Below are positions 1-64,000 of a DNA stretch of 64,000 nt, in pieces (positions within the stretch are counted from its first letter, which is position 1; each line of letters begins with the position of its first letter). The notes beneath the pieces are model-generated. The model was not told the origin of the DNA and made no database searches. It saw only the letters and a list, made by a program, of their open reading frames with translations. The translations under genes were made by a program, and so were the position numbers. The DNA comes from Opisthorchis felineus (taxonomy: Eukaryota > Platyhelminthes > Trematoda > Opisthorchiida > Opisthorchiidae), in assembly GCA_004794785.1 (NCBI GenBank), contig SJOL01006503.1:132395-196394 (forward strand), given 5' to 3'.

Positions 1-869
1 GTTCTTCTGTACATTCTGTGGAGTAAATTCAAATGACGATATTTATTTCAAATGCAAACCCTTAGTACTTCAAGATGGGTACAAAAAATAAATGAACAAG
101 GCGTGCATAATTTCAGTCGCTAACTCTCCTGCGACAACGCACACCACATCACAGCTAAACAAATAAGTGCGTGCATATCACTTACTGAATTCTCAATGGT
201 GCAGTTAAATTAACCAATAAAGCAAACTTTAGCTAATTATTCGGAAAATATGAGGTCCCCTGGTCCCATAAGGACCTTCGTTGCAAGGCCGGATAAGTTA
301 TTGCAGATGATTATGTGCCCAGACATTTCCCAAGCAAACGAATGAATAGTGACTTGGTTAACTTAATCACGTAACCACCATACTGGCCACATCAAAGCTC
401 TGTCAAGATAGCAACGCGATTTGGCTCACAGTAATAACCGGTCAGCTCACAGAAAAATCTAGGCTGTATAATCCTATGCTGACAAATTCAACTCTTTTAT
501 GGATTCTTCGTAGCTGGGTTTTGAAAGATATTAGAGACCACATAAATTAGTTACTGCCTGGGATTTCTCAGTGGCCTAAGCTGGGTTATGAAACGGTCTA
601 ACGCCCAAAGGACTGAGGCAATAGGGCGCCAAAATTCTTCGTTTCCAGATGTTTTACAATTACGAATCGTTCGTCTAAATTTAAAAGCTTTATATCTGCC
701 ATTCATAAAATTTGACAATGAATATACCACTAACGATGACTGATCCATGGCTTTAGCTAAAATGAAAACCCAAATCATGCAGATGTACCTGATAAAACGA
801 ACCTGATTTCTAACAAAGTGGACCAATGTATTCTCAACTTAACCTCAACCTTAATCCAATGCGTTTCAG

Positions 870-890
870 ACGACAAGGCATCAGAAAATG
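870..890 (+). CDS. MEG-A micro-exon, 21 nt
   Basis: Acceptor AATCCAATGCGTTTCAG and donor GTTAGT. Reads DKASEN in phase 1. First exon recognisable in the window. Confidence 0.5.
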
Positions 891-3800
891 GTTAGTACCA
901 AAATACATTTCCCTAATGCACTCGGCGATACTGGGCACATCAATGTACTATTCCCCATATTTTGACTACATAATAGTAACACAATAAACGATTAACCGCA
1001 AAATGTGAATAATCGTGCATTGGAGGTCTCGTAAACCAAAGCAGAGTGAGTAACTGTGTTGCATGTTGTATTAGGCGATAGTCTAAGTAACTCTTGCAAG
1101 TACTAAAAAAAGCTGGAAAGAAAATGTTTTGCAAGTTTAAAGACGTAGTTCATTATTGTGTTCAGCAATGTAAAATCCAAAATTTTTGTTTCAGCGCTTA
1201 TCGTAAGACAACTTCGTAAGTAACTAACATGTATTGTACAATTACCTGTTTGCGAAATCTGCGGAAAGAAGCAGGTTGAGAACAATTAAAATGTTTAGAT
1301 TTAGAAGCCTCCTGTGTAATTACAGTAATGTCGAGTATGTTTTTAGCAGTTGGGGTCTTTTTGAGCACAACAATTTGAGAACATGATTTGGATCTTTGAC
1401 GAACCCAGGAAGCATATTGTTTTACATCTTTCATGTACAGAGGTTAGCACTCTTCAAAGAGATTCTTGGAAAATATTTTTATTAATTAGGGCGCCCGAGA
1501 ATGGTGCGCTGGCCTAGGAAATGAGCAGGACAGTAGATTAGAAATATACGGCAATTTGGAAAATAAGGATAGCCAGCATCAGTAATTGGGTATTCTGAAC
1601 ACTTTCTCCGTTTTTTCACCAACATCGTTAAGCAGTTGAAGTGCCTTAAACTTTGCGTTATGCCCAAATCCCGAAAGTTGTTATCTATTCAGGTACAGCT
1701 AATGTTGTGCCACTACGGAAAAGTCATTGATTTTAGTGATAATGACCTAGTTACTTCAATAACAAGTGTAATTCACGTCAAAATGCTCCGCATATAAGAG
1801 TTTTTGTTTACGGGATGAGCAGGAAAACCTGTATAGCGCGCACTAATATAATCTGTTTTTGTAGCTAAATGGTTGGCAGAAATTCCATTGGTCCAAAACG
1901 ACTTTTGTATATCCTCAAGGATAGTAGGACTTATAGCTGTCCAGATAGTTCGTGATCTAAGTTATTTGACATCGGCAGTTTTTATTATTCAGGGGAATAT
2001 GAACAAGAATAAACACACAGGCTACAAACCGTTTACGTATTTAAAGATAAAAACAAGCCATCATTCTAATTCCATTCTCCAATCATGTCATCAGTAATAT
2101 ATTTTCGGACTGCAAAAGTTTTTACAAACAGCCCTTCTTGTGGGCTCCTAAGATATTGGCTCTTTCATGTTATATTCTGTCAGAAGAAGCTTAAACGTCT
2201 GATGGATCAAGCTACTACTACTGGCATAAAATGGCATCGCAGCATACTGCCTCCAACTTTTATTTATTTTTTTTTGTTTGGCACTAGTCCATGGGTGATT
2301 ACATGGTCAAGTTCAAGTCTACAAGTCTGTAGTGCATAGGTGGAAAATACTCGTCTTTAGGAGGCAGCCTTCTAAAATAGATGTATGCTCTCGAGAAAAA
2401 AGCACGTTCCATCGTATATAGTAAATGTTGCATAAGATTACTGATGAAGTAGTATAAAACCACGGTCGTTACCGCAGGACATTTTAGGTTATTTCTTATT
2501 TAGCCAGTGCGATGAGGTTTGATAATTTTGTCATTACAATACAAAACACACTTTACATAGGAATGGATAAGGAATATCGCAGTAAGTTCTACCATAGCCG
2601 CCCACCTGTCGTTTGTCTCCAAGTGAAACCTGTTCGCACGGAGAGCGTATGAAATTGGATGATATGTCAGGCTTTGGAAATAGGCTGACATTTAAAAGAG
2701 AAGATGTAGATAATGCACCGCTAGGAAATAAGTTGATAGGTTTTGCAGAAGCTTAATATTACCCATGATACATTTTGAATGTTATCGCGATATTTATTTA
2801 GCTCATTTTTTGTTTGAAATTTTTCCCATATTCATGAAAAATAAGCCTATCATTCGTTGCAGCCGCGTATAGCTCGGTAACCGAAACTTTGATAATGGTA
2901 AAATTGCACACACCCAAACAAGATTCGAGGATAGATTTTGAGCTGAATCATTTTGCGTCTGTAGAAAATGAATTACCTTAAGAATACAAAAAAGTGTTTG
3001 CGCTATTCACGGACTATTTTATCTTAGCTCCGCTTATCTGGAAGTCATAAAAATCTTTCAAAAAACCTGGCGAAGTAGAAAATGCATGCTTTAACTTTTT
3101 CAAATTTTCTTCGCCTAAGAATTTCGTTTTTTATCATGTTTACTAGTTTATTCATACTCCTCCTTTTGATCTAGTTCTCTTATTTGTGGCGCAGATGGTT
3201 TGCAGTTAGTCATTACATGAGATTAAAGAGAGTAACCGCTAACATTGTTGGTTATTGGTGTTTTAGGGAATGCGGATGCATTCTACACAATCACATACTC
3301 CGTGGTCGTTTAGTAGTGCGGATTTATGCGGACAGTGATTCGCTGTAGTTAAGGATATCCGGCATTGTATTGTGAAATTCCTAGCCCATAGCTACTGAAT
3401 AGTACAACTGTTTCAACCACTGCTGTTACAACTGAGGGAGCAAAACATATAACAGTCAAACGTTTTGGTTTCGGGAATGAGCGCGAGTTTTATTCATCTG
3501 TGAAAATGTCTTACAAAATTGACCGGTGTAGTTGGTTTACATATTTAACACCATGTTAGTCAGCCTACATTGTTGTGCACAATAGCCTCACTTTACACTA
3601 TACCTGTGGTGCCCAGGCTGTTACTGTGTACAATGCGTTTAATATTTAGGTAACCATAATGTGCCAATTATACTAAAATTTTGTCCCTTATACAGCTCAC
3701 CTTATGCGACCCCTTAAGTATTAAGCTGAACAGCCATTAAAATGATTGGCTTCTGATATGGAGGAGACAACCGGTTGCATGTTGATATTACATGGCCCTT

Positions 3801-6800
3801 AAATTTATGCAGGACACAAGTAAAACACATGTCATTTAAAACCGCTGGTCTTCTTTATAGAACACGCAGCAGAAGAATTTTTTCACTGTATTGCAATTTA
3901 AATACCAACGTTTTTACACATGATTTGCTCAGAATATACTCGAAGTACGTTTACCAGCCTATCCATAAACTGAACATTCAACAGTTAAAAATTGCTTTAA
4001 AATATCATTTATGGAGAGCCAAGTTTGATAATAAATCCAACAGATCACAAGGTTTTGCATTTATATGACCAACGACCTAAATTATTTTCCATCACACCTG
4101 CCCAAGCTTTTCACGGATTCATTTGATACGCAAATGACAAATCAATAAACTGTTGTCCGCTATTATCATGAAGATGTTTGAAAAATCACTATCACTCGCA
4201 GAATTATATAGCTGCGTCCAATGAAAGGCTAAAAATTTCAAATCCAGGTGGTAAAATAATTCATTAAATGGGCAAATATTATCGACTTTGTTTCTTTACT
4301 TAAGCACGCAGAATGTGCACTGCCGTCTGATGTAATTTTAACCTCATGATTAGTTTTGCTACCCAAACACACTGCTGAAAGTTTAAATTAATTAAATGAA
4401 TAACCTGTGGCAACTTACCTGTATAACAAACGAAAAACACAGCAAAAGCATTCGAAGGAAGCGGACAACCTTTCCACATACTTCGAGTTAAACCACGCGT
4501 TAAAAACACATGTTTCAAAAACCTCTATTTGGTGCTGCCAAAACAAATATTATACGAACGACCCTGAGTCAACTGATTATGGAGCAAATGAAACAAAAAT
4601 TAAAAAACTGACTTATAAAAATCCTGCAATTCATATAAAACCAGGGTTTTTTCTAGGTTTACCAATATCCAGGCTTATTATATACGAAGGATGCCATCAG
4701 TCCCCTCAAAAATTAGACCGGCCAAGTTTTTTTTATTCTGGTGAGTATTGTACCAGCAAACGTGCACATAATTTCATTTCGACGGCATGAAATAGTAATT
4801 TAAAATATCTTGGATGATTAAAAGATAGATATGTTGTGGACGCTCACGTCCAAAGTCAATATTATAATGTACATTGTTTGGCTGTTGATGGAGTATTCTG
4901 AAATAATGTTTAGATAAAACATGAAATAAAGCGCTGCAGGGTTTTTTGTTAAACTCAACATGAACGTCAAAATGTTTGATTAGCTTTGCAACCCGTCATG
5001 AGACTACGATTGCCACCACCATGCTTGACAAACCTGTTACTCAGATTATTGTTTTCGTATCATTAAATTACGCTCCCCTGTGCATACATTTTGCTCTCTG
5101 GCAAACTACATGACGCCTGTTAGAAACCACTGTCAAAAATTTGCATGCCTTTTGCTACTTCCTCTGCAAGTGGGATTCTGTGTTAGGAGGTCGTCTAAAA
5201 CCGTCGGCCTAAATAACAAAAATCTCAAAGCGTATGATCAATGGAGCATTTTGCAAGGAATTTGCGTTGTGCAGTAAAACAGCCGGTAAATTAATTAGGT
5301 GATTTTAGGTTGATATTCCTAAGCGTTAAGTATCGTGTTACAACAAGAAGGAAAATGTCAATCATAATTATACAACATTTCAGCAGGATTACTTATAGCG
5401 CTATTGAATTTTACGACACTTTTGAGTTTCTATCAGGAATACAAGCTGGATTTGGATTTTAGAGCATTCCAAACACAATATCATATCCGTTGTTTTATCG
5501 GATTTTTGACTCACATTTGCAAAGGAATCCTTCGTCGCGGTAAGTTTAAAACAGTTTCAGCATTATTTTCAAGCACGGCTTATAGTTAGACACGGTCACC
5601 TTTTGTTTTGTTGAAAGGTCTACTGCAGATACACTTATTCTCCGATTAATCCAAGAATACAGTTTGTAACAATACCAGGTACAGGGAAGAAATAAATAGC
5701 CCCATTGTATTTTTGTCATATTCCACCTCAATGTAAATGTTCATGATTGCGTGCAGCAATTTGTCACTAATAAAGTACAAAATTTGCGGTAATCTGAACT
5801 CATATTTTGCCCATCTAACGCACAAAATAATAACTTTGCTACTTGCAGAAGCTCACCTGGGTAAGTTTTCACTCCTCAGAGCTGTGTTCCATTCGCTAAC
5901 ATATAAGACGCTGTTATATTTCCATTGATATCCCAGTTCCAGAGAATTATTGACCAACCATTCTGTCAATCATTTTTTGCTTACCAAAGACAGGTATTGG
6001 CAGGTTTATTTGCATGCTCTCTAAAATGTTACAATAATCAATGAATGCTTCATTCACATTCCTAATTGAGACATCTGCCAGTAGGTATTTCGTTCGAAAA
6101 ATCATGAATTTAATGTTCAGTCAAACAAACATTAATGTAGAATGGTAATCTTTCTGGTTAAATCTAAACCTATATATGGATATACACATCATTCTTATCC
6201 TAAACTGTTGTGACATTCAAAAATGGCGGATACAAAGTATAATCGCACAAGAGTCTTTTACTCAGCCGGTTATGTCCGCAACTAGAGGGAAATAGTATAT
6301 AGAATCTCTAGTATTCTAACGAATGCCTGTTATGCACAATCAGGCCTATAATTAAATGCAAAGCAAATAGTACAAAGATTATGCAGTTAAACTGAACCCA
6401 TTGGGTTGTTTGTCTATCCAAATTTAGAAAAATACTTTACATTCCAAGGTCATATTCTCTTCTACTTGTCGCTTGTGTTACGATGTTCATGGAAGAACGG
6501 GGTCTATGTGGTGAATCAGCATACGCATGGTTAATGACTGCAATCTTTTGCAGTCTAACTTCAGCGATTAGATCGAAATAGCTAAAGCCCGTAGTATGTT
6601 GAAACTTAGACAACCTAGTGAAGTAACTTTAGCAATATGACTGATTCGTAAGGTTAACCGATGTCACCGATACTTTTTGTTTAGTTTGCCTAGGTAATGA
6701 TATAAGTTTTGATTAAATGCTGCATATTCCTGCTTGAAGTACAAACATCCCGACAGCGCCGAAAATTGCTGAGCCTTGCTTCACCTTAGATTTAATAATA

Positions 6801-9800
6801 TGGTTGGAAGCAAAAATTTTGCCTGCCACCAAAAGCATCCTTCACCGAACAGCTAGTAGAATAACGTGGTTTTTTGTTAACAAGTTTGCAGAATCTGGGA
6901 ATGGTGCACAATCTTACATTAAAGTACCCCAAATTGTGCTCTCATCCGGTAGGTCAGAAATGCCATTGGGGAACGCTTTATTCTAAAAATGGTGAGGGCC
7001 GTTGGTAATGCTTGTAATTAGAAGGATCTGTACAGCAGTATAACCGGCACAACGGTAAGGTAGAAATTAAGCGCGTCCAAGCACCACTTGCACAACAACT
7101 GCTTGTCAACCATTAAACACGCCTGAAGATAGAACGCAACAATTTATCGACTTTGAAATTGCAAAATGTTTGTTTCCTTCAATTTTGAATTTGTCGTTTG
7201 ATAATTTTTGCAAATTATTTGATAATTTGAGCATTTAAATAACCACAAATATCGCTTGCGTACCCAAAGAGACAAATAGCTGTCATATATTTGAACGTGC
7301 ATTATTATTGTTTCGGTTTCTAAGGCCCGATAGGTTGCGTGCAAAATCAGAAGCAAAGTTAGCAGCAGTGCCTGATATTTTTTGTCGATTTTGTGGTAGT
7401 ACGTTTTTGTACCGCTTCCGCAACCAACAATGGGGTAAACTCCATTTCGCATTTTATTTAGACCATTGCCAAATTAAGAAGCTTTTTATAAAATGTGTGT
7501 AAAAGTTTTCCACGTGGCAACTAGGGCAGATCAAACCTCAGCCAAGAGATTTCATTATGAGCATAATAGAGCATTATTACCGTTTGAAGGATTCCTTTTC
7601 GTGTCACGAATAAAGGCGGGTTTCCAAAAAAAATTCCGGTGATTTTTCCACGTCTGTGTTTAGTTGCATTTTGAGAAGTGTAGCCAACCCTTGCAAACAT
7701 AGCCCGTAGTGCACGGGTCCGTTAAGGTGGTATATGTTCTGCATTGTAACAAAATGCTACGTTGACAATGAATAGTTCCATGAAACTTTAGAGCCATCAA
7801 ATTGCTTTCAATTACCTGGTGATAGTGGGATTTTTACCTGCCCCTACAAAGTACTGTTCTTTGACCTTAAACGTTGGTTTTTTGTCTTCTACGTTGATAT
7901 TATAGCTCCTTAGCTTGAGGTTCCTTGAAGTTGATTTACAGGTGTACTTTGGTTATAGTGAGGATGATACATTCACATGACATTATTGTATATTAGGACT
8001 TTAAAATAGCTCATCCTACGTGTTGAATAAATTGTTATGTTTCAGCCAGCAGGGATACCGGGAGCAGACGTGAGCGCAATTTCTCAGATGCTAGCCCAGA
8101 TTATTTAAATATATCTACTACCATGGAGTTGCGTAGACATTTTCAAGGAGCTTCTGGTTGGTAATAGAGGACAAACCTTTATTATTTAGTTGACAAAACA
8201 AATAGCTTTAAAATTGTGGTATACTTGGCTTGCGAATTGTTATGCGCCAAATTTGCATCAGTGTGCCTGAAAAAGATGATGAATTTGCTAAACTTATCGT
8301 CACATGTTACCTTTCGTGCAGCTGATTCAACGTGTGGTACGTACTTGGTTCACAACTAATATGGTCTGTAAAAGTTCATTATATGCTAGTACCTTTAGCA
8401 ACCTAAAACAAATTTTTGACACGCATTTTGAATTAAATCAGTAAGAAATTCACAAACGGAACTTTAAAGTCAAGCGCAAGAATGTATTAAAGCCTATAAA
8501 GATCGGTGATATGACGGTTACTTGTCGCATTAAACGTCATATGCCAAATAAGTTGTCAGTGCTGTTTCCAAAATTCTGTGTTCAGCATCATTGGCACAAG
8601 ATCTAGCTTCAAAAAGTTAAAGTGTGTGGCTATTTTAAACAAAAGTTTACACAACTAAACATTGTGTAACTCTAAACGTAGTGATTTTTATTAATTCAGA
8701 TTTGCACAGCGTGCGCTAATGCAAACGTATTAGGACTTGACGCGCAAGTCAGATATTCAAAGCCCAAAGCCAGGTACAGCCAAGATTGTTCATTGCCAAT
8801 GAGCTCCAGTAAACCTCAATCACGCAGGTAATGCTTCGGCACTTCTTAGTGAGCCCGCCAAAATAGAAGTGCGAGAAATTTCTGAGGACAGTACACAGGA
8901 AACTGATGGAACTTTGTTAGGGATGACCGCCACTTAGGCTTTCGAGTTCGCATAATGCATTGAAATTAAACGCAACTTCTGCGACTAGGGCTCTAAATTT
9001 ATAGTAAATGAGCTCATCTACTCTGAAAATCATTTGAAAGTTTTGCGCACAAATCTATGCAAACTTCACACAGATAGCCTCTGGCTTCTTGAGGCGCTTT
9101 AAACATTGATTATGTGCATACTTATTACTGTTCACTGACTTTTGGTTATTTCAGATTTGGCTTTGTTGTGTTACAGCATCTGCAGTGAAAGCCTCGGTCC
9201 TCATTGGTTAATTGGTTTTATGCAAATGTAGAGAACCATTTTAATTCGTTGCGCAACTTTTTGAAAAAGTTCTGGTTTACATTGGCTCACGGAGGATAAA
9301 TTTTAAAAAATAAAAAGAAATATATTCACCATATTTTACGATCAGATCTTGGAAACGAAGGACAGCTGGGTGAGTTTTACCTGTATATAACCTATCTAGA
9401 AATATGTGCACAATCCTACATGCGCACTGATTTCGTCTATGTAATGGGTGGATGGCACACTATGTACCTATATGTGAGGCAGATTTCAGAATGTAGTTAT
9501 CTTAGAATCAAAAGTGTGACTATAGTTTACAACTTCACAGTCTACTTGGGACGTTGCTTACTTTTCTGTAGTGTGTTTATCATCTTAAGGCTGCAGTTAG
9601 CGCACTGTCATTACCTGGCAATTATGCCAACATCTGGATGCCAACAAAAAGTTAACGCTGAAAAATATATACACTCATATTTGACGTATATTTACTGGGA
9701 ACTTGGTAATCATTAAACGTTTTCGAAAAGTAGTGGATGAATGTCATCCCACTTTACTACAGGTATAATTCAGTTAAATATCCAAGTGATTCAGAAACGC

Positions 9801-12800
9801 ACTAGGTTTGCAACGCTTGGTAAAAGTGTATGATTCAGTATTATGGTATTAGAACGTCTGACCATAAATAAAAAGGTGAGCTAATAGGCCGCTAGAACTA
9901 CGTGTTTCAAGGCTCCTACATAGAGATATATCTCCGCAGAAAATGTAGAGCAGTACTTTAACGGCGTCTACAAAATATACGTTAATGAAGAAATTGATAT
10001 TGTGACAAAAACCTGGAACTAAATCAAACGGTGGCATATTACAATGCGAAACAGTTCAGCTATTACCCAATGCTCTGTTTTGGCAATTTACGCAGAAAAC
10101 TCATGTGTTATGCGCATGATAAATGACATGCGCATGATAAATGAGTACTCGCAATAAACCAAAGACCGCACTCTCTCTCTCGATTTGTTCTCACATCCGT
10201 TTTCTCATCTCGCATCCAGCCAGTGATATAAAGGAGGAATACTAGAAAACGTGAGTCTGTTTCGGGGGTTTCTGAAGGTGGCATATGCCGACGCAGTTAA
10301 TTATCTGGTCGCAGCAACAAGAACAACATGTATAACAGCGCCAACGTTAAAAAGATTACCCACAGTACCACGTTGTATTATATTGGTCACTATCGCTGAT
10401 AGTTTTCTAACGAGCCCTAATCAAAACCGGGGAAACCCGCAGGATTGTTCCATTATTGTCAACTAACGTTTTATTGGCTTAACATCAAATAGAGTTATTA
10501 GAGCATATAAAACATGCTACACATTTTACGTTCAAACCTACATCCATATTTACCCAACTTAAATTCTCCAGTTATCAGAAGAAATTTGAGAATTGCCGGT
10601 CACGAAAGCTTGCTTTACTTCGGTCCCAATATTTCAATAATTCAGATTTCTCGGTTGAAGTTTTGCTACCTAAGCGACCCTTTGAATTAAGCTAATGGCA
10701 TTTATATACACTAATCAAAATTTAGGTGCAACATATAATATTGATGTTTCCACAGCTTTAGCACCATAGTAACACAGTATCAGATTTTGTGTGGTGAATT
10801 ATTCGACAGAGCTTAAGTCTACGCCATTTAGAAGGAGCAATTATACACTACACAAGAGAATATTTTGTGCAATATCGAAAGATTGTAGAAAGCGAGAGAT
10901 GCTGTTATCAATAAAAGGCAGAAGAATTGTGGCTGACAGAAAATTTCACCAATAAGTTTCAGGTGAACTCTGGGAAATCCCTCATCTGTATGCTCAACAT
11001 GTTGTGCAGTAGGGGGCTTTTTCGAGAAGATTCTTTTCTAAACAATATTGGTTTCGTAAACCCTGTATTAGGTCACGTCGCAAAAAACATTTGTTTTTTT
11101 CCAATTAGAGTGTGTCAGCTAATTAGGCAAAGATATCGAAATTTTGGTCCTTAGTTTTGCTACTTATTCATAACCAAACACGACGTGCATTTATAAGGTG
11201 ATCTTTTTAGCCAGCTTGCGACAGCCGGCCTTCTATTCAGCTTTTCTAGGTATCGATATAGGTTCTGATGAAGAGTTGTGTATGCCTCCTCAGAGTGCAA
11301 ATATCCCGACCGCGCTGAAAATTTTTCAGGTTTGCTTTGCCTCAAATTTTTCAGCCACCCTTCTGCTGTGAGTAGATTTGCACTATAATATTTCTTGCCC
11401 AACAAGATATCCGTTTACACTCTCAACAGGTTTCATCAAAAACTTGACTGGCACCTTCCACTCAGTCTTTGGTAATAATGACCGTAATGTAGTATTTGGT
11501 AGGCATTCATTTTAACACCGGACGTATCGGATAAATTTTAGTAGACTTTCGTGCAGGTTCAACCTAGCATAATTCTCAAAGCCACCACTCCTAAATAACT
11601 CATCGTCAGATAGAAAACTAGGCATTTTAATAAAAATGCTTCTCCAATATTATACGTCCTATTGGCGTAGAACAAAAATCCTGCCTAACTGGGGGACAAT
11701 GTTTAAGTTAGGAATTCAGAGCTTACTTCGGGTAGTCTGTAAAGATTTTTCTTCAGAAGCAGCAAATGAAAGCGTCTTCTTCCAAATTTTTAACAAATCG
11801 AAAGTGGAAAGGCATTATCCATGAAAACACATCATTGAAACGCGAATCGGAAGTCATGGTCTGCATACATCATTGTGTAGTAAAATTTATTATTTTTGAA
11901 CATCTTGTGGAAAGCAATCCACTTAGGGAACAATCAAAGAGCTTGTGCTGGAAGAAATCATAAGCAAACTTCAGGATCTGTCCCTGCAGATGCACGCAAA
12001 TTTTTAGTATTCCTTCTTATTACCACAACTTAAACCCCAAGTTATATTCCTATGCAAACCTCAGTGGGCGGAATATTTGCCTAGGCTAAAAAGGGTGCTA
12101 TTCATTAACTGCGCTACTGAGAACTCCATTTTCCGTGTCCCGATATTTCCAAAACAATCAGAGAAAACATCCTGCCTATTGTAAGCCCATGCTGTCTGTT
12201 TGAGGCAATTCGCATTGACAGTGATGACACTGCATGTTCCTTCCTGGCAAAGCAGTCTATCAAACGGCCGTGGATATCCTCAGGACGCGATTCGGTAGGT
12301 GAAGCGACGTAGCACAGTCGTTCATGAATAAACTACTGGTTGGTGGGTACATTGCTCCTGGAGTCTTCCTCCAACCCTAGAAGATATACTGACCAAGCAG
12401 ACAAAGTAGGTTTAAAGCACTCACATTCTAGAAAACTCCGCACTTACGTCATGACCATGAAAACTCGTATTACTTTCCCTCACTATTCACAGACTCATAA
12501 CCTTTCATTCTGTGAAATGTTTACTATCCTGCCCCAGCCCAAAAAACCGAATAGACTTGAATGCCTAGATCCTAACCGCAGAGCCTATGTGTGTCAAGTT
12601 TCCACAAGTTTTGGCGTCTCAAACTGCAACCAAAAACATCACCATCTGCCTCGGGACACAGTGAATGGGGAAGAAGGTTATGGCAGGTGCTAAAGTCAAA
12701 TGAACTTTGGTTGGGGGTCCCAGCGGCTACCATGGGTTCGTTGTAGTTCGCTGGTTGGACCAAGGCCATTGTATTACCTCATACTCTGTTGAACAACGGT

Positions 12801-15800
12801 TCTGATGCCAACTTACTAACGCCCAAGGTGGCAAAGCACTTGCAAGGGGGAGAAGGTAACTCGCAAAGAAGTATCATCGGTAAATGGCTCCGACATCAAA
12901 GATTCCATGACAGTCAGCTGTGTCATACAGTCTTTGCTTGACATGTATGTTGTGAACGTCGACTTTGTCTATATTATCGGTTCACTTCCCACCATCAAGG
13001 CTTTAATCCAGGATGATTTGCTGCTAAGGAAATGGACGGACCTTGCGGATATCCATCCTCTAAGAATTCGTAGGAGTAACATCTCAATTTTTTAACAACT
13101 GACGTTTCAGAGGCCCACTGTGTTATCGAGCGACTTGCGGCTCTTCTACACATCCAAACGTGTATCTAGCGGCCTTCATATAAGCAATTTCCGGACCAGC
13201 CCTCCATTAAGGACCCGAACGAATACAAGTGAACTGCCGTAGTACGGAATCCAGTTTTGAGGATCACCTACAGAGGATGTTTGAATCGGAGTTCAACGAA
13301 AGTAATAACAAATACATCACTGTCACTGGAGAACAAGGAAAGTATACAACCACCGAGCAGTCTGTTAACTGGATGGACGGCCACAATCAGGTGCCGCTTC
13401 TTTGAGAGCTCAACTAAAAGGGCCTAACTTGTAGCTTGTATATAGCGGAGAAACACCTTGAATATTTGAAAGGTCGCTTGTTAAAGGATGGAAGCCTCCT
13501 TGGACACTACACGAAGACGGAAGAAAGGAGAATGCAAGTTGATCACTAGTTCGTTGAACAGAAGTCTTGCGCTTCATCCCGCATCATCCCGTCTTCAGAA
13601 ATCGAAAGCCTGCGAAGGTTTGCATAGTTTTGTATCAGTGGAATCTCTCGGCACAGCGAAAAATAATTTGTGAACACAATTCGATGTTGAACTCTGACGG
13701 ATTGCGTTTGCATAAGTGGATAAGCAACAATCCGGAAGTCTTGAATACCACCCCTATCAGTGAGCAAGCATGCAAGCTAGTTGACATCCCCATTTCAGAT
13801 TCGAGTTTGTACGAGTCACTGGATCTGTGCCGGTTTACCAAAACTTACTGCTTCCGATTGAGGTCAATTTAGCAGCAAGCCAAGCGACCAAATGTGGCAT
13901 ACGTTTCTGCATTAGCCCTCTTTATGACCCTCTCGGATTCGTGGCCCTGCTACTAGTTTAACACAAATGATTATTACAACGATTACAACAGTTACAATGA
14001 TTATTACAAAAGATTATTACAACGACAACGCAGTTACGGGACTATATGCCGTAATTTTTTCAATCGACAGATCCCGTGTTTCCCTTACAAAGCTTGTTAC
14101 TATACCGCATCTGGTATTGCAAGCTGGCGTCTTGTCCGTAAGGTTAAAGTCCCACGTACTGAGGGAATTGAATTTGAAAACAGACAGTACTTGCTTGTGG
14201 ACCAATCCCATGGTCGTGCTTCATTATATCTATATCAGAACGCCCAACTATAGAAATTTCGTCACTTATAGGCTAAGATTCACTCACGAAAATACCGAAG
14301 TGTCTTAGTCGAGGCATGTGACAAGACAAAATATTCTAGATCAAGCATCGAGGGGAGTCGCTGTTTGCCTCATAGACGTTTTAGACGTTTGGTCGCATGG
14401 CTAAGTGTTTCTACAGAGCTCAGAGCACATAAGGACAAAATTGATTGTTGAATTTCTTGCCAGCCTTACACCTGGCCTCAACTTTAAGAAGTCGGACGTT
14501 TCGGACAGTACATTTGTAAGATTCAGCATTTGACAACCTGCTTTCTTACAGTGTTTCATGGACCAGGCTGAAACGAGCCATTGGATGGACGACGCAATTC
14601 AACTTGTACCTTTGCGTAAAGTCAAACAAATAAGAAAAGCTTATAATCTCACTTGGTGCTCCGGAGCTTGATGAATTGAGAGCAGCAGAATGTTCAATGT
14701 TGCAATACGTATAGTTGCACGGCTTTCATCAATTATATAATCCTCTCATCGAAGAATCACGTCTCGGTGCGACCCAGAAATTGAAGTCGGCTTACACTTT
14801 GCTTAGACTCTCTCCAATGCTTCTTTAAAGAGTAGTACTTGTCCCTGGAGGACTGCAAAATGGTGGTCTGTCTTAACCCTGCAGACATCTTATCATAATC
14901 CCTAGTCGACAGCTCGTGACAAATTGCTTGATTGGACACCACCGTGAGTTTGAAGGACATGGGCGCATCGCATGCTCTAGCTGTTCTGCGTCAAAAATTT
15001 CGGGTTGTCACGGAAATAGCCGCAGTTAAACTGCCTGTGCGTAGGTGTTTGTCATGTAAAGTAAGGGCGATGAAACCAGCGGAACAGCTGACAGCAATCT
15101 TGCCAGCCTGCAGGGTTGGACCCGATTAAAATTTTGCCACCACCAGTATGGACTGATTTGGTCCCTTTTTGTACGCTACTTACGACGCTGTAGGAAGCTA
15201 TACGGCTGCTTCTTATGGTAGTGACTCATTCGTTATCGACTGACTTCTTCCTTCAGACGCTTTTCTTTCGTTAACCGCCGTGGCTCACCAAAGTAAACCT
15301 CCAGTGACCAAGAAAGTATCTTAGTTGGCGCTGAAATAGAACTTCGGCAACTTCTAAAATTGTAAATTGCGATCCTGGTAACAAGAGGATGCTAACCGAA
15401 GGGATCGATTGGTTTTTATTCCATCACATAGCTGTCACTGCGAGGACGTATCGGAGCGTCAGATACGATCTATCCACCAAGTGCTGAGTGGGGTCTCCCG
15501 AGAGCAAGATTTGACTAACGAAACTTTGTCAAGTTTCCTCACTGACGTGGGGCTTATTTCAACTAATAATCCACTGGCATCTGTCTAAGACGATCCAGAC
15601 TCATTAAACGTGCCGAACTCAAGTCACTTGCAGGGACAGCTCGATTTGTCAGGTGATGTTACCAATATGCGCGATAGATATCTCCAATGTTGGAGGCAGG
15701 GTTGAGTGCGGGCTTATACCCTTTTGCGGCGATGGTTGAATGAGCAAATTACTCTTTTACAGATGCGGCAAAGTTGGATACGAAGCCGTAGAGGTCTTTA

Positions 15801-18800
15801 GTTGGGGACTTTGCATTATTTAACGGGGGAACCCCAAGTCGCGGACATTGGGATAAAGGCATCATAGTTGTTGCCAAGCCCGGAAATGATGGCCATATTC
15901 GGGAAGTGCTTGTGAAGACTACCTCTGGTAAGGTTAGCCGCGATATACGTCGCTTCCGCCTGCGAGAAGGAGCAGAAGCCGACGGGTTGTTCCCTTACCC
16001 CAGGCGCACGCTCCGGAATGAGAGAGGTGTTTTAATCTAGAACAATGGTACCATCGTTTTTGCATGCGGTGGATTGAGTCGGTAGATCAGGGGGTGCCTA
16101 CTTTGTTTTTAAATGAAAGTGAATCACCCTTTGACCTTGTCGTCGTAGGTCTTCTCCAAACCAGAACGTTGGTTTCACTATCATGTGGCCACCTTGCTTT
16201 GAGTAAGTGTGAACTTTTGGATCCCGTTAGGAATTAGCAGTCCGTGAAGCGGTCTATGGAAACCAGCATATTCCCCTTTATTTGAAGTTTGTAAAAATTT
16301 CATTATTTTAATAATATAGTCATGGTAGCGCATCAATTGATAAACCTGCATTTCGACCATTTGGGTTTTGAGGTTTTTCGCCTACTTAACGTGCCCCAGC
16401 TGATAGCTGGAAAGAGTCTCCATCCTTCAACACATTCTGGAATGGGCGGATGAAACTTGACAACGCCTGCAGCTATGTAGGTGTTTTGAATGTCTGACTG
16501 AGCTTGGCAGACACCGCATTTCTTGGAAAAGTTATGAAAGATAGCGGGGCCAGATGCAGCTTTAAAACAAAGAGAACGGTTCGTTCTGGACAACTGAAAC
16601 GAAAAATTTTTAAGACTACGCACTACTGATAATTCACAACGAGGGTGCACCAACTGTCCAGCAAATATCGTCTTCTCATCTTGGATTGGCTTCACTTGCA
16701 AACTAAACTCCCAATGATAATTGTGTCTAAGACAGACGTCGCCTCGAATCCGTTATTGGTGGAGAGATGTATATCTATTCTACATGCGGAATTTCTCAAT
16801 GGTTTAGTCCAAATTCCAGTAAAACTGCTACATCAATTGGCGTGGTATTCCATCTGCTTTCGATATTCTCTCAGTCAACCGTGACATAATGATGTACCAT
16901 TGTGTGGTACCATCTGTTGCGATTTGGCTATTTGTACTTGGTGAAGAGTTCACTGACGAGCCGTATAGAATGGCTTAAAATGTCCACAAAAATTCTTGCT
17001 AATTTAAAGAGTGTCTCGTTTCTTATCCCAAGAGCTACTTGTGAACTTTGGAAGGTTCTAACTGGCTGCTGTCAGAGCGGGCTGCGCACAATATGAATGA
17101 GTTTTCCATATCCTGGATCTTTTAGTGATTATCGAACGCATTATCCGTCGAGTCCTTCATAATATAACTTACGGGTTGGGCGTAAGAGTTACTGGCTTCT
17201 AAGATAGATTTTTTTAAAAATCCGGCGGACCAGGCAAATTGCTTTGTTCCCTCCTGGAAAGAGTCCTCCAATAAGTTGTCCACTTCCGCACAAAAAGACG
17301 GTGAAAGATTCTTTACTATGCTTTACTTGTTTGTACAATCGTTGATCTCTCCGGAACTAAAATACTGTTATAAGGTCAAACACAGGCTTTTCATGTTTCA
17401 ACTGAAGTAAATTGATAGCTGAATGTTTTTACTTGTTACAATTAGCCCCATCACATTCCCCCGCATCAAAAATTTTATAACATGAAAGGCTCCCGTGTAT
17501 AGGGCTTTTAGTAGTCGGGCTTTGAATCCAAAATTCTCAGCCACAAACCGATCACTCAGCAGAACTCTCAAAAGTAGTATTCGCAAAGAGTATTCTGGGA
17601 GATAGACCACGTTACGCATTGCTTTTTGTACATTGTTTTCTCAAAATGACCCGATGAGCTAAATTATTGTCTTAGCTTTAAGCAGACAATTGCCCTGCAT
17701 CAAACGTCGACAGACAGTACCGAGAGGCAAGCAAAACACCGTCAGTTGCGACCAAATTCTTCTTCACATGTATATTTTCTCTGTAAATCTTTAGATACTT
17801 GCGGTTAGATCCCCTTTTTTCCTAGAAACCTCAGAGCTAAAGCTGATGCTAAGAACGTAGAACCGGGTCCGGAGTCAGCACTCTGTGGCGACTCCGTAAG
17901 ATGACCAACTCAACTCATGAGGATTGCAAGCCTACAGCGTTTAGAAACCTGTATTTCTGCTTCCACATCTTCACGGTTTGCCTGGCATGCCGATAAACGC
18001 AAGGCAGTTGCATATCCAACAGGAAATGACTGGTAACTTCAAGGTTTCAGGTGGACCCAGAACTCACGTATTCAACTGAACCATTCTTATTGTCAAATAG
18101 TCCACCTCCAGAGAGAAGAAACCGGGAAGAAGTGTGAACTAACACTCAAAGTAACTTCGCATGCGGGAGCGCAAAGTCTAATAATGAGTCAGTGTTAAAA
18201 AGATTGACCAACATGTGTTGCACAGTATGCGATTGCTAAAGTCAAAACACAGCGTAAAGGAATAGCATGTTGTTATCCGACGCTTCGGCTCCTGTCGGAA
18301 ACCCTTTTCGGGGATTTCTGCAATCCTTGAAAAAGGTTGGCCACGGCAACAAAATCGCCGGACTACAATAATTCATTCCAATTTGCTATCTTTTGACTTT
18401 AGGAATTCCATATACGTCGATTAATCACTTTTTAACCTTGCATTCTTGTTACAATGAGTAACCCGCCTGATGTGATGTTGCCGGAGCGCCAAACGGAGAA
18501 AAAGCTTACGGCTAAAAGCATAGGTAGTCAAGCTCTTTTTTTATGCGACGTTACCGCTGCCGATTTGTATAGTGCGATGCCAATTTGTCTGATGAAACAT
18601 TTGAAAAAGCTATTGATTGAATTGCAATACACCTAATCACACGTTAGGATACAGTGCAAATACTAACCCTCCGTCACATATTTCTTCATCTCTATTTCAG
18701 TCAAGCACCGTCTGAAGCACGCTGTGCACCTTCATATCTTGTCGAGTAATACACGCATCGTATAAAAATAACAAGCTTTTAACTTTGTTAGGCAGAGAAA

Positions 18801-21800
18801 CAGAGTCAGGAGAGGCAAGCTGTAACGGCTGTTACTGATTTAGTGGTGGGGTGGTCATCCGATGAAGAGCAATTATTCCGATTGCCAGAAAACAACCTGT
18901 AGCGAAGACATACAGCCGTGTTCAGGGCAGAGATAACCATATTTTAAATGTACGTTTCTTTTGTTTTCTGAGGTTGCCCAAATCCGCGGTTGACAATAAC
19001 ACTCAGCAGCACATTCAGTGCACGTACGATAAAGGCAATGAGTTAGATCATTTTTGGAATTTATAGATTATGTCTTTGACCACAGTCTGCAGGTTACCGT
19101 TAGATTGCATGCAATCTCATCACCTAGTAGTACCGTAAGGAATTGCCACCCAAATGTGTCTGGTGGTCTTCTCGGATGCCACGCAAGCTTAGCGCAACAC
19201 AATTCCAGTCTTCGTGATGTGCATTATTTCCTCAACCAAACCATCATAAATATTAAATCAGGTAAAACGTTGACGGAAAGGGCCTATTCATTAATCCTGA
19301 CTCCAAAATAGGTGAATAGACTCTGGAGTTTTTGGTAAATGGCGAAATATCTTGTCAAAGTTCTAACGTTAACTAGTAGAGAGGGCATGATCATCTTCGG
19401 CAGCATGAAAATAGTGTTGAACACCAATGCTTCGCTGCCATACAACCATAATTTATTTGAAGAATGGACTCAGTGCTAGCTTACTACAATCATTCCGAGG
19501 TGCCTCCACATCCACACACTCATTCAGGCAATTTGGATAGAAACTGACAACAAGATCGCCACTGAAATCGGTTGACAGCCATATCTTGTAGCATCTTCAA
19601 CCAGGTGCAGTGGGGATCACGCAGTCCCCAACCTGGAAGGCGAGTAGCACCGGCAGCACCCAAACGTTTCGTAATCTCCTCCGTACCCCTCTGCCAGGTC
19701 AAGGGTTGGCAACCTATCTGCTTCCGCCACTCTGAATCGGGCATGAAAAGCAGCACTCTCTTCGGCAAACGATGGTTAGGCATACGCAACACGTCCCAGC
19801 CGACGTAGCTTCTGGTGCTGGACATATTCTTCAGTAGTAGTACCCGTTACTCAACCGGAAACCCGCTTTATAACTGCCTCGTTGCGGATTCGCCGACACC
19901 AACCCACACGAGCTACGGTCCTAAGACGACGTTTGTCGAACATCTGTGGACGTCTCAGCTCCGCTGGTCAAAAATACGAAGTTTCACAGCCATACAACAA
20001 AACAGCCCGTAGTGTAGCCTGATATACAAGTCCCTTATGATTCAGAGTTATACCGAGTTGACGCCATAGGTGTCTCGAATTATCAAACGTGACATAAGCC
20101 TTGCAGATTCATGCGTTCACCTCATCTGTTACACTACAGTCAGAACCAATACAACTTCCAAGATAAGTGAAACGCTCCACAAATTCCAATGCTTCTCCCT
20201 GGATTGTGAGTGGCGTGTTCAGTGACTGCATCCCCAGGAACATGACCTTACAGTTTGTAGGCGCAATTTGAATACAAAAGGACGGGATGATTTTGAACAG
20301 ATCATTCGAAATTACCTGCGCTCTCTCCTCCTCGACGACAAGGACGATATCGTCTGCATATTCCAGATCAACAAAGTTATCGTCAGAGGCTATTTAAACA
20401 CCGGGGTTTTGAAAACCTTGCAGCGTCCATCTCACCATCTCATCGATCACAAAATTAAACAAGCGTAGAGAGAGTGAGCACCCCTGACGGACACCACCTT
20501 GTGTGTGAAAGCTTTTGAAGAGCTCCCCGCGTACTCTCACACGTCCGGTAGTCTCAGAATACAAAGAACCTATTATGTTCACGAACTTGGTTCCTTGGTT
20601 GACAAGCGTGTCACGAAGAACAGACCGGTCAACCGGGCTGGATGCACGTTAGAAATCCAGGAACACTAGAATTGTGGGTCGCTTATACAGACGACGTTGT
20701 TGTTCTGACGGAGTGTAAAGATTTAGCCAACGCCGGCACTACCCTCTTGCTGCCCTAGAGCCAGTATTTTATGAGCCACCGTAAGGCAACGAAGCACCAG
20801 TGACGCCAACAGTCTCATCACTGCTGGAGTCAGGCTGATCCCCCTGTAGTTACCACACTCATCACGAGCCCCTTTTTTGAAAATGTCACTATCACCTACT
20901 CTTCCTAGTTGTCTGGAACAGATTCTTCGTCCCAAATGCAAGCAAACAGATCAGAAAAGCACTGACTGAGGACTTCACTTCCATCTTTGAATAATGCGGG
21001 TGGGATGCCATCCGGACAAGAAGCTCATTGGCGCTTGAGGGAACAAATGCAGTCATAGACATCCAAGGCCCTGGGTGGTTTGAATTCCACTCCCCAGGGT
21101 TCTACGTCATTATGCATTACGCACGTTTTTAGGTCTAGTGGAGATGGCGTCATGTGTTACTTCGCAACACCAGTGCAGTATTCAGGTACCGCACCAGTCT
21201 ACTTACTTTACAGAGCGTAGTACAAATGGTGGATAAATAACTAGATTGTTGGCAGTTCAGAAGGATAACTGTGACCAAAGTAGCCATTTAGGCGTTGCTG
21301 CGTCCGCTAATAAAAGCAGTTCACCGTCTCATATTTATGACTGTGCAAGAGATAACCACTAACTGAAATTAGGTCAACAAAGTTTGGCTAATCTTGCGTA
21401 ATTCGATTTCCCAGCTCACGTGCTCGGTAGCTGGATTGTCGTTTTCTGAAATGATTTGCAAAAACAAACGAATAAAACACATAAACAATGAACAATGTAT
21501 ACCTCCAAAGTTTGCAGGCTGTCTCACTTTAGCCAAAAAAGCTGTCGCATGTTTAGGAAAACAGAAAAGTGGTTAGTGTAGACCAGGTTCAGGAAACTGG
21601 GGGGATATCTCATCTGAAAATCAAAAAGTGAAAGCTTCGTTTAATTCAGGACGTACAGATAACTATCCAAACTTACCGGGCTCAACGTCGTCCCTTTTAA
21701 TCAATCCGCAAATGGAATAAAAAGAGACATGCTATCCAAACCTTTTGACAGATTTGGCTGAAGTAGACAGAAGTTGACAGACGTAAAAGAGATGTTTTCA

Positions 21801-24800
21801 TCCACAACTCCGGGGCTGAATGTTCGAGGCTCTGTCGTCACGAGGGGCTGTGCAGCAGCGTCATTTAAACAAAGACAAGATTTAGCGCCACTGACTTTTC
21901 TGCATCAGCAAAACAGGTTTTGACCAGCCTCTCGAATGAAACTTTATTAAATCGGAGGCTCACGTGATTTGTGAATCTTCATCTCATCTAAGCTAATAAT
22001 AGTTTACTTAAAGCAAGCGAAAAAATTATGAATTCAAGCCCGGGTAGGGTGATCTTTCGTTTACTCACCAGCCAGGTTACCGTGGGCTCGAAATTTCCAG
22101 AGCCGTTTACTCAGTCACAAAATGCTGTTGTCCACTCAAATGTATACATCAGACCTTGGAAGAACACAGTCAGTTTAAGCAAGCAGTTGAAATGCTCAAA
22201 CAGCATGCCCGAAATCAAGGTATTTTTCGTTACAAAATCACTTGCCGACACCTCGCCTCTCAGTATATAAGTCAAGCTCTTTGCGGACTTGCTGGTTTGA
22301 GGCACAGTAATTCAGCGGCATGTCATGTTTACCAGGCTATAATCGTTAGGAACATATATACACATGAATATAGTAATGCCTGAGTCACTTCTGGGACATT
22401 TGTTGAGCGTGCAATTACTTTGACAGATTGCAATTGACCTCATCTTCGAGAGATTTAGTAGTGTGATTGTCTTTAACGCACGAGGTGAAAAGTCATGGAA
22501 GATCAACAGTGCGGCATGTACCACCGAGTGTGTCATGCAGTAAACACGATAAGCTGCTGCCAGACATACATGTGACTGAAGAAAATAAAAACCAGCTACA
22601 TAGGTTAAAGGTGCTTTCTTCACGGATGGACACACAGGATCGAGGCTTTCGCCTGAGTTTCCCGGGTCGGTTTTGTTCTTGTCGTTCAGCGGATGTCGTA
22701 CACGTGAAAGGCACCAACGGAAAAGGGTATAGCACTGCTCAAGTCCTCATTGCTGAGCCGTATGCTTGCCAGAGCCAGGACTAACATAAAAAAGTGTTTA
22801 ATAGTGCTTTGAACTGGGTTCTAGAAGGAGCGTCGACAACCGTCGGAGGAAGGTTATTCCACTCAGCTACTACCCGAAATGAGAAAACATTTCACATAAT
22901 GGAAGTGTGCGCTCCGGGCTTAAAAACCTCCTTACCATGTCCCCGCCGTCTATTTGGTGGGTCAACGGTGAAAAACCTGTTGGACAAACCTTGCTCAAAC
23001 AGGGAGGGGAAAGACGTCAAGCACCACGAGACGCGTTTCGTAGTCCACGGATTTAAGGTCGGCAACCGTTTTCGTGGCAGCTCGCTGGACACGCTCAATA
23101 AAAGTTAGTACCTTCGTGCGTCCTGAGTAGACAACTTGGTTGGCTTATTCAAGAAGCGGTCTGACGTAGGCCCTATAGAGTATTTGGAAGTCCATGCGAG
23201 TAATACGGGAGAAGGTGCGCCAAATCATCCGCAGAATGGCGAATGCTTTTTGGGCCGATTTCACATGGTGCAGTGAGAAGGACATGTTTGAAGAGAGCCA
23301 AATACCCAAATCCTTTTTGGCATCCATTCTCGTGATGTCTTCTGGTCCATTCTCACCATGCACGACAAAGGCTTTCGCTGAGTCTCCTCTGGATGACATA
23401 TGGACGAACTTTTCGTCATGCAGGGGAAGGTGTTAGTCCGACGACCACTGCATTGCGGCGTCTACATCCACTTCGAGGGCACTGGCATTGGAACAATTTT
23501 ACCAGTCAAAATTTGGATGCATGTGCTGAACCCTTGTAGGTGGTCGCGTAAACTGCCTTACGCATGGCGAATGGTTGAAATAAAAGGTGTATATAATGAA
23601 CGACTGCTTATCACGTTTTCCGACATCTAACTTCGTGACCCCGAATATCTCGGAGTTGCAGCATTCGTATATGCCGCAAAAGTAGTGATAATAAATAACC
23701 GTGCACCCGCCTGTAATCTAGATCAAGCTGGTGTGGAATCTTATGTTTTATAGTGTGGTAAAACGTACGTTTAACTTACATAGGGTAAGGTCCAACTGCT
23801 TGCAAGTTACAAAACCACCTGCACTCAAATGTAAAACCAGTAACCTCAATTTTCACACGTCAGCCAGCTTACTTGCATTCAGGAAACCATTCAAAAAAGC
23901 TGAATTTCACTTACCGCAAAAAGTCGTACACCAGTTTGAATGGTTCGCTAATGAATGTCCAACACGTCTTTCGCTTATAACTTTCAACAGTGGTTTTGCG
24001 CTACACCGGTATCGTCGGTTGCCAGTAAAATATTCACGGGTAAACTGCATAAGTCGGCAAATGTCAAAAGGACAGTTCTTCAATGACCTTCTATTAATTT
24101 CAGCATATCCATGTGTTGCGCAGAAAGTGCGCTTTGGTGTTACTTTCAACGTGTACAACCGTTCCAAACACGAATGCACGGTAGGGGCTGTATTCCTCGT
24201 TCTAGCCATTACTTTGTAGATGAGGAATAATGCAGCCATGTGGAAATATGGTACGTGAGAAATTTGCATATTTACGCGCTGAGTTAGTCCTTGTTTGGAG
24301 TATTACGGTTGATTCAATTTGGTCGAAATATAGGCGAACATAGTAGATACAATTTTCGAAGGCGACAAGTACTTGTAGCTACTTAGCGCCATTTTCAGTA
24401 TTGCTCAGCCTCTGAACGGTTGATTAGTTATCACTGACCAAAAGAAAAATATTGGATACCTAGCAAACAGTTCATCGGGCATGCGTGCCGACCCCTTTCA
24501 ATTTACTCTTGAGTAAAGTGAATGCCGGCGTGAGTGTTTAAAATGCCATAAAGGTCGTTTTGCCTCATCTTCAGCTAGGTTACATTATAAACTAAAGCAC
24601 AAGAAATCAACTCATTGTTAGATATTAAAGTATAGCAACCGTTTGTCTGATGTACCTGCGCCTTCGAATAATTTAGTTGCTGATGCTTTAAAACGAAACT
24701 AGACGAACAAAGATTGCAGCTTGGGACCCCGGGAAGAAAAACACGCAGGACAACCGCATATACATCACGTATATTAAATCGCAAGCAATTGTGGCCACCT

Positions 24801-27800
24801 ATGTACCGCTTTTAACCTGGGAAAGTAGGCTATGGTAAAACTATCGATAAAATTAGTAGTAAATAAGCTTTTCATATGAAGCAACGCTTGGGCATGTTAT
24901 CACAAGGTAATGGCAGAAAACCTGCAATAGCCATCTAAATATCTTCCAGGAAAGTTTTCAAAAGCTATGATTGAAAAACGTCTAAATTAGCCGTCATGCT
25001 TACGCTGGAGCAAATTAAGTGATGAGTCCATGCTAAAGCTTGCGTTTACGCAAACAAAGATACATTTTATTCTGCGTGTTCATGGGATGATCCAGTCCGA
25101 AATGTGCACAATTCAATTCATAGTCTGTCCAAAACCTTGCCCGGTCTTAAGATAGAGACCGGCATATATATCGTCACATTGAACAAAATCACTTACTTTT
25201 ATGCCAAACGACACATACCGTCCACTCCATTTCAAGTAGGACTAATTCATGCTGCACTACGATACTACAACGTGGTGGCTGGGGCTCATGACTGAATTCA
25301 CAGACAGCGTGAAGCTCAAATCGCCCTGGAAAAGATCAGCTTGCATTTTTCCGGGCTAGTTCAGACAAACGGCTTCTTGCAATAAAGATGAAGTCGGACA
25401 GTTTTGAAAAGTGGTAATCAAGGGGGAGTAAAACTTATGAGTGTTTCATAGAAATGTTTTCCTATTATTCTCAGATTGCTTTCGGAAACAGGCTGTCTGA
25501 ATCTCTTTTAGGGAAAGGCAGGCCATAGGTACTCCGGAGCATAACAAGCGGGTGTAATGCAGCCGTCGCGAAACACAGTACAGTTTATTACTAAAGACCA
25601 GGGTGAAACTTATCTACATCTATGTGCATGAACGTAGAAATTATAACTGTGGTATACTCAACTCCTAATTCAGCAGGTATACGTACCATAAATTATCTAT
25701 TAGAACAACCCGGGTCGCTTGCAGACTTAGATTGTTTTGTCGGTTTTCGTACGCCCAAGACCCATGTTTCGGTCTTTAGTGAATTGCAGTATGTCTTTTA
25801 CGTGCCTAAATGAGAGTAAGCCGCTTAAAATGTATCGCTCAATATCCTACTGGACAGCAAGACTTTATCACGCATCTGATACCATTTGTAACTACTGATT
25901 TCACATGCCTTGTTGAAAAGCACAATATGTTCAGGAGGATAAAACCAGTGTGACAGAAAACAGTGTGAAATATATCCTGCATGCAGATAAGTTGTCTACA
26001 TGATCACGAATACAGAAAATGTTGCATCTGGCCGAACCACATATGTGTGTACTGCGTTTAGCAATATCGATTGGCATGCGGGTACAGAACAAGTCCAAAT
26101 ACGGGAGAGGGCATTATCGGCTCTCTTCAAAGATCATCGTGAGGCTCAGTGGAATACTTTTGAAATAATGGACAAGTCTACGAAGACAAACAACTTTTGT
26201 AGCAATCACTACGTCAAAATCGCCGCATTTATGGGGTTACCTTCAAGGTCAAGTTGATCAAAATTGTGAAGATTGAGAAAAATATTCCACAACTGGGCCC
26301 TGCAAAAAACCACAGCTTGGTGTTCCCGTAAGAAAATTTCGAAATTTAGAGGAAATATTCTTATTTAAAACAGATAAAGTGCTTACGTGCGTTCCTTTGA
26401 AACGAAACTAACGTATCGGCCAAAATGGTTAAGTCAGAGGGATGTTTAGAACAGCCATTGTGCATACGTTTTTCTTTTATAATTTACAGTTCCTACGATC
26501 CCATAATGAATGTAAAATTCCATACTCATTCATAATCAGGAACTTCGGTCCCATGAATTAAGAGAAAGCAAACTAATTGGGTTAAATGCCGTTGTGCTAA
26601 GCAATTCACGTGCAGCTTCGGGCGAATTTGCACAGACAAAACCTAAATGTATTCATCCCTGAGTACGTTTTGGCCCAGACATCAGAAAGTGCTAGAAAAC
26701 CCGGAACGCTTATTTTAATGCCAGCCAGCGCATACAGTGATTGATAAAAATTATTTTCGCAAGCCGTCTCGATGAGTTAAAATCCATATTTACTACTTCG
26801 CTCTTTCAGTGACACTCGGGTTGCTGAACTGTGCCCCACAAGTTGCATCCGCTCCACACAAATCGTCCTTGCTGTCAAAATAAAATCAGCTTCACCCACA
26901 TTGCGGAAGTCCTGTAAACCCACTGCCTTTGACCATTCGGAAAGTGCCCACTGGTCTGCACCTCCTCCGAATTATTTATATGCACGTGAAAATATGCTTT
27001 CTATTTTTATATTTTATTATATTATTATTGTTTATTTTAATAATTTCAAGCTGGTATACAATGCGTGCGCATACCAGTCCTCATATTTTCATTGATTGGC
27101 TTACAAGCAGATTGTGCAAAGGAAAATGTTGGTAGCTCAGGTAGCGTAGATGGTCGTTGGCTTGTTCGCTGAGCTGGGCAATTTGATTGCAAACGTTTCA
27201 TCACCAATCGAGGTGACATCATCAGTGCGTTATTGGGGAGCGTAGTGGTGCGTAGCGGTGGGTTGGTGGTTGTGCAAAGTTATTACCTGATCAAATGAGT
27301 CGTATATCTCGGAGCATATATAGAGTCAAAAGCGCTCGGATACTAAGCCAGGGCTTTAAATGATATTAATTGTTAACACTGTGCACTAATCTGATCTGAT
27401 ATAATCGAAAAAGAACCAATAATCAGCACATCACTGTGGGAAATCTAAACTGGTGTTTGAATAAATTTTGTTTATCTTTTATAGATATTAATGCCGTCCG
27501 TTTCTGGGGTCGAAACATCATAGCAAATGTTGTTATATGCCTCACATAATCGAAAAGAACAATTTATTCCACACCATGTAGCTAAAATAATACAGGAGAT
27601 ATTTTGGAATACGCAAATCGTGCATATGTACGATATGCATATGCATATATCGTGCGCTGTGTGCGACATTTGTTCCGGTCAATTCATGATGAAGGAAGCG
27701 ATGATGATCACAGAGCTTTTCATAACTTAACATTCTTATAACAGCTGGTTACTGCAGGTAATTTTTCACCAAACAAAGATCAAAGAGTTAAGATACCAAA

Positions 27801-30800
27801 AACTCTGCATATATTTATGCACTATTACCAGTAATAAAATTAGGTGCTTCAGATGCTTCAGTAAAATTGTGATAGCTTTGGTTATCTCAAAGGTGCATCT
27901 CTTGGTAGGGTGGACCAGTTTGCAACATTGGCCGAATCACCGTAAACTAAAGCTTTGTTTTTGCAAGAGCATGCAAAGCCATGCTTACATGGGCGCCGAT
28001 GATTGTTATTGAATAAATACTTCCTTCGAGAAGTACACTCATTTGCAAATCAATTTGATTTTCACGAGAGACCAAACTGAATCTCTCGTTTATGGTATTC
28101 TTCAACTGAACGTGCTGCACACAGGCCTCCTCATGTTTCAGAATATCATAAACGAGAGATTCAGTTGAGTCTCTCGTGAAAACCAGATTGATTTGCAACT
28201 GAGTGTATTTCTCGAAAACAGTCCTATTTGGGTTCAAGTAGAACATAAGGTTGACAAAAACTCGGAGACTGCGCCTACCTGATGAGCCCCAAGAAGGGCG
28301 AAACCGGTCGTGGGCTGACGAATAGTTTTCAGCGACCTTGTGAGTAGTTTCCTTTTTGAAAACACTTCCTTATTTCGCTGAAATGAAGGCTTTATTGGGC
28401 TTGGTCACTTTAATTGATGACAAAGGTGGACGACTAACACCAGGACACGGTAAATCAGACTGGAATTTTAACATTGTACTGCCGAGTGTAAATCGTAATT
28501 TACACCCAGCGGGTACTTCAACCTTTATCAAGAAATAACAACGAGATTTGTGCTGACATTTGTTAGAGGCTGGGATACTTTAAGAGGTTACGACCAGCGG
28601 TTAGTGCAAAACTGGAACTTTATGCCATTTGAAAGAACAAATCGGCTGATTTTTTCCATGATAAGCTAGAGCGAACAGTGTTCATGTGGCCGGAACTCAG
28701 ACGGCTACCGCATCCTGGTTCTTCGCGTGCTTGTAGAATATAGGCTGAGGACGCTTCGACTTATATATTTGGCCGAAGTAAACTGAGTGCCTTTAGCACC
28801 ACTGTTCCCGGAAACGCAAACGGGCCTTTAGTGATGACAAGATGGGCAAGGAAAGAAGGCCTGTTTACCTAACTAGTGCTGCGGCGTGCAATTCTGTTGA
28901 GAAATTCGGTTTTCATGACAGACTTATACCAATAAGTTTAGAATGTACGCATGTACGCACGTCAGATATGTAACCTGGGATATAGACTGGACGGCCAGCA
29001 GTGAAAAGCAAACTTTAATTGGTGGACTCAAATCACAAAACACCATGAAACGGGTAAATTGGGGTTCCGCATCCAAAGTCGGTGCAAATTTAAAACTGAT
29101 CGTCTTACTAGAGTCACTCGATAACGATTTTTTTCTGTTTGTCTGTTTGGTAATGATCAGGTTGCCTGGTTTTTATTTATATGGAGTCCAGGAAAATGGT
29201 ATTGAAGTTTATCATGTGGGACAACTTAAGTACCGCCAAATTAAAGTAGCAGGTCACCAAAGGCTTAGGTTAACCGGAGTTATTAATCACTTCACGGCGC
29301 ACTAGAAAACGACCTAGCCAAGTTTGCTGGCACTGAAACTCAGCAGTTCAATAATTCTAGGTTTCTTCAAAGAAGCCAAACTTCCTTTAAAGTAAGCGCT
29401 AAATCATGGTACTTGCTGTATTTTTAGGTACTTTGGAGAGAATGTATTCCGTGTGGTGGTATTTGCCGAAAGAATTAGCGAAAGCACAGGTGCTGTGAAT
29501 AGCTAGGAATAGTATTTCGTCATGATCAAAACTGTGTTGCATCTGCAAATATAAACAGGACGTTACTGTGCAAACCTTAAGGTCAGATTAACCGGAGCGT
29601 CAGGAATAGGATGCAGTGATCAATATTGAAATCTAGATCTTTTTAAAACTTTATTTTAGAATACAGTGGCATATTTACAGTGAATTCAGGAAATTCAAAT
29701 GAATTAGACTCCACGACAAACTTAACGTAGTGCAAAGACATTTGAAGGGTCACTCCATGCTCTCCTTTGATTCGATCTGTTTGCTCCGGCGGAGGTTACT
29801 ACAGGCCCTAATGTATTTGAAGTTCTTTGCCTGTTACCTAGTGCCTTCTTAAATCGTCAATGGCGCATGTTTCCTCTCAATATTGTTGCTGATCAAAATA
29901 TCAGCTCATAATTCTGACTGTGAATTAGGTGAGGTTTCACTTATTTATCGGCTTCACATTTATTTTCACCTGATCGGCGTAAATCGATGGGATGAGCTTC
30001 ATTGCCAATTTGAGCACGGGATCTGGAGGATTGTGAGATAGTTTTTTCGCTGTTTTGAGTTAAGGGCAAGGATTATTTCTTCAGTTCGGTCTGTCGAGTA
30101 ATTAGTTGGATAACTCAGCACATACACCTATTAATGTTACTAACCGTGTGGTGGATTCGATTTATATTTTAGGCTGCCTCATTTTTTGACTGTAGAAATT
30201 ACTGAAATAAAGGTAAAGCACTGCACACTTTTATTTCAGTTTTCTTCATGTGTTTTTCAGCGTTACAGAAACTAATCAATAATTCATAGTCATCAACATG
30301 TTAAAGCTTCAAAAAGTTGACGATTAGCTGGCCTACAGTTGAGGTTTACGAAAGGTTGCTGCGTCCTTGTGACCAGAACCATTCGACGGATTGTAACTTA
30401 GATCCCGGCCACCGCTATACCAACGGATATTGGAAACTGTAACGTCCCAGATAAGATGCAAAAAACGGTAACAACAACAGAATGCACCAGGGAAAAGACG
30501 TTGGAGTTGTCTAGCTTATCTGTAGCCATGTTGGTGCATCTTTATAACTAAGATTCAGATCAAGAACAATACTTTCAAGTTCAACGTTCAAAACTGCATA
30601 ACAAATATTCTCCCGTTTTTGTGGCTGTTCTCAGTGAGGTATGAGCGGCCGAGGAGCAGTCTTTTGAGTACTTTATTAAATTGACGAACCCAACTTAGGG
30701 AAGAATACATGAGTAAACCAACTGCCAAAACATGTGAGGCTCTCTGAGAAACAAGCAATAATTCATCCATCTTTGATATTTTATCGTAAGGAGGGTTTCT

Positions 30801-33800
30801 GTTCCTTGTTGCAGCAAAATTTAATGACAGTTGATTCCTTGTATTCAAGTCAAACAATGAAAGGGGTAACTGGATCCAATCAGCGATTGAGGACTTTTGG
30901 GCTAACGCTGTCTTCCGCGGTGGCCTAAGGTAAGTTGCAATGGTGCTTCGAACAAGTTTTAGTGAGTCCGGTACATTAAGACCGCTCTCATAAGCCTTAT
31001 AAATTCACTTTTATTCCACAAAATGGCACTATTTAGCTGGAACAGTGAATCGCTCAATGCGGTGTATGTTTTCCAAGTAAATGATCAGGACGCCACGGAG
31101 TACAGTCTCTTAAACAGTGTCACTGTATTATGCTTTTAATTGTGACAGGTGCCTACGTAAACTTCCGACAGCGTATCTTCAGTAAAAATTCTATAGTTGG
31201 GAAGTCGTTAGTGCCTTGTGAATCAATGAACAAATTTCAATTGCAAGCTATCACACCGGCCGTTTCTGGTTGCCCGGATTTACAATTATGATCAACGTTG
31301 TTTAACCGTATCAGCAAACAATTCTTCATTTCTTGGCGCTTTCATAGGTTTTACCTTGACAACAACTTTCATTTCCTGAACGGTGCAAAATATTCCTCGT
31401 AAGACCCATTGGGCGTGTGGTGCTTTTCTCTTTATTTTGCTTCTATTATGATATTACGTATTTCGGAAGACTACAAAAACGTGCATTTTGTACAAATTAC
31501 ATACAGTAGAGGCGTGGTCATGTGCTACGACTTTCTCTTCTGATTTCGCTCGCGCACACAGCAGTCATTCGCGAGTTCCATGTGCTAACTATGGTATGAA
31601 AACATTTCAGACTATCTTCGGAGTTCATTGTATGTGAGAGCTGTCCGAAAGAAGACACCTGGACATCCGCGATCGGATTATTATTTATTCACTGACATGG
31701 GCCAACGACGAACTATTTGAGAGAGAACAATTCTTAGTGAGTCTGTTCCATTTGACCCTATTTATTATTGTACACGCAATCCAGTGTTACTACTTTTATT
31801 TCTTTGCCACACACTCCTGGTAAAGTAGCTTTTTGGGTAGCCGGACCACTACAAATTTGGTGAGCCCGAGTCTTTCGAGATATTTTTTATTTTCTCCTTT
31901 CAAGTCACCGTAGTTTGATTTTGCCGGTCATTATGGATGCACACTTCGATTCATCGGATTTAGTCGAGAATGCGGTTAGCATTCGTTTACCAGATTATAA
32001 TCCCCATACTCCCAGGGTGCGGGTCCCCCGAGTCGAGGCTGTTTTCACTACTCGACGTGTCACCTCTTAAGCTACCCGTTTTTCATATGTCGTCCAAAAT
32101 CTTTCTAAAGACGTAGCCACCGAAATAGAGGATCTTTTGGAGGACATCCCTAAACAGAATCATTATGACGCTCTTCGAGCAGCTAAAATTAGAAGGACAG
32201 GAAAATCTGAAAACAAGATGCTCAGGGATTTATTCACCGCAGTCGAAATTGGTCATAGGTCGCCGCCACAACTACTTCGCCGTATGCGCTGTCTACTCTG
32301 CGGCTGTAAGCTGGCGGTGGAAATCATGACCCAACCATGGCTCAATAAACTTCCACTCTCAATGTCCGGCGTCGTCAGTACACTCGTTGATGACCACAGC
32401 TTGGAGCAGCTAGCTCACATGGCGGAGAAAATTCACGAGACCTATCCCAATCATCCTGTTAGCTCCGTCTTCCACCCTAAACCCGCCATTCCCACAGATT
32501 CTGACCCGATACTTTCTGCCATCTTACAACCGCAAACTAGATTTGATACCTTGACCGATCGTCCACAACGGCTAGAAATCAACAAGCATCGGCTAAGTTC
32601 ACGATCTCGATCGTCCTCACGCTCCCGTCTCTCTTGGTGCTGGTATCACCAATCGTTCTGTCCTAAAGCGCACAAATGCCAACCGCCCTGTTTCTTCAAG
32701 CCGCGTTCCAGTATCCCTTTAAACATCCCGGCCAGTCATTAACGGCGACGACTGTCTGTGGCCCTCCTCGCACTAGTAGCCCATTCCACATCACCGATCG
32801 CTCAAGTGGTCTACGTTTCCTCGTAGATACGGGAGTCGAAGTTAGTGTGCTACCACATAAGAGTCCGCTTCCTGACCCCGCTTCTTATTCGTTACAAGCC
32901 GCTAACGGTACCCACATCGTTACTTACGGCGAACGTTCCCTCACTCTTGACCTCGGATTGCAACGTGCGTTCAAGTGGATCTTCCTTTTGGCCTACGTCT
33001 AAACATCCATCCTTGGAGCAAACTTTCTAACCCACTACAACTTATCTGTCGATGTGCGACACAAACGTCGCTTGGACGTGCTAACTTTCCTCTTGGTCAA
33101 CGGAATTATTGCCCCAACTTCATCCACAGGTATCCGAGTTATCCTACCTGACTCTCATTTTGCTGATATCCTAGTAAAGTAGCTTTTTGGTTTGGCAGAC
33201 CACCGCACTTGCACAAGACTGTGCACGCTTTCGGCGTAATGCCAAAAATATAATAAACAGCGGAGACAAGTATAAAAAACTAAGCTATGGAAATTTGACC
33301 TCGTGTATAAATCAGTGTATTTCATCAAGTCAGCGGGTTGCGTTCTAAAAAAGTGCCGCAATTTTCTGAAATAGAAATTTGTAAAATAAGTGTTGAATAT
33401 ATTTGTGTTCATCGCCACAGAGATTGTTTCTATGCACTGCATAATAATTTCATTTATTAGTAATATTTTAGTCAACCCTCTGGTTACAAATGCACTGTGC
33501 ATTTTTATAAACTTGCGATAAGACATGAGCACAAAGCCCTTCTGGCCCTTAAATAAATGTAAAAACTCTTGAATTCAGTGCGAACATGTTTTGCAGTAAC
33601 TGTGTTTTATAATACACTATATTTCAGACTTGTCTACTTCCTGAGCTTAGTTAGTTGTGCAGACGCGCCTATTACCATCTGTGAGCTTAGCCCTTATGCA
33701 TTCCATTCACTCACTTCTACGGATATAAACAAATCCCACACAGCCCACTGTTTGGGAAGTGTGGACACTTCCATATTTGGCTATGAAGAGTGTCAAATTT

Positions 33801-36114
33801 AACTGAAAAAGAAGATGCTGCACCATAAGAATGGAAAACGATTTTCCATGTCCTACAACTGACGTAAGCCTGAAGTAAGCTATTAAAGTTATCAAAAGTG
33901 CAGCAACCAACCATCGAACTTTTGTAGTCAAGTAACATACCAGTGGTTCGGAACAAAGTTGCCCAACGTTTTTTTATAATTTTAAATGCTTAGATCGCCA
34001 AATTCACAAATCGACAAGTCTTGGTAAATATTGCTCAAACAAATTATCGGTTTTCCGGAAATATTCTGGTCTGCCAATGCAACCCAACAATTTGATCGAA
34101 AGAAAAATTCCACTGATTTTGTTTATTTACATCGTAAATGAAAATAAAAGAAGCCACAATCTTATCTAGGTTTCAGAAGTTTAACCAGTTTGTTACTCGG
34201 TTATTGCTTATCGCAAAAGCACCGCTGGTTGCTGATAGACGTGGTACAAAAACGGAAATGACATTCGGGCGTGAACGTTTTACTTAACCACAAGCTAAAT
34301 GTTCATCAGGTAAGGAGTATTCCCTAAAGGGGTAACATTTTCTAACGCAACGCCCAAGACACATGAGAGAGGTAAAACTCAACTTTTGCTTTTATTTTTT
34401 CCAACTTACCCGTAGAGTTATTGTAGCCTTTTACGTTTACCTAAACGAGTATTTCATCATTAGAAAGACTGCTTTTTTGACCTGTTAAAACAGGAAGACA
34501 ATTTTTCTGGTTGAAGTTTCAAAGTCGATTTACAGCTGTAACAATGACTAATCTTGTTAAGTAATCCTTTATCAAGTTTAAGATGAAAGACGTTCACTTT
34601 TTTTGTTTTGTTTTTAAAAACTCAAGATCGCCATTTATTTCTACCCAAGAAGAAAATAGAACCGCATTTACGCACCACTGGCTGGCACACCTCTTAAAAT
34701 GACACAAAGTAGTTGGCATTTGTGATAGTTTGGTATCCGTAACCACTAGGTTTTATCAAGGCAGCTCGGTGTATAATTGGCATAGCAACATGCCAAACAT
34801 TCTCGCAAATTCGCCTCAGTGAGCCTAGCCCGCTAGATTCACGAGCATAGAGTAGTATCTTATACCGTTTTTAGAGGACTACCATTGTCATTTCGACGAA
34901 GAGGTTTGTTATTAATTCCCTGCTAGATGATTTGTTTTGGTGCAGGTAATTGTTGAGGGGGCAAACTTGTGTAAAATATTGTAGACACAAAAGCCAGTGA
35001 GCGACAGGAAACGTCTGCACGATTTCAAATTATTGTATTAGCAGGTATGCAACACAAGTATCTGCGTACGCAATTAGTGCAAAATCTCGGTGCCCTCGAT
35101 GGTCGGTGCTATACACTTTAACAAATGGCATCAGATGCATGCACAAAATATGGGTTTGGTTACATTAATCTGACATATGATTTTAGCGCCGAATGACGAA
35201 GGTAATCCCAAAAGCACCTCTATCAGATGGAAGCCGGGTGTGGATTGCCAAGAAAAAATGAGTGGTACGTAAGAGAACCACTGGGTTAAAATGCAACTAA
35301 TCGGATGGTGAGTTTTAGTAAAAGTGATTCGACACATATTGTCGCAAGTGTATCCTTGTTTAATTTTTTAAGATCCTTCTGATTATACGTTCGATAGGAT
35401 ATGTTCACTGGTTCAGCCGAAGGCAATAATGTTTGTTATTATTACTTCACCAAACATATTGGAGATTCTAATAGGCCATAAAGCGCAATATACGAGCAAA
35501 ATTTTCGGGAACCATTTTACTCCTTTCCATAAGACCCGACCTGTAACCATCCACACATCTCGTATTCTGGTAACTAATTACAATATCCACCGCATTTCTT
35601 ACTTTTTGAATGTTAATCCCAAGAAGTTTTAATACCTTAATGCTACCAGTGTCCGACATACTAGGATTCCTTACAGTAAAACAGCACAGAGAAACCTCTT
35701 AAACAGCCAAACAGGAGTGTGGAGCACTATGGGCTAATTTTGAATTCACTGAACTGGAAAACAAACAGTGGCCTGGGTAAGACACATCGATGGACCAATT
35801 GTTTTGAGGCGGAGGTTAGTGACACAAACACAACATCAACCAGCGCCACTTTTAAGTTCTATGTATCAGCAAGTATTATCAATAACACTAATAAATTCAA
35901 TAAACGTTTGCATGTTTTGAGAACGTCACAAATGGATATACGTAGAGCAGCGCGAAATAAGCAGAGGATGGAGCTATTTTATGCACAGTTTGAAAAAGAA
36001 CAAAAACACATGGAAAGTTTACCACTCGATGAAATACCCCGGAGATCTTATTGGAAACAAGTACTGTTATTTGCACAGCATATTCATACAACTGCGGCAG
36101 GCCGCATCAATTAA
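870..36114 (+). CDS. MEG-A: predicted micro-exon gene (about 26 candidate exons)
   Basis: Gene-level entry; exons follow. Between 0.8 and 9.4 kb nearly every strong + strand donor (GTAAGT, GTATGT, GTACGT, GTGAGT/C) has a good acceptor 9-33 nt upstream, always an in-phase multiple of three and open in phase 1. More such exons reappear at 21.5-22.3 kb and 29.9-35.3 kb, with BEL, RTE, CR1 and Gypsy copies lying in the gaps as intronic insertions. Adjacent exons join without stops. No start exon is seen, so the signal-peptide exon probably lies left of base 1. Whether the 0.8-9.4 kb and 29.9-35.3 kb blocks belong to one transcript or two is unknown. Likely a secreted variable protein by analogy with fluke MEGs (inference). 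Confidence 0.5.
1195..1215 (+). CDS. MEG-A micro-exon, 21 nt
   Basis: Acceptor CAAAATTTTTGTTTCAG and donor GTAAGT are both near ideal. Reads LIVRQL; phase 0 would meet a stop. Confidence 0.65.
1326..1334 (+). CDS. MEG-A micro-exon, 9 nt
   Basis: Acceptor CCTGTGTAATTACAG and donor GTATGT. In phase 1 gives M-S; the leading TAA is split between codons. Confidence 0.4.
2561..2581 (+). CDS. MEG-A micro-exon, 21 nt
   Basis: Acceptor CAAAACACACTTTACATAG and donor GTAAGT. Reads MDKEYR. Confidence 0.6.
3933..3944 (+). CDS. MEG-A micro-exon, 12 nt
   Basis: Acceptor CACATGATTTGCTCAG and donor GTACGT. Reads Y-T-R. Confidence 0.6.
4717..4740 (+). CDS. MEG-A micro-exon, 24 nt (weak acceptor)
   Basis: Strong donor GTGAGT, but the acceptor (CTCAAAAATTAG) is purine-rich. 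Reads RPSFFYS. Confidence 0.3.
5525..5539 (+). CDS. MEG-A micro-exon, 15 nt
   Basis: Donor GTAAGT; acceptor ACTCACATTTGCAAAG. Reads ILRR. A rival minus-strand 15-nt candidate overlaps it. Confidence 0.45.
5849..5860 (+). CDS. MEG-A micro-exon, 12 nt
   Basis: Acceptor TAACTTTGCTACTTGCAG and donor GTAAGT, both near ideal. Reads A-H-L. Confidence 0.65.
5985..6020 (-). CDS. Opposite-strand micro-exon candidate, 36 nt
   Basis: Acceptor GATTATTGTAACATTTTAG and donor GTAAGC. Reads [11 protein letters not shown]. It stands alone on the minus strand within MEG-A, so may be a chance match. Confidence 0.3.
6680..6790 (-). repeat. Copy 1 of an unidentified coding repeat
   Basis: Minus-strand reading [20 protein letters not shown] then [11 protein letters not shown] aligns without gaps to the copy at 11205-11350. 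Nucleotides diverge more than residues, suggesting an old protein-coding element. Family not recognised. Confidence 0.5.
7022..7054 (+). CDS. MEG-A micro-exon, 33 nt
   Basis: Acceptor GTAATGCTTGTAATTAG and donor GTAAGG. Reads [10 protein letters not shown]. An AAG three bases in would give an equally in-phase 30-nt form. Confidence 0.5.
8046..8069 (+). CDS. MEG-A micro-exon, 24 nt
   Basis: Acceptor AATTGTTATGTTTCAG and donor GTGAGC. Reads SRDTGSR. Confidence 0.65.
8137..8160 (+). CDS. MEG-A micro-exon, 24 nt (weak splice sites)
   Basis: Acceptor CATGGAGTTGCGTAG and donor GTAATA are both modest. Reads IFKELLV. The intron to the previous exon would be only 67 nt. Confidence 0.3.
8322..8336 (+). 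CDS. MEG-A micro-exon, 15 nt
   Basis: Acceptor TGTTACCTTTCGTGCAG and donor GTACGT. Reads DSTC. Confidence 0.65.
8810..8827 (+). CDS. MEG-A micro-exon, 18 nt
   Basis: Acceptor GCCAATGAGCTCCAG and donor CAG/GTAATG. Reads NLNHA. Confidence 0.5.
9346..9369 (+). CDS. MEG-A micro-exon, 24 nt
   Basis: Acceptor CCATATTTTACGATCAG and donor GTGAGT. Reads LGNEGQL. An AAG acceptor inside would leave an in-phase 9-nt version. Confidence 0.6.
9400..11150. other. Long intronic or intergenic gap
   Basis: Apart from an 18-bp duplication and a pyrimidine-rich stretch (10168-10215) I see no exon, RNA or element that I can support. Confidence 0.4.
10110..10145. repeat. Tandem duplication, 2 x 18 bp
   Basis: Two adjacent copies of ATGCGCATGATAAATGA(C/G). 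Confidence 0.85.
11160..11405 (-). pseudogene. Copy 2 of an unidentified coding repeat (81-codon ORF)
   Basis: Minus-strand ORF with [20 protein letters not shown] followed by [11 protein letters not shown], homologous to the shorter fragment at 6680-6790. Both copies are on the minus strand. Possibly part of a transposase or other mobile-element protein; I do not recognise the family and see no terminal repeats. Confidence 0.45.
11466..11471 (+). CDS. Possible MEG-A micro-exon, 6 nt
   Basis: Very good acceptor (GGCACCTTCCACTCAG) but only six bases before a moderate donor GTAATA. Confidence 0.28.
12258..13100 (+). pseudogene. BEL/Pao gag C-terminus and aspartic protease remnant
   Basis: Around 12258-12350 the translation matches the end of BEL-type Gag ([11 protein letters not shown] ... 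DVAQSF), with an in-frame TGA between. Near 12590-12640 a Cys-...-NCNQKHH stretch resembles the last Gag zinc knuckle. At 12789-12830 the protease motif reads [12 protein letters not shown]: the usual catalytic Asp before the NGS/SGS triplet is Asn (AAC at 12792-12794), so this copy would be catalytically dead even without its frame breaks. The segment around 12960-13130 matches the linker between protease and RT. Confidence 0.7.
13260..13960 (+). pseudogene. BEL/Pao reverse transcriptase remnant with core deleted
   Basis: Translation at 13265-13500 matches the pre-RT region ([11 protein letters not shown], then a DGHNQVPL motif). At 13567-13620 the first RT motif is visible ([14 protein letters not shown]). 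The reading then jumps within about 60 bases to post-palm sequence ([15 protein letters not shown], from about 13695), so fingers and palm, including the YVDD catalytic box, are missing. Near 13885-13960 the conserved YDPLGFVA motif follows in another frame. Confidence 0.7.
13965..14022 (+). repeat. Imperfect simple repeat (GATTATTACAA-like)
   Basis: Degenerate copies of a GATTATTACAA / GATTACAACA unit inside the BEL copy, between the YDPLGF motif and RNase H, displacing coding sequence. Confidence 0.6.
14041..14400 (+). pseudogene. BEL/Pao RNase H remnant
   Basis: Shows [20 protein letters not shown], then [14 protein letters not shown] and, after an in-frame stop, a QASRG motif near 14350. 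These correspond to the BEL-type RNase H core (V-P-K-x-x-IPRLEL, the WTDS block and the SRG end). The Asp expected in the WTDS block is Asn here. Confidence 0.65.
14660..16040 (+). pseudogene. BEL/Pao integrase remnant
   Basis: Domains in order: pre-integrase LRLSPMLL region (14690-14900), zinc-binding region with [13 protein letters not shown] and a CLSC pair (14955-15060), FGPF at the start of the catalytic core (about 15155), the EIRS-like block with [20 protein letters not shown] (15450-15590), and a C-terminal barrel ([19 protein letters not shown], 15880-15940) ending at TAG 16038-16040. Several frame changes; the core between FGPF and the final block is badly eroded. Confidence 0.75.
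16300..18700. other. Unassigned sequence, probably old repeat debris
   Basis: No confident gene. A minus-strand ORF (16333-16701) contains C-G-V-C-Q and P-P-I-P-E-C, faintly like the zinc finger and following loop of a Gypsy integrase, but nothing around it continues the match. Local base composition resembles the neighbouring BEL copy more than the intronic DNA. Confidence 0.3.
18701..18745 (+). CDS. Possible MEG-A exon, 45 nt
   Basis: Superb acceptor (TTTCTTCATCTCTATTTCAG) with a moderate donor GTAATA. Reads [14 protein letters not shown]. Lies alone between BEL and RTE copies, so could be chance. Confidence 0.3.
19500..21160 (-). mobile_element. 5'-truncated RTE-like non-LTR retrotransposon
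   Basis: Reverse transcriptase homology on the minus strand with stops and frame changes. In order: LDVYDCI...[15 protein letters not shown] (about 21060-20950), [12 protein letters not shown] (about 20870), PTILVFLDF (about 20670), [10 protein letters not shown]...LFNFVIDE (20500-20420), an intact YADD box (codons at 20349-20360), FTYLGSCI (about 20160), and the C-terminal block [13 protein letters not shown] with WRSCCQFL, ending at a stop at 19520. The part upstream of about 21160 (endonuclease) is missing, as usual for 5'-truncated LINE copies. The C-terminal block is the kind found in trematode RTE elements. Confidence 0.85.
21557..21571 (+). CDS. MEG-A micro-exon, 15 nt
   Basis: Acceptor AGCTGTCGCATGTTTAG and donor GTTAGT. 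Reads KQKS. Confidence 0.45.
22336..22344 (+). CDS. Possible MEG-A micro-exon, 9 nt
   Basis: Acceptor GCATGTCATGTTTACCAG and donor GTTAGG. Reads Y-N. Confidence 0.35.
22781..23510 (-). mobile_element. 5'-truncated CR1/Jockey-like LINE fragment
   Basis: Minus-strand homology to the end of a CR1-type ORF2: an AAMQWS block (about 23450), [15 protein letters not shown] (about 23310), [22 protein letters not shown] (to 23145), [17 protein letters not shown] (about 23110-23060), RLVVLDVFP (about 23020), then [15 protein letters not shown] and [17 protein letters not shown], ending at TAG 22781-22783. A small internal deletion between the FP and LFEQG motifs shifts the frame, and there are at least three in-frame stops. 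The catalytic palm is absent. The sequence to about 22500 may be its 3' UTR. Confidence 0.8.
23780..23818 (-). CDS. Opposite-strand exon candidate, 39 nt
   Basis: Acceptor TTTACATTTGAGTGCAG and donor GTAAGT. Reads [12 protein letters not shown]. Only about 95 nt from the previous candidate. Confidence 0.33.
23915..23947 (-). CDS. Opposite-strand micro-exon candidate, 33 nt
   Basis: Acceptor GTGTTGGACATTCATTAG and donor GTAAGT. Reads [10 protein letters not shown]. With 26387-26407 and 23780-23818 it would join in frame. Confidence 0.38.
24300..26380. other. Gap without supported gene
   Basis: One weak + strand micro-exon candidate (25674) only. Strong donors here (for example 24529) lack an in-phase acceptor. 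Confidence 0.4.
25674..25682 (+). CDS. Possible MEG-A micro-exon, 9 nt
   Basis: Strong acceptor (CTCAACTCCTAATTCAG), modest donor GTACCA. Reads G-I. A 3-nt version with donor GTATAC is equally compatible. Confidence 0.25.
26387..26407 (-). CDS. Opposite-strand micro-exon candidate, 21 nt
   Basis: Acceptor TTTGGCCGATACGTTAG and donor GTAAGC. Reads SFQRNA in phase 1. Not assigned to MEG-B, which appears to end at 36142; could belong to another minus-strand gene or be chance. Confidence 0.35.
27189..27229 (-). repeat. Hammerhead-like repeat motif (degenerate)
   Basis: On the minus strand: CTGATGA, a GTCACC/GGTGAT hairpin, then GAAACGTTTGCAA. It has the order of a hammerhead core with a stem II but no convincing stem III and cleavage triplet. 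A related copy is at 45561-45606, so this is a repeat family. Confidence 0.4.
28027..28214. repeat. 75-nt inverted repeat with 38-nt loop
   Basis: Arms 28027-28101 and 28140-28214 are reverse complements with about seven mismatches by eye. Each arm also contains a smaller palindrome (ACGAGAGA ... TCTCTCGT), so several hairpins are possible. It ends 58 bases before the hammerhead ribozyme on the same strand and may be part of the same element. Confidence 0.85.
28273..28315 (+). ncRNA. Minimal type I hammerhead ribozyme
   Basis: All core elements are in register. Stem I 5' strand GCCTAC (28273-28278); core CTGATGA (28279-28285); stem II GCCC/GGGC (28286-28289 with 28296-28299) closed by a six-base loop; GAAA (28300-28303); a tiny stem III formed by AC with GT; cleavage triplet GTC (28307-28309); and stem I 3' strand GTGGGC (28310-28315), which pairs with the 5' strand over six base pairs (one G-U). 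Cleavage would follow C28309. The near-absent stem III is typical of the minimal hammerheads described in Penelope-like retroelements; these often work as dimers. No RT/GIY-YIG ORF is recognisable beside it. Confidence 0.82.
29905..29928 (+). CDS. MEG-A micro-exon, 24 nt
   Basis: Acceptor TTGCTGATCAAAATATCAG and donor GTGAGG. Reads HNSDCEL. Confidence 0.5.
   Translation, partial: LIILTVN
31037..31063 (+). CDS. MEG-A micro-exon, 27 nt
   Basis: Acceptor AATGGCACTATTTAG and donor GTATGT. Reads GTVNRSMR. Confidence 0.6.
31149..31172 (+). CDS. MEG-A micro-exon, 24 nt
   Basis: Acceptor GCTTTTAATTGTGACAG and donor GTATCT; only an 85-nt intron separates it from the previous exon. Reads AYVNFRQ. 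Confidence 0.45.
31933..32742 (+). pseudogene. Gypsy/CsRn1-type Gag remnant
   Basis: ATG 31933 opens a frame with early SIRLPDYNP and RVEAVF motifs, an in-frame TAA at 32068-32070, and then continues to 32742 with [17 protein letters not shown] and LLRRMR motifs. Near the end is [18 protein letters not shown] (about 32638-32691), a C-x2-H-x9-C-x3-C finger. This C-H-C-C order replaces the usual retroviral C-C-H-C knuckle and is diagnostic of the CsRn1 clade. A Ser/Arg-rich run precedes the finger. Confidence 0.8.
32676..33178 (+). pseudogene. Gypsy aspartic protease and start of pol, truncated
   Basis: In the -1 frame relative to Gag. Contains [13 protein letters not shown] (about 32817-32855), the retropepsin active site with intact DTG, then a TAA at 33000-33002 where the family continues, followed by [14 protein letters not shown]. 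Homology ends abruptly at about 33172 at the junction with the 3' LTR tail. Confidence 0.75.
34295..34309 (+). CDS. Possible MEG-A micro-exon, 15 nt
   Basis: Acceptor GTTTTACTTAACCACAAG and donor GTAAGG. Reads KCSS. Confidence 0.35.
34786..34818 (+). CDS. MEG-A micro-exon, 33 nt
   Basis: Acceptor GTGTATAATTGGCATAG and donor GTGAGC. Reads [10 protein letters not shown]. Confidence 0.5.
34985..34996 (+). CDS. MEG-A micro-exon, 12 nt
   Basis: Acceptor GTGTAAAATATTGTAG and donor GTGAGC. Reads T-K-A. Confidence 0.42.
35253..35264 (+). CDS. Possible MEG-A micro-exon, 12 nt
   Basis: Donor GTACGT is good; acceptor GTGTGGATTGCCAAG is moderate. Reads K-M-S. Confidence 0.3.
35690..36114 (+). CDS. Possible terminal exon of MEG-A / hypothetical ORF
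   Basis: An open frame runs from upstream of an ATG at 35719 to TAA at 36112-36114 (131 codons from the ATG). Taken from an acceptor ending CAGCACAG at 35689 it stays in phase 1 with the MEG-A exons. The protein is hydrophilic, with an Asn/Thr/Ser-rich middle and a Lys/Arg/Glu-rich, probably helical C-terminal third. I recognise no domain. It ends only 28 bases short of the MEG-B stop on the other strand. It could be a chance ORF. Confidence 0.3.
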
Positions 36115-36141
36115 AAGCGAGAAAACGTATGACACAAACTT

Positions 36142-36185
36142 TCAAATATCTCCTGCGTACACGCCAAACACAAGGGGAAATTTCA
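36142..36185 (-). CDS. MEG-B terminal coding exon
   Basis: Acceptor ATCATCACCTGCAG, then an open phase-1 reading KFPLVFGVYAGDI followed by TGA (36142-36144). A hydrophobic C-terminal tail fits the reading from the previous exon. No clear AATAAA was found nearby, so the transcript end is not fixed. Confidence 0.4.
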
Positions 36186-39100
36186 CTGCAGGTGATGATA
36201 CGATTTACCGCAGGTTTTGAAATTTGTCGACAAAACACAATCATTTAGATGTCATATTATATTCTGCGGTGGCAGATAACAAAACGCATGAAACATACCG
36301 TATGGCGTGTATTCTGCGAAAAAAATGTTGTTCAGAGATTCTCCCCACACAAATATACCAGTGAATTGTCACGCAAAATATAAGTAAAATTCAAACACCT
36401 CACCTTGAGTGCTTGTGCTAGGTTCGTCTTCATTGACACCTAAATAGAAAGAAAAATGGTAAATTGTACACTTTAAATGACAAAGAAAGCGCTTGTTTGT
36501 AACCATAAGCACTCGTAACTACGAGAACCGTTTAGCATTTAGATGAGAGGTATGTAAATTGTGATAAATATATGCTGAATAAGGAACATCTAACACAGGC
36601 GCATATGCCAGCTTGAATTCACTGAAAACTGGTAGACTTCCAAACCAACAGCAAAGTGCACACCACTTACAAGCCTAAAAGTTTGATTACAGTGCAAAAA
36701 AATCATTGTAATATCCATGGGTAAGGCACTGCAATGAAATGGCTTGTCTATAGAAAACGCTTGAAGAAATAAATGTCTCACTTACAGGCTATATACAGGG
36801 GAACACCAAACCATCTTTCTCGTGCAACCGAAGTTTTTTATGGTACTGTTTACAGTTTTCAAGTGTCGCTTTTTGAACGCCTTCACTTTCAAAGGAATTT
36901 CTTTCAAAGGACATGACTTGAAACCTTTAGGCGGATTTCGTTTTTTGTGATAACATGTGTTTGCGTGTCCAAGTAAACCTCATAGGACATCAATGATAGC
37001 TAGTGCTGGCAAGTGTGCTGTTTTTTCATTTCAACGAATATCAACTAGCAGTCACGTAGATGCTAAAAAAGTGCATCCCTTTGTCTACACCTGTTCTTTA
37101 ACGTCATCAAGTCATTGGTGTTGTTACCTTGCGCAGATGTGACATCCTGCTCCTGCATATAACACAAAAGCATGAAACTTACCGTAAAGCGTGTATCCTG
37201 CGACATTAGAAATATTTCCTATGGGTTTCTTCAAAAAGCTTCTACCGATAATTCTGTACACAAATATGTGGACAGCTTTCCAGTGCCTTACCAACAGAGC
37301 TTGGGCTCCGCCCGGCGGTTTCGCTGCCGAAATGAAAACCTGTGGGCGACAAATTCCACATGTTAGATCATAAACTGGCCGCTTAGTAGAAAAGAAGCAC
37401 TGTAAATCCAGTCTTAATTTATACGTCACCTTTGCTACATTAAAAATAGACTATCGATGCATCTGGGCTCTCCAGGGCATGACGGAGTCAGAATTTTAGA
37501 ACACCAGCTAAGTTAGAGACGACTTTGCGCCTTGAATCCGTGCTTAAGATGCATGTTGATAAATTGTTCGTTGACAACATATATGCCAAATAATTCATCT
37601 CAGAAATGCTAAAGGTCGCTGAGATCCCTAGCCGGGGCTGAAAAAGCATAATTTTTTGTTATGATAAGTTGAGTAAAAGGCTAAATCTGATGAGCAAACT
37701 TGAATTTAAAATCCTGAGGCTTTCGCCTAAAACATACAAGCTCGACTTTGGAGCATACAATTTCTTCCTCATGTACATGAAAATGGTAAAAAAACATCTT
37801 GCCGTCTGATAATGGACACATTTACAGCTTGTACTACGTTAACACGGGTCTGATTGAGAGCTGGTTTACGACAGATTATTTTATGGCAATAATTATATAA
37901 ACGTGCATTTAATGTTTCCGCGTACCACGCGGTGCTGCCAACTGTGTTCACCAAACAACACCCTGAACAATAGGGCTGGATTAAACGGTATTCTCAGGTA
38001 GGAAGAATTACAGGCTAATACACGGTATTTTAGAACCTAATGTTCTGTTGAGTAAAAAGTTGAAGCCGAGTTGACGTAGTGGATTAGTACGACGTCGCAT
38101 TTTTAGCCAAAATGAACTCAGTTTTATAGTGATAAATTAGTGATAAATTAGTGATAAATTATTTTTATATTAGTGGTGTGCACAAAGGTTTATAATTTTG
38201 TAACGTAGCGTAAGGAAGCATTTTTCAAAGCAGCAACCAAATTTCCACTGATATCTCTTTATTGTCCGACTATGCATTACAAATGGTAGTTGTACCAGTC
38301 ATTTCATCATGCAGTTTGGAATGGCGCACGGGCACTATTTTGGAACTCGTAAATTAGGAGGAAATTTGTGGTTCAGCGGATGTTCCAATTTTCGCTTAAT
38401 CAAAGAAATAGTTCATTCATAAATCTAGGGAAGTTGGCTACTTCTAGGGAATTTAACAACTTGGAAAAATCTATAAGACAGTGCCGCTTATTCCAAGCAA
38501 AACGTGGATATCGTGAAAACTCATAAAAAAACTTCAATCGTTGTTCAGCTTGATATTTTTAGTGCAGTTTTTAAAGTGTAGGCAGAACGCGGAAGGTCAT
38601 TTCATTATTTGACGTAAGCTACGAAGATTAATCAAAGATAAATTTAATAGCCTTTATTCTCTAATTTACAGGACTAGTGCGCGATTTCAACAACCCTGCA
38701 GAACAACGGTACTGCTACACAATAAACCTGGACACAAAGCGCATACGTCGTTGTTATACAACTCATTTACTTTGGTTATAAATACTTGCAGGAGATCCCA
38801 CGTGTCATTAGTCAAGTTCAGATTTGTTTTTTTTTTACAACAAGATGCTGTGACTAGTTCTTCAAATCATATAATTTTATAGTCCTGTCGTAATTATTTA
38901 ATTCACTGCGGTAGTTAGCCAAAACTAGAAAATTGACAACCAGCAAGAAAGTCCAAAAGCATCCAATGTCTCATTGCCACCGAGGTCGGATTTTGTATAC
39001 TGGTCCTCCAGATAAGGCAACCGATTGAATAATAAAAATAAAATATACCGCGCAGCGATAAAACAAACGAGTTAAAAATATTAAAGACCGAAAGCACTGT

Positions 39101-42100
39101 CACGGTATTTCGGGTATTAAACACAGTTAAATTAATATTCGACTACTCTACCGAAGAGTCAACAAATAATCTTAGACTGATGATAATATATTATCACTAA
39201 ATGGGAACAATTACTTGTTGGTGTAATTTAGGATAAAGCCAAAATGCATTATGTTTGATAAGTGGATTGTCGAATATGTGTTGGTGCACCAGTATGTCCG
39301 CAGTTGCAACGACCACTGCCTGAATTGCAAATGTTTACAATGCATTAGTTTTAACTATCCTGCTTTCAGCTAGATTTTTGGTAAGTTTGTCTCAGAGTAT
39401 AAGTCTTACTGCAAATGAGCAATTTTGTGTGGTCAAAAATATCAACAAAATTTTGTGCTCAAGTGACGCATTCACTGACTAGTGTTCGTACCTCCAATAC
39501 CTGTTATTCAAAATAATAAATCAAAAATTCACTGTTTACCAACTGAGACAACATACGACTGCTTGGCAACCTCTGATCAAAACGTCAATCCTCAAAATAC
39601 ATTCTAAATATAATTGATCACGAAATTCCTCAGACCCAGGAGAATGAATGACCAAATTCATGAAGTAAGTTTAAAGCAAATTTGTGTTTACTACAAGAAC
39701 GGAAATATCTTACAAAAATATAGAGGTTTTCAATAAAAGTAAATTGCTACGTCCAATATAAATGGATTCTTCTGACTCTTTTGTGACTTTTGTATTCCAG
39801 CCAAAAGGGCCGCAAACTTCTGTTTCATTATTTTTATTTATAGGGGCACTAATTTGCATAACATATAAATATGTTAGGCCTAGAAAGTCCAAAGTGTTGA
39901 ATTTGCCGAAGATTAACAAGTCTGGTTTTTGGCTAGCAGCCATTCATAAAAGAAATTTTCATTAGCTGGCTGAATACACACATTATTTCTGCCAATTTAG
40001 ACTAATATTCTGCCGTAACGCTTCAGAACCAAGGGGAACTGACACAAAACGGTACCGGTTTATAATGCATACTACACCACCATGGTGGAAAGCAGAGGTA
40101 AAGAAAATATGGGTGTCCTGATATGGGTGCTAAGTTTAAACAAGTAATTCAGGTTTGTTTATTTATGGACCAAACGCTATCGAACGCTCTCCTTTGCATA
40201 TATTTTGGCTCCCAAGTGATGAAACATTAGAGAAACTGTGAACGTCTACGCGAAACCAAGAGGCTCCTGTCTATAAGTTAGAAAATTTTCCGTGATGTTT
40301 AGCCACAAATTAATTACTACAGAAAGCTAAAGCGCATAATATGCAAAAGCTCGCAGTTTGCGCTTATTTTCATGTACAGAATACATGCGATACACCTCAC
40401 GGTACGGTGGGGCTTGAAAGTGATTTTTCGGGCGTTTTTCAATGTTACCTGCGCTGGCACAATACAATCAAGGTAACATAAGCGGACACCACAGAAAACA
40501 GTCAAAACATATTTTTAGCGATAGGGTATCTATTGGGAAAAACTATAAATCTCCCATTATGTCTCCACAAGGATAAATACAAGATGGCATTTCCCCACGG
40601 AATTATAGGCACTTCGGAATACAAGCATGCAAAGTACTTCTATATTAGTGCTTCTTTAAGACTTTTGACTCCCAGCAGCTCTCTGAAATTTGGGTCCGTA
40701 TGAAAGCGACTGTGTACTTCAGGTTTTTTCATGGCGCTGTGTCAGGAAAAATATTTACTTCTTTACAGAAACCTTGGAACACTTGACTCGGCGGATCAAG
40801 CTGTGCTCAATAATGACCTGTCATTTTAACGCACTGTTCTCATTTCCCATTAACTCGTTTAATTGTGGTTTATCTCTCGTCTGGTATTCAAAATCTTTGA
40901 TATGTTGCATATAGTTTATGCTTGAATTGTGCAAAAATTCAAAAAATCCGGGATCACTAATAACGTTTCTTATGATCGGAGCACCAAATAAGGCGCAGTC
41001 TGATATTGAAAGGAGCATATTTGCTAATAACTTCTGATCATTGAGCTAAATCACACAGATCGTTAAAATGCGGATATAGCTGTCCGTCTTTGTGTCGGTA
41101 CTGACCTTTCCTATTTAACAGGCCGCTCCAAACATCCAGTCTGCACAACTAACTTTTTGTGTAATTCTGAAGTCAATGGACGATTATTCAGAACTTACAT
41201 AACCAATCATTAGTTTGGTTCAGTTACTCCTCCCTATGGTGTTGTCTCCTATACTGCAGTCGTTTAAACTGAATGAGATCACTGATATATTTTATATCAG
41301 TTCAGCCTAAACCACCTAGATGACTTGATTTATGCATGCAGGTATTTGCGTTAGTGCTCTCAAAAGTGTCCACAAATTTTGCATGCTTTAAATGTGCTTT
41401 TGATGAAACTCCTCCATTGGAAAAATTGAATTTTGCAAAAACTGCGACGATGACACTAACACGTATGTTACTGGCAGCTGCAAGCTTTGAGAGTTATAGC
41501 CAAATACACCTCTTAAATGAAAACTCAGCCTCTATTACGCAGAATTCGGCAGCAGCGTTGGTTCTTCATATAAAACAGGCAACAAAGTGAGCATCAACTC
41601 TGGGCTATTTTAGTACTCAACACATCTTTGACCGGTAGGTTTGACTAAATTTCAGCGGCTTTGGTAGGAAAACACTACTTCGGTCTCTTCTTAAGTATAT
41701 GGAAACGTACTCTCCAGTAAACAACGAGGAAAATCTTTCATGTAGTACGTAAATCTCTTCTATAAGCCCGCTAAATCGGTATCTGGTCATTCATTTTGTT
41801 TAAAAATTACTTCAGGACATCACATCCATAGAAGCATAATGGCTGTCCAAAATGTGATAACTGAGCAAATATCCTCCCTTAAATGAGCTTCATATTTTTA
41901 TCTAGTCCGTTCAGACATTCGTAATGTTTTGCGGCGCCGATTTGTGGCTCCTGTCCACAACAAATAGTAGCTGCAACCCGGTTAAGGCGCAGCTTTATTT
42001 GCCAGTTATTGTAGAAGCCAGAGTTTAACAGTTACTAGCTGAAGTCGGTGGTCGTTCTGAGAGGTATTATAGTACATATTTAAAGATGAAGCTGTCTTTT

Positions 42101-45100
42101 TCAGAACTATACGTGTACAGTTATGCAATGACACTCACATTTAAGGGAGAAGAGCTTTATAGGATGAACTGGTGATCGATGGCTACCGTAAATTCTTAAT
42201 TTCGACCTGTCTTCTAATGAAATTCTAATCAGGGAAAACGCTACTTAACAGCGCAGCTGAAATTGCCGATAATTGCTTTTACAACGTTTTGCTGAGGTTT
42301 CTTGATAAGCTTTGGCTTTTCGCTGGGCCGCACGACAAAGTGCCCCAAACCGTTTTTTGACTGGCATACGCATTTGATGACCAAGCTGGCAATTGTGAGC
42401 AGATTACCTATTGTTGATTGGATATTTCCTCCGAAATCTGTTGAATCTGCTTATGCGTTCCTAATCCGATGTTTTTGCCAGACTGTAACAGTATACCTTG
42501 AAGGAGGATGATAAAGTCTTCAGTCTGGTGGCAGTTAGTATTTATACACATATGAATGTAAGACGCACCGCAGCGTAGTAAACCTCACACCTGATAGAAA
42601 CGTTGGTGTCAAGCCTGTACCAAATTTAACTTATGCTGCTACACACTCCTTTAATTTGGCTTAATCATGGTCAGAGGATGGCTTTATGCTGGACGGCCGG
42701 GTCTAATACAGCTGCTCCCTGAATAGACTTTCCGTTATCTTGCTCGTCTCTAAACGTTTCCGGTGCACTGAGCATACAGACCATGCAGCCAGCTTACTAA
42801 GGTTGGTTGTTCATATTTCTGTGGAATCAGTTAGTTACAAGGGAGCTGTATAGTTTGTACACCCCATAGCTCCAAGCAAACTCGTGGCCCAAGTTTTGCC
42901 TAATAAGCAGCACCTAGTGGCTTTACTATTCAGAAAACTTCAGCTGATTTAAGTTGATAATGACAAGCTATCGACATTTCGCGGCTTAGTATTGTACACA
43001 GGATAACCCAGTATCATTGGCGTCAATGCCGTTTGTCACCAAAGCGAGAATATTTTATGGTGGTTGCTTTAAACGACATCAAATTAGGTTTGAGTGTAAT
43101 TTGCACTCGGGATCCGCCAGGTTACCCAACATGACTGTTAGTTTTGGATGTTTTACCATGATTTCTCAAATCTCTCCGGGCTCGTTTCCACCCTTCGCTT
43201 GGTTGTGCGAAAAGAACCCTTCGGCGAAGTCCGTCAACTGGCATACGCAGCACGTGCGCAAGCCAGCTCAACCTATACAGTACGATCACCTCATCTATCG
43301 TAGGTGAGTTATTTCTTCCGAAAAGCATCCCGAACAAATTATGGATTACCAATATAAAGTAGCGTGAGTGTTAAGCACAACTGCATCGATTAGTTAGGCA
43401 GACCTGCAGGTTAACAAGATCTCTCGATCAGAACTTTAGGCGTGGAAGTTGTTTATATGTGAGAATGTTTGTGCGATCCAGTGGGCAGGATTGCAATGAG
43501 TGGGATTTAACGTGCACTAAGGAGCCAATAAAACATGCACTTAAAAGGGTGGATCGGGGATCCTCATGTTGCGCCTACGATGAATAGTCATGTGAAACAA
43601 TAATCGTTTTGATTTTGGCAGATAACCCAATACGTTAACTCGCAACCAGAAAATTTCAGGAATCTTTTGCCTTCAGTTAGCCAGAGAGATACCATTTTCC
43701 CCGAAAAAACTGCTCTGGAGACGAGCAACCCCCTCCTACTGATCAAGTCACCTCGTTTCGCAAACGCGACCCTTGGCAAAGCGAATGCCAATGTCATTTC
43801 CAACAAGTCTCATATCACTAGCTACGGAGGCAACTGTGTATCGCTACTGATGAAACATCCTAGTAATGTCCCTTCAAACGTCATAGACGACTGGTAAAAA
43901 TGGCAGAAACGCTCTGGCGTGATTGTTCTTTATTATTTAGTACTTAACGGAAGCCCATGACCTTTAAATGGAATGCTTGAGAATGTTCACGTAACAAAAA
44001 CTGAATGCAAATAAATTTTTGCGTTTTCGCCCATAAGCGTGTAACCGCTTATTCGGTGTTCGTCAGTGTACCATACCAGAATGAACGACTTTCCATCACG
44101 CAACGGTATCCATATTTAACTTGCAAATTTGCCGAAAACTAGTGCTATAAAACCGCTAGTGGCGAAGCATTTTTTCGATCTGCCAGTAGTTGTGCTGACG
44201 AAACCAATATGGTTAAATATGGTTTAATCGATCTGTATGGTTGAATCAACAACAATGCTTTGTTGTAGGTTTTTTGGTATATCATTCATCCAAATTTCTG
44301 CAGACAGGACATTACAATCGAAAAGTCGGGGCAAAATAAAAGGTTCTGGACTTGTGGCTCGCTTAAGAACGATCCAAAGAAACGAAGTCTTGTTTTGTGG
44401 CGCAATTAACATTCTTGATTGTCCGGACTCCCGTTACTGCTGAGCGCTTTTTAAAACCTGCACCTTTGAAAATAAATCAGTCTTCAAAGGGAGAGCCTCT
44501 GGGTGCTCTCATCCTATCTTGTAAACGTGTGTCCTAAAATGCTATTATTGCATTCTGCATGTAGGTGTTGACCGAAGTGTACCTATTCCAATCTTAAACA
44601 AACTTCTGCATCCTATTAATCAGACCCTTTGACTGTTCATACCGAAATTTAAACTGTAGTATAAACTGTTGCATAGAAGACTGCTGACCCTCGTTGTGAT
44701 AAGCCCTACTCAACTAGATATTGAAATGCCCGCAACCATCCGTTACCTCAGCATCTCCTTCACGGGTATGCTTTCAAGCTGCAATTGTTGAGACCGTTTT
44801 GAATATATCCGTAGCTGCGCCGCACGTACCTTTGATTCCGGACAGCGGCTGCGACGGTGAGTGCTCAGTTTGCATCAACTTAGTTCCCATAAAAATAGAT
44901 ATACAATGTTGGAAACACTCCAAATCACTGCTAAACACACGATGAGTTTCTTCTCACTTCCTTGCATTCAATTTTGTGGGCACAATTTGAGCACAGTATC
45001 GAAACATCCACGTGCAAGCTCAAGCCCGAAAATAATATAAAAGAAAGAAAAAGTTCAAGAAGGACTGGTACTCAACACGCATACTGAAAGCGAAATGGTT

Positions 45101-48100
45101 TACTAGCTATAATTATGAAGCAACGCCAAGCCCTTAAGGTACACAGCTATACGAGAAACCAGTAGAAGTACAAACTGAACGAGCAAGTAGATATGACTAC
45201 TGAACAGGGGTCTGACTCAGTAGAATACCCGTTCAACCATAAAAAACGAGTACGAATTGGAACGAAGAATACAAAATCCAACAGCATAGAAAGCACAGAA
45301 AATCACCCAAACGCGTGAATCCCCTTCATCACAAAAAAAACAACTATAGCAGACAGGAAGGTGCAGCCAGCCGAGCCGTCACTAGACAATCAAAACTTAT
45401 CTTAAGAAAACTTTACAGCAAACAAGCCGACTGGACCAAATTAAAATTCTGAATACAAAAACCACCGAAAGGGACAATTAAAGTAATTGAAAGCAGAGAA
45501 AAGCGCAATATTATTCGTCACCAAATGAGATGACACACTTAGGCGCATCAGTACCATCATTAGTGATATCATTAGTCAAGTTCATTGATGACAAAACGTT
45601 TGCAAGCTGATTTGAGACACGACGAACAGATCAAAGACCACCGCTCAAACGGCAATGAACCGTAGGCCGCTCAAACATAAGGATGTCATTATAAGCCTGG
45701 TATGTTTGGGGTATCTTTTGCAGCACTTGGATGATTATAGCTTTATCAACAAATGGCATATATGCAAGGTGAAAAACCGACTTTCCTAAAATTCACTTGA
45801 ACCAAACTGTTGCATAATATTCAGATCTTATTCACCCAACTGTAAAAAAATCCCTACATCACTAACGGCAGTGTCTTTGGTTGTCCGGCACTCAGTGTCT
45901 AAAACGGTAGTTAGATAAGGCTTAACGAAGTAAATGCAGAAGTCACAGTAAATATCACAGCTCAGAGGCGATTTCGGGGTTCCTTGGAGTGCACTCTTTG
46001 AAGTTTAACAATTGTTTAGATGCAACCATAGGTTTTCAAATTTGAACGACCTGGGAAAACTTCAGCTGCTATCTTGAATGCCCTGTTATCTTATGGTGTT
46101 CATAGCAGGTTCTGCGTCCCAGTAAAGCAACAATGCAGAGACGTCTAACAGCAAAGATAATCTTTTGAGATGAGCTGGTAGCGTCTAATCTGGGGGCCTC
46201 TTATTCCTAATAGCGTGAGGGTTTGAGGTTACCCCTGGGCGGAAGACGGAAAAATGTGATGATCACATTGCTTTTTAAATTTGACACTTCCGAATTTAAC
46301 ACTCTTGGTTTCCGCCGAGGAAACACAAGTGACACCTGGTTTATTTTGCACCACTGCAGGTATAGATATGCTACTGACAATACACACGGGACTATTTGCA
46401 ACAACGTAGAACCGAGTACGCATCATTCACTCATAATTCTAATGTTAGTAGCACTACAATGGGAGATATTCATTACGTTTTTGCGGTTGACCTCAGTGTC
46501 ACTGAGTGTCACTGAGTGACAAAAATGTTAAAACATTAGATTGCATTTACCGCATACAAATGAAACTTAGCGTGTCTAAATTACTGAAAAATCGGAATAG
46601 TAATCAGCTAGCTGCCATACTAAGTTTTCTTTGGATAATCAAAATCTGTGTTGAAGAAATCACCGATTATAAACATGTTATGATTTCAACTGCTTTATTT
46701 AATTTTGCTCACCAACGGCTGCCATAATCCGAGCTGAAATATATATATGCAGTAATCTTTCAAACTGTACTGTGACCAACAGCAGGTAATTGTAAATGCG
46801 GCACCCGGTGAGTACTGAACAGCATTGGCGTTAATGTCTGGTATTTTGTCGTTCAGTCCCGTTTTATATTTACTTTCGAAATTTGTGCCATGCATTTTTG
46901 AACGCGTTTTGCGGCTTTTATTCAATATTTCCTCCCAAAGTACTGCCAATTAATAGCATACGTCTAATTTTGTGAAATAATTAGTACTATATGTGTGTCA
47001 TTTTCGCTATAAAAAACTTTTGCGTTTGAGCTTCAGAAATAGAGTGTGGGTTTGTTATAACATGGCACCACTTGTGCTTGATGTTGCGCATCTATGTTAA
47101 CAGTGGCCTGAGCTGTATCCCGTTGTTACCTACAGAAATGCCTCGTTACGGACAACCACCTAGATGCGCGTAGAATATTCTTTACTATAACAAAGCGATG
47201 CTGTCAGCGTTTCAGTATTTTTACTCTTACTTAAAACATTTGTATTACCGCAGTTTAAAAACTGTCATTATCGTCCATGCGACGCAGGCATTTTGTTTCA
47301 CAGGCGCATTGAGTGCTCATAGCATCAATAGTGGAGCCTTTTATTACAACAAAATATGTAGAGGGAAAGAATTCCCTAAATCACAATTTAGGTTTGCCTG
47401 GAAGGTAAACATTTTGGTCACGATATACAGTCTCTTTGGTGCCAAAAAACCGTAAATAAAACTGTAGCTCAATTAAACAAGAACGTAAAATCTCAATAAG
47501 AATTAGCCTCGGATTGATGTTAAAATGACCGGCACAAACAACTGGGAACTTCGGGCGATTATTGCGGCTTTCATCTTGTGCCTAATACCATAGTAGTGGG
47601 TGGCAAATAACCGTTTACAAAAAATGCAATTTCAGCTAAGTAGGCATTCATGCTTCTCAGGTGAACGGTGACACTTTTGGTAACATTCTGGGTGTCTGAC
47701 GATTAAGGCTGCAGTTTTCAGCTGTGATTAGGTATTTGCGTGCCTTTTGCTAGTCTTTTGACAAAATGGATCTTAAAATCATAGGCCATTTATGCGCAAA
47801 TAATCCGTTGTGGATGCTCCTAAAATCCAAGCTGCACTTTTGAAAGCAACACATTTTAACCACTACGTACTCGTTAATATTTTTGAGAATGCGCTCATGA
47901 AATGAACATGAACTTCACCGCTCACCGGTCAGTGAAAAAAATAAACTCCCACTTTTGTTTGACGCAGAACGTTCATTCAAATTTCCCAGTATTAGACAAC
48001 GGTCTTAATTTTTGGCCGGCTAAGCTTGTCACGAAACAATTCTCTATGTCTTTATGAAGGTGATCTAAACCTAACGGTTTAACAGCAAAACCTATGACGC

Positions 48101-51100
48101 TGTTTGGGACAAAACGAAGCACATAATTATGAACCACGTTCCACTCCTGCTGGGCCTACTCCTCCATTTGGTTGCTCCCCGTGAGTTAACCATCAAATCA
48201 GATATATTAGTAAATATTATTCTCAAAAACGTTTCTAAAAGATGCAGGCTGTGGCTGTGGAAATTTTTCTGAGCTCCAATGTCTCCTCTGCTGGCTATTG
48301 GTGCTGTATTGCTAAGACAAACTGCGCGTTGCTAGTGGTACAGTACTAGATCTAAAAGTGTGGAACACTTCAGTCATGGAATTACAAATTATAAAGAAAG
48401 TGAAACTTACACATCTGCCGCGTGAATACATCTATAAATGTTGCAAATCACCAGGAATAAGACGTCTTCTAACCAAAAAACAATCTTTGCCTCTCCGTCA
48501 GAAATATTCCTTACCCAGCTTGAGTTTTGATTTCTCTTTTGTGTATAAAATAAATTCAAAAATTATGGTAACGTTAAGAATTTGCTTGTGATGCACAAAA
48601 CTAAGTAGATGATGCGATCTCTACACCAGAAGAAATAAAATTACTACTTAGGAAGCATTGAGAATTTTTACCGATTTTCAGCCTGGTTTCTTCTAGAATG
48701 TGATAAAAAACAAGGGGGGCGATTATCGTCAATTTTACGTATGTTGCAACAGCACCCCTCAAATTTATGTTTGCATTTTTGTACTCGTTTCAAAACACTT
48801 TTTTAATGCGCTGAATACACATTGCAATTTTAACTAAAAATTTAGCTTATTTTTGAATCAAAATAATAATACAAGGCCAGTGTTGTTGCAAACTGCAGTC
48901 AGGGATGAATGCGCAGCCTTTTGCGCTGATTGTGGTCCGCATTACCCGGTTCTCTAGAGCAGCTCATTATTCAGGAGGTGACAAAAGCTAGATTGTTCAT
49001 TTGGAAAATTCCAAGCTTGTTTGTATTGGCCAGCAAGGAACACTAAACGTGGGTGTTACATGATATCTAGCAAAAAGTATGATTTGAAGGCTACTTACTT
49101 GCAAGTTTATAAATTAAAATGTGGGGGCCATTCTAATGAAACGCCCTGTTTTGCTGATGTTTGCCCCAAAATTCTACTGACGTCCTTTGCCAAAAATGTC
49201 GTTTCTAATATTGTAAACAATGTCAGCAGATAGAAAACCAGTCAGTAAATGTTCTCGTGACGTGGTTTCTCGTACTGAAGGAAGAGTGGCCGGATATCCT
49301 GTCTACATAAGATCTGATCACACCGCCAATAAGCCACTTGTGGTCAAATGTTTAGGTGCTCAAACGGTCAGATTTACCCTAAACTTATTTGGCGTTTAAA
49401 CAAAACATCCCGCTAAAATTGGTCACTTGACCCTCGCATGACAAGAGCTTTTTCATTGTGTCCCCACTGCATTACGGATATTTCGCATCGCATGAAAACC
49501 ACCATTCGTAAATAACGTTTTTCTGTGCAAATAAATCGCACGGTAAATAATTCGGCAATAACCACATTATGGGTGCCAAGTGAATCCCAAAATAGAGATA
49601 TCGGTAAATTGGAGGGGCATTGGACATTACAAAAAATATTGCGATCTAACAGGGAAAAATGTTAGAGGGTTTTATTTTGACTTGGAAAAAGATGAGAGAG
49701 CTTGCGCTTACCAGCTGCAGATTCAACTCGCCCTGTTTTAAAGACAAATGAAGTGTGTGAAATATGGTAAACGTAAATGGTAAACCATCCCTTTAAGACA
49801 AACGTGGCTGCACGACTTACAGAACCGCCCGCGCTTACCAGAGGTTACCTATTTGTTAATCTCATGCAATTTTCTCAGCTGGAAATCGAATACAGTTGAC
49901 AAACGTTGTCACGTCATGTCTTTTAACGTTTACAAAAGACCGGCAAGTCAGATTTATGCCTCAGATGAGTTCATTATATGTTGCTTCATGGAAATTAGGC
50001 AGAGAAAAATCTTACAGAAGGAAAGGTCACTTAATGAGTGTACATTCGCAAGCTGGCTTACAATTTTACAGACACATCATTCTTACGAGTTTACTTAACA
50101 ACCGGATGCAGCCAGATCCACCAGGCAAAAGCAAAGCTTACGCCCTTATGCATTATTGCACACACACAGAAACAAAGTTTACATGGACATCAGTATACGT
50201 CTGCGTAATTTTAAACATCGTACCACAAATGACAAGTGGTATTTTTAGGAGATTTTTGGAACCCCTCTTCAGATATAGCTTTTCTGTACATAAATAACTG
50301 GTTACAGCATGTGCTTCAATATATCAGACCGTGCAGCCCGTAGACAAACTCTTTATTTAAAAATTCCTACTTCTATTAAGTGGTGGCTACCTTTTTTACT
50401 TTACTGATTTGTTTTACATTCTCATCCACTTTTTTCCTGAACCAACTTTTCTAAAAAATGGTTCGCATTTTTACAGAGCTACTGTGAGATTATTATTTAA
50501 TAAAATAGTACACGTAAGGGTTAGATGCTGGGTTGGCAGAACGCTGGAATCAAAGTGATATTCCCAACGACCCTTTGTTTTAATTTGCCAATGCGACTGT
50601 AATCTTAGGCCCAACTCACCGTGTTCCTCATTAATTTGTTCTTTAAATGTGCATGTATAAGAATGGTAAGAATGCGTTTGCCAGGAGCCAAAAAACTGAA
50701 TTATACAAGCTCTTACTAAAAGCAATATCAATATCAACAATAAAATCATAAAATGTTCTTCATTAAATCTGCTCTTTAGAAGTGCTTATGTCGTTACATA
50801 CCAAATTTAATGAACCGGACTAAACTTCTGTGCCTTTTGGGGGCGTCTACACGGATAATATTAGGACAAAACTCATTGTTGGAAGTTTTTTCACTGCCAA
50901 AAACCTTGCAAGATTTAGCGTTGTGGTATAGGTTGCCAGTCCAGCCATTTATGCTGATAGATGAGAACTTGACAGGATTTTTGAATAATGTACTCGGTCT
51001 TGTGAGCTTTCATTATTACCCAAACAAAGGTATAATCCGATTACAAACTTTATTCAATAATGTGATCCCTTGAAAATCTGCACAATTTAAAACCTTGTGC

Positions 51101-54100
51101 TAAATCAGGTGGTATATTGCTAGCATCTACTGGTATCAAGAAGCGTGATAATGCGCTGGTAGCTTGGTAACTCAAAGCGGTGGACACAGAATAGTTCTTG
51201 CTTAGCTCAGTTTAAAAAATTCGAAAAGCTTACCTTTAAGTTTTCTTTCCGCGGCTGCATTGATTTATTTGAAACGTGTGTGAACTAATCATTACTTCAG
51301 TTCTTTAATGAGACAGCATTCAAACCGGCATATCCTACTTCTAGGAGGTTCAGACGTGCAGCTAATCAAAATTTTACTTGGCAAGTCTTTACTGCCGACC
51401 ATCTGGTTAACACAAAGCCGATGAAGCGCTGCTATTCTCGCGACTCAAGATACGGTAACACTCAGTGCTTACCGTTATGCGAATCCAGTATACAGGCATT
51501 CCATTGTGGATCGAAAAATTCCAAATATGTGTACTTAAAAAATTTCTCTATTTTACAGGATAAACTAAACCTTTCACTAAAGCTGCCATTTGAACGAATC
51601 CAAAATGCAGGTGACAAAATTTTCGCAGTTGGAATTTTTTTTAAACTAGCGTGTGTTTTTATATTACGTCCGCTATATGCAATATTTCGCATACTTGTTA
51701 TAATATCATTTTATCCACACATTTTCTCTTTAATCAAATGAACAAATTTTGCCGTAATTTTTTTCCGAGACGCCCGTATTCTTGGCATTTGCACATTTCG
51801 TGTTTCTTCTGTGTCTAAACATTGTGACCAAGAAAATAAGCTATGTTGGTTTGCAAACGGTCGTACTTCCGGTACATCATCATCGTCATCGTCAAACTTA
51901 ATAGTCGTACAAAATTTAACTTAAAACGTTTTATTGTCTAAAACGTAGAGAATTTATGAACTTGGGAACTTACCGACCGCTGTCATTCCATCTGTTTAGT
52001 ATGTTTTGACGAGACATGTAAGCATGTATACCTATGGACATTGGAATGCTATTATTTACCTTGTTGAATAAAAATATCAACCCTGTCAGCTGGCACAGAA
52101 AATGGCTTCACGTAGAACAAAAAACTGAATCCTGTTTATACAATAGGCACGCACTGTTCAGTGGCAATACCAATGACAAATTCAAGTACAATACTGCTAG
52201 GGTTGACTTTAATAAAACCAAGGTGAACATCAAATTTTCGCAAAAATGGATCATAGCCAAATGATAATCTTAGGGACTTTTTGACTACCATTGGCTGGTT
52301 GTCGCGTTACAAAGAATAACTTGTAGTTGGATAAGTTTTCCACCTGTTTTGTTAGCACAGGTCGAGCATCCTTGGATATTTTCAGGTAATTACTACAGCG
52401 TAGGATCTGTAAATTACATGGAACACCTAACAACCTTGATAATGTAGCAAGCATATTGTGTTGCAATCCGTTGCTCTTAGCATTGCCTATAAGCCGGTAG
52501 GCTAAGCAAAGTGGTCAAGCGTACCTACAAGACAGATAACGTCGTCCTTGGGATCAGGAATTCACAGACCTTTAATGCTTGCTGCAGGCACGGTATGTTG
52601 CCATGTGAATGTCACTATGCCACCGCCGAGTTAGAATTTTTGGCTTAATTCCCAGTTAAATACCATGCAGGTTACCAGGTAACCCAAACTTTATAAAATC
52701 TCTAGAGTCAAACTGGATTAAGAAAAAATTCCATCTGTAGCCCTGAAAGTTCTCAATGAACGTATCATGCGGTTCAGCTAATACTTACATACTATTTGCA
52801 GCAGGATAATGCAGATTTGAGCCATTTTAAATCCTAATGTAAAATATCTCTGACTTTATGTTTTTTTTCAATGACACCGCTTGCTCGGCATTACACATTA
52901 GATGAAAATTCATTTGGCTTTAATAAATTAAAAATAAATCGGTTAAACCGGCCATACCAAATAATGGCCTAGCGCCATGCTGCGTCATTCTGATACGTTA
53001 AATGGGTAGTGTGTAAACACTACACAGAAATTGCTCCCATTGGTCAGACTCCCTTTAATTCCAAAACTTCTTCTTCCGCGCAAAGTGGTATGCAGATGAA
53101 TTTTACCCCGCTTACGAATGAAAGTTAATGTGTCTTTTACTTTACGATTAGACACAGCGAGACCTGTGTAAGAGTCCTACAGGAATGAATTAATTATTTT
53201 TATTCAAATTTATAATGTAAGAACTTTCCGCTGTGAGCTTTGGTACTGCAAGCTGTTTTGAAGAAGTTGCTTTCAGGGTTTATCACGTTTGTGTTCATTT
53301 ACGGGTAATATTTTAGCACACGTAAATTATCGTAGTGGTGAAAGTTTGCCTGAACATTATACAATATAATTATAAGCTTGACGAAGTGTGATGACAACCC
53401 AGAGAATTAACTCATGACTGTACGTACCGTTCAGAATTTCTTGTCCCTCTAAAAGGTTAAAAAATCAAATTTACAGTTTAATTTATTATTCTCAATTGTT
53501 ATCAGAGCGTGTTTTCCGCCTAATGTAATCTCGGTGAACAAATCATTTATAAAGCTGAGTGAGTGGTAAAATATTCTCTCATGGTTGGAACCCATAACCA
53601 TCTGGTTTCGAAATTACTCCTTCAGTTCTGGTGTGTTTGAGCCCTCAATCAGCTCAGCAATTCAAGCTTAACTCGCAAAGTATAGTCCTTTATGGTCGTT
53701 CGGTATTTTGCCCCACCGGTTGCGTGCTATCGGAATTCAATAGTATCGACTCATTGTGAAAAAGTTGCTTACGCTGCATGAAATGTCCGCACAAATGCCA
53801 CACAATGTGGCACATCTTAGTGCAAGTTTTATAATCTTTTATCTTACATTGACGAGGTAGCAGCGGATGTGAATTCTAAAGTTCAATAACGCAACCCCAT
53901 GTGCATGGAAATATCACCAGTAATATTTCCTGAATCCAGCAGTATATTATGCTGGGCTCCAAAACCACCTTTCGGTTTGGTGATCATTTTTATAACTTGC
54001 TACACTGTCTTCTTAAACAACCTAAGAGTGTCGTAGGATATCCTAAAAAGTGATGAAATGCCCACCTGTAGTAAGCGTCTGCCAAATACACTTTGTCTAA

Positions 54101-57100
54101 CACTATTCCGTGCTACTTGTGTGTTTCTTCTGTGTTTGATCACTTTCAAGCACTTGATTCTGAACACAAAATACATCTCTAAATGTAGCAGAAACAGTTC
54201 TGTCAATTGAAAAACCCATTTTTTCGCACAGAAACCTTCATAACCAATGAGAGGCGCAGGCACCATCTATAGCATACACGTTTTGAATTTGTGTGGTTAC
54301 CCTGAGATAAAACGTTTCTAAAAATTGCGCTTGACTGCAGTCAAGTGCGTGCCAGGCCGGCAATAATTTATCTCCAAAGCTTTGCGTACAGTATTTTGTA
54401 TTGTTGCATGTCATTCTTATCGTAATCTTTATCATAAGGGAGCTTACTTTAGCTAGTCGAATACAAAAGGCATCCATTTGGCTGCGTTTAGGCAGCTTAT
54501 TAGACACCAGTGAGCTTTCTTAAACTGCATTTTGCACGATCCGATTGTCTACATCGCTGAAGGGCTCTATACCAAAACGCTGTTAAAGCAGGATGCTAAC
54601 CATTTCAATGTTGATAACATAACAAATGATGGACAAAATAGTATTTGATAAAAAGAACTTGTTTTTTACTTTGCTTGATAGTGACTTTAAGTTTAAATGT
54701 TTAGCTTAACTTTGCCAAAGACACATCACTATTTTTTTCAAACCGCCAGCGTTTTTTCATACAGTCACTGCACCGCAAAGACTCTGTACTATATTTTACC
54801 AGGTTTTCTTGCTATAAGCTTACATATGGTTATTGAATTTTTATGTGAGTCTTACTATTCACGGAATGCGCTGCTGTTAGTAGATTCATATCAAGTTGCG
54901 GATCAAAACCTTAAGTCGTAGCACTGTGTCCCTAAAAACTTGAGTATCGTCACATCAAATTTGAATTTTCAGCCAATTTACAGATTATTAAAATATCAAT
55001 AATGATTTGGTGAGTGTGAGCTGGTAATTGTGATTAATTGAGTTATTCACGATTCCTTGATAGGTCTGCACCCGCTGGTTGTTCTGAGTATGGGCAATTT
55101 ATAACTGCATTTTTCTATACACGTATTTATTCTATGAATTACATCATAAGCAATAAGATAAATTCATTAATTTGCGGCTAGTGTTTACATAACTACTGTG
55201 AAAATAATTATAGTACGTCAACATAAACGCTTTGTTTCCCCTGTATTTGATGGAATTTGGATTTTAGGACAGCTTTGGTAAAAAAACAAGCAGGATTTTG
55301 TTAGCAACGCGTCTCCGACGGCAAGCTTACAGAAAATTTCCGACGAGTTTTTAAATTGCATTGCATGTAAAAGTGAATCAATGCACATTTGGAAAAATTA
55401 AGGTGGCCATTGAAGTCTAAATTTTGTAAAAAGAAAACGCCTTACTTATCCCTAATTCATGCAAAAGGGAGAATCTGCTGGTTCTCCTGAACGCGGTCGT
55501 CTAGTGTGCCAAGAATAACCTTTTAACTTGTTATTCTTATTACATGAGGTAACACCTCATTTAGGTTGTACTGTGACTGATATTTTTGAAACACCCCGAG
55601 AATTATTTGGAATCTTAATAAAAGATCTGCCGCGCCTTTATTTTGAGCTGGAATTATAAACACACACAATACACAAAACCGCTTTTTTCCTCAACATGTG
55701 CGGATTATTTGGTAGCTGATTTAAAACCCTATTACTGCCTTGCGCACTCACAGCTGTTAACATATTTAAATGCAAACGATCCAGTAGAGCGACATTCCGT
55801 GCTTGATGTACTAGAGTTTTGTCGTAGTGAAGTTCACGTTGGTCAGTTGACTTTGAAAATGCTGCTGCGGTGTTGTATCTATTTTGTCTTTTACGAACTC
55901 CCCCTAGTTTATGTCCCTTTGAATATTTTAGGTATTAAAACAACACGTGGCTATTCGGCCACATATGCCAGATATTTTGTCCGCACGAAAAACCTCTTCA
56001 GAACACCTGAAAACCCCACGATAATAAGTGCTTTTATGACTTTTCTTTTGTAAATGAATCTCAAATTTTAACTCACCGATGAGGAATATTTGGCCATCTT
56101 TCAGGGCGGATATAAGGTGTTAGTACATTGCAACAAACAATTAGTTCGTTTTGATGGAAAACCCTTTAGACCTATGTTTACTTACTTTGCTGCGATGTTT
56201 TCTTATATGGTCGGATGACATATTGTTATGCAAGATTTCGTAGAGTTCGCAGCCTAAGACCTGGGTAAATTATTAACCGTCTGACTGCAAATTTATTCTG
56301 ACTGGATATGGTGGATATGCAAACTACCGTGTAAAAAAGCAAAACCATGGCTCTGCGGTTCAAAAATAGCGGGCTCCAAATTGCCAGTTTAGGAGATTTG
56401 GAAGGTTTTTTACAGCAGCTAGAAATTCACAAGTTTAATGTTGTTTGATATCTTAGCGACCTTCGGAAATACAAATAACATCAGAATTTACAACGTCTTG
56501 TTTTAATACTGAGTAATTTATGGCATTTCATCACGAGGAATCTCACCTTTTTCCACAAATATTTCATTGAAGGCTTCCGAATCTGCAGCAGAAAAAAATG
56601 GGTTACGCAGTGAGAGAAAAAATTTCTCTTCCATTATATTCTATCTGTTGTAAGAGAAGCGAACTGAAAGTGCTTGCGCATAATTTATTTTACATTTTCC
56701 AAGAATAGTCACTCTTACCCGTTTCCAAGGCTTTGAGCGCTGGGAAAGATTTTTAAATTTGAAACAGAAGCAAATATTCTAAACAGGGATAAGATGCTAT
56801 TTAACGTATCATGACTGACAACAATTGACAAAATACCATTGTCTTCGATGCCAGCTGCATATCTTAACAACGAAGTTAAATCAGTTAAACTAATTCAGAT
56901 TGTTTCTGCTTCAAACCTGAAATTTTTAAGGTGGCCGATTCTCGTTACCGACCATAGGCGATCTATGAAGGCAACGTGAGTCAAATCGCGGACACGTTCT
57001 ATTGACATCATCCAGTGGAGTTCCAAAACACCTTTCTAAATTTGAATATTCTGCTCTGATTTGTATTTTTTCTATTTTTTCACTACGCTTAACGAAAAGC

Positions 57101-59299
57101 AGCCGCTTATCAGAAAGCCCAGTTTGTCAAAAATTGACTGCTGTAAGCGCGTTAAAAGTTCAAAATTACAGTAGCAAAAATGTAGGAGAGAAACGCAGAA
57201 GAATGCAAATAGTATGAAGTTCACGAGCCTTCTGCCCATTTGAGTAGAAACATTGAGCAGAGGGCTACGGTTCCATTTCGTGTTTTCTCTTTCGGGTTAG
57301 GTATGATGCGTTGTGATAACCGCTAAATAATTTATTGTACCAAGAAGTCACTGCAATTACTTTATATTTGGCATGCTATGTAAGTGGTCCACAGTGCCTG
57401 TTAACTTGCTAATTTAATACCCCTAGCGTCTTAAAGAGTTTATTCATACTGAGACACCTAAAACATCCACAAAACGTGTCTTTAATTTTAGGCCACACAA
57501 TCATACTCAAGGGCCTGACAGTTGGCCCCATGTCTAGCAAAACCTTCGTCATTCTCTCTTGGAAAGACAGGCATAGCTGCCTTTGAGTTTGAAAACGGGT
57601 TATAAGTTGTTGGGTGCGTTCAAAACACCTACTTTATTGCAAAATCTCATCGACGAAAAAAGTGCTAGGTTTTCTAAGAATGGATGACTGCTTGAACTTA
57701 GTAGCTCATTGTGCATAAGTTGAAACGAGATTTGTTTTGCGCAAACCGATAAAAAGGGCAAAATTAAATCACTCCAGATAAATTACTTCAGAATGTGTTA
57801 TACAAGGTTTACTAGCGTAGTGTTTACGAGGTTAATCACGTATCACTTCCAAAACCCAAAAATTGTGCATCGAATATGTATTAAAATGCTTCCGGTTACA
57901 ATTGAGCTTGTTCACAAAAGAGTCACCCACAAAGTGATTAATTACGAATGTGTTTTACGCACACATACTCATCCACATAGCCGTTAACTTAAAGCTTTAT
58001 TGGTGCCTGTAAAGTCGGCACACGTTATGCTCCGTGATTGCGGTTGCTTTTAACAACAAACTGCAATTAATGTGCTGGCTTGTCTGATTTATAAGATATT
58101 GACTGAGGAATGCCTATGTGCACAGTGACTTACGCATATAAAATTGCTCTCCATCTGTACACAAATGAAAGTGATTTACGATTTACAAACCTCAAGAAGA
58201 TTGTAAGCACTACTCTGAAAATCACTGGTGCGTTCCCCGCACGCGATGGAAATACAAGCTATTTGATGAAATGATCGTTTTCCAAATGTTTGGTACGTAA
58301 ATCGATCGTACTTGATAGTTTCATGAGGTTCCTTCAGATACCTAATTCACGCTGTGGCACAGACTGCGTTTTTAACTTCAGACAAATCTGAAAATTTAAA
58401 TTAGCTTACACGCACCCTTATGGAGACGTGTGATAAATCCTTGATTGTGTCGAAAAGATCTTGCGTAAAGGACGTTGCGCATGCGTTACTCTTTGCGATA
58501 CATCTGAAATTTTATTATAAATTATGATTAATTACTGCACACTGTGCTAGTAATAATTATGCAGCGCCTAAAAATCATGTGCGTGCACGGTGCTTGAATT
58601 TTGGCACCCGAAACCAACAGTATTTGTTTTATTACACACTGAGCCCAGCATAAATACGATAGGAGGTTTTACCACCCAGTAAGCTCTACCAGATGTGTGA
58701 GATAAGATGCGTTCGGAACTTTTATCTGGTTTCAACGTTGTTGGAATAATGTCACTAATTTACTTCGTTCGGTTTACTATGCTTTTTTATAGTAAAACTA
58801 AAGCAGGTTAAAAGGATGGTGATTCAAATCAAAATGCTAGCCCAAATCTGCTGATTTTTCATTGGTCACTTCAAGGTCATCCCAAACTTATCACACAAAA
58901 TGTGTTAACCAATGTAACATTTGATAATGCGCAACTGGGAGATTTTTCCTTCAACTACACAACGCCGTTCTCATAAATTAAGTACATTTCTCAAGCCACA
59001 TTTGAAAGCCTGCATGGAACATTTTTCACCTGCGATATCCTAATGGGGTTATTATTATCACCGTGATCAAGCACCGCGGGGTTACTATGTTTTACCTTAT
59101 TGATCGACAAAAACATTTTGTTTACTTTTGGCCAGTACGCATGACTTACCAAGTTCCATGACTATGTAATCTATCATTTTGTATTAGCGTTTAGCATTAC
59201 CATTGTGTTCATGCAAATGGATCGTCGACGTGTAAGCAAAACTGGGGACTCTTGAATGGTATAAGATTTTTTTAGCGGTAATCTTACCGTATGCATGTA
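36142..59299 (-). CDS. MEG-B: predicted micro-exon gene (about 25 micro-exons plus terminal exon)
   Basis: Gene-level entry; exons are listed separately. Reading down the minus strand, the candidate exons are 12, 12, 30, 21, 21, 36, 21, 6, 21, 18, 21, 21, 21, 21, 21, 18, 30, 24, 12, 9, 48, 15, 33, 36 and 15 nt, then a terminal exon with a stop. Every length is divisible by three and every exon reads open in phase 1 (it begins with codon bases 2-3 and ends with base 1). No join between neighbours creates a stop, giving about 195 codons. Introns range from about 90 nt to 4.4 kb. No signal-peptide exon is visible, so the start is probably beyond the Gypsy copy to the right. Known fluke MEGs are mostly secreted proteins that vary by exon skipping; this role is inferred from architecture only, and I recognise no sequence family. 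Some exons (41711, 59150, 51974, 50620) have weaker acceptors and may be wrong, and others may be missing. Confidence 0.6.
36299..36313 (-). CDS. MEG-B micro-exon, 15 nt (copy 2 of a duplicated exon)
   Basis: Ideal acceptor (CAACATTTTTTTCGCAG) and donor GTATGT. Reads YTPY, differing from its sister exon at 37183-37197 at three bases. Confidence 0.6.
36404..36439 (-). CDS. MEG-B micro-exon, 36 nt
   Basis: Ideal acceptor (CCATTTTTCTTTCTATTTAG) and donor GTGAGG. Reads VNEDEPSTSTQ, an acidic then Ser/Thr-rich segment that could carry O-glycans, as some MEG proteins do (inference). Confidence 0.6.
36786..36818 (-). CDS. MEG-B micro-exon, 33 nt
   Basis: Donor GTAAGT; acceptor AACTTCGGTTGCACGAG (a less common GAG). 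Reads RWFGVPLYIA, an aromatic-rich stretch. Confidence 0.5.
37183..37197 (-). CDS. MEG-B micro-exon, 15 nt (copy 1 of a duplicated exon)
   Basis: Acceptor GATATTTCTAATGTCGCAG class and donor GTAAGT. Reads YTLY. Closely matches the exon at 36299-36313, including the first bases of the downstream intron (TTTCATGC), so the pair arose by local duplication. Confidence 0.6.
37292..37339 (-). CDS. MEG-B exon, 48 nt
   Basis: Acceptor GTGGAATTTGTCGCCCACAG and donor GTAAGG. Reads FHFGSETAGRSPSSV, a Ser/Gly-rich, probably hydrophilic segment. An internal CGGCAG would give 32 nt and break the frame. Confidence 0.5.
38128..38160. repeat. Tandem repeat, 3 x 11 bp
   Basis: Three perfect copies of AGTGATAAATT in a MEG-B intron. 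Confidence 0.9.
39492..39500 (-). CDS. MEG-B micro-exon, 9 nt
   Basis: Very strong acceptor (TTTATTATTTTGAATAACAG) and donor GTACGA. Reads I-G. Confidence 0.5.
40401..40412 (-). CDS. MEG-B micro-exon, 12 nt
   Basis: Acceptor CGAAAAATCACTTTCAAG and donor GTGAGG. Reads P-P-Y. Confidence 0.45.
41711..41734 (-). CDS. MEG-B micro-exon, 24 nt (weak acceptor)
   Basis: Donor GTACGT, acceptor ACTACATGAAAG with little pyrimidine tract. Reads FPRCLLE. Kept because it is open in phase and joins its neighbours without a stop. Confidence 0.3.
42139..42168 (-). CDS. MEG-B micro-exon, 30 nt
   Basis: Donor GTGAGT is strong; acceptor CCATCGATCACCAG is moderate. Reads HPIKLFSLK. Confidence 0.45.
43110..43345 (-). 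mobile_element. RTE-like LINE C-terminal scrap
   Basis: Minus-strand frame with LSWLAHVLRMPVDGLRRRVLF and a following SEGWKRARRDLR, the same C-terminal block as in the RTE copy at 19.5 kb but from a divergent subfamily (LHVLRMP/RRVLF shared). No RT domain is attached. It lies in a MEG-B intron. Confidence 0.7.
43350..44980. other. MEG-B intron without recognised content
   Basis: No in-phase micro-exon on either strand and no repeat that I recognise. Confidence 0.4.
44980..45700 (+). repeat. A-rich repeat remnant, possibly Penelope-like
   Basis: Strand-asymmetric, A-rich block without stable ORF. It carries at 45561-45606 a copy of the motif ending GATGACAAAACGTTTGCAA that matches the minus-strand motif at 27.2 kb, with similarity continuing about 40 bases downstream. 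Short frames rich in Lys/Arg/Gln suggest eroded coding sequence, but I could not match them to a known domain. Confidence 0.35.
46494..46519. repeat. Short tandem repeat
   Basis: Two and a half copies of a unit AGTGTCACTG, itself partly palindromic. Confidence 0.7.
46558..46575 (-). CDS. MEG-B micro-exon, 18 nt
   Basis: Acceptor GATTTTTCAGTAATTTAG is strong; donor GTATGC. Reads TLSFI in phase 1; phase 0 would hit a stop. Confidence 0.5.
46713..46733 (-). CDS. MEG-B micro-exon, 21 nt
   Basis: Acceptor CATATATATATTTCAG and donor GTGAGC. Reads RIMAAV. Confidence 0.6.
48129..48180 (+). CDS. Signal-peptide-like first coding exon
   Basis: ATG followed by MNHVPLLLGLLLHLVAP and then a perfect donor GTGAGTTAA. 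The coding part is 52 nt, so it ends in phase 1, like all the micro-exons. Leucine-rich core, short N-region and small residues at the end fit a secretory signal peptide. It sits on the + strand inside a MEG-B intron, so would start a separate nested gene. Possible partners downstream are at 48697-48738, 49227-49244 and 52000-52017. Confidence 0.42.
48411..48431 (-). CDS. MEG-B micro-exon, 21 nt
   Basis: Acceptor GATTTGCAACATTTATAG and donor GTAAGT. Reads VFTRQM. Confidence 0.55.
48697..48738 (+). CDS. Possible second exon after the signal exon, 42 nt
   Basis: Acceptor TTTTCAGCCTGGTTTCTTCTAG and donor GTATGT are both strong. Phase-1 reading CDKKQGGRLSSIL joins the signal exon without a stop. 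Confidence 0.35.
49227..49244 (+). CDS. Possible micro-exon of the nested + gene, 18 nt
   Basis: Acceptor ATTGTAAACAATGTCAG and donor GTAAAT. Reads DRKPV. Confidence 0.3.
49712..49732 (-). CDS. MEG-B micro-exon, 21 nt
   Basis: Acceptor CATTTGTCTTTAAAACAG and donor GTAAGC. Reads RVESAA. Confidence 0.55.
50620..50640 (-). CDS. MEG-B micro-exon, 21 nt
   Basis: Donor GTGAGT is strong; acceptor CATGCACATTTAAAG is moderate. Reads QINEEH, with a Glu codon formed at the upstream join. Confidence 0.5.
51234..51254 (-). CDS. MEG-B micro-exon, 21 nt
   Basis: Acceptor CAAATAAATCAATGCAG and donor GTAAGC. Reads AERKLK. Confidence 0.55.
51974..51991 (-). CDS. MEG-B micro-exon, 18 nt
   Basis: Donor GTAAGT is strong; acceptor ACATACTAAACAG is modest. 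Reads GMTAV. A competing + strand candidate lies just beside it (52000-52017); the two use overlapping acceptor sequence on opposite strands, so at most one is likely real. Confidence 0.4.
52000..52017 (+). CDS. Possible micro-exon of the nested + gene, 18 nt
   Basis: Acceptor CATTCCATCTGTTTAG and donor GTAAGC are strong. Reads CFDET. Conflicts with the MEG-B candidate at 51974-51991. Confidence 0.32.
53428..53448 (-). CDS. MEG-B micro-exon, 21 nt
   Basis: One of the best acceptors in the window (TTGATTTTTTAACCTTTTAG); donor GTACGT. Reads GQEILN. Confidence 0.6.
55446..55451 (-). CDS. MEG-B micro-exon, 6 nt
   Basis: Only GGATAA, but flanked by a strong acceptor (CTCCCTTTTGCATGAATTAG) and donor GTAAGG. 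In phase 1 it supplies Ile plus parts of two codons; the apparent TAA is out of frame. Confidence 0.4.
   Translation of the reverse strand, partial: G
56077..56097 (-). CDS. MEG-B micro-exon, 21 nt
   Basis: Acceptor ATATCCGCCCTGAAAG and donor GTGAGT. Reads GQIFLI. Confidence 0.5.
56547..56582 (-). CDS. MEG-B micro-exon, 36 nt
   Basis: Acceptor CCCATTTTTTTCTGCTGCAG is near ideal; donor GTGAGA. Reads SEAFNEIFVEK. A second AAG acceptor nine bases downstream would give an in-phase 27-nt version, a possible source of alternative splicing. Confidence 0.6.
56719..56739 (-). CDS. MEG-B micro-exon, 21 nt
   Basis: Excellent acceptor (AAAAATCTTTCCCAG) and donor GTAAGA. Reads LKALET. Confidence 0.6.
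58134..58154 (-). CDS. MEG-B micro-exon, 21 nt
   Basis: Excellent acceptor (CTTTCATTTGTGTACAG) and donor GTAAGT. Reads GEQFYM in phase 1. Confidence 0.6.
58410..58439 (-). CDS. MEG-B micro-exon, 30 nt
   Basis: Acceptor ...CACAATCAAG and donor GTAAGC. Phase-1 reading is FITRLHKGA, with the final T completing a Tyr codon with the next exon. Confidence 0.45.
59150..59161 (-). CDS. MEG-B micro-exon, 12 nt (alternative 21 nt)
   Basis: Donor GTAAGT is strong. Two acceptors fit in phase: ACATAG (12 nt, M-E-L) and GATAG (21 nt, ending at 59170, Y-I-V-M-E-L). Both have weak pyrimidine tracts, so the 5' boundary is undecided. Confidence 0.35.
59288..59299 (-). CDS. MEG-B micro-exon, 12 nt
   Basis: Pyrimidine-rich acceptor ending ATATATCAG and donor GTAAGA. 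Phase-1 codons give H-A-Y. It is the most 5' MEG-B exon I can find. Confidence 0.45.
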
Positions 59300-60200
59300 C
59301 TGATATATTAGGTAACCAGTAAACAACTATAATTTTGCCGCCATAACGCATAGTGCAAACGTTGCAGAAGCGGTTATTTATTGGGAAAAAGAAACGTGCT
59401 TGTATCATTTCGTGATATGTCCAAAGTGTTGTTTCACCACACTCATACCAGTTAATCGGCTCTTAACATAATTTTACGTTACGGGTTCAAATCTGCATTT
59501 GCTTCTGCTGATGAAATTATCACTATATGGATTATTACACAAGCACAATTGCAAAAATAACTTGAGGTAGGTGCTTCCACACCCACTATCCCCACAAATA
59601 ATGGAATACGCAAAGTTTTGATTAGGTTGAACATTCAACAGGTGATCCATGTCGTTAAATATTCCAGGTTCGTTTGCGCACTATTTTTTTCCGGAAACAG
59701 TGCGAAGTCCAGATTCAGTGGCTAAGCTTTTCGTTCTTATGTGCAGAAATAGCCAGAGGTTACGCCGGTTTGCAGGCGAAATGCACTCTCTTTCAGACTA
59801 TTCAGGTCATCTTTTGTCATAACGCAATATTTCCAGCTAGTGTTCATGTCCAACAACGAACGAAACCAGGTCAAGAAGACATGTACAGCACATCTTATAT
59901 AATTCGTGTGACGAGCACTTTCTGAAAATTCGGGAGCTTTCTCGATGCGCCATTGGCAACAAGCACTTGGCAGATACTGGAACATAATTACTTGTCGGAT
60001 CCAGAATTTTGGCCAGTCGGAGCTCGCCTTGATGCTGGACCCGCAACCAGCCCGATATTCTGGCTAATCGCGTGCATAATAGGTCTTTTGGCCTCAGCGG
60101 TGCCTAACTGCAAGCGTGAGGCGGTTCCGATTCGTAATTCTGCTTGACCCCTCTTGAAGGTTGCTGATGTAGCTCCCAAGTCGGACGTCTGCTCGCAACG
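59300..60200. other. Boundary between MEG-B and the second Gypsy copy
   Basis: Should contain the 3' LTR of the minus-strand Gypsy element. Only a possible minus-strand TATATAAG (about 59896) supports this. No signal-peptide exon for MEG-B was found here. Confidence 0.35.
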
Positions 60201-60206
60201 GCCTCG

Positions 60207-61320
60207 CTAGATCGCAGTCCTCTCTGCCCAGCGACGCGGGCGTAATGCGTGCTCGGGCTGAGCCTCTGTGGAAAGAGCTGACTGATATTTCGCAATTGTG
60301 CCGAGATCAAAATCGTCCAGAAGCATTTCTAGACTCAACTCACTTGGCCCTGTGAGCAGGAGTTGCGCACCTGTGGGCCGGATCTGGTTTGTGTGCCGGT
60401 TCCACATGGCTGGTGCAACTTGAATCTCGTAGAGCAATTTGCCAGCCCGGCAGACGATGTGTCCCGGAATCCACATAGGGAGTCTGCCGTTGTGTACGCA
60501 AACCGACACCCTATGGACTTTGCTGGGGAAGCCGTCGGCCACGGCGTGTTGCCGGTTGAAGTGGTTCTCCATTTTCGTGTTGCGATGACTCAATTGGTAG
60601 ATAGTGTCACGTGGTGTTCGAAGCTCACGTCGGAGTGGTGCCACTGCTGGTGACACTTCATCAGGCGCGTTGAGGTTTCGCGTTGTTTAATATCCCAGCA
60701 GGAACTTTTTCAAAATTTCCCCCGTCTGCCCCCCTCAAGCTTCTGAAGCTCACGCTTTAGTGGGTCACCAAAACTTTCCGCCTGGATGTTTGGCTGTGGA
60801 TGAAACGGTGGCAAGCGGACATGAGTGATGCCATATTTCCTATGAAACTCTACGAACACTGATGACGTTAACCCACTGCAGTTGTCGGATGCTATAATCT
60901 CTGGCGTTCCAAGGAAACTAAATACTCGTCGGAGTTCCAGAGCTGTAGTTGCATTCCTGGGTTTGTTTACTACGACCAAAGAGTTCTAGCCACCAACTTG
61001 ACCTGCGTAGTCAAAATGAAGGGGCGACCAGAGTTCGATCAGATTTTACCACGAACGTAGATAGGTTTTCAGGGGTGACTTGGATGGTTCACCACCCTAA
61101 CGGAAAGTTTTGGATGGTTGCTCAATCTGAAAGTCCACCAGAGGTTAGTAAACGTAATTCCGAGCGAGGGCCCTTATCCTGTTTGTTCGCCGATGCCCAT
61201 TAGGAAATTGATTCCAGACGGCTGGCTGTAACACTTTTGGAATAAGAACGCGCGCTGAAAATAAAAGTATACCTTCAGCTAGTGATAATGCTTCACGCCG
61301 GTTGAATTAGGGTCTTAATT
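60207..61320 (-). pseudogene. Gypsy integrase remnant
   Basis: Zinc-binding region (RTNRIRALARNYVY, about 61180-61130) has lost its cysteine pair. Core at 61050-60740: HFDYAG, then TPEIIASDN, then FHPQPNIQAES, so the D, D and E positions all remain, although a stop lies between the first two. C-terminal part at 60560-60350: KMENHFNRQHA, WIPGHIV, IRP. Ends at the stop near 60207. Confidence 0.8.
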
Positions 61321-61479
61321 ACTCTTTTGTGCAGTTATCCGGCCAATGATTCCGGTGACAACTGATGACCCGTTTCAGCACAGGGTCTTGTTCGGTAGCC
61401 TTGCGGACCATGTCGGGGTCACTGGGAGAAAGCGAACTGCTTCCGATACTGCGCGTTTCAACGCCGGTTCCAAGACAAT

Positions 61480-62960
61480 TAATGCAAATACTGTCTTTCG
61501 GTTCTGGCCTGTTTGAGTCAATGAGACGTGAGAAAGCGCCGGTCCTTTTGAGGCTTCTTGTGGACTGGGACTTGATGTTTATGTCATACTCAAGAAGCAC
61601 AGTGGCATATCACTAGAGACGGTTGGCGGTATACATGGGCATCTCCTTCTTTAAGCCAAGCTCAGTAAAGTACGGGTTGTAATCAGCCAATAAGGTAAAC
61701 TGACAGCTGTAGAGCATTTTCTGAAACATTTTCACGGAAATGCATCCCCAAAAGCTTCTTTATCTACCTGACTAAAGTTGCACTTTGTTAGTGTCAGGGA
61801 TCTGGCCACATGTGCAGTGGCTTTCTGGCCGCTGTTGGGAATTACATGCGAAATCACTGCCACAATTCCATAGTTTGAAGCATCCGACACCACAATGAGT
61901 CCCAGTGGCGGATCGTGGTATGGGTTGCGAATCTAAACTCAGCATGGATTTGAGAGGGCCACAGGCTTGTTTTCCCTCTTGTGACCACGTTTGTTGGTGG
62001 TCTTTAGCAAGTAGCTGTTTTAGTGGACTTCAGATGCGATGCATGGTGGGCATACGTCAGCTGTAGTTCTGATGAGACTGAGGGAGGACCTTGAGGATGT
62101 TACGTCAGTGGATTCCGGCATACGCACGATAGTGTCGATGTCCTCTGGGCCAGACCTGCGGCCATGTTCATCCGTACTGAACCCAAGTTACTTTATGGGC
62201 TCCATGAAGAAGGTACACTTTTCTCAGCTCAGTCTAAATCCATACTATTGAATTCGATCAGGCATGCGATCAAGTTCGTCGGAGTTGGAAGCCATGATGG
62301 CTTGGTCGCCAATCAGGGGCCGGGCAGCCCGCATTATTCAGCTCCGTATTTATGATACTTTGAAATATGGCTGGAGCTGCCTTGACACCAAATGGCAGCC
62401 GGGTATACTGAGACGCACCGAGGCGAGTATCGGTGGTCACAAGTTCTCGGGATTCTTCCTCAACTTCAATCTGGAGGTAAGCATTGGCCAAGTCAATCTT
62501 CTCAACACAATTTCCCTCATCCGTAGTTGTGAGCACGTTGTCTGGAAGAGGCACAGTGTGCTGAAGTTTATCCAGCGCGGCATGGAGACTGGCGTAGAAC
62601 AAGTTCAAGTGTCTAGTTCTTGAATCCGGCCTCCGGTCATCCCAAGATGCATCTATCAGAACCTGGCTGCTCCACATAATTAAACAGGATACTAAAATGA
62701 CACGGCAGATCCTCACTACCGAATGCCACCGGCTTCTCAACCTGAAGCACGACACGGCTGGAATTGGTCATTCGCCTGCTGCTTAGAGTGGATGTATACA
62801 CGAACTCAACTCCAACGCCCCAAACAAACCCGAGACCAAGCCCGTTCGTCAAGAAAGCAAACTTTACACATGTTAATTGCAAAGCGGAATGTAGCACTTC
62901 GCTTGTTATTGCTGGGTTTGGCGTCATACTTGTTTCAGCTTTCATCGTCGTGACCAAAAA
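61480..62960 (-). pseudogene. Gypsy reverse transcriptase and RNase H remnant
   Basis: RT: VEKIDLANAYLQIEVEEESRELVTT and RLPFGVKAAPAIFQ (62500-62360) are clear Gypsy RT motifs; the YxDD region just downstream is garbled. CTFFMEPIKYLGF (about 62210) is the thumb. RNase H: LIVVSDASNYGIVAVISH (about 61900), which keeps the first catalytic Asp, KEAFGDAF (about 61760), and LLEYDINIK (about 61580) near the end. Three reading frames are used. Confidence 0.8.
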
Positions 62961-63129
62961 AAGATTTATAATGATCCAAGATGCCCTAACCACCTGCAGA
63001 AAACGTTGTAGGTAAAAAAAATCGAGGTTGAATTCGGTTAAGGCTACATTCAGAGTTGATTTTATTGCCAAAGAGAGTTTGTGAAAATTCGTATCAGCAA
63101 CATTCAGTTCTTTTGTAGCTTGATATGGT

Positions 63130-63830
63130 CCCTGGCATCACACAGTTTAGTGAAGGAACGTGGAATTGAACTGGCAAGCCGCGTGTGAGATTCACTGAAC
63201 ATTGGGCCCATGTTCTTTCATGCGGTGGGCCACAAATGACTGGCGGTTTGACTGCTCCATAAGCTTCAATGGCTCGATGGCACAATCCACGTGCCAACTG
63301 AAGTGATCCCCAAACACGATCTCTTGGATTAGATCGATAGGCTCAATATGTCATTAAACCAATAAATTCTATTTGCAACCTCACGCACGCAGCACCTTTA
63401 TGTGCTCTCGAAAAAACTGACTTTCCAAAGAGTCCACCTGATAGTCTTCTAAAACGCTATGCATCTAAGTTTGCCGAGGGTCTTGCATGATACACAAAAG
63501 CGAGATTCTGGCCGATATTCCTTCTCAATTCCAAATCAGTTTTCAGGCCAAAACCCTCAGTTCCATACGCAGCCTCGCTCACCCTTGACCAGGAATTCAA
63601 CCGACAACGGAAGACTGGTGTTTCGCAAACGATCAGATTCTCTGCATGGGCCTTGCCGATCATATTGGTGGAGAAGGTTAACGAGGCCATCCAGTTTTGT
63701 GCAGACTTCTCTACCGGTGTCCACGCATCACTGGATAAACATCAGTACTATCTGCCTCTTTGCGAAATTGAATGAGCAAAAATGTTCCTCGGAGGTTGCC
63801 TTGGACAATGCTTAACTCCGGAATGCAGTT
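63130..63830 (-). pseudogene. Gypsy gag remnant
   Basis: A minus-strand frame at 63457-63690 has RCRLNSW ... GFGLKTDLELRRNI, resembling the retrotransposon Gag region before the zinc knuckle. At about 63200-63250 a C-G-x-P-H-E-R-x-W-A-Q-C stretch looks like a damaged C-C-H-C knuckle. Assignment rests mainly on position upstream of RT. Confidence 0.45.
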
Positions 63831-64000
63831 GAAGAAAAATTCCGAGTATTAATCTGAGAAAAATATTGTTATTACACCACTTTTCTTGGAAGCCCCAAAA
63901 AGAAAGTCACACCACACAACTTGTATAGTCTGCCGAAATGAGGATGTTGCCATTCCGACGTAATTTAAAGTTCACCGTAAAAGTCGAAACGTTATTGGTT

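Follow-up and report, generated by a model that had tools for sequence, protein, structure and literature searches.

Flatworm parasites are believed to diversify their secreted proteins through the splicing of micro-exon genes (MEGs). Such genes are missed by ordinary gene finders and by similarity searches, and the proteins they encode evolve fast. According to passages of the Hymenolepis microstoma paper, a flatworm MEG has at least seven exons, of which at least half are shorter than 70 nt and divisible by three, in runs of at least four, and the curation of MEGs across flatworm lineages is a high priority (PMC7653826). The same passages give 52 MEGs for H. microstoma, ten of which are one tandemly expanded family, and 35 for Echinococcus multilocularis (PMC7653826). 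For Schistosoma mansoni, the parts of a 2023 review cited here report 35 MEGs, which contain 10-20 very short exons, mostly of 15 bp, and have introns that become shorter toward both ends of the gene (PMC10526429). A paper on S. japonicum also reports relatives of MEG-4, MEG-8 and MEG-9 in another species ("T."). Two other kinds of gene bear comparison. SmVAL6 is alternatively spliced only in exons located 3' of its SCP/TAPS domain, as stated in the cited part of PMC7957364. The bicycle genes of aphids contain many micro-exons of a single phase and, in the cited passages, form a class that gene structure reveals although searches by sequence do not (PMC9168663).

Here we describe two arrays of micro-exons in and around a window of 64,000 nt, the whole stretch of Opisthorchis felineus DNA that was analysed (contig positions 132395-196394, from an assembly of 630 Mb in 1848 contigs). 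Coordinates above 64000 denote the continuation of the contig to the right and negative coordinates its continuation to the left. Sequence statistics establish the exon arrays, their length, their phase and their strand. The array on the minus strand (gene A) and that on the plus strand (gene B) very likely represent a pair of MEG-like flatworm genes in convergent orientation, whose seven-residue cassettes could be skipped in frame. From this resemblance in structure we infer that the arrays may be transcribed, that individual cassettes may be skipped, and that the products may be secreted and act at the host interface.

As a prediction, gene A falls within the structural definition of a flatworm MEG. 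The number of predicted exons is 32 in gene A and 25 in the part of gene B that was read, and the predicted run of exons in gene A comprises all 30 internal ones. Short exons divisible by three account for 30 of the 32 exons of model A (all internal exons), a count that is partly a product of construction, since the model was built from symmetric phase-1 candidates; the length scan described below is free of this bias. In both the S. mansoni MEGs and this locus, short symmetric exons form arrays interrupted by long introns, in-frame skipping is possible, and retrotransposons lie nearby. The products of schistosome MEGs are secreted or membrane-anchored, start with a signal peptide and vary by the skipping of micro-exons; gene A has a signal-peptide candidate based on hydropathy, and no signal-peptide exon was found in the part of gene B that was read. 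In contrast to the mostly 15-bp exons of S. mansoni MEGs, about 30 exons, mostly of 21 nt, are present here, and the 5' introns of gene A are long (6.4 and 8.9 kb) while its 3' end is mixed. The first 44 residues of model A, a stretch in which exon membership is provisional, lack the hydrophobic motif that the cited part of the review places after the signal peptide (PMC10526429). A search of the open-licence literature found no paper that mentions 21 bp together with micro-exons and Schistosoma, and no mention of 21 nt in the 12 listed of 63 papers, a result that speaks for that literature and not for publication as a whole. The structural criteria printed for tapeworm MEGs are common to gene A, and a 21-nt quantum is not mentioned for tapeworms in the cited passages (PMC7653826). 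The likeness to SmVAL6 lies in variation via the 3'-side exons of a fluke gene, but SmVAL6 carries an SCP/TAPS domain and Pfam found none in the joined models or in three larger open reading frames (ORFs) of the span. The aphid bicycle genes are alike in their many micro-exons of one phase, but they are insect genes with internal exons of phase 2, whereas the open phase in this flatworm is phase 1 (in 32 of 33 candidates, against 21 for phase 2).

Exon length, phase and strand

Segments of the form AG-exon-GT were ranked by a splice score that used untrained, generic metazoan site frequencies. A sequence-only reading of positions 36142-59299 had proposed a minus-strand gene of about 25 symmetric phase-1 exons there. 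In this interval, symmetric phase-1-open candidates of 6-48 nt numbered 14, 12 and 9 on the minus strand and 6, 5 and 4 on the plus strand at scores of at least 3, 4 and 5, respectively, all counts including overlapping alternatives. At the same three thresholds, the minus strand had length classes modulo three of 16/8/5, 13/6/3 and 9/4/2, and the plus strand 9/14/12, 8/9/11 and 5/7/6. The best phase-1 exon chain in 34001-59299 scored 57.0 on the minus strand versus 17.8 on the plus strand, and 200 dinucleotide shuffles in blocks of 500 nt gave chain scores with a mean of 11.1 (sd 6.0) and a maximum of 34.7. Micro-exon candidates with a score of at least 10 were found three times in the whole window on both strands; two of these are in 36142-59299, both 36 nt long and phase-1 open, and the third has a length not divisible by three.

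The length spectrum is dominated by one class. Within the 20 kb right of the window, 7 of the 10 phase-1 candidates with a score of at least 4 were 21 nt long. Over the 284 kb of contig scanned on both strands, which include the window and extend to its right, the minus strand had 19 candidates at 21 nt versus 1-9 per other length, and the plus strand had 3 of 21 nt. In the gene A region (34-134 kb, 100 kb), 17 candidates of 21 nt scored at least 4, of which 16 were phase-1 open, and the mean for other lengths was 1.35. In 100 shuffles of this region the 21-nt class had a mean of 1.64 and a maximum of 5, and none of the 55 length classes ever rose above 8. When the score was lowered to at least 3, a phase-1 stop was present in 2 of the 21 candidates of 21 nt, and a smaller excess appeared at 36 nt (9 candidates, 8 phase-1 open). 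The plus strand of the gene B region (64 kb) gave a matching picture at a score of at least 4: all 16 candidates of 21 nt were phase-1 open, other lengths had a mean of 0.81, the opposite strand had none of 21 nt, and 100 shuffles gave a 21-nt mean of 0.93 with a maximum of 5. Of the 33 candidates in both genes at this score, 32 could be read through in phase 1, compared with 20 in phase 0 and 21 in phase 2, and 70.5% of random 6-codon stretches are open. The spike is absent at 140-284 kb (2 candidates on the plus strand and 3 on the minus strand) and in the window at 10-34 kb (0 and 1 candidates). The flanks of 23 gene A exons showed no mutual similarity, apart from physical overlap between neighbours; a dispersed repeat family therefore cannot account for the spike.

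For a held-out comparison between the genes, splice models were each trained with 19 exons from one gene and then run on the other. At thresholds of 5, 6 and 7, the model trained on gene A recovered 21-nt exons in gene B (11, 9 and 4, all phase-1 open), with means of 0.63, 0.39 and 0.15 for other lengths and none on the opposite strand. The model trained on gene B detected 11, 7 and 6 exons of 21 nt in gene A, again all phase-1 open, with means of 0.98, 0.61 and 0.41 for other lengths and none on the opposite strand. Counts of a trained model on its own training gene are circular.

Thus, the observation made in the sequence-only reading exceeds chance, and a minus-strand gene with symmetric phase-1 micro-exons is supported by the chain score (57.0 versus a shuffle maximum of 34.7), the 21-nt spike and the cross-gene test. 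In the scan of shuffled sequence that the reading had proposed as a check, the shuffles and the opposite strand were at background level. The plus strand, on which it had counted no in-phase micro-exon, does contain some, in a number that is at chance level. Within the range of 6-48 nt that it gave, the sizes are not spread smoothly but show the spike at 21 nt and the smaller excess at 36 nt, and 15-nt exons are few in the model.

Other properties of the 21-nt exons were less distinctive. Codon usage scored against a table trained on transposons averaged -0.005 in phase 1, and -0.067 and -0.181 in phases 0 and 2; phase 1 is thus not positively coding-like by this transposon-trained table, and the measure is uninformative. 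A heptad or coiled-coil module was considered and set aside. Shuffling hydropathy within exons gave p values of 0.097 (23 gene A exons), 0.67 (16 gene B exons) and 0.057 (both), and the positional frequency of ILMFVWY yielded 0.12 (A), 0.069 (B) and 0.004 (both); we do not claim a heptad because the tests were picked after the peptides had been seen and because codon 7 overlaps the donor consensus. Recent copying of gene A exons from one another was likewise rejected, with a mean pairwise identity of 0.296 versus 0.285 for codon-shuffled exons (sd 0.005, maximum 0.301, n=300), a marginal difference.

Predicted structure of gene A

The model of gene A is a minus-strand prediction of 32 exons over about 99 kb, from ~133.7 kb down to a stop at 34441. 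Its 30 internal exons are symmetric and of phase 1 (23 of 21 nt, 3 of 15 nt, 3 of 36 nt and 1 of 24 nt) and are separated by introns of 83 nt to 10.9 kb; the 5' introns measure 6405 and 8912 nt and the last introns 743, 90 and 1817 nt. Joined, the exons form 753 nt without an internal stop and with a terminal stop, encoding 250 residues. After the first 17 residues, the predicted product is acidic (pI 4.49) with a hydropathy of -0.65 and no cysteine, and the residue at the junction is G, E, D or A in 23 of 31 cases. The window contains 15 of the 32 exons. The membership of weak exon candidates in gene A is provisional.

The sequence-only reading had thus recognised a real minus-strand array, of which it saw just the 3' part. 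Instead of about 25 exons, 36142-59299 contains 14 of the gene A model, several of them weak. The exon candidates run far beyond its 5' limit at 59299, to about 133.7 kb, and its 3' end at a 36142 stop has an acceptor of only 2.1, so that a terminal exon at 34481-34441 (acceptor 6.0) is the better choice. This proposed last coding exon (34441..34481, minus strand) is 41 nt long, is entered in phase 1 and contains the stop; a polyA-type signal, AATAAA, lies 47 nt from the first base of the stop codon. At the other end and outside the window, a candidate first exon at 133711-133660 (minus strand) has an ATG, a hydrophobic stretch and a donor of 7.9, and ends in phase 1, with in-frame ATGs upstream up to 133750. 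On both strands of 284 kb, three exons including this one pass equal limits for donor and hydropathy, and its hydropathy makes it a candidate signal-peptide-like exon.

The predicted exons in 36142-59299, all on the minus strand and of phase 1, are given here from 5' to 3'. The 21-nt exon at 58134..58154 has a generic score of 4.5 and, as a training member, a trained score of 14.1. It is followed by a 21-nt exon at 56719..56739 (score 7.0), a 36-nt exon at 56547..56582 (12.9), which is among the three window candidates scoring at least 10, a weak 21-nt exon at 56077..56097 (2.7; not above 6.5 in the trained model) and a 21-nt exon at 53428..53448 (6.1). The 21-nt exon at 51234..51254 combines a generic donor of 6.9 with an acceptor of -3.5 and, being a training member, reaches a trained score of 10.1, and that at 49712..49732 scores 8.7 generically and does not exceed 6.5 in the trained model despite being a training member. 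Next are 21-nt exons at 48672..48692 (3.6), at 48515..48535 (weak, 2.0; trained 7.0 as a non-training candidate), at 48411..48431 (weak; trained 6.6 as a non-training candidate) and at 46713..46733 (4.0; trained 11.2 as a training member). The 3' group consists of a 15-nt exon at 37183..37197 (9.3), a 36-nt exon at 36404..36439 (13.2), also among the three candidates of at least 10, and a 15-nt exon at 36299..36313 (6.5). The two 15-nt exons, 36299-36313 and 37183-37197, are ~0.9 kb apart and look alike by eye together with short flanks, which makes an exon duplication likely. Right of the window, at 69355-69390 (minus strand), two acceptors 15 nt apart allow an exon of either 36 or 21 nt, and each version is open in phase 1.

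Gene A would thus comprise a short signal-peptide-like first exon, 30 internal exons and a last exon with the stop and the polyA-type signal. Since all of its internal exons are of phase 1 and have lengths that are multiples of three, the frame would stay the same whichever of them were skipped or kept. Each of the two genes, as proposed, is an array of symmetric phase-1 micro-exons, mostly of 21 nt, with introns of about 0.1-11 kb, and the locus might give rise to a population of proteins that differ mostly by whole seven-residue cassettes. By analogy with the schistosome MEGs, the product would be expected to be secreted at the host interface.

At ~105.5-105.7 kb on the minus strand, inside the span of gene A, an acceptor of 10.4, the highest of its list, opens an ORF, and a cysteine-containing ORF in another frame ends in a stop; neither has a Pfam match. 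The ORF with the stop at ~105.5 kb may be the terminal exon of another gene within the gene A span. In that case gene A as modelled might be cut in two, and the 5' exons, including the candidate signal-peptide exon, might lie outside it, which would leave the array itself unaffected.

Gene B and its relation to gene A

Gene B lies on the plus strand and enters the window at its left end; it extends from -49 kb, if not from further left, to about +9 kb. In the part of the sequence read, 25 exons are predicted, the first exon being beyond it. Within the window, its 3' part includes a 12-nt phase-1 exon at 5849..5860 (score 8.0) and a 15-nt phase-1 exon at 8322..8336 (6.3). Three further plus-strand, phase-1 segments are tentative and stand outside the joined model: a possible 15-nt exon at 5525..5539 (4.1), a possible 24-nt exon at 9346..9369 (4.4) and a weak, possible 21-nt exon at 870..890 (2.1). 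Genes A and B are convergent, and about 25 kb separates the last exons found.

Colinearity of the exons of the two genes was not significant: of 1000 shuffles of exon order, 344, 310 and 504 scored as high with gap penalties of -1, -2 and -4, respectively. DNA similarity between the two loci was limited to one simple, self-complementary stretch of 27 nt, seen with the filter off. Given the lack of significant colinearity and of DNA similarity beyond this stretch, common descent of genes A and B is not demonstrated. One could speculate that the two genes represent a class in which selection holds exon length and not sequence. Such genes, arrays of interchangeable 21-nt phase-1 cassettes of seven residues, might act as combinatorial generators of secreted proteins that vary in seven-residue steps, might exist as convergent pairs without residual similarity, and might be findable by structure alone. 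The near-uniform 21-nt exon is a signature that does not depend on sequence and whose rate of false positives can be measured, and it would allow any trematode genome to be scanned for MEG-like genes. Exons of this length raise the question of why the cassette has seven residues.

Sequence relatives, rival explanations and neighbouring elements

A search of 5.8 billion proteins with the joined models (299 aa and 261 aa), which reaches proteins of 0.55-1.75 times the query length that share exact 5-residue words, gave no match at E<=10 among 1056 and 400 candidates, respectively. Neither the joined models nor the three larger exon-like ORFs inside the gene A span matched a Pfam family over its cut-off; weak matches of the joined models (E 0.036-0.05) were below the cut-offs. 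Weak PDB matches, of which the best was an MLL/c-Myb chimera (E 0.7 and 0.27), were taken as chance, and Rfam gave nothing over the gathering score in 144 kb. These results are compatible with the undescribed family suggested in the sequence-only reading, for which they would be weak evidence because MEG proteins evolve fast and the search is limited by length and shared words.

Three other explanations were weighed. The most serious, which we nevertheless consider unlikely, is that the arrays are real and constitute micro-exon regions at the C-terminal end of larger genes, whose products may not be secreted, in the manner reported for SmVAL6, with the signal-peptide exon lying outside gene A. 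The restriction of alternative splicing in SmVAL6 to the region 3' of its SCP/TAPS domain (PMC7957364) provides a precedent, the first exon of gene A is backed by donor strength and hydropathy only, and the separate stop-ending ORF at about 105.5 kb falls within the span. Against it, no Pfam family exceeded its cut-off in the joined models or in the three larger exon-like ORFs of the span. Among the best 26 larger minus-strand exon candidates listed, six are at 134-204 kb, beyond the ORFs scanned with Pfam, with a best codon score of 7.9.

Still less probable is a conserved gene of the ordinary kind whose exons happen to be exceptionally small and whose relatives carry a name that the searches did not reach. 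Flatworm genes often have small 5' exons, and the protein search was confined to the length range and exact words given above, both of which leave room for this explanation. However, two protein searches gave no match and no Pfam family exceeded its cut-off, and a near-uniform length of 21 nt in two genes would be unexpected for such a gene. Finally, splice-like sites are common, and a chain of this kind could be an artefact of picking exons that fit; the control strand does have some candidates, and the number of exons varies with the threshold. This explanation is contradicted by the shuffles, the opposite strand, the other lengths and the held-out cross-gene test, all of which are at background, and we regard it as extremely improbable. 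Two convergent genes of the MEG kind thus probably remain the best account of the locus.

Several other elements were observed around the arrays. The 7.6-kb gene A intron between 65787 and 58154 contains a reverse-transcriptase remnant (62270..62767, minus strand; RVT_1 match) and, at 60207-60686 on the same strand, an ORF that resembles a piece of a retroelement polyprotein by eye and has no Pfam match. Retrotransposon-like ORFs are also present on the plus strand at 32071-33002, with a DUF7041 match at 32071-32742; the plus-strand ORF that follows, which has no Pfam match, resembles an aspartic protease by eye, judging from a motif. For a reverse transcriptase ORF right of the window on the same contig, the flatworms named among the 120 listed of 948 matches are Trichobilharzia regenti, in 2 rows with identities of 38 and 40%, and Schistosoma rodhaini, in a single row with 38%; several matches with a bacterial name that outscore those of flatworms were taken as contamination. 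The flatworm matches give indirect support to a trematode origin of the contig. At 4419-4479 on the minus strand, an exon with an ATG and a hydrophobic stretch ends in phase 1 at a donor of 8.4, among the strongest of the contig; the minus strand downstream of it has no 21-nt spike. Right of the window on the plus strand, an FHA-domain ORF (piece L023, 183-731) and a PHD-finger ORF (piece L024, 2085-2795) are about 11 kb apart and possibly belong to one conserved gene that adjoins the locus.
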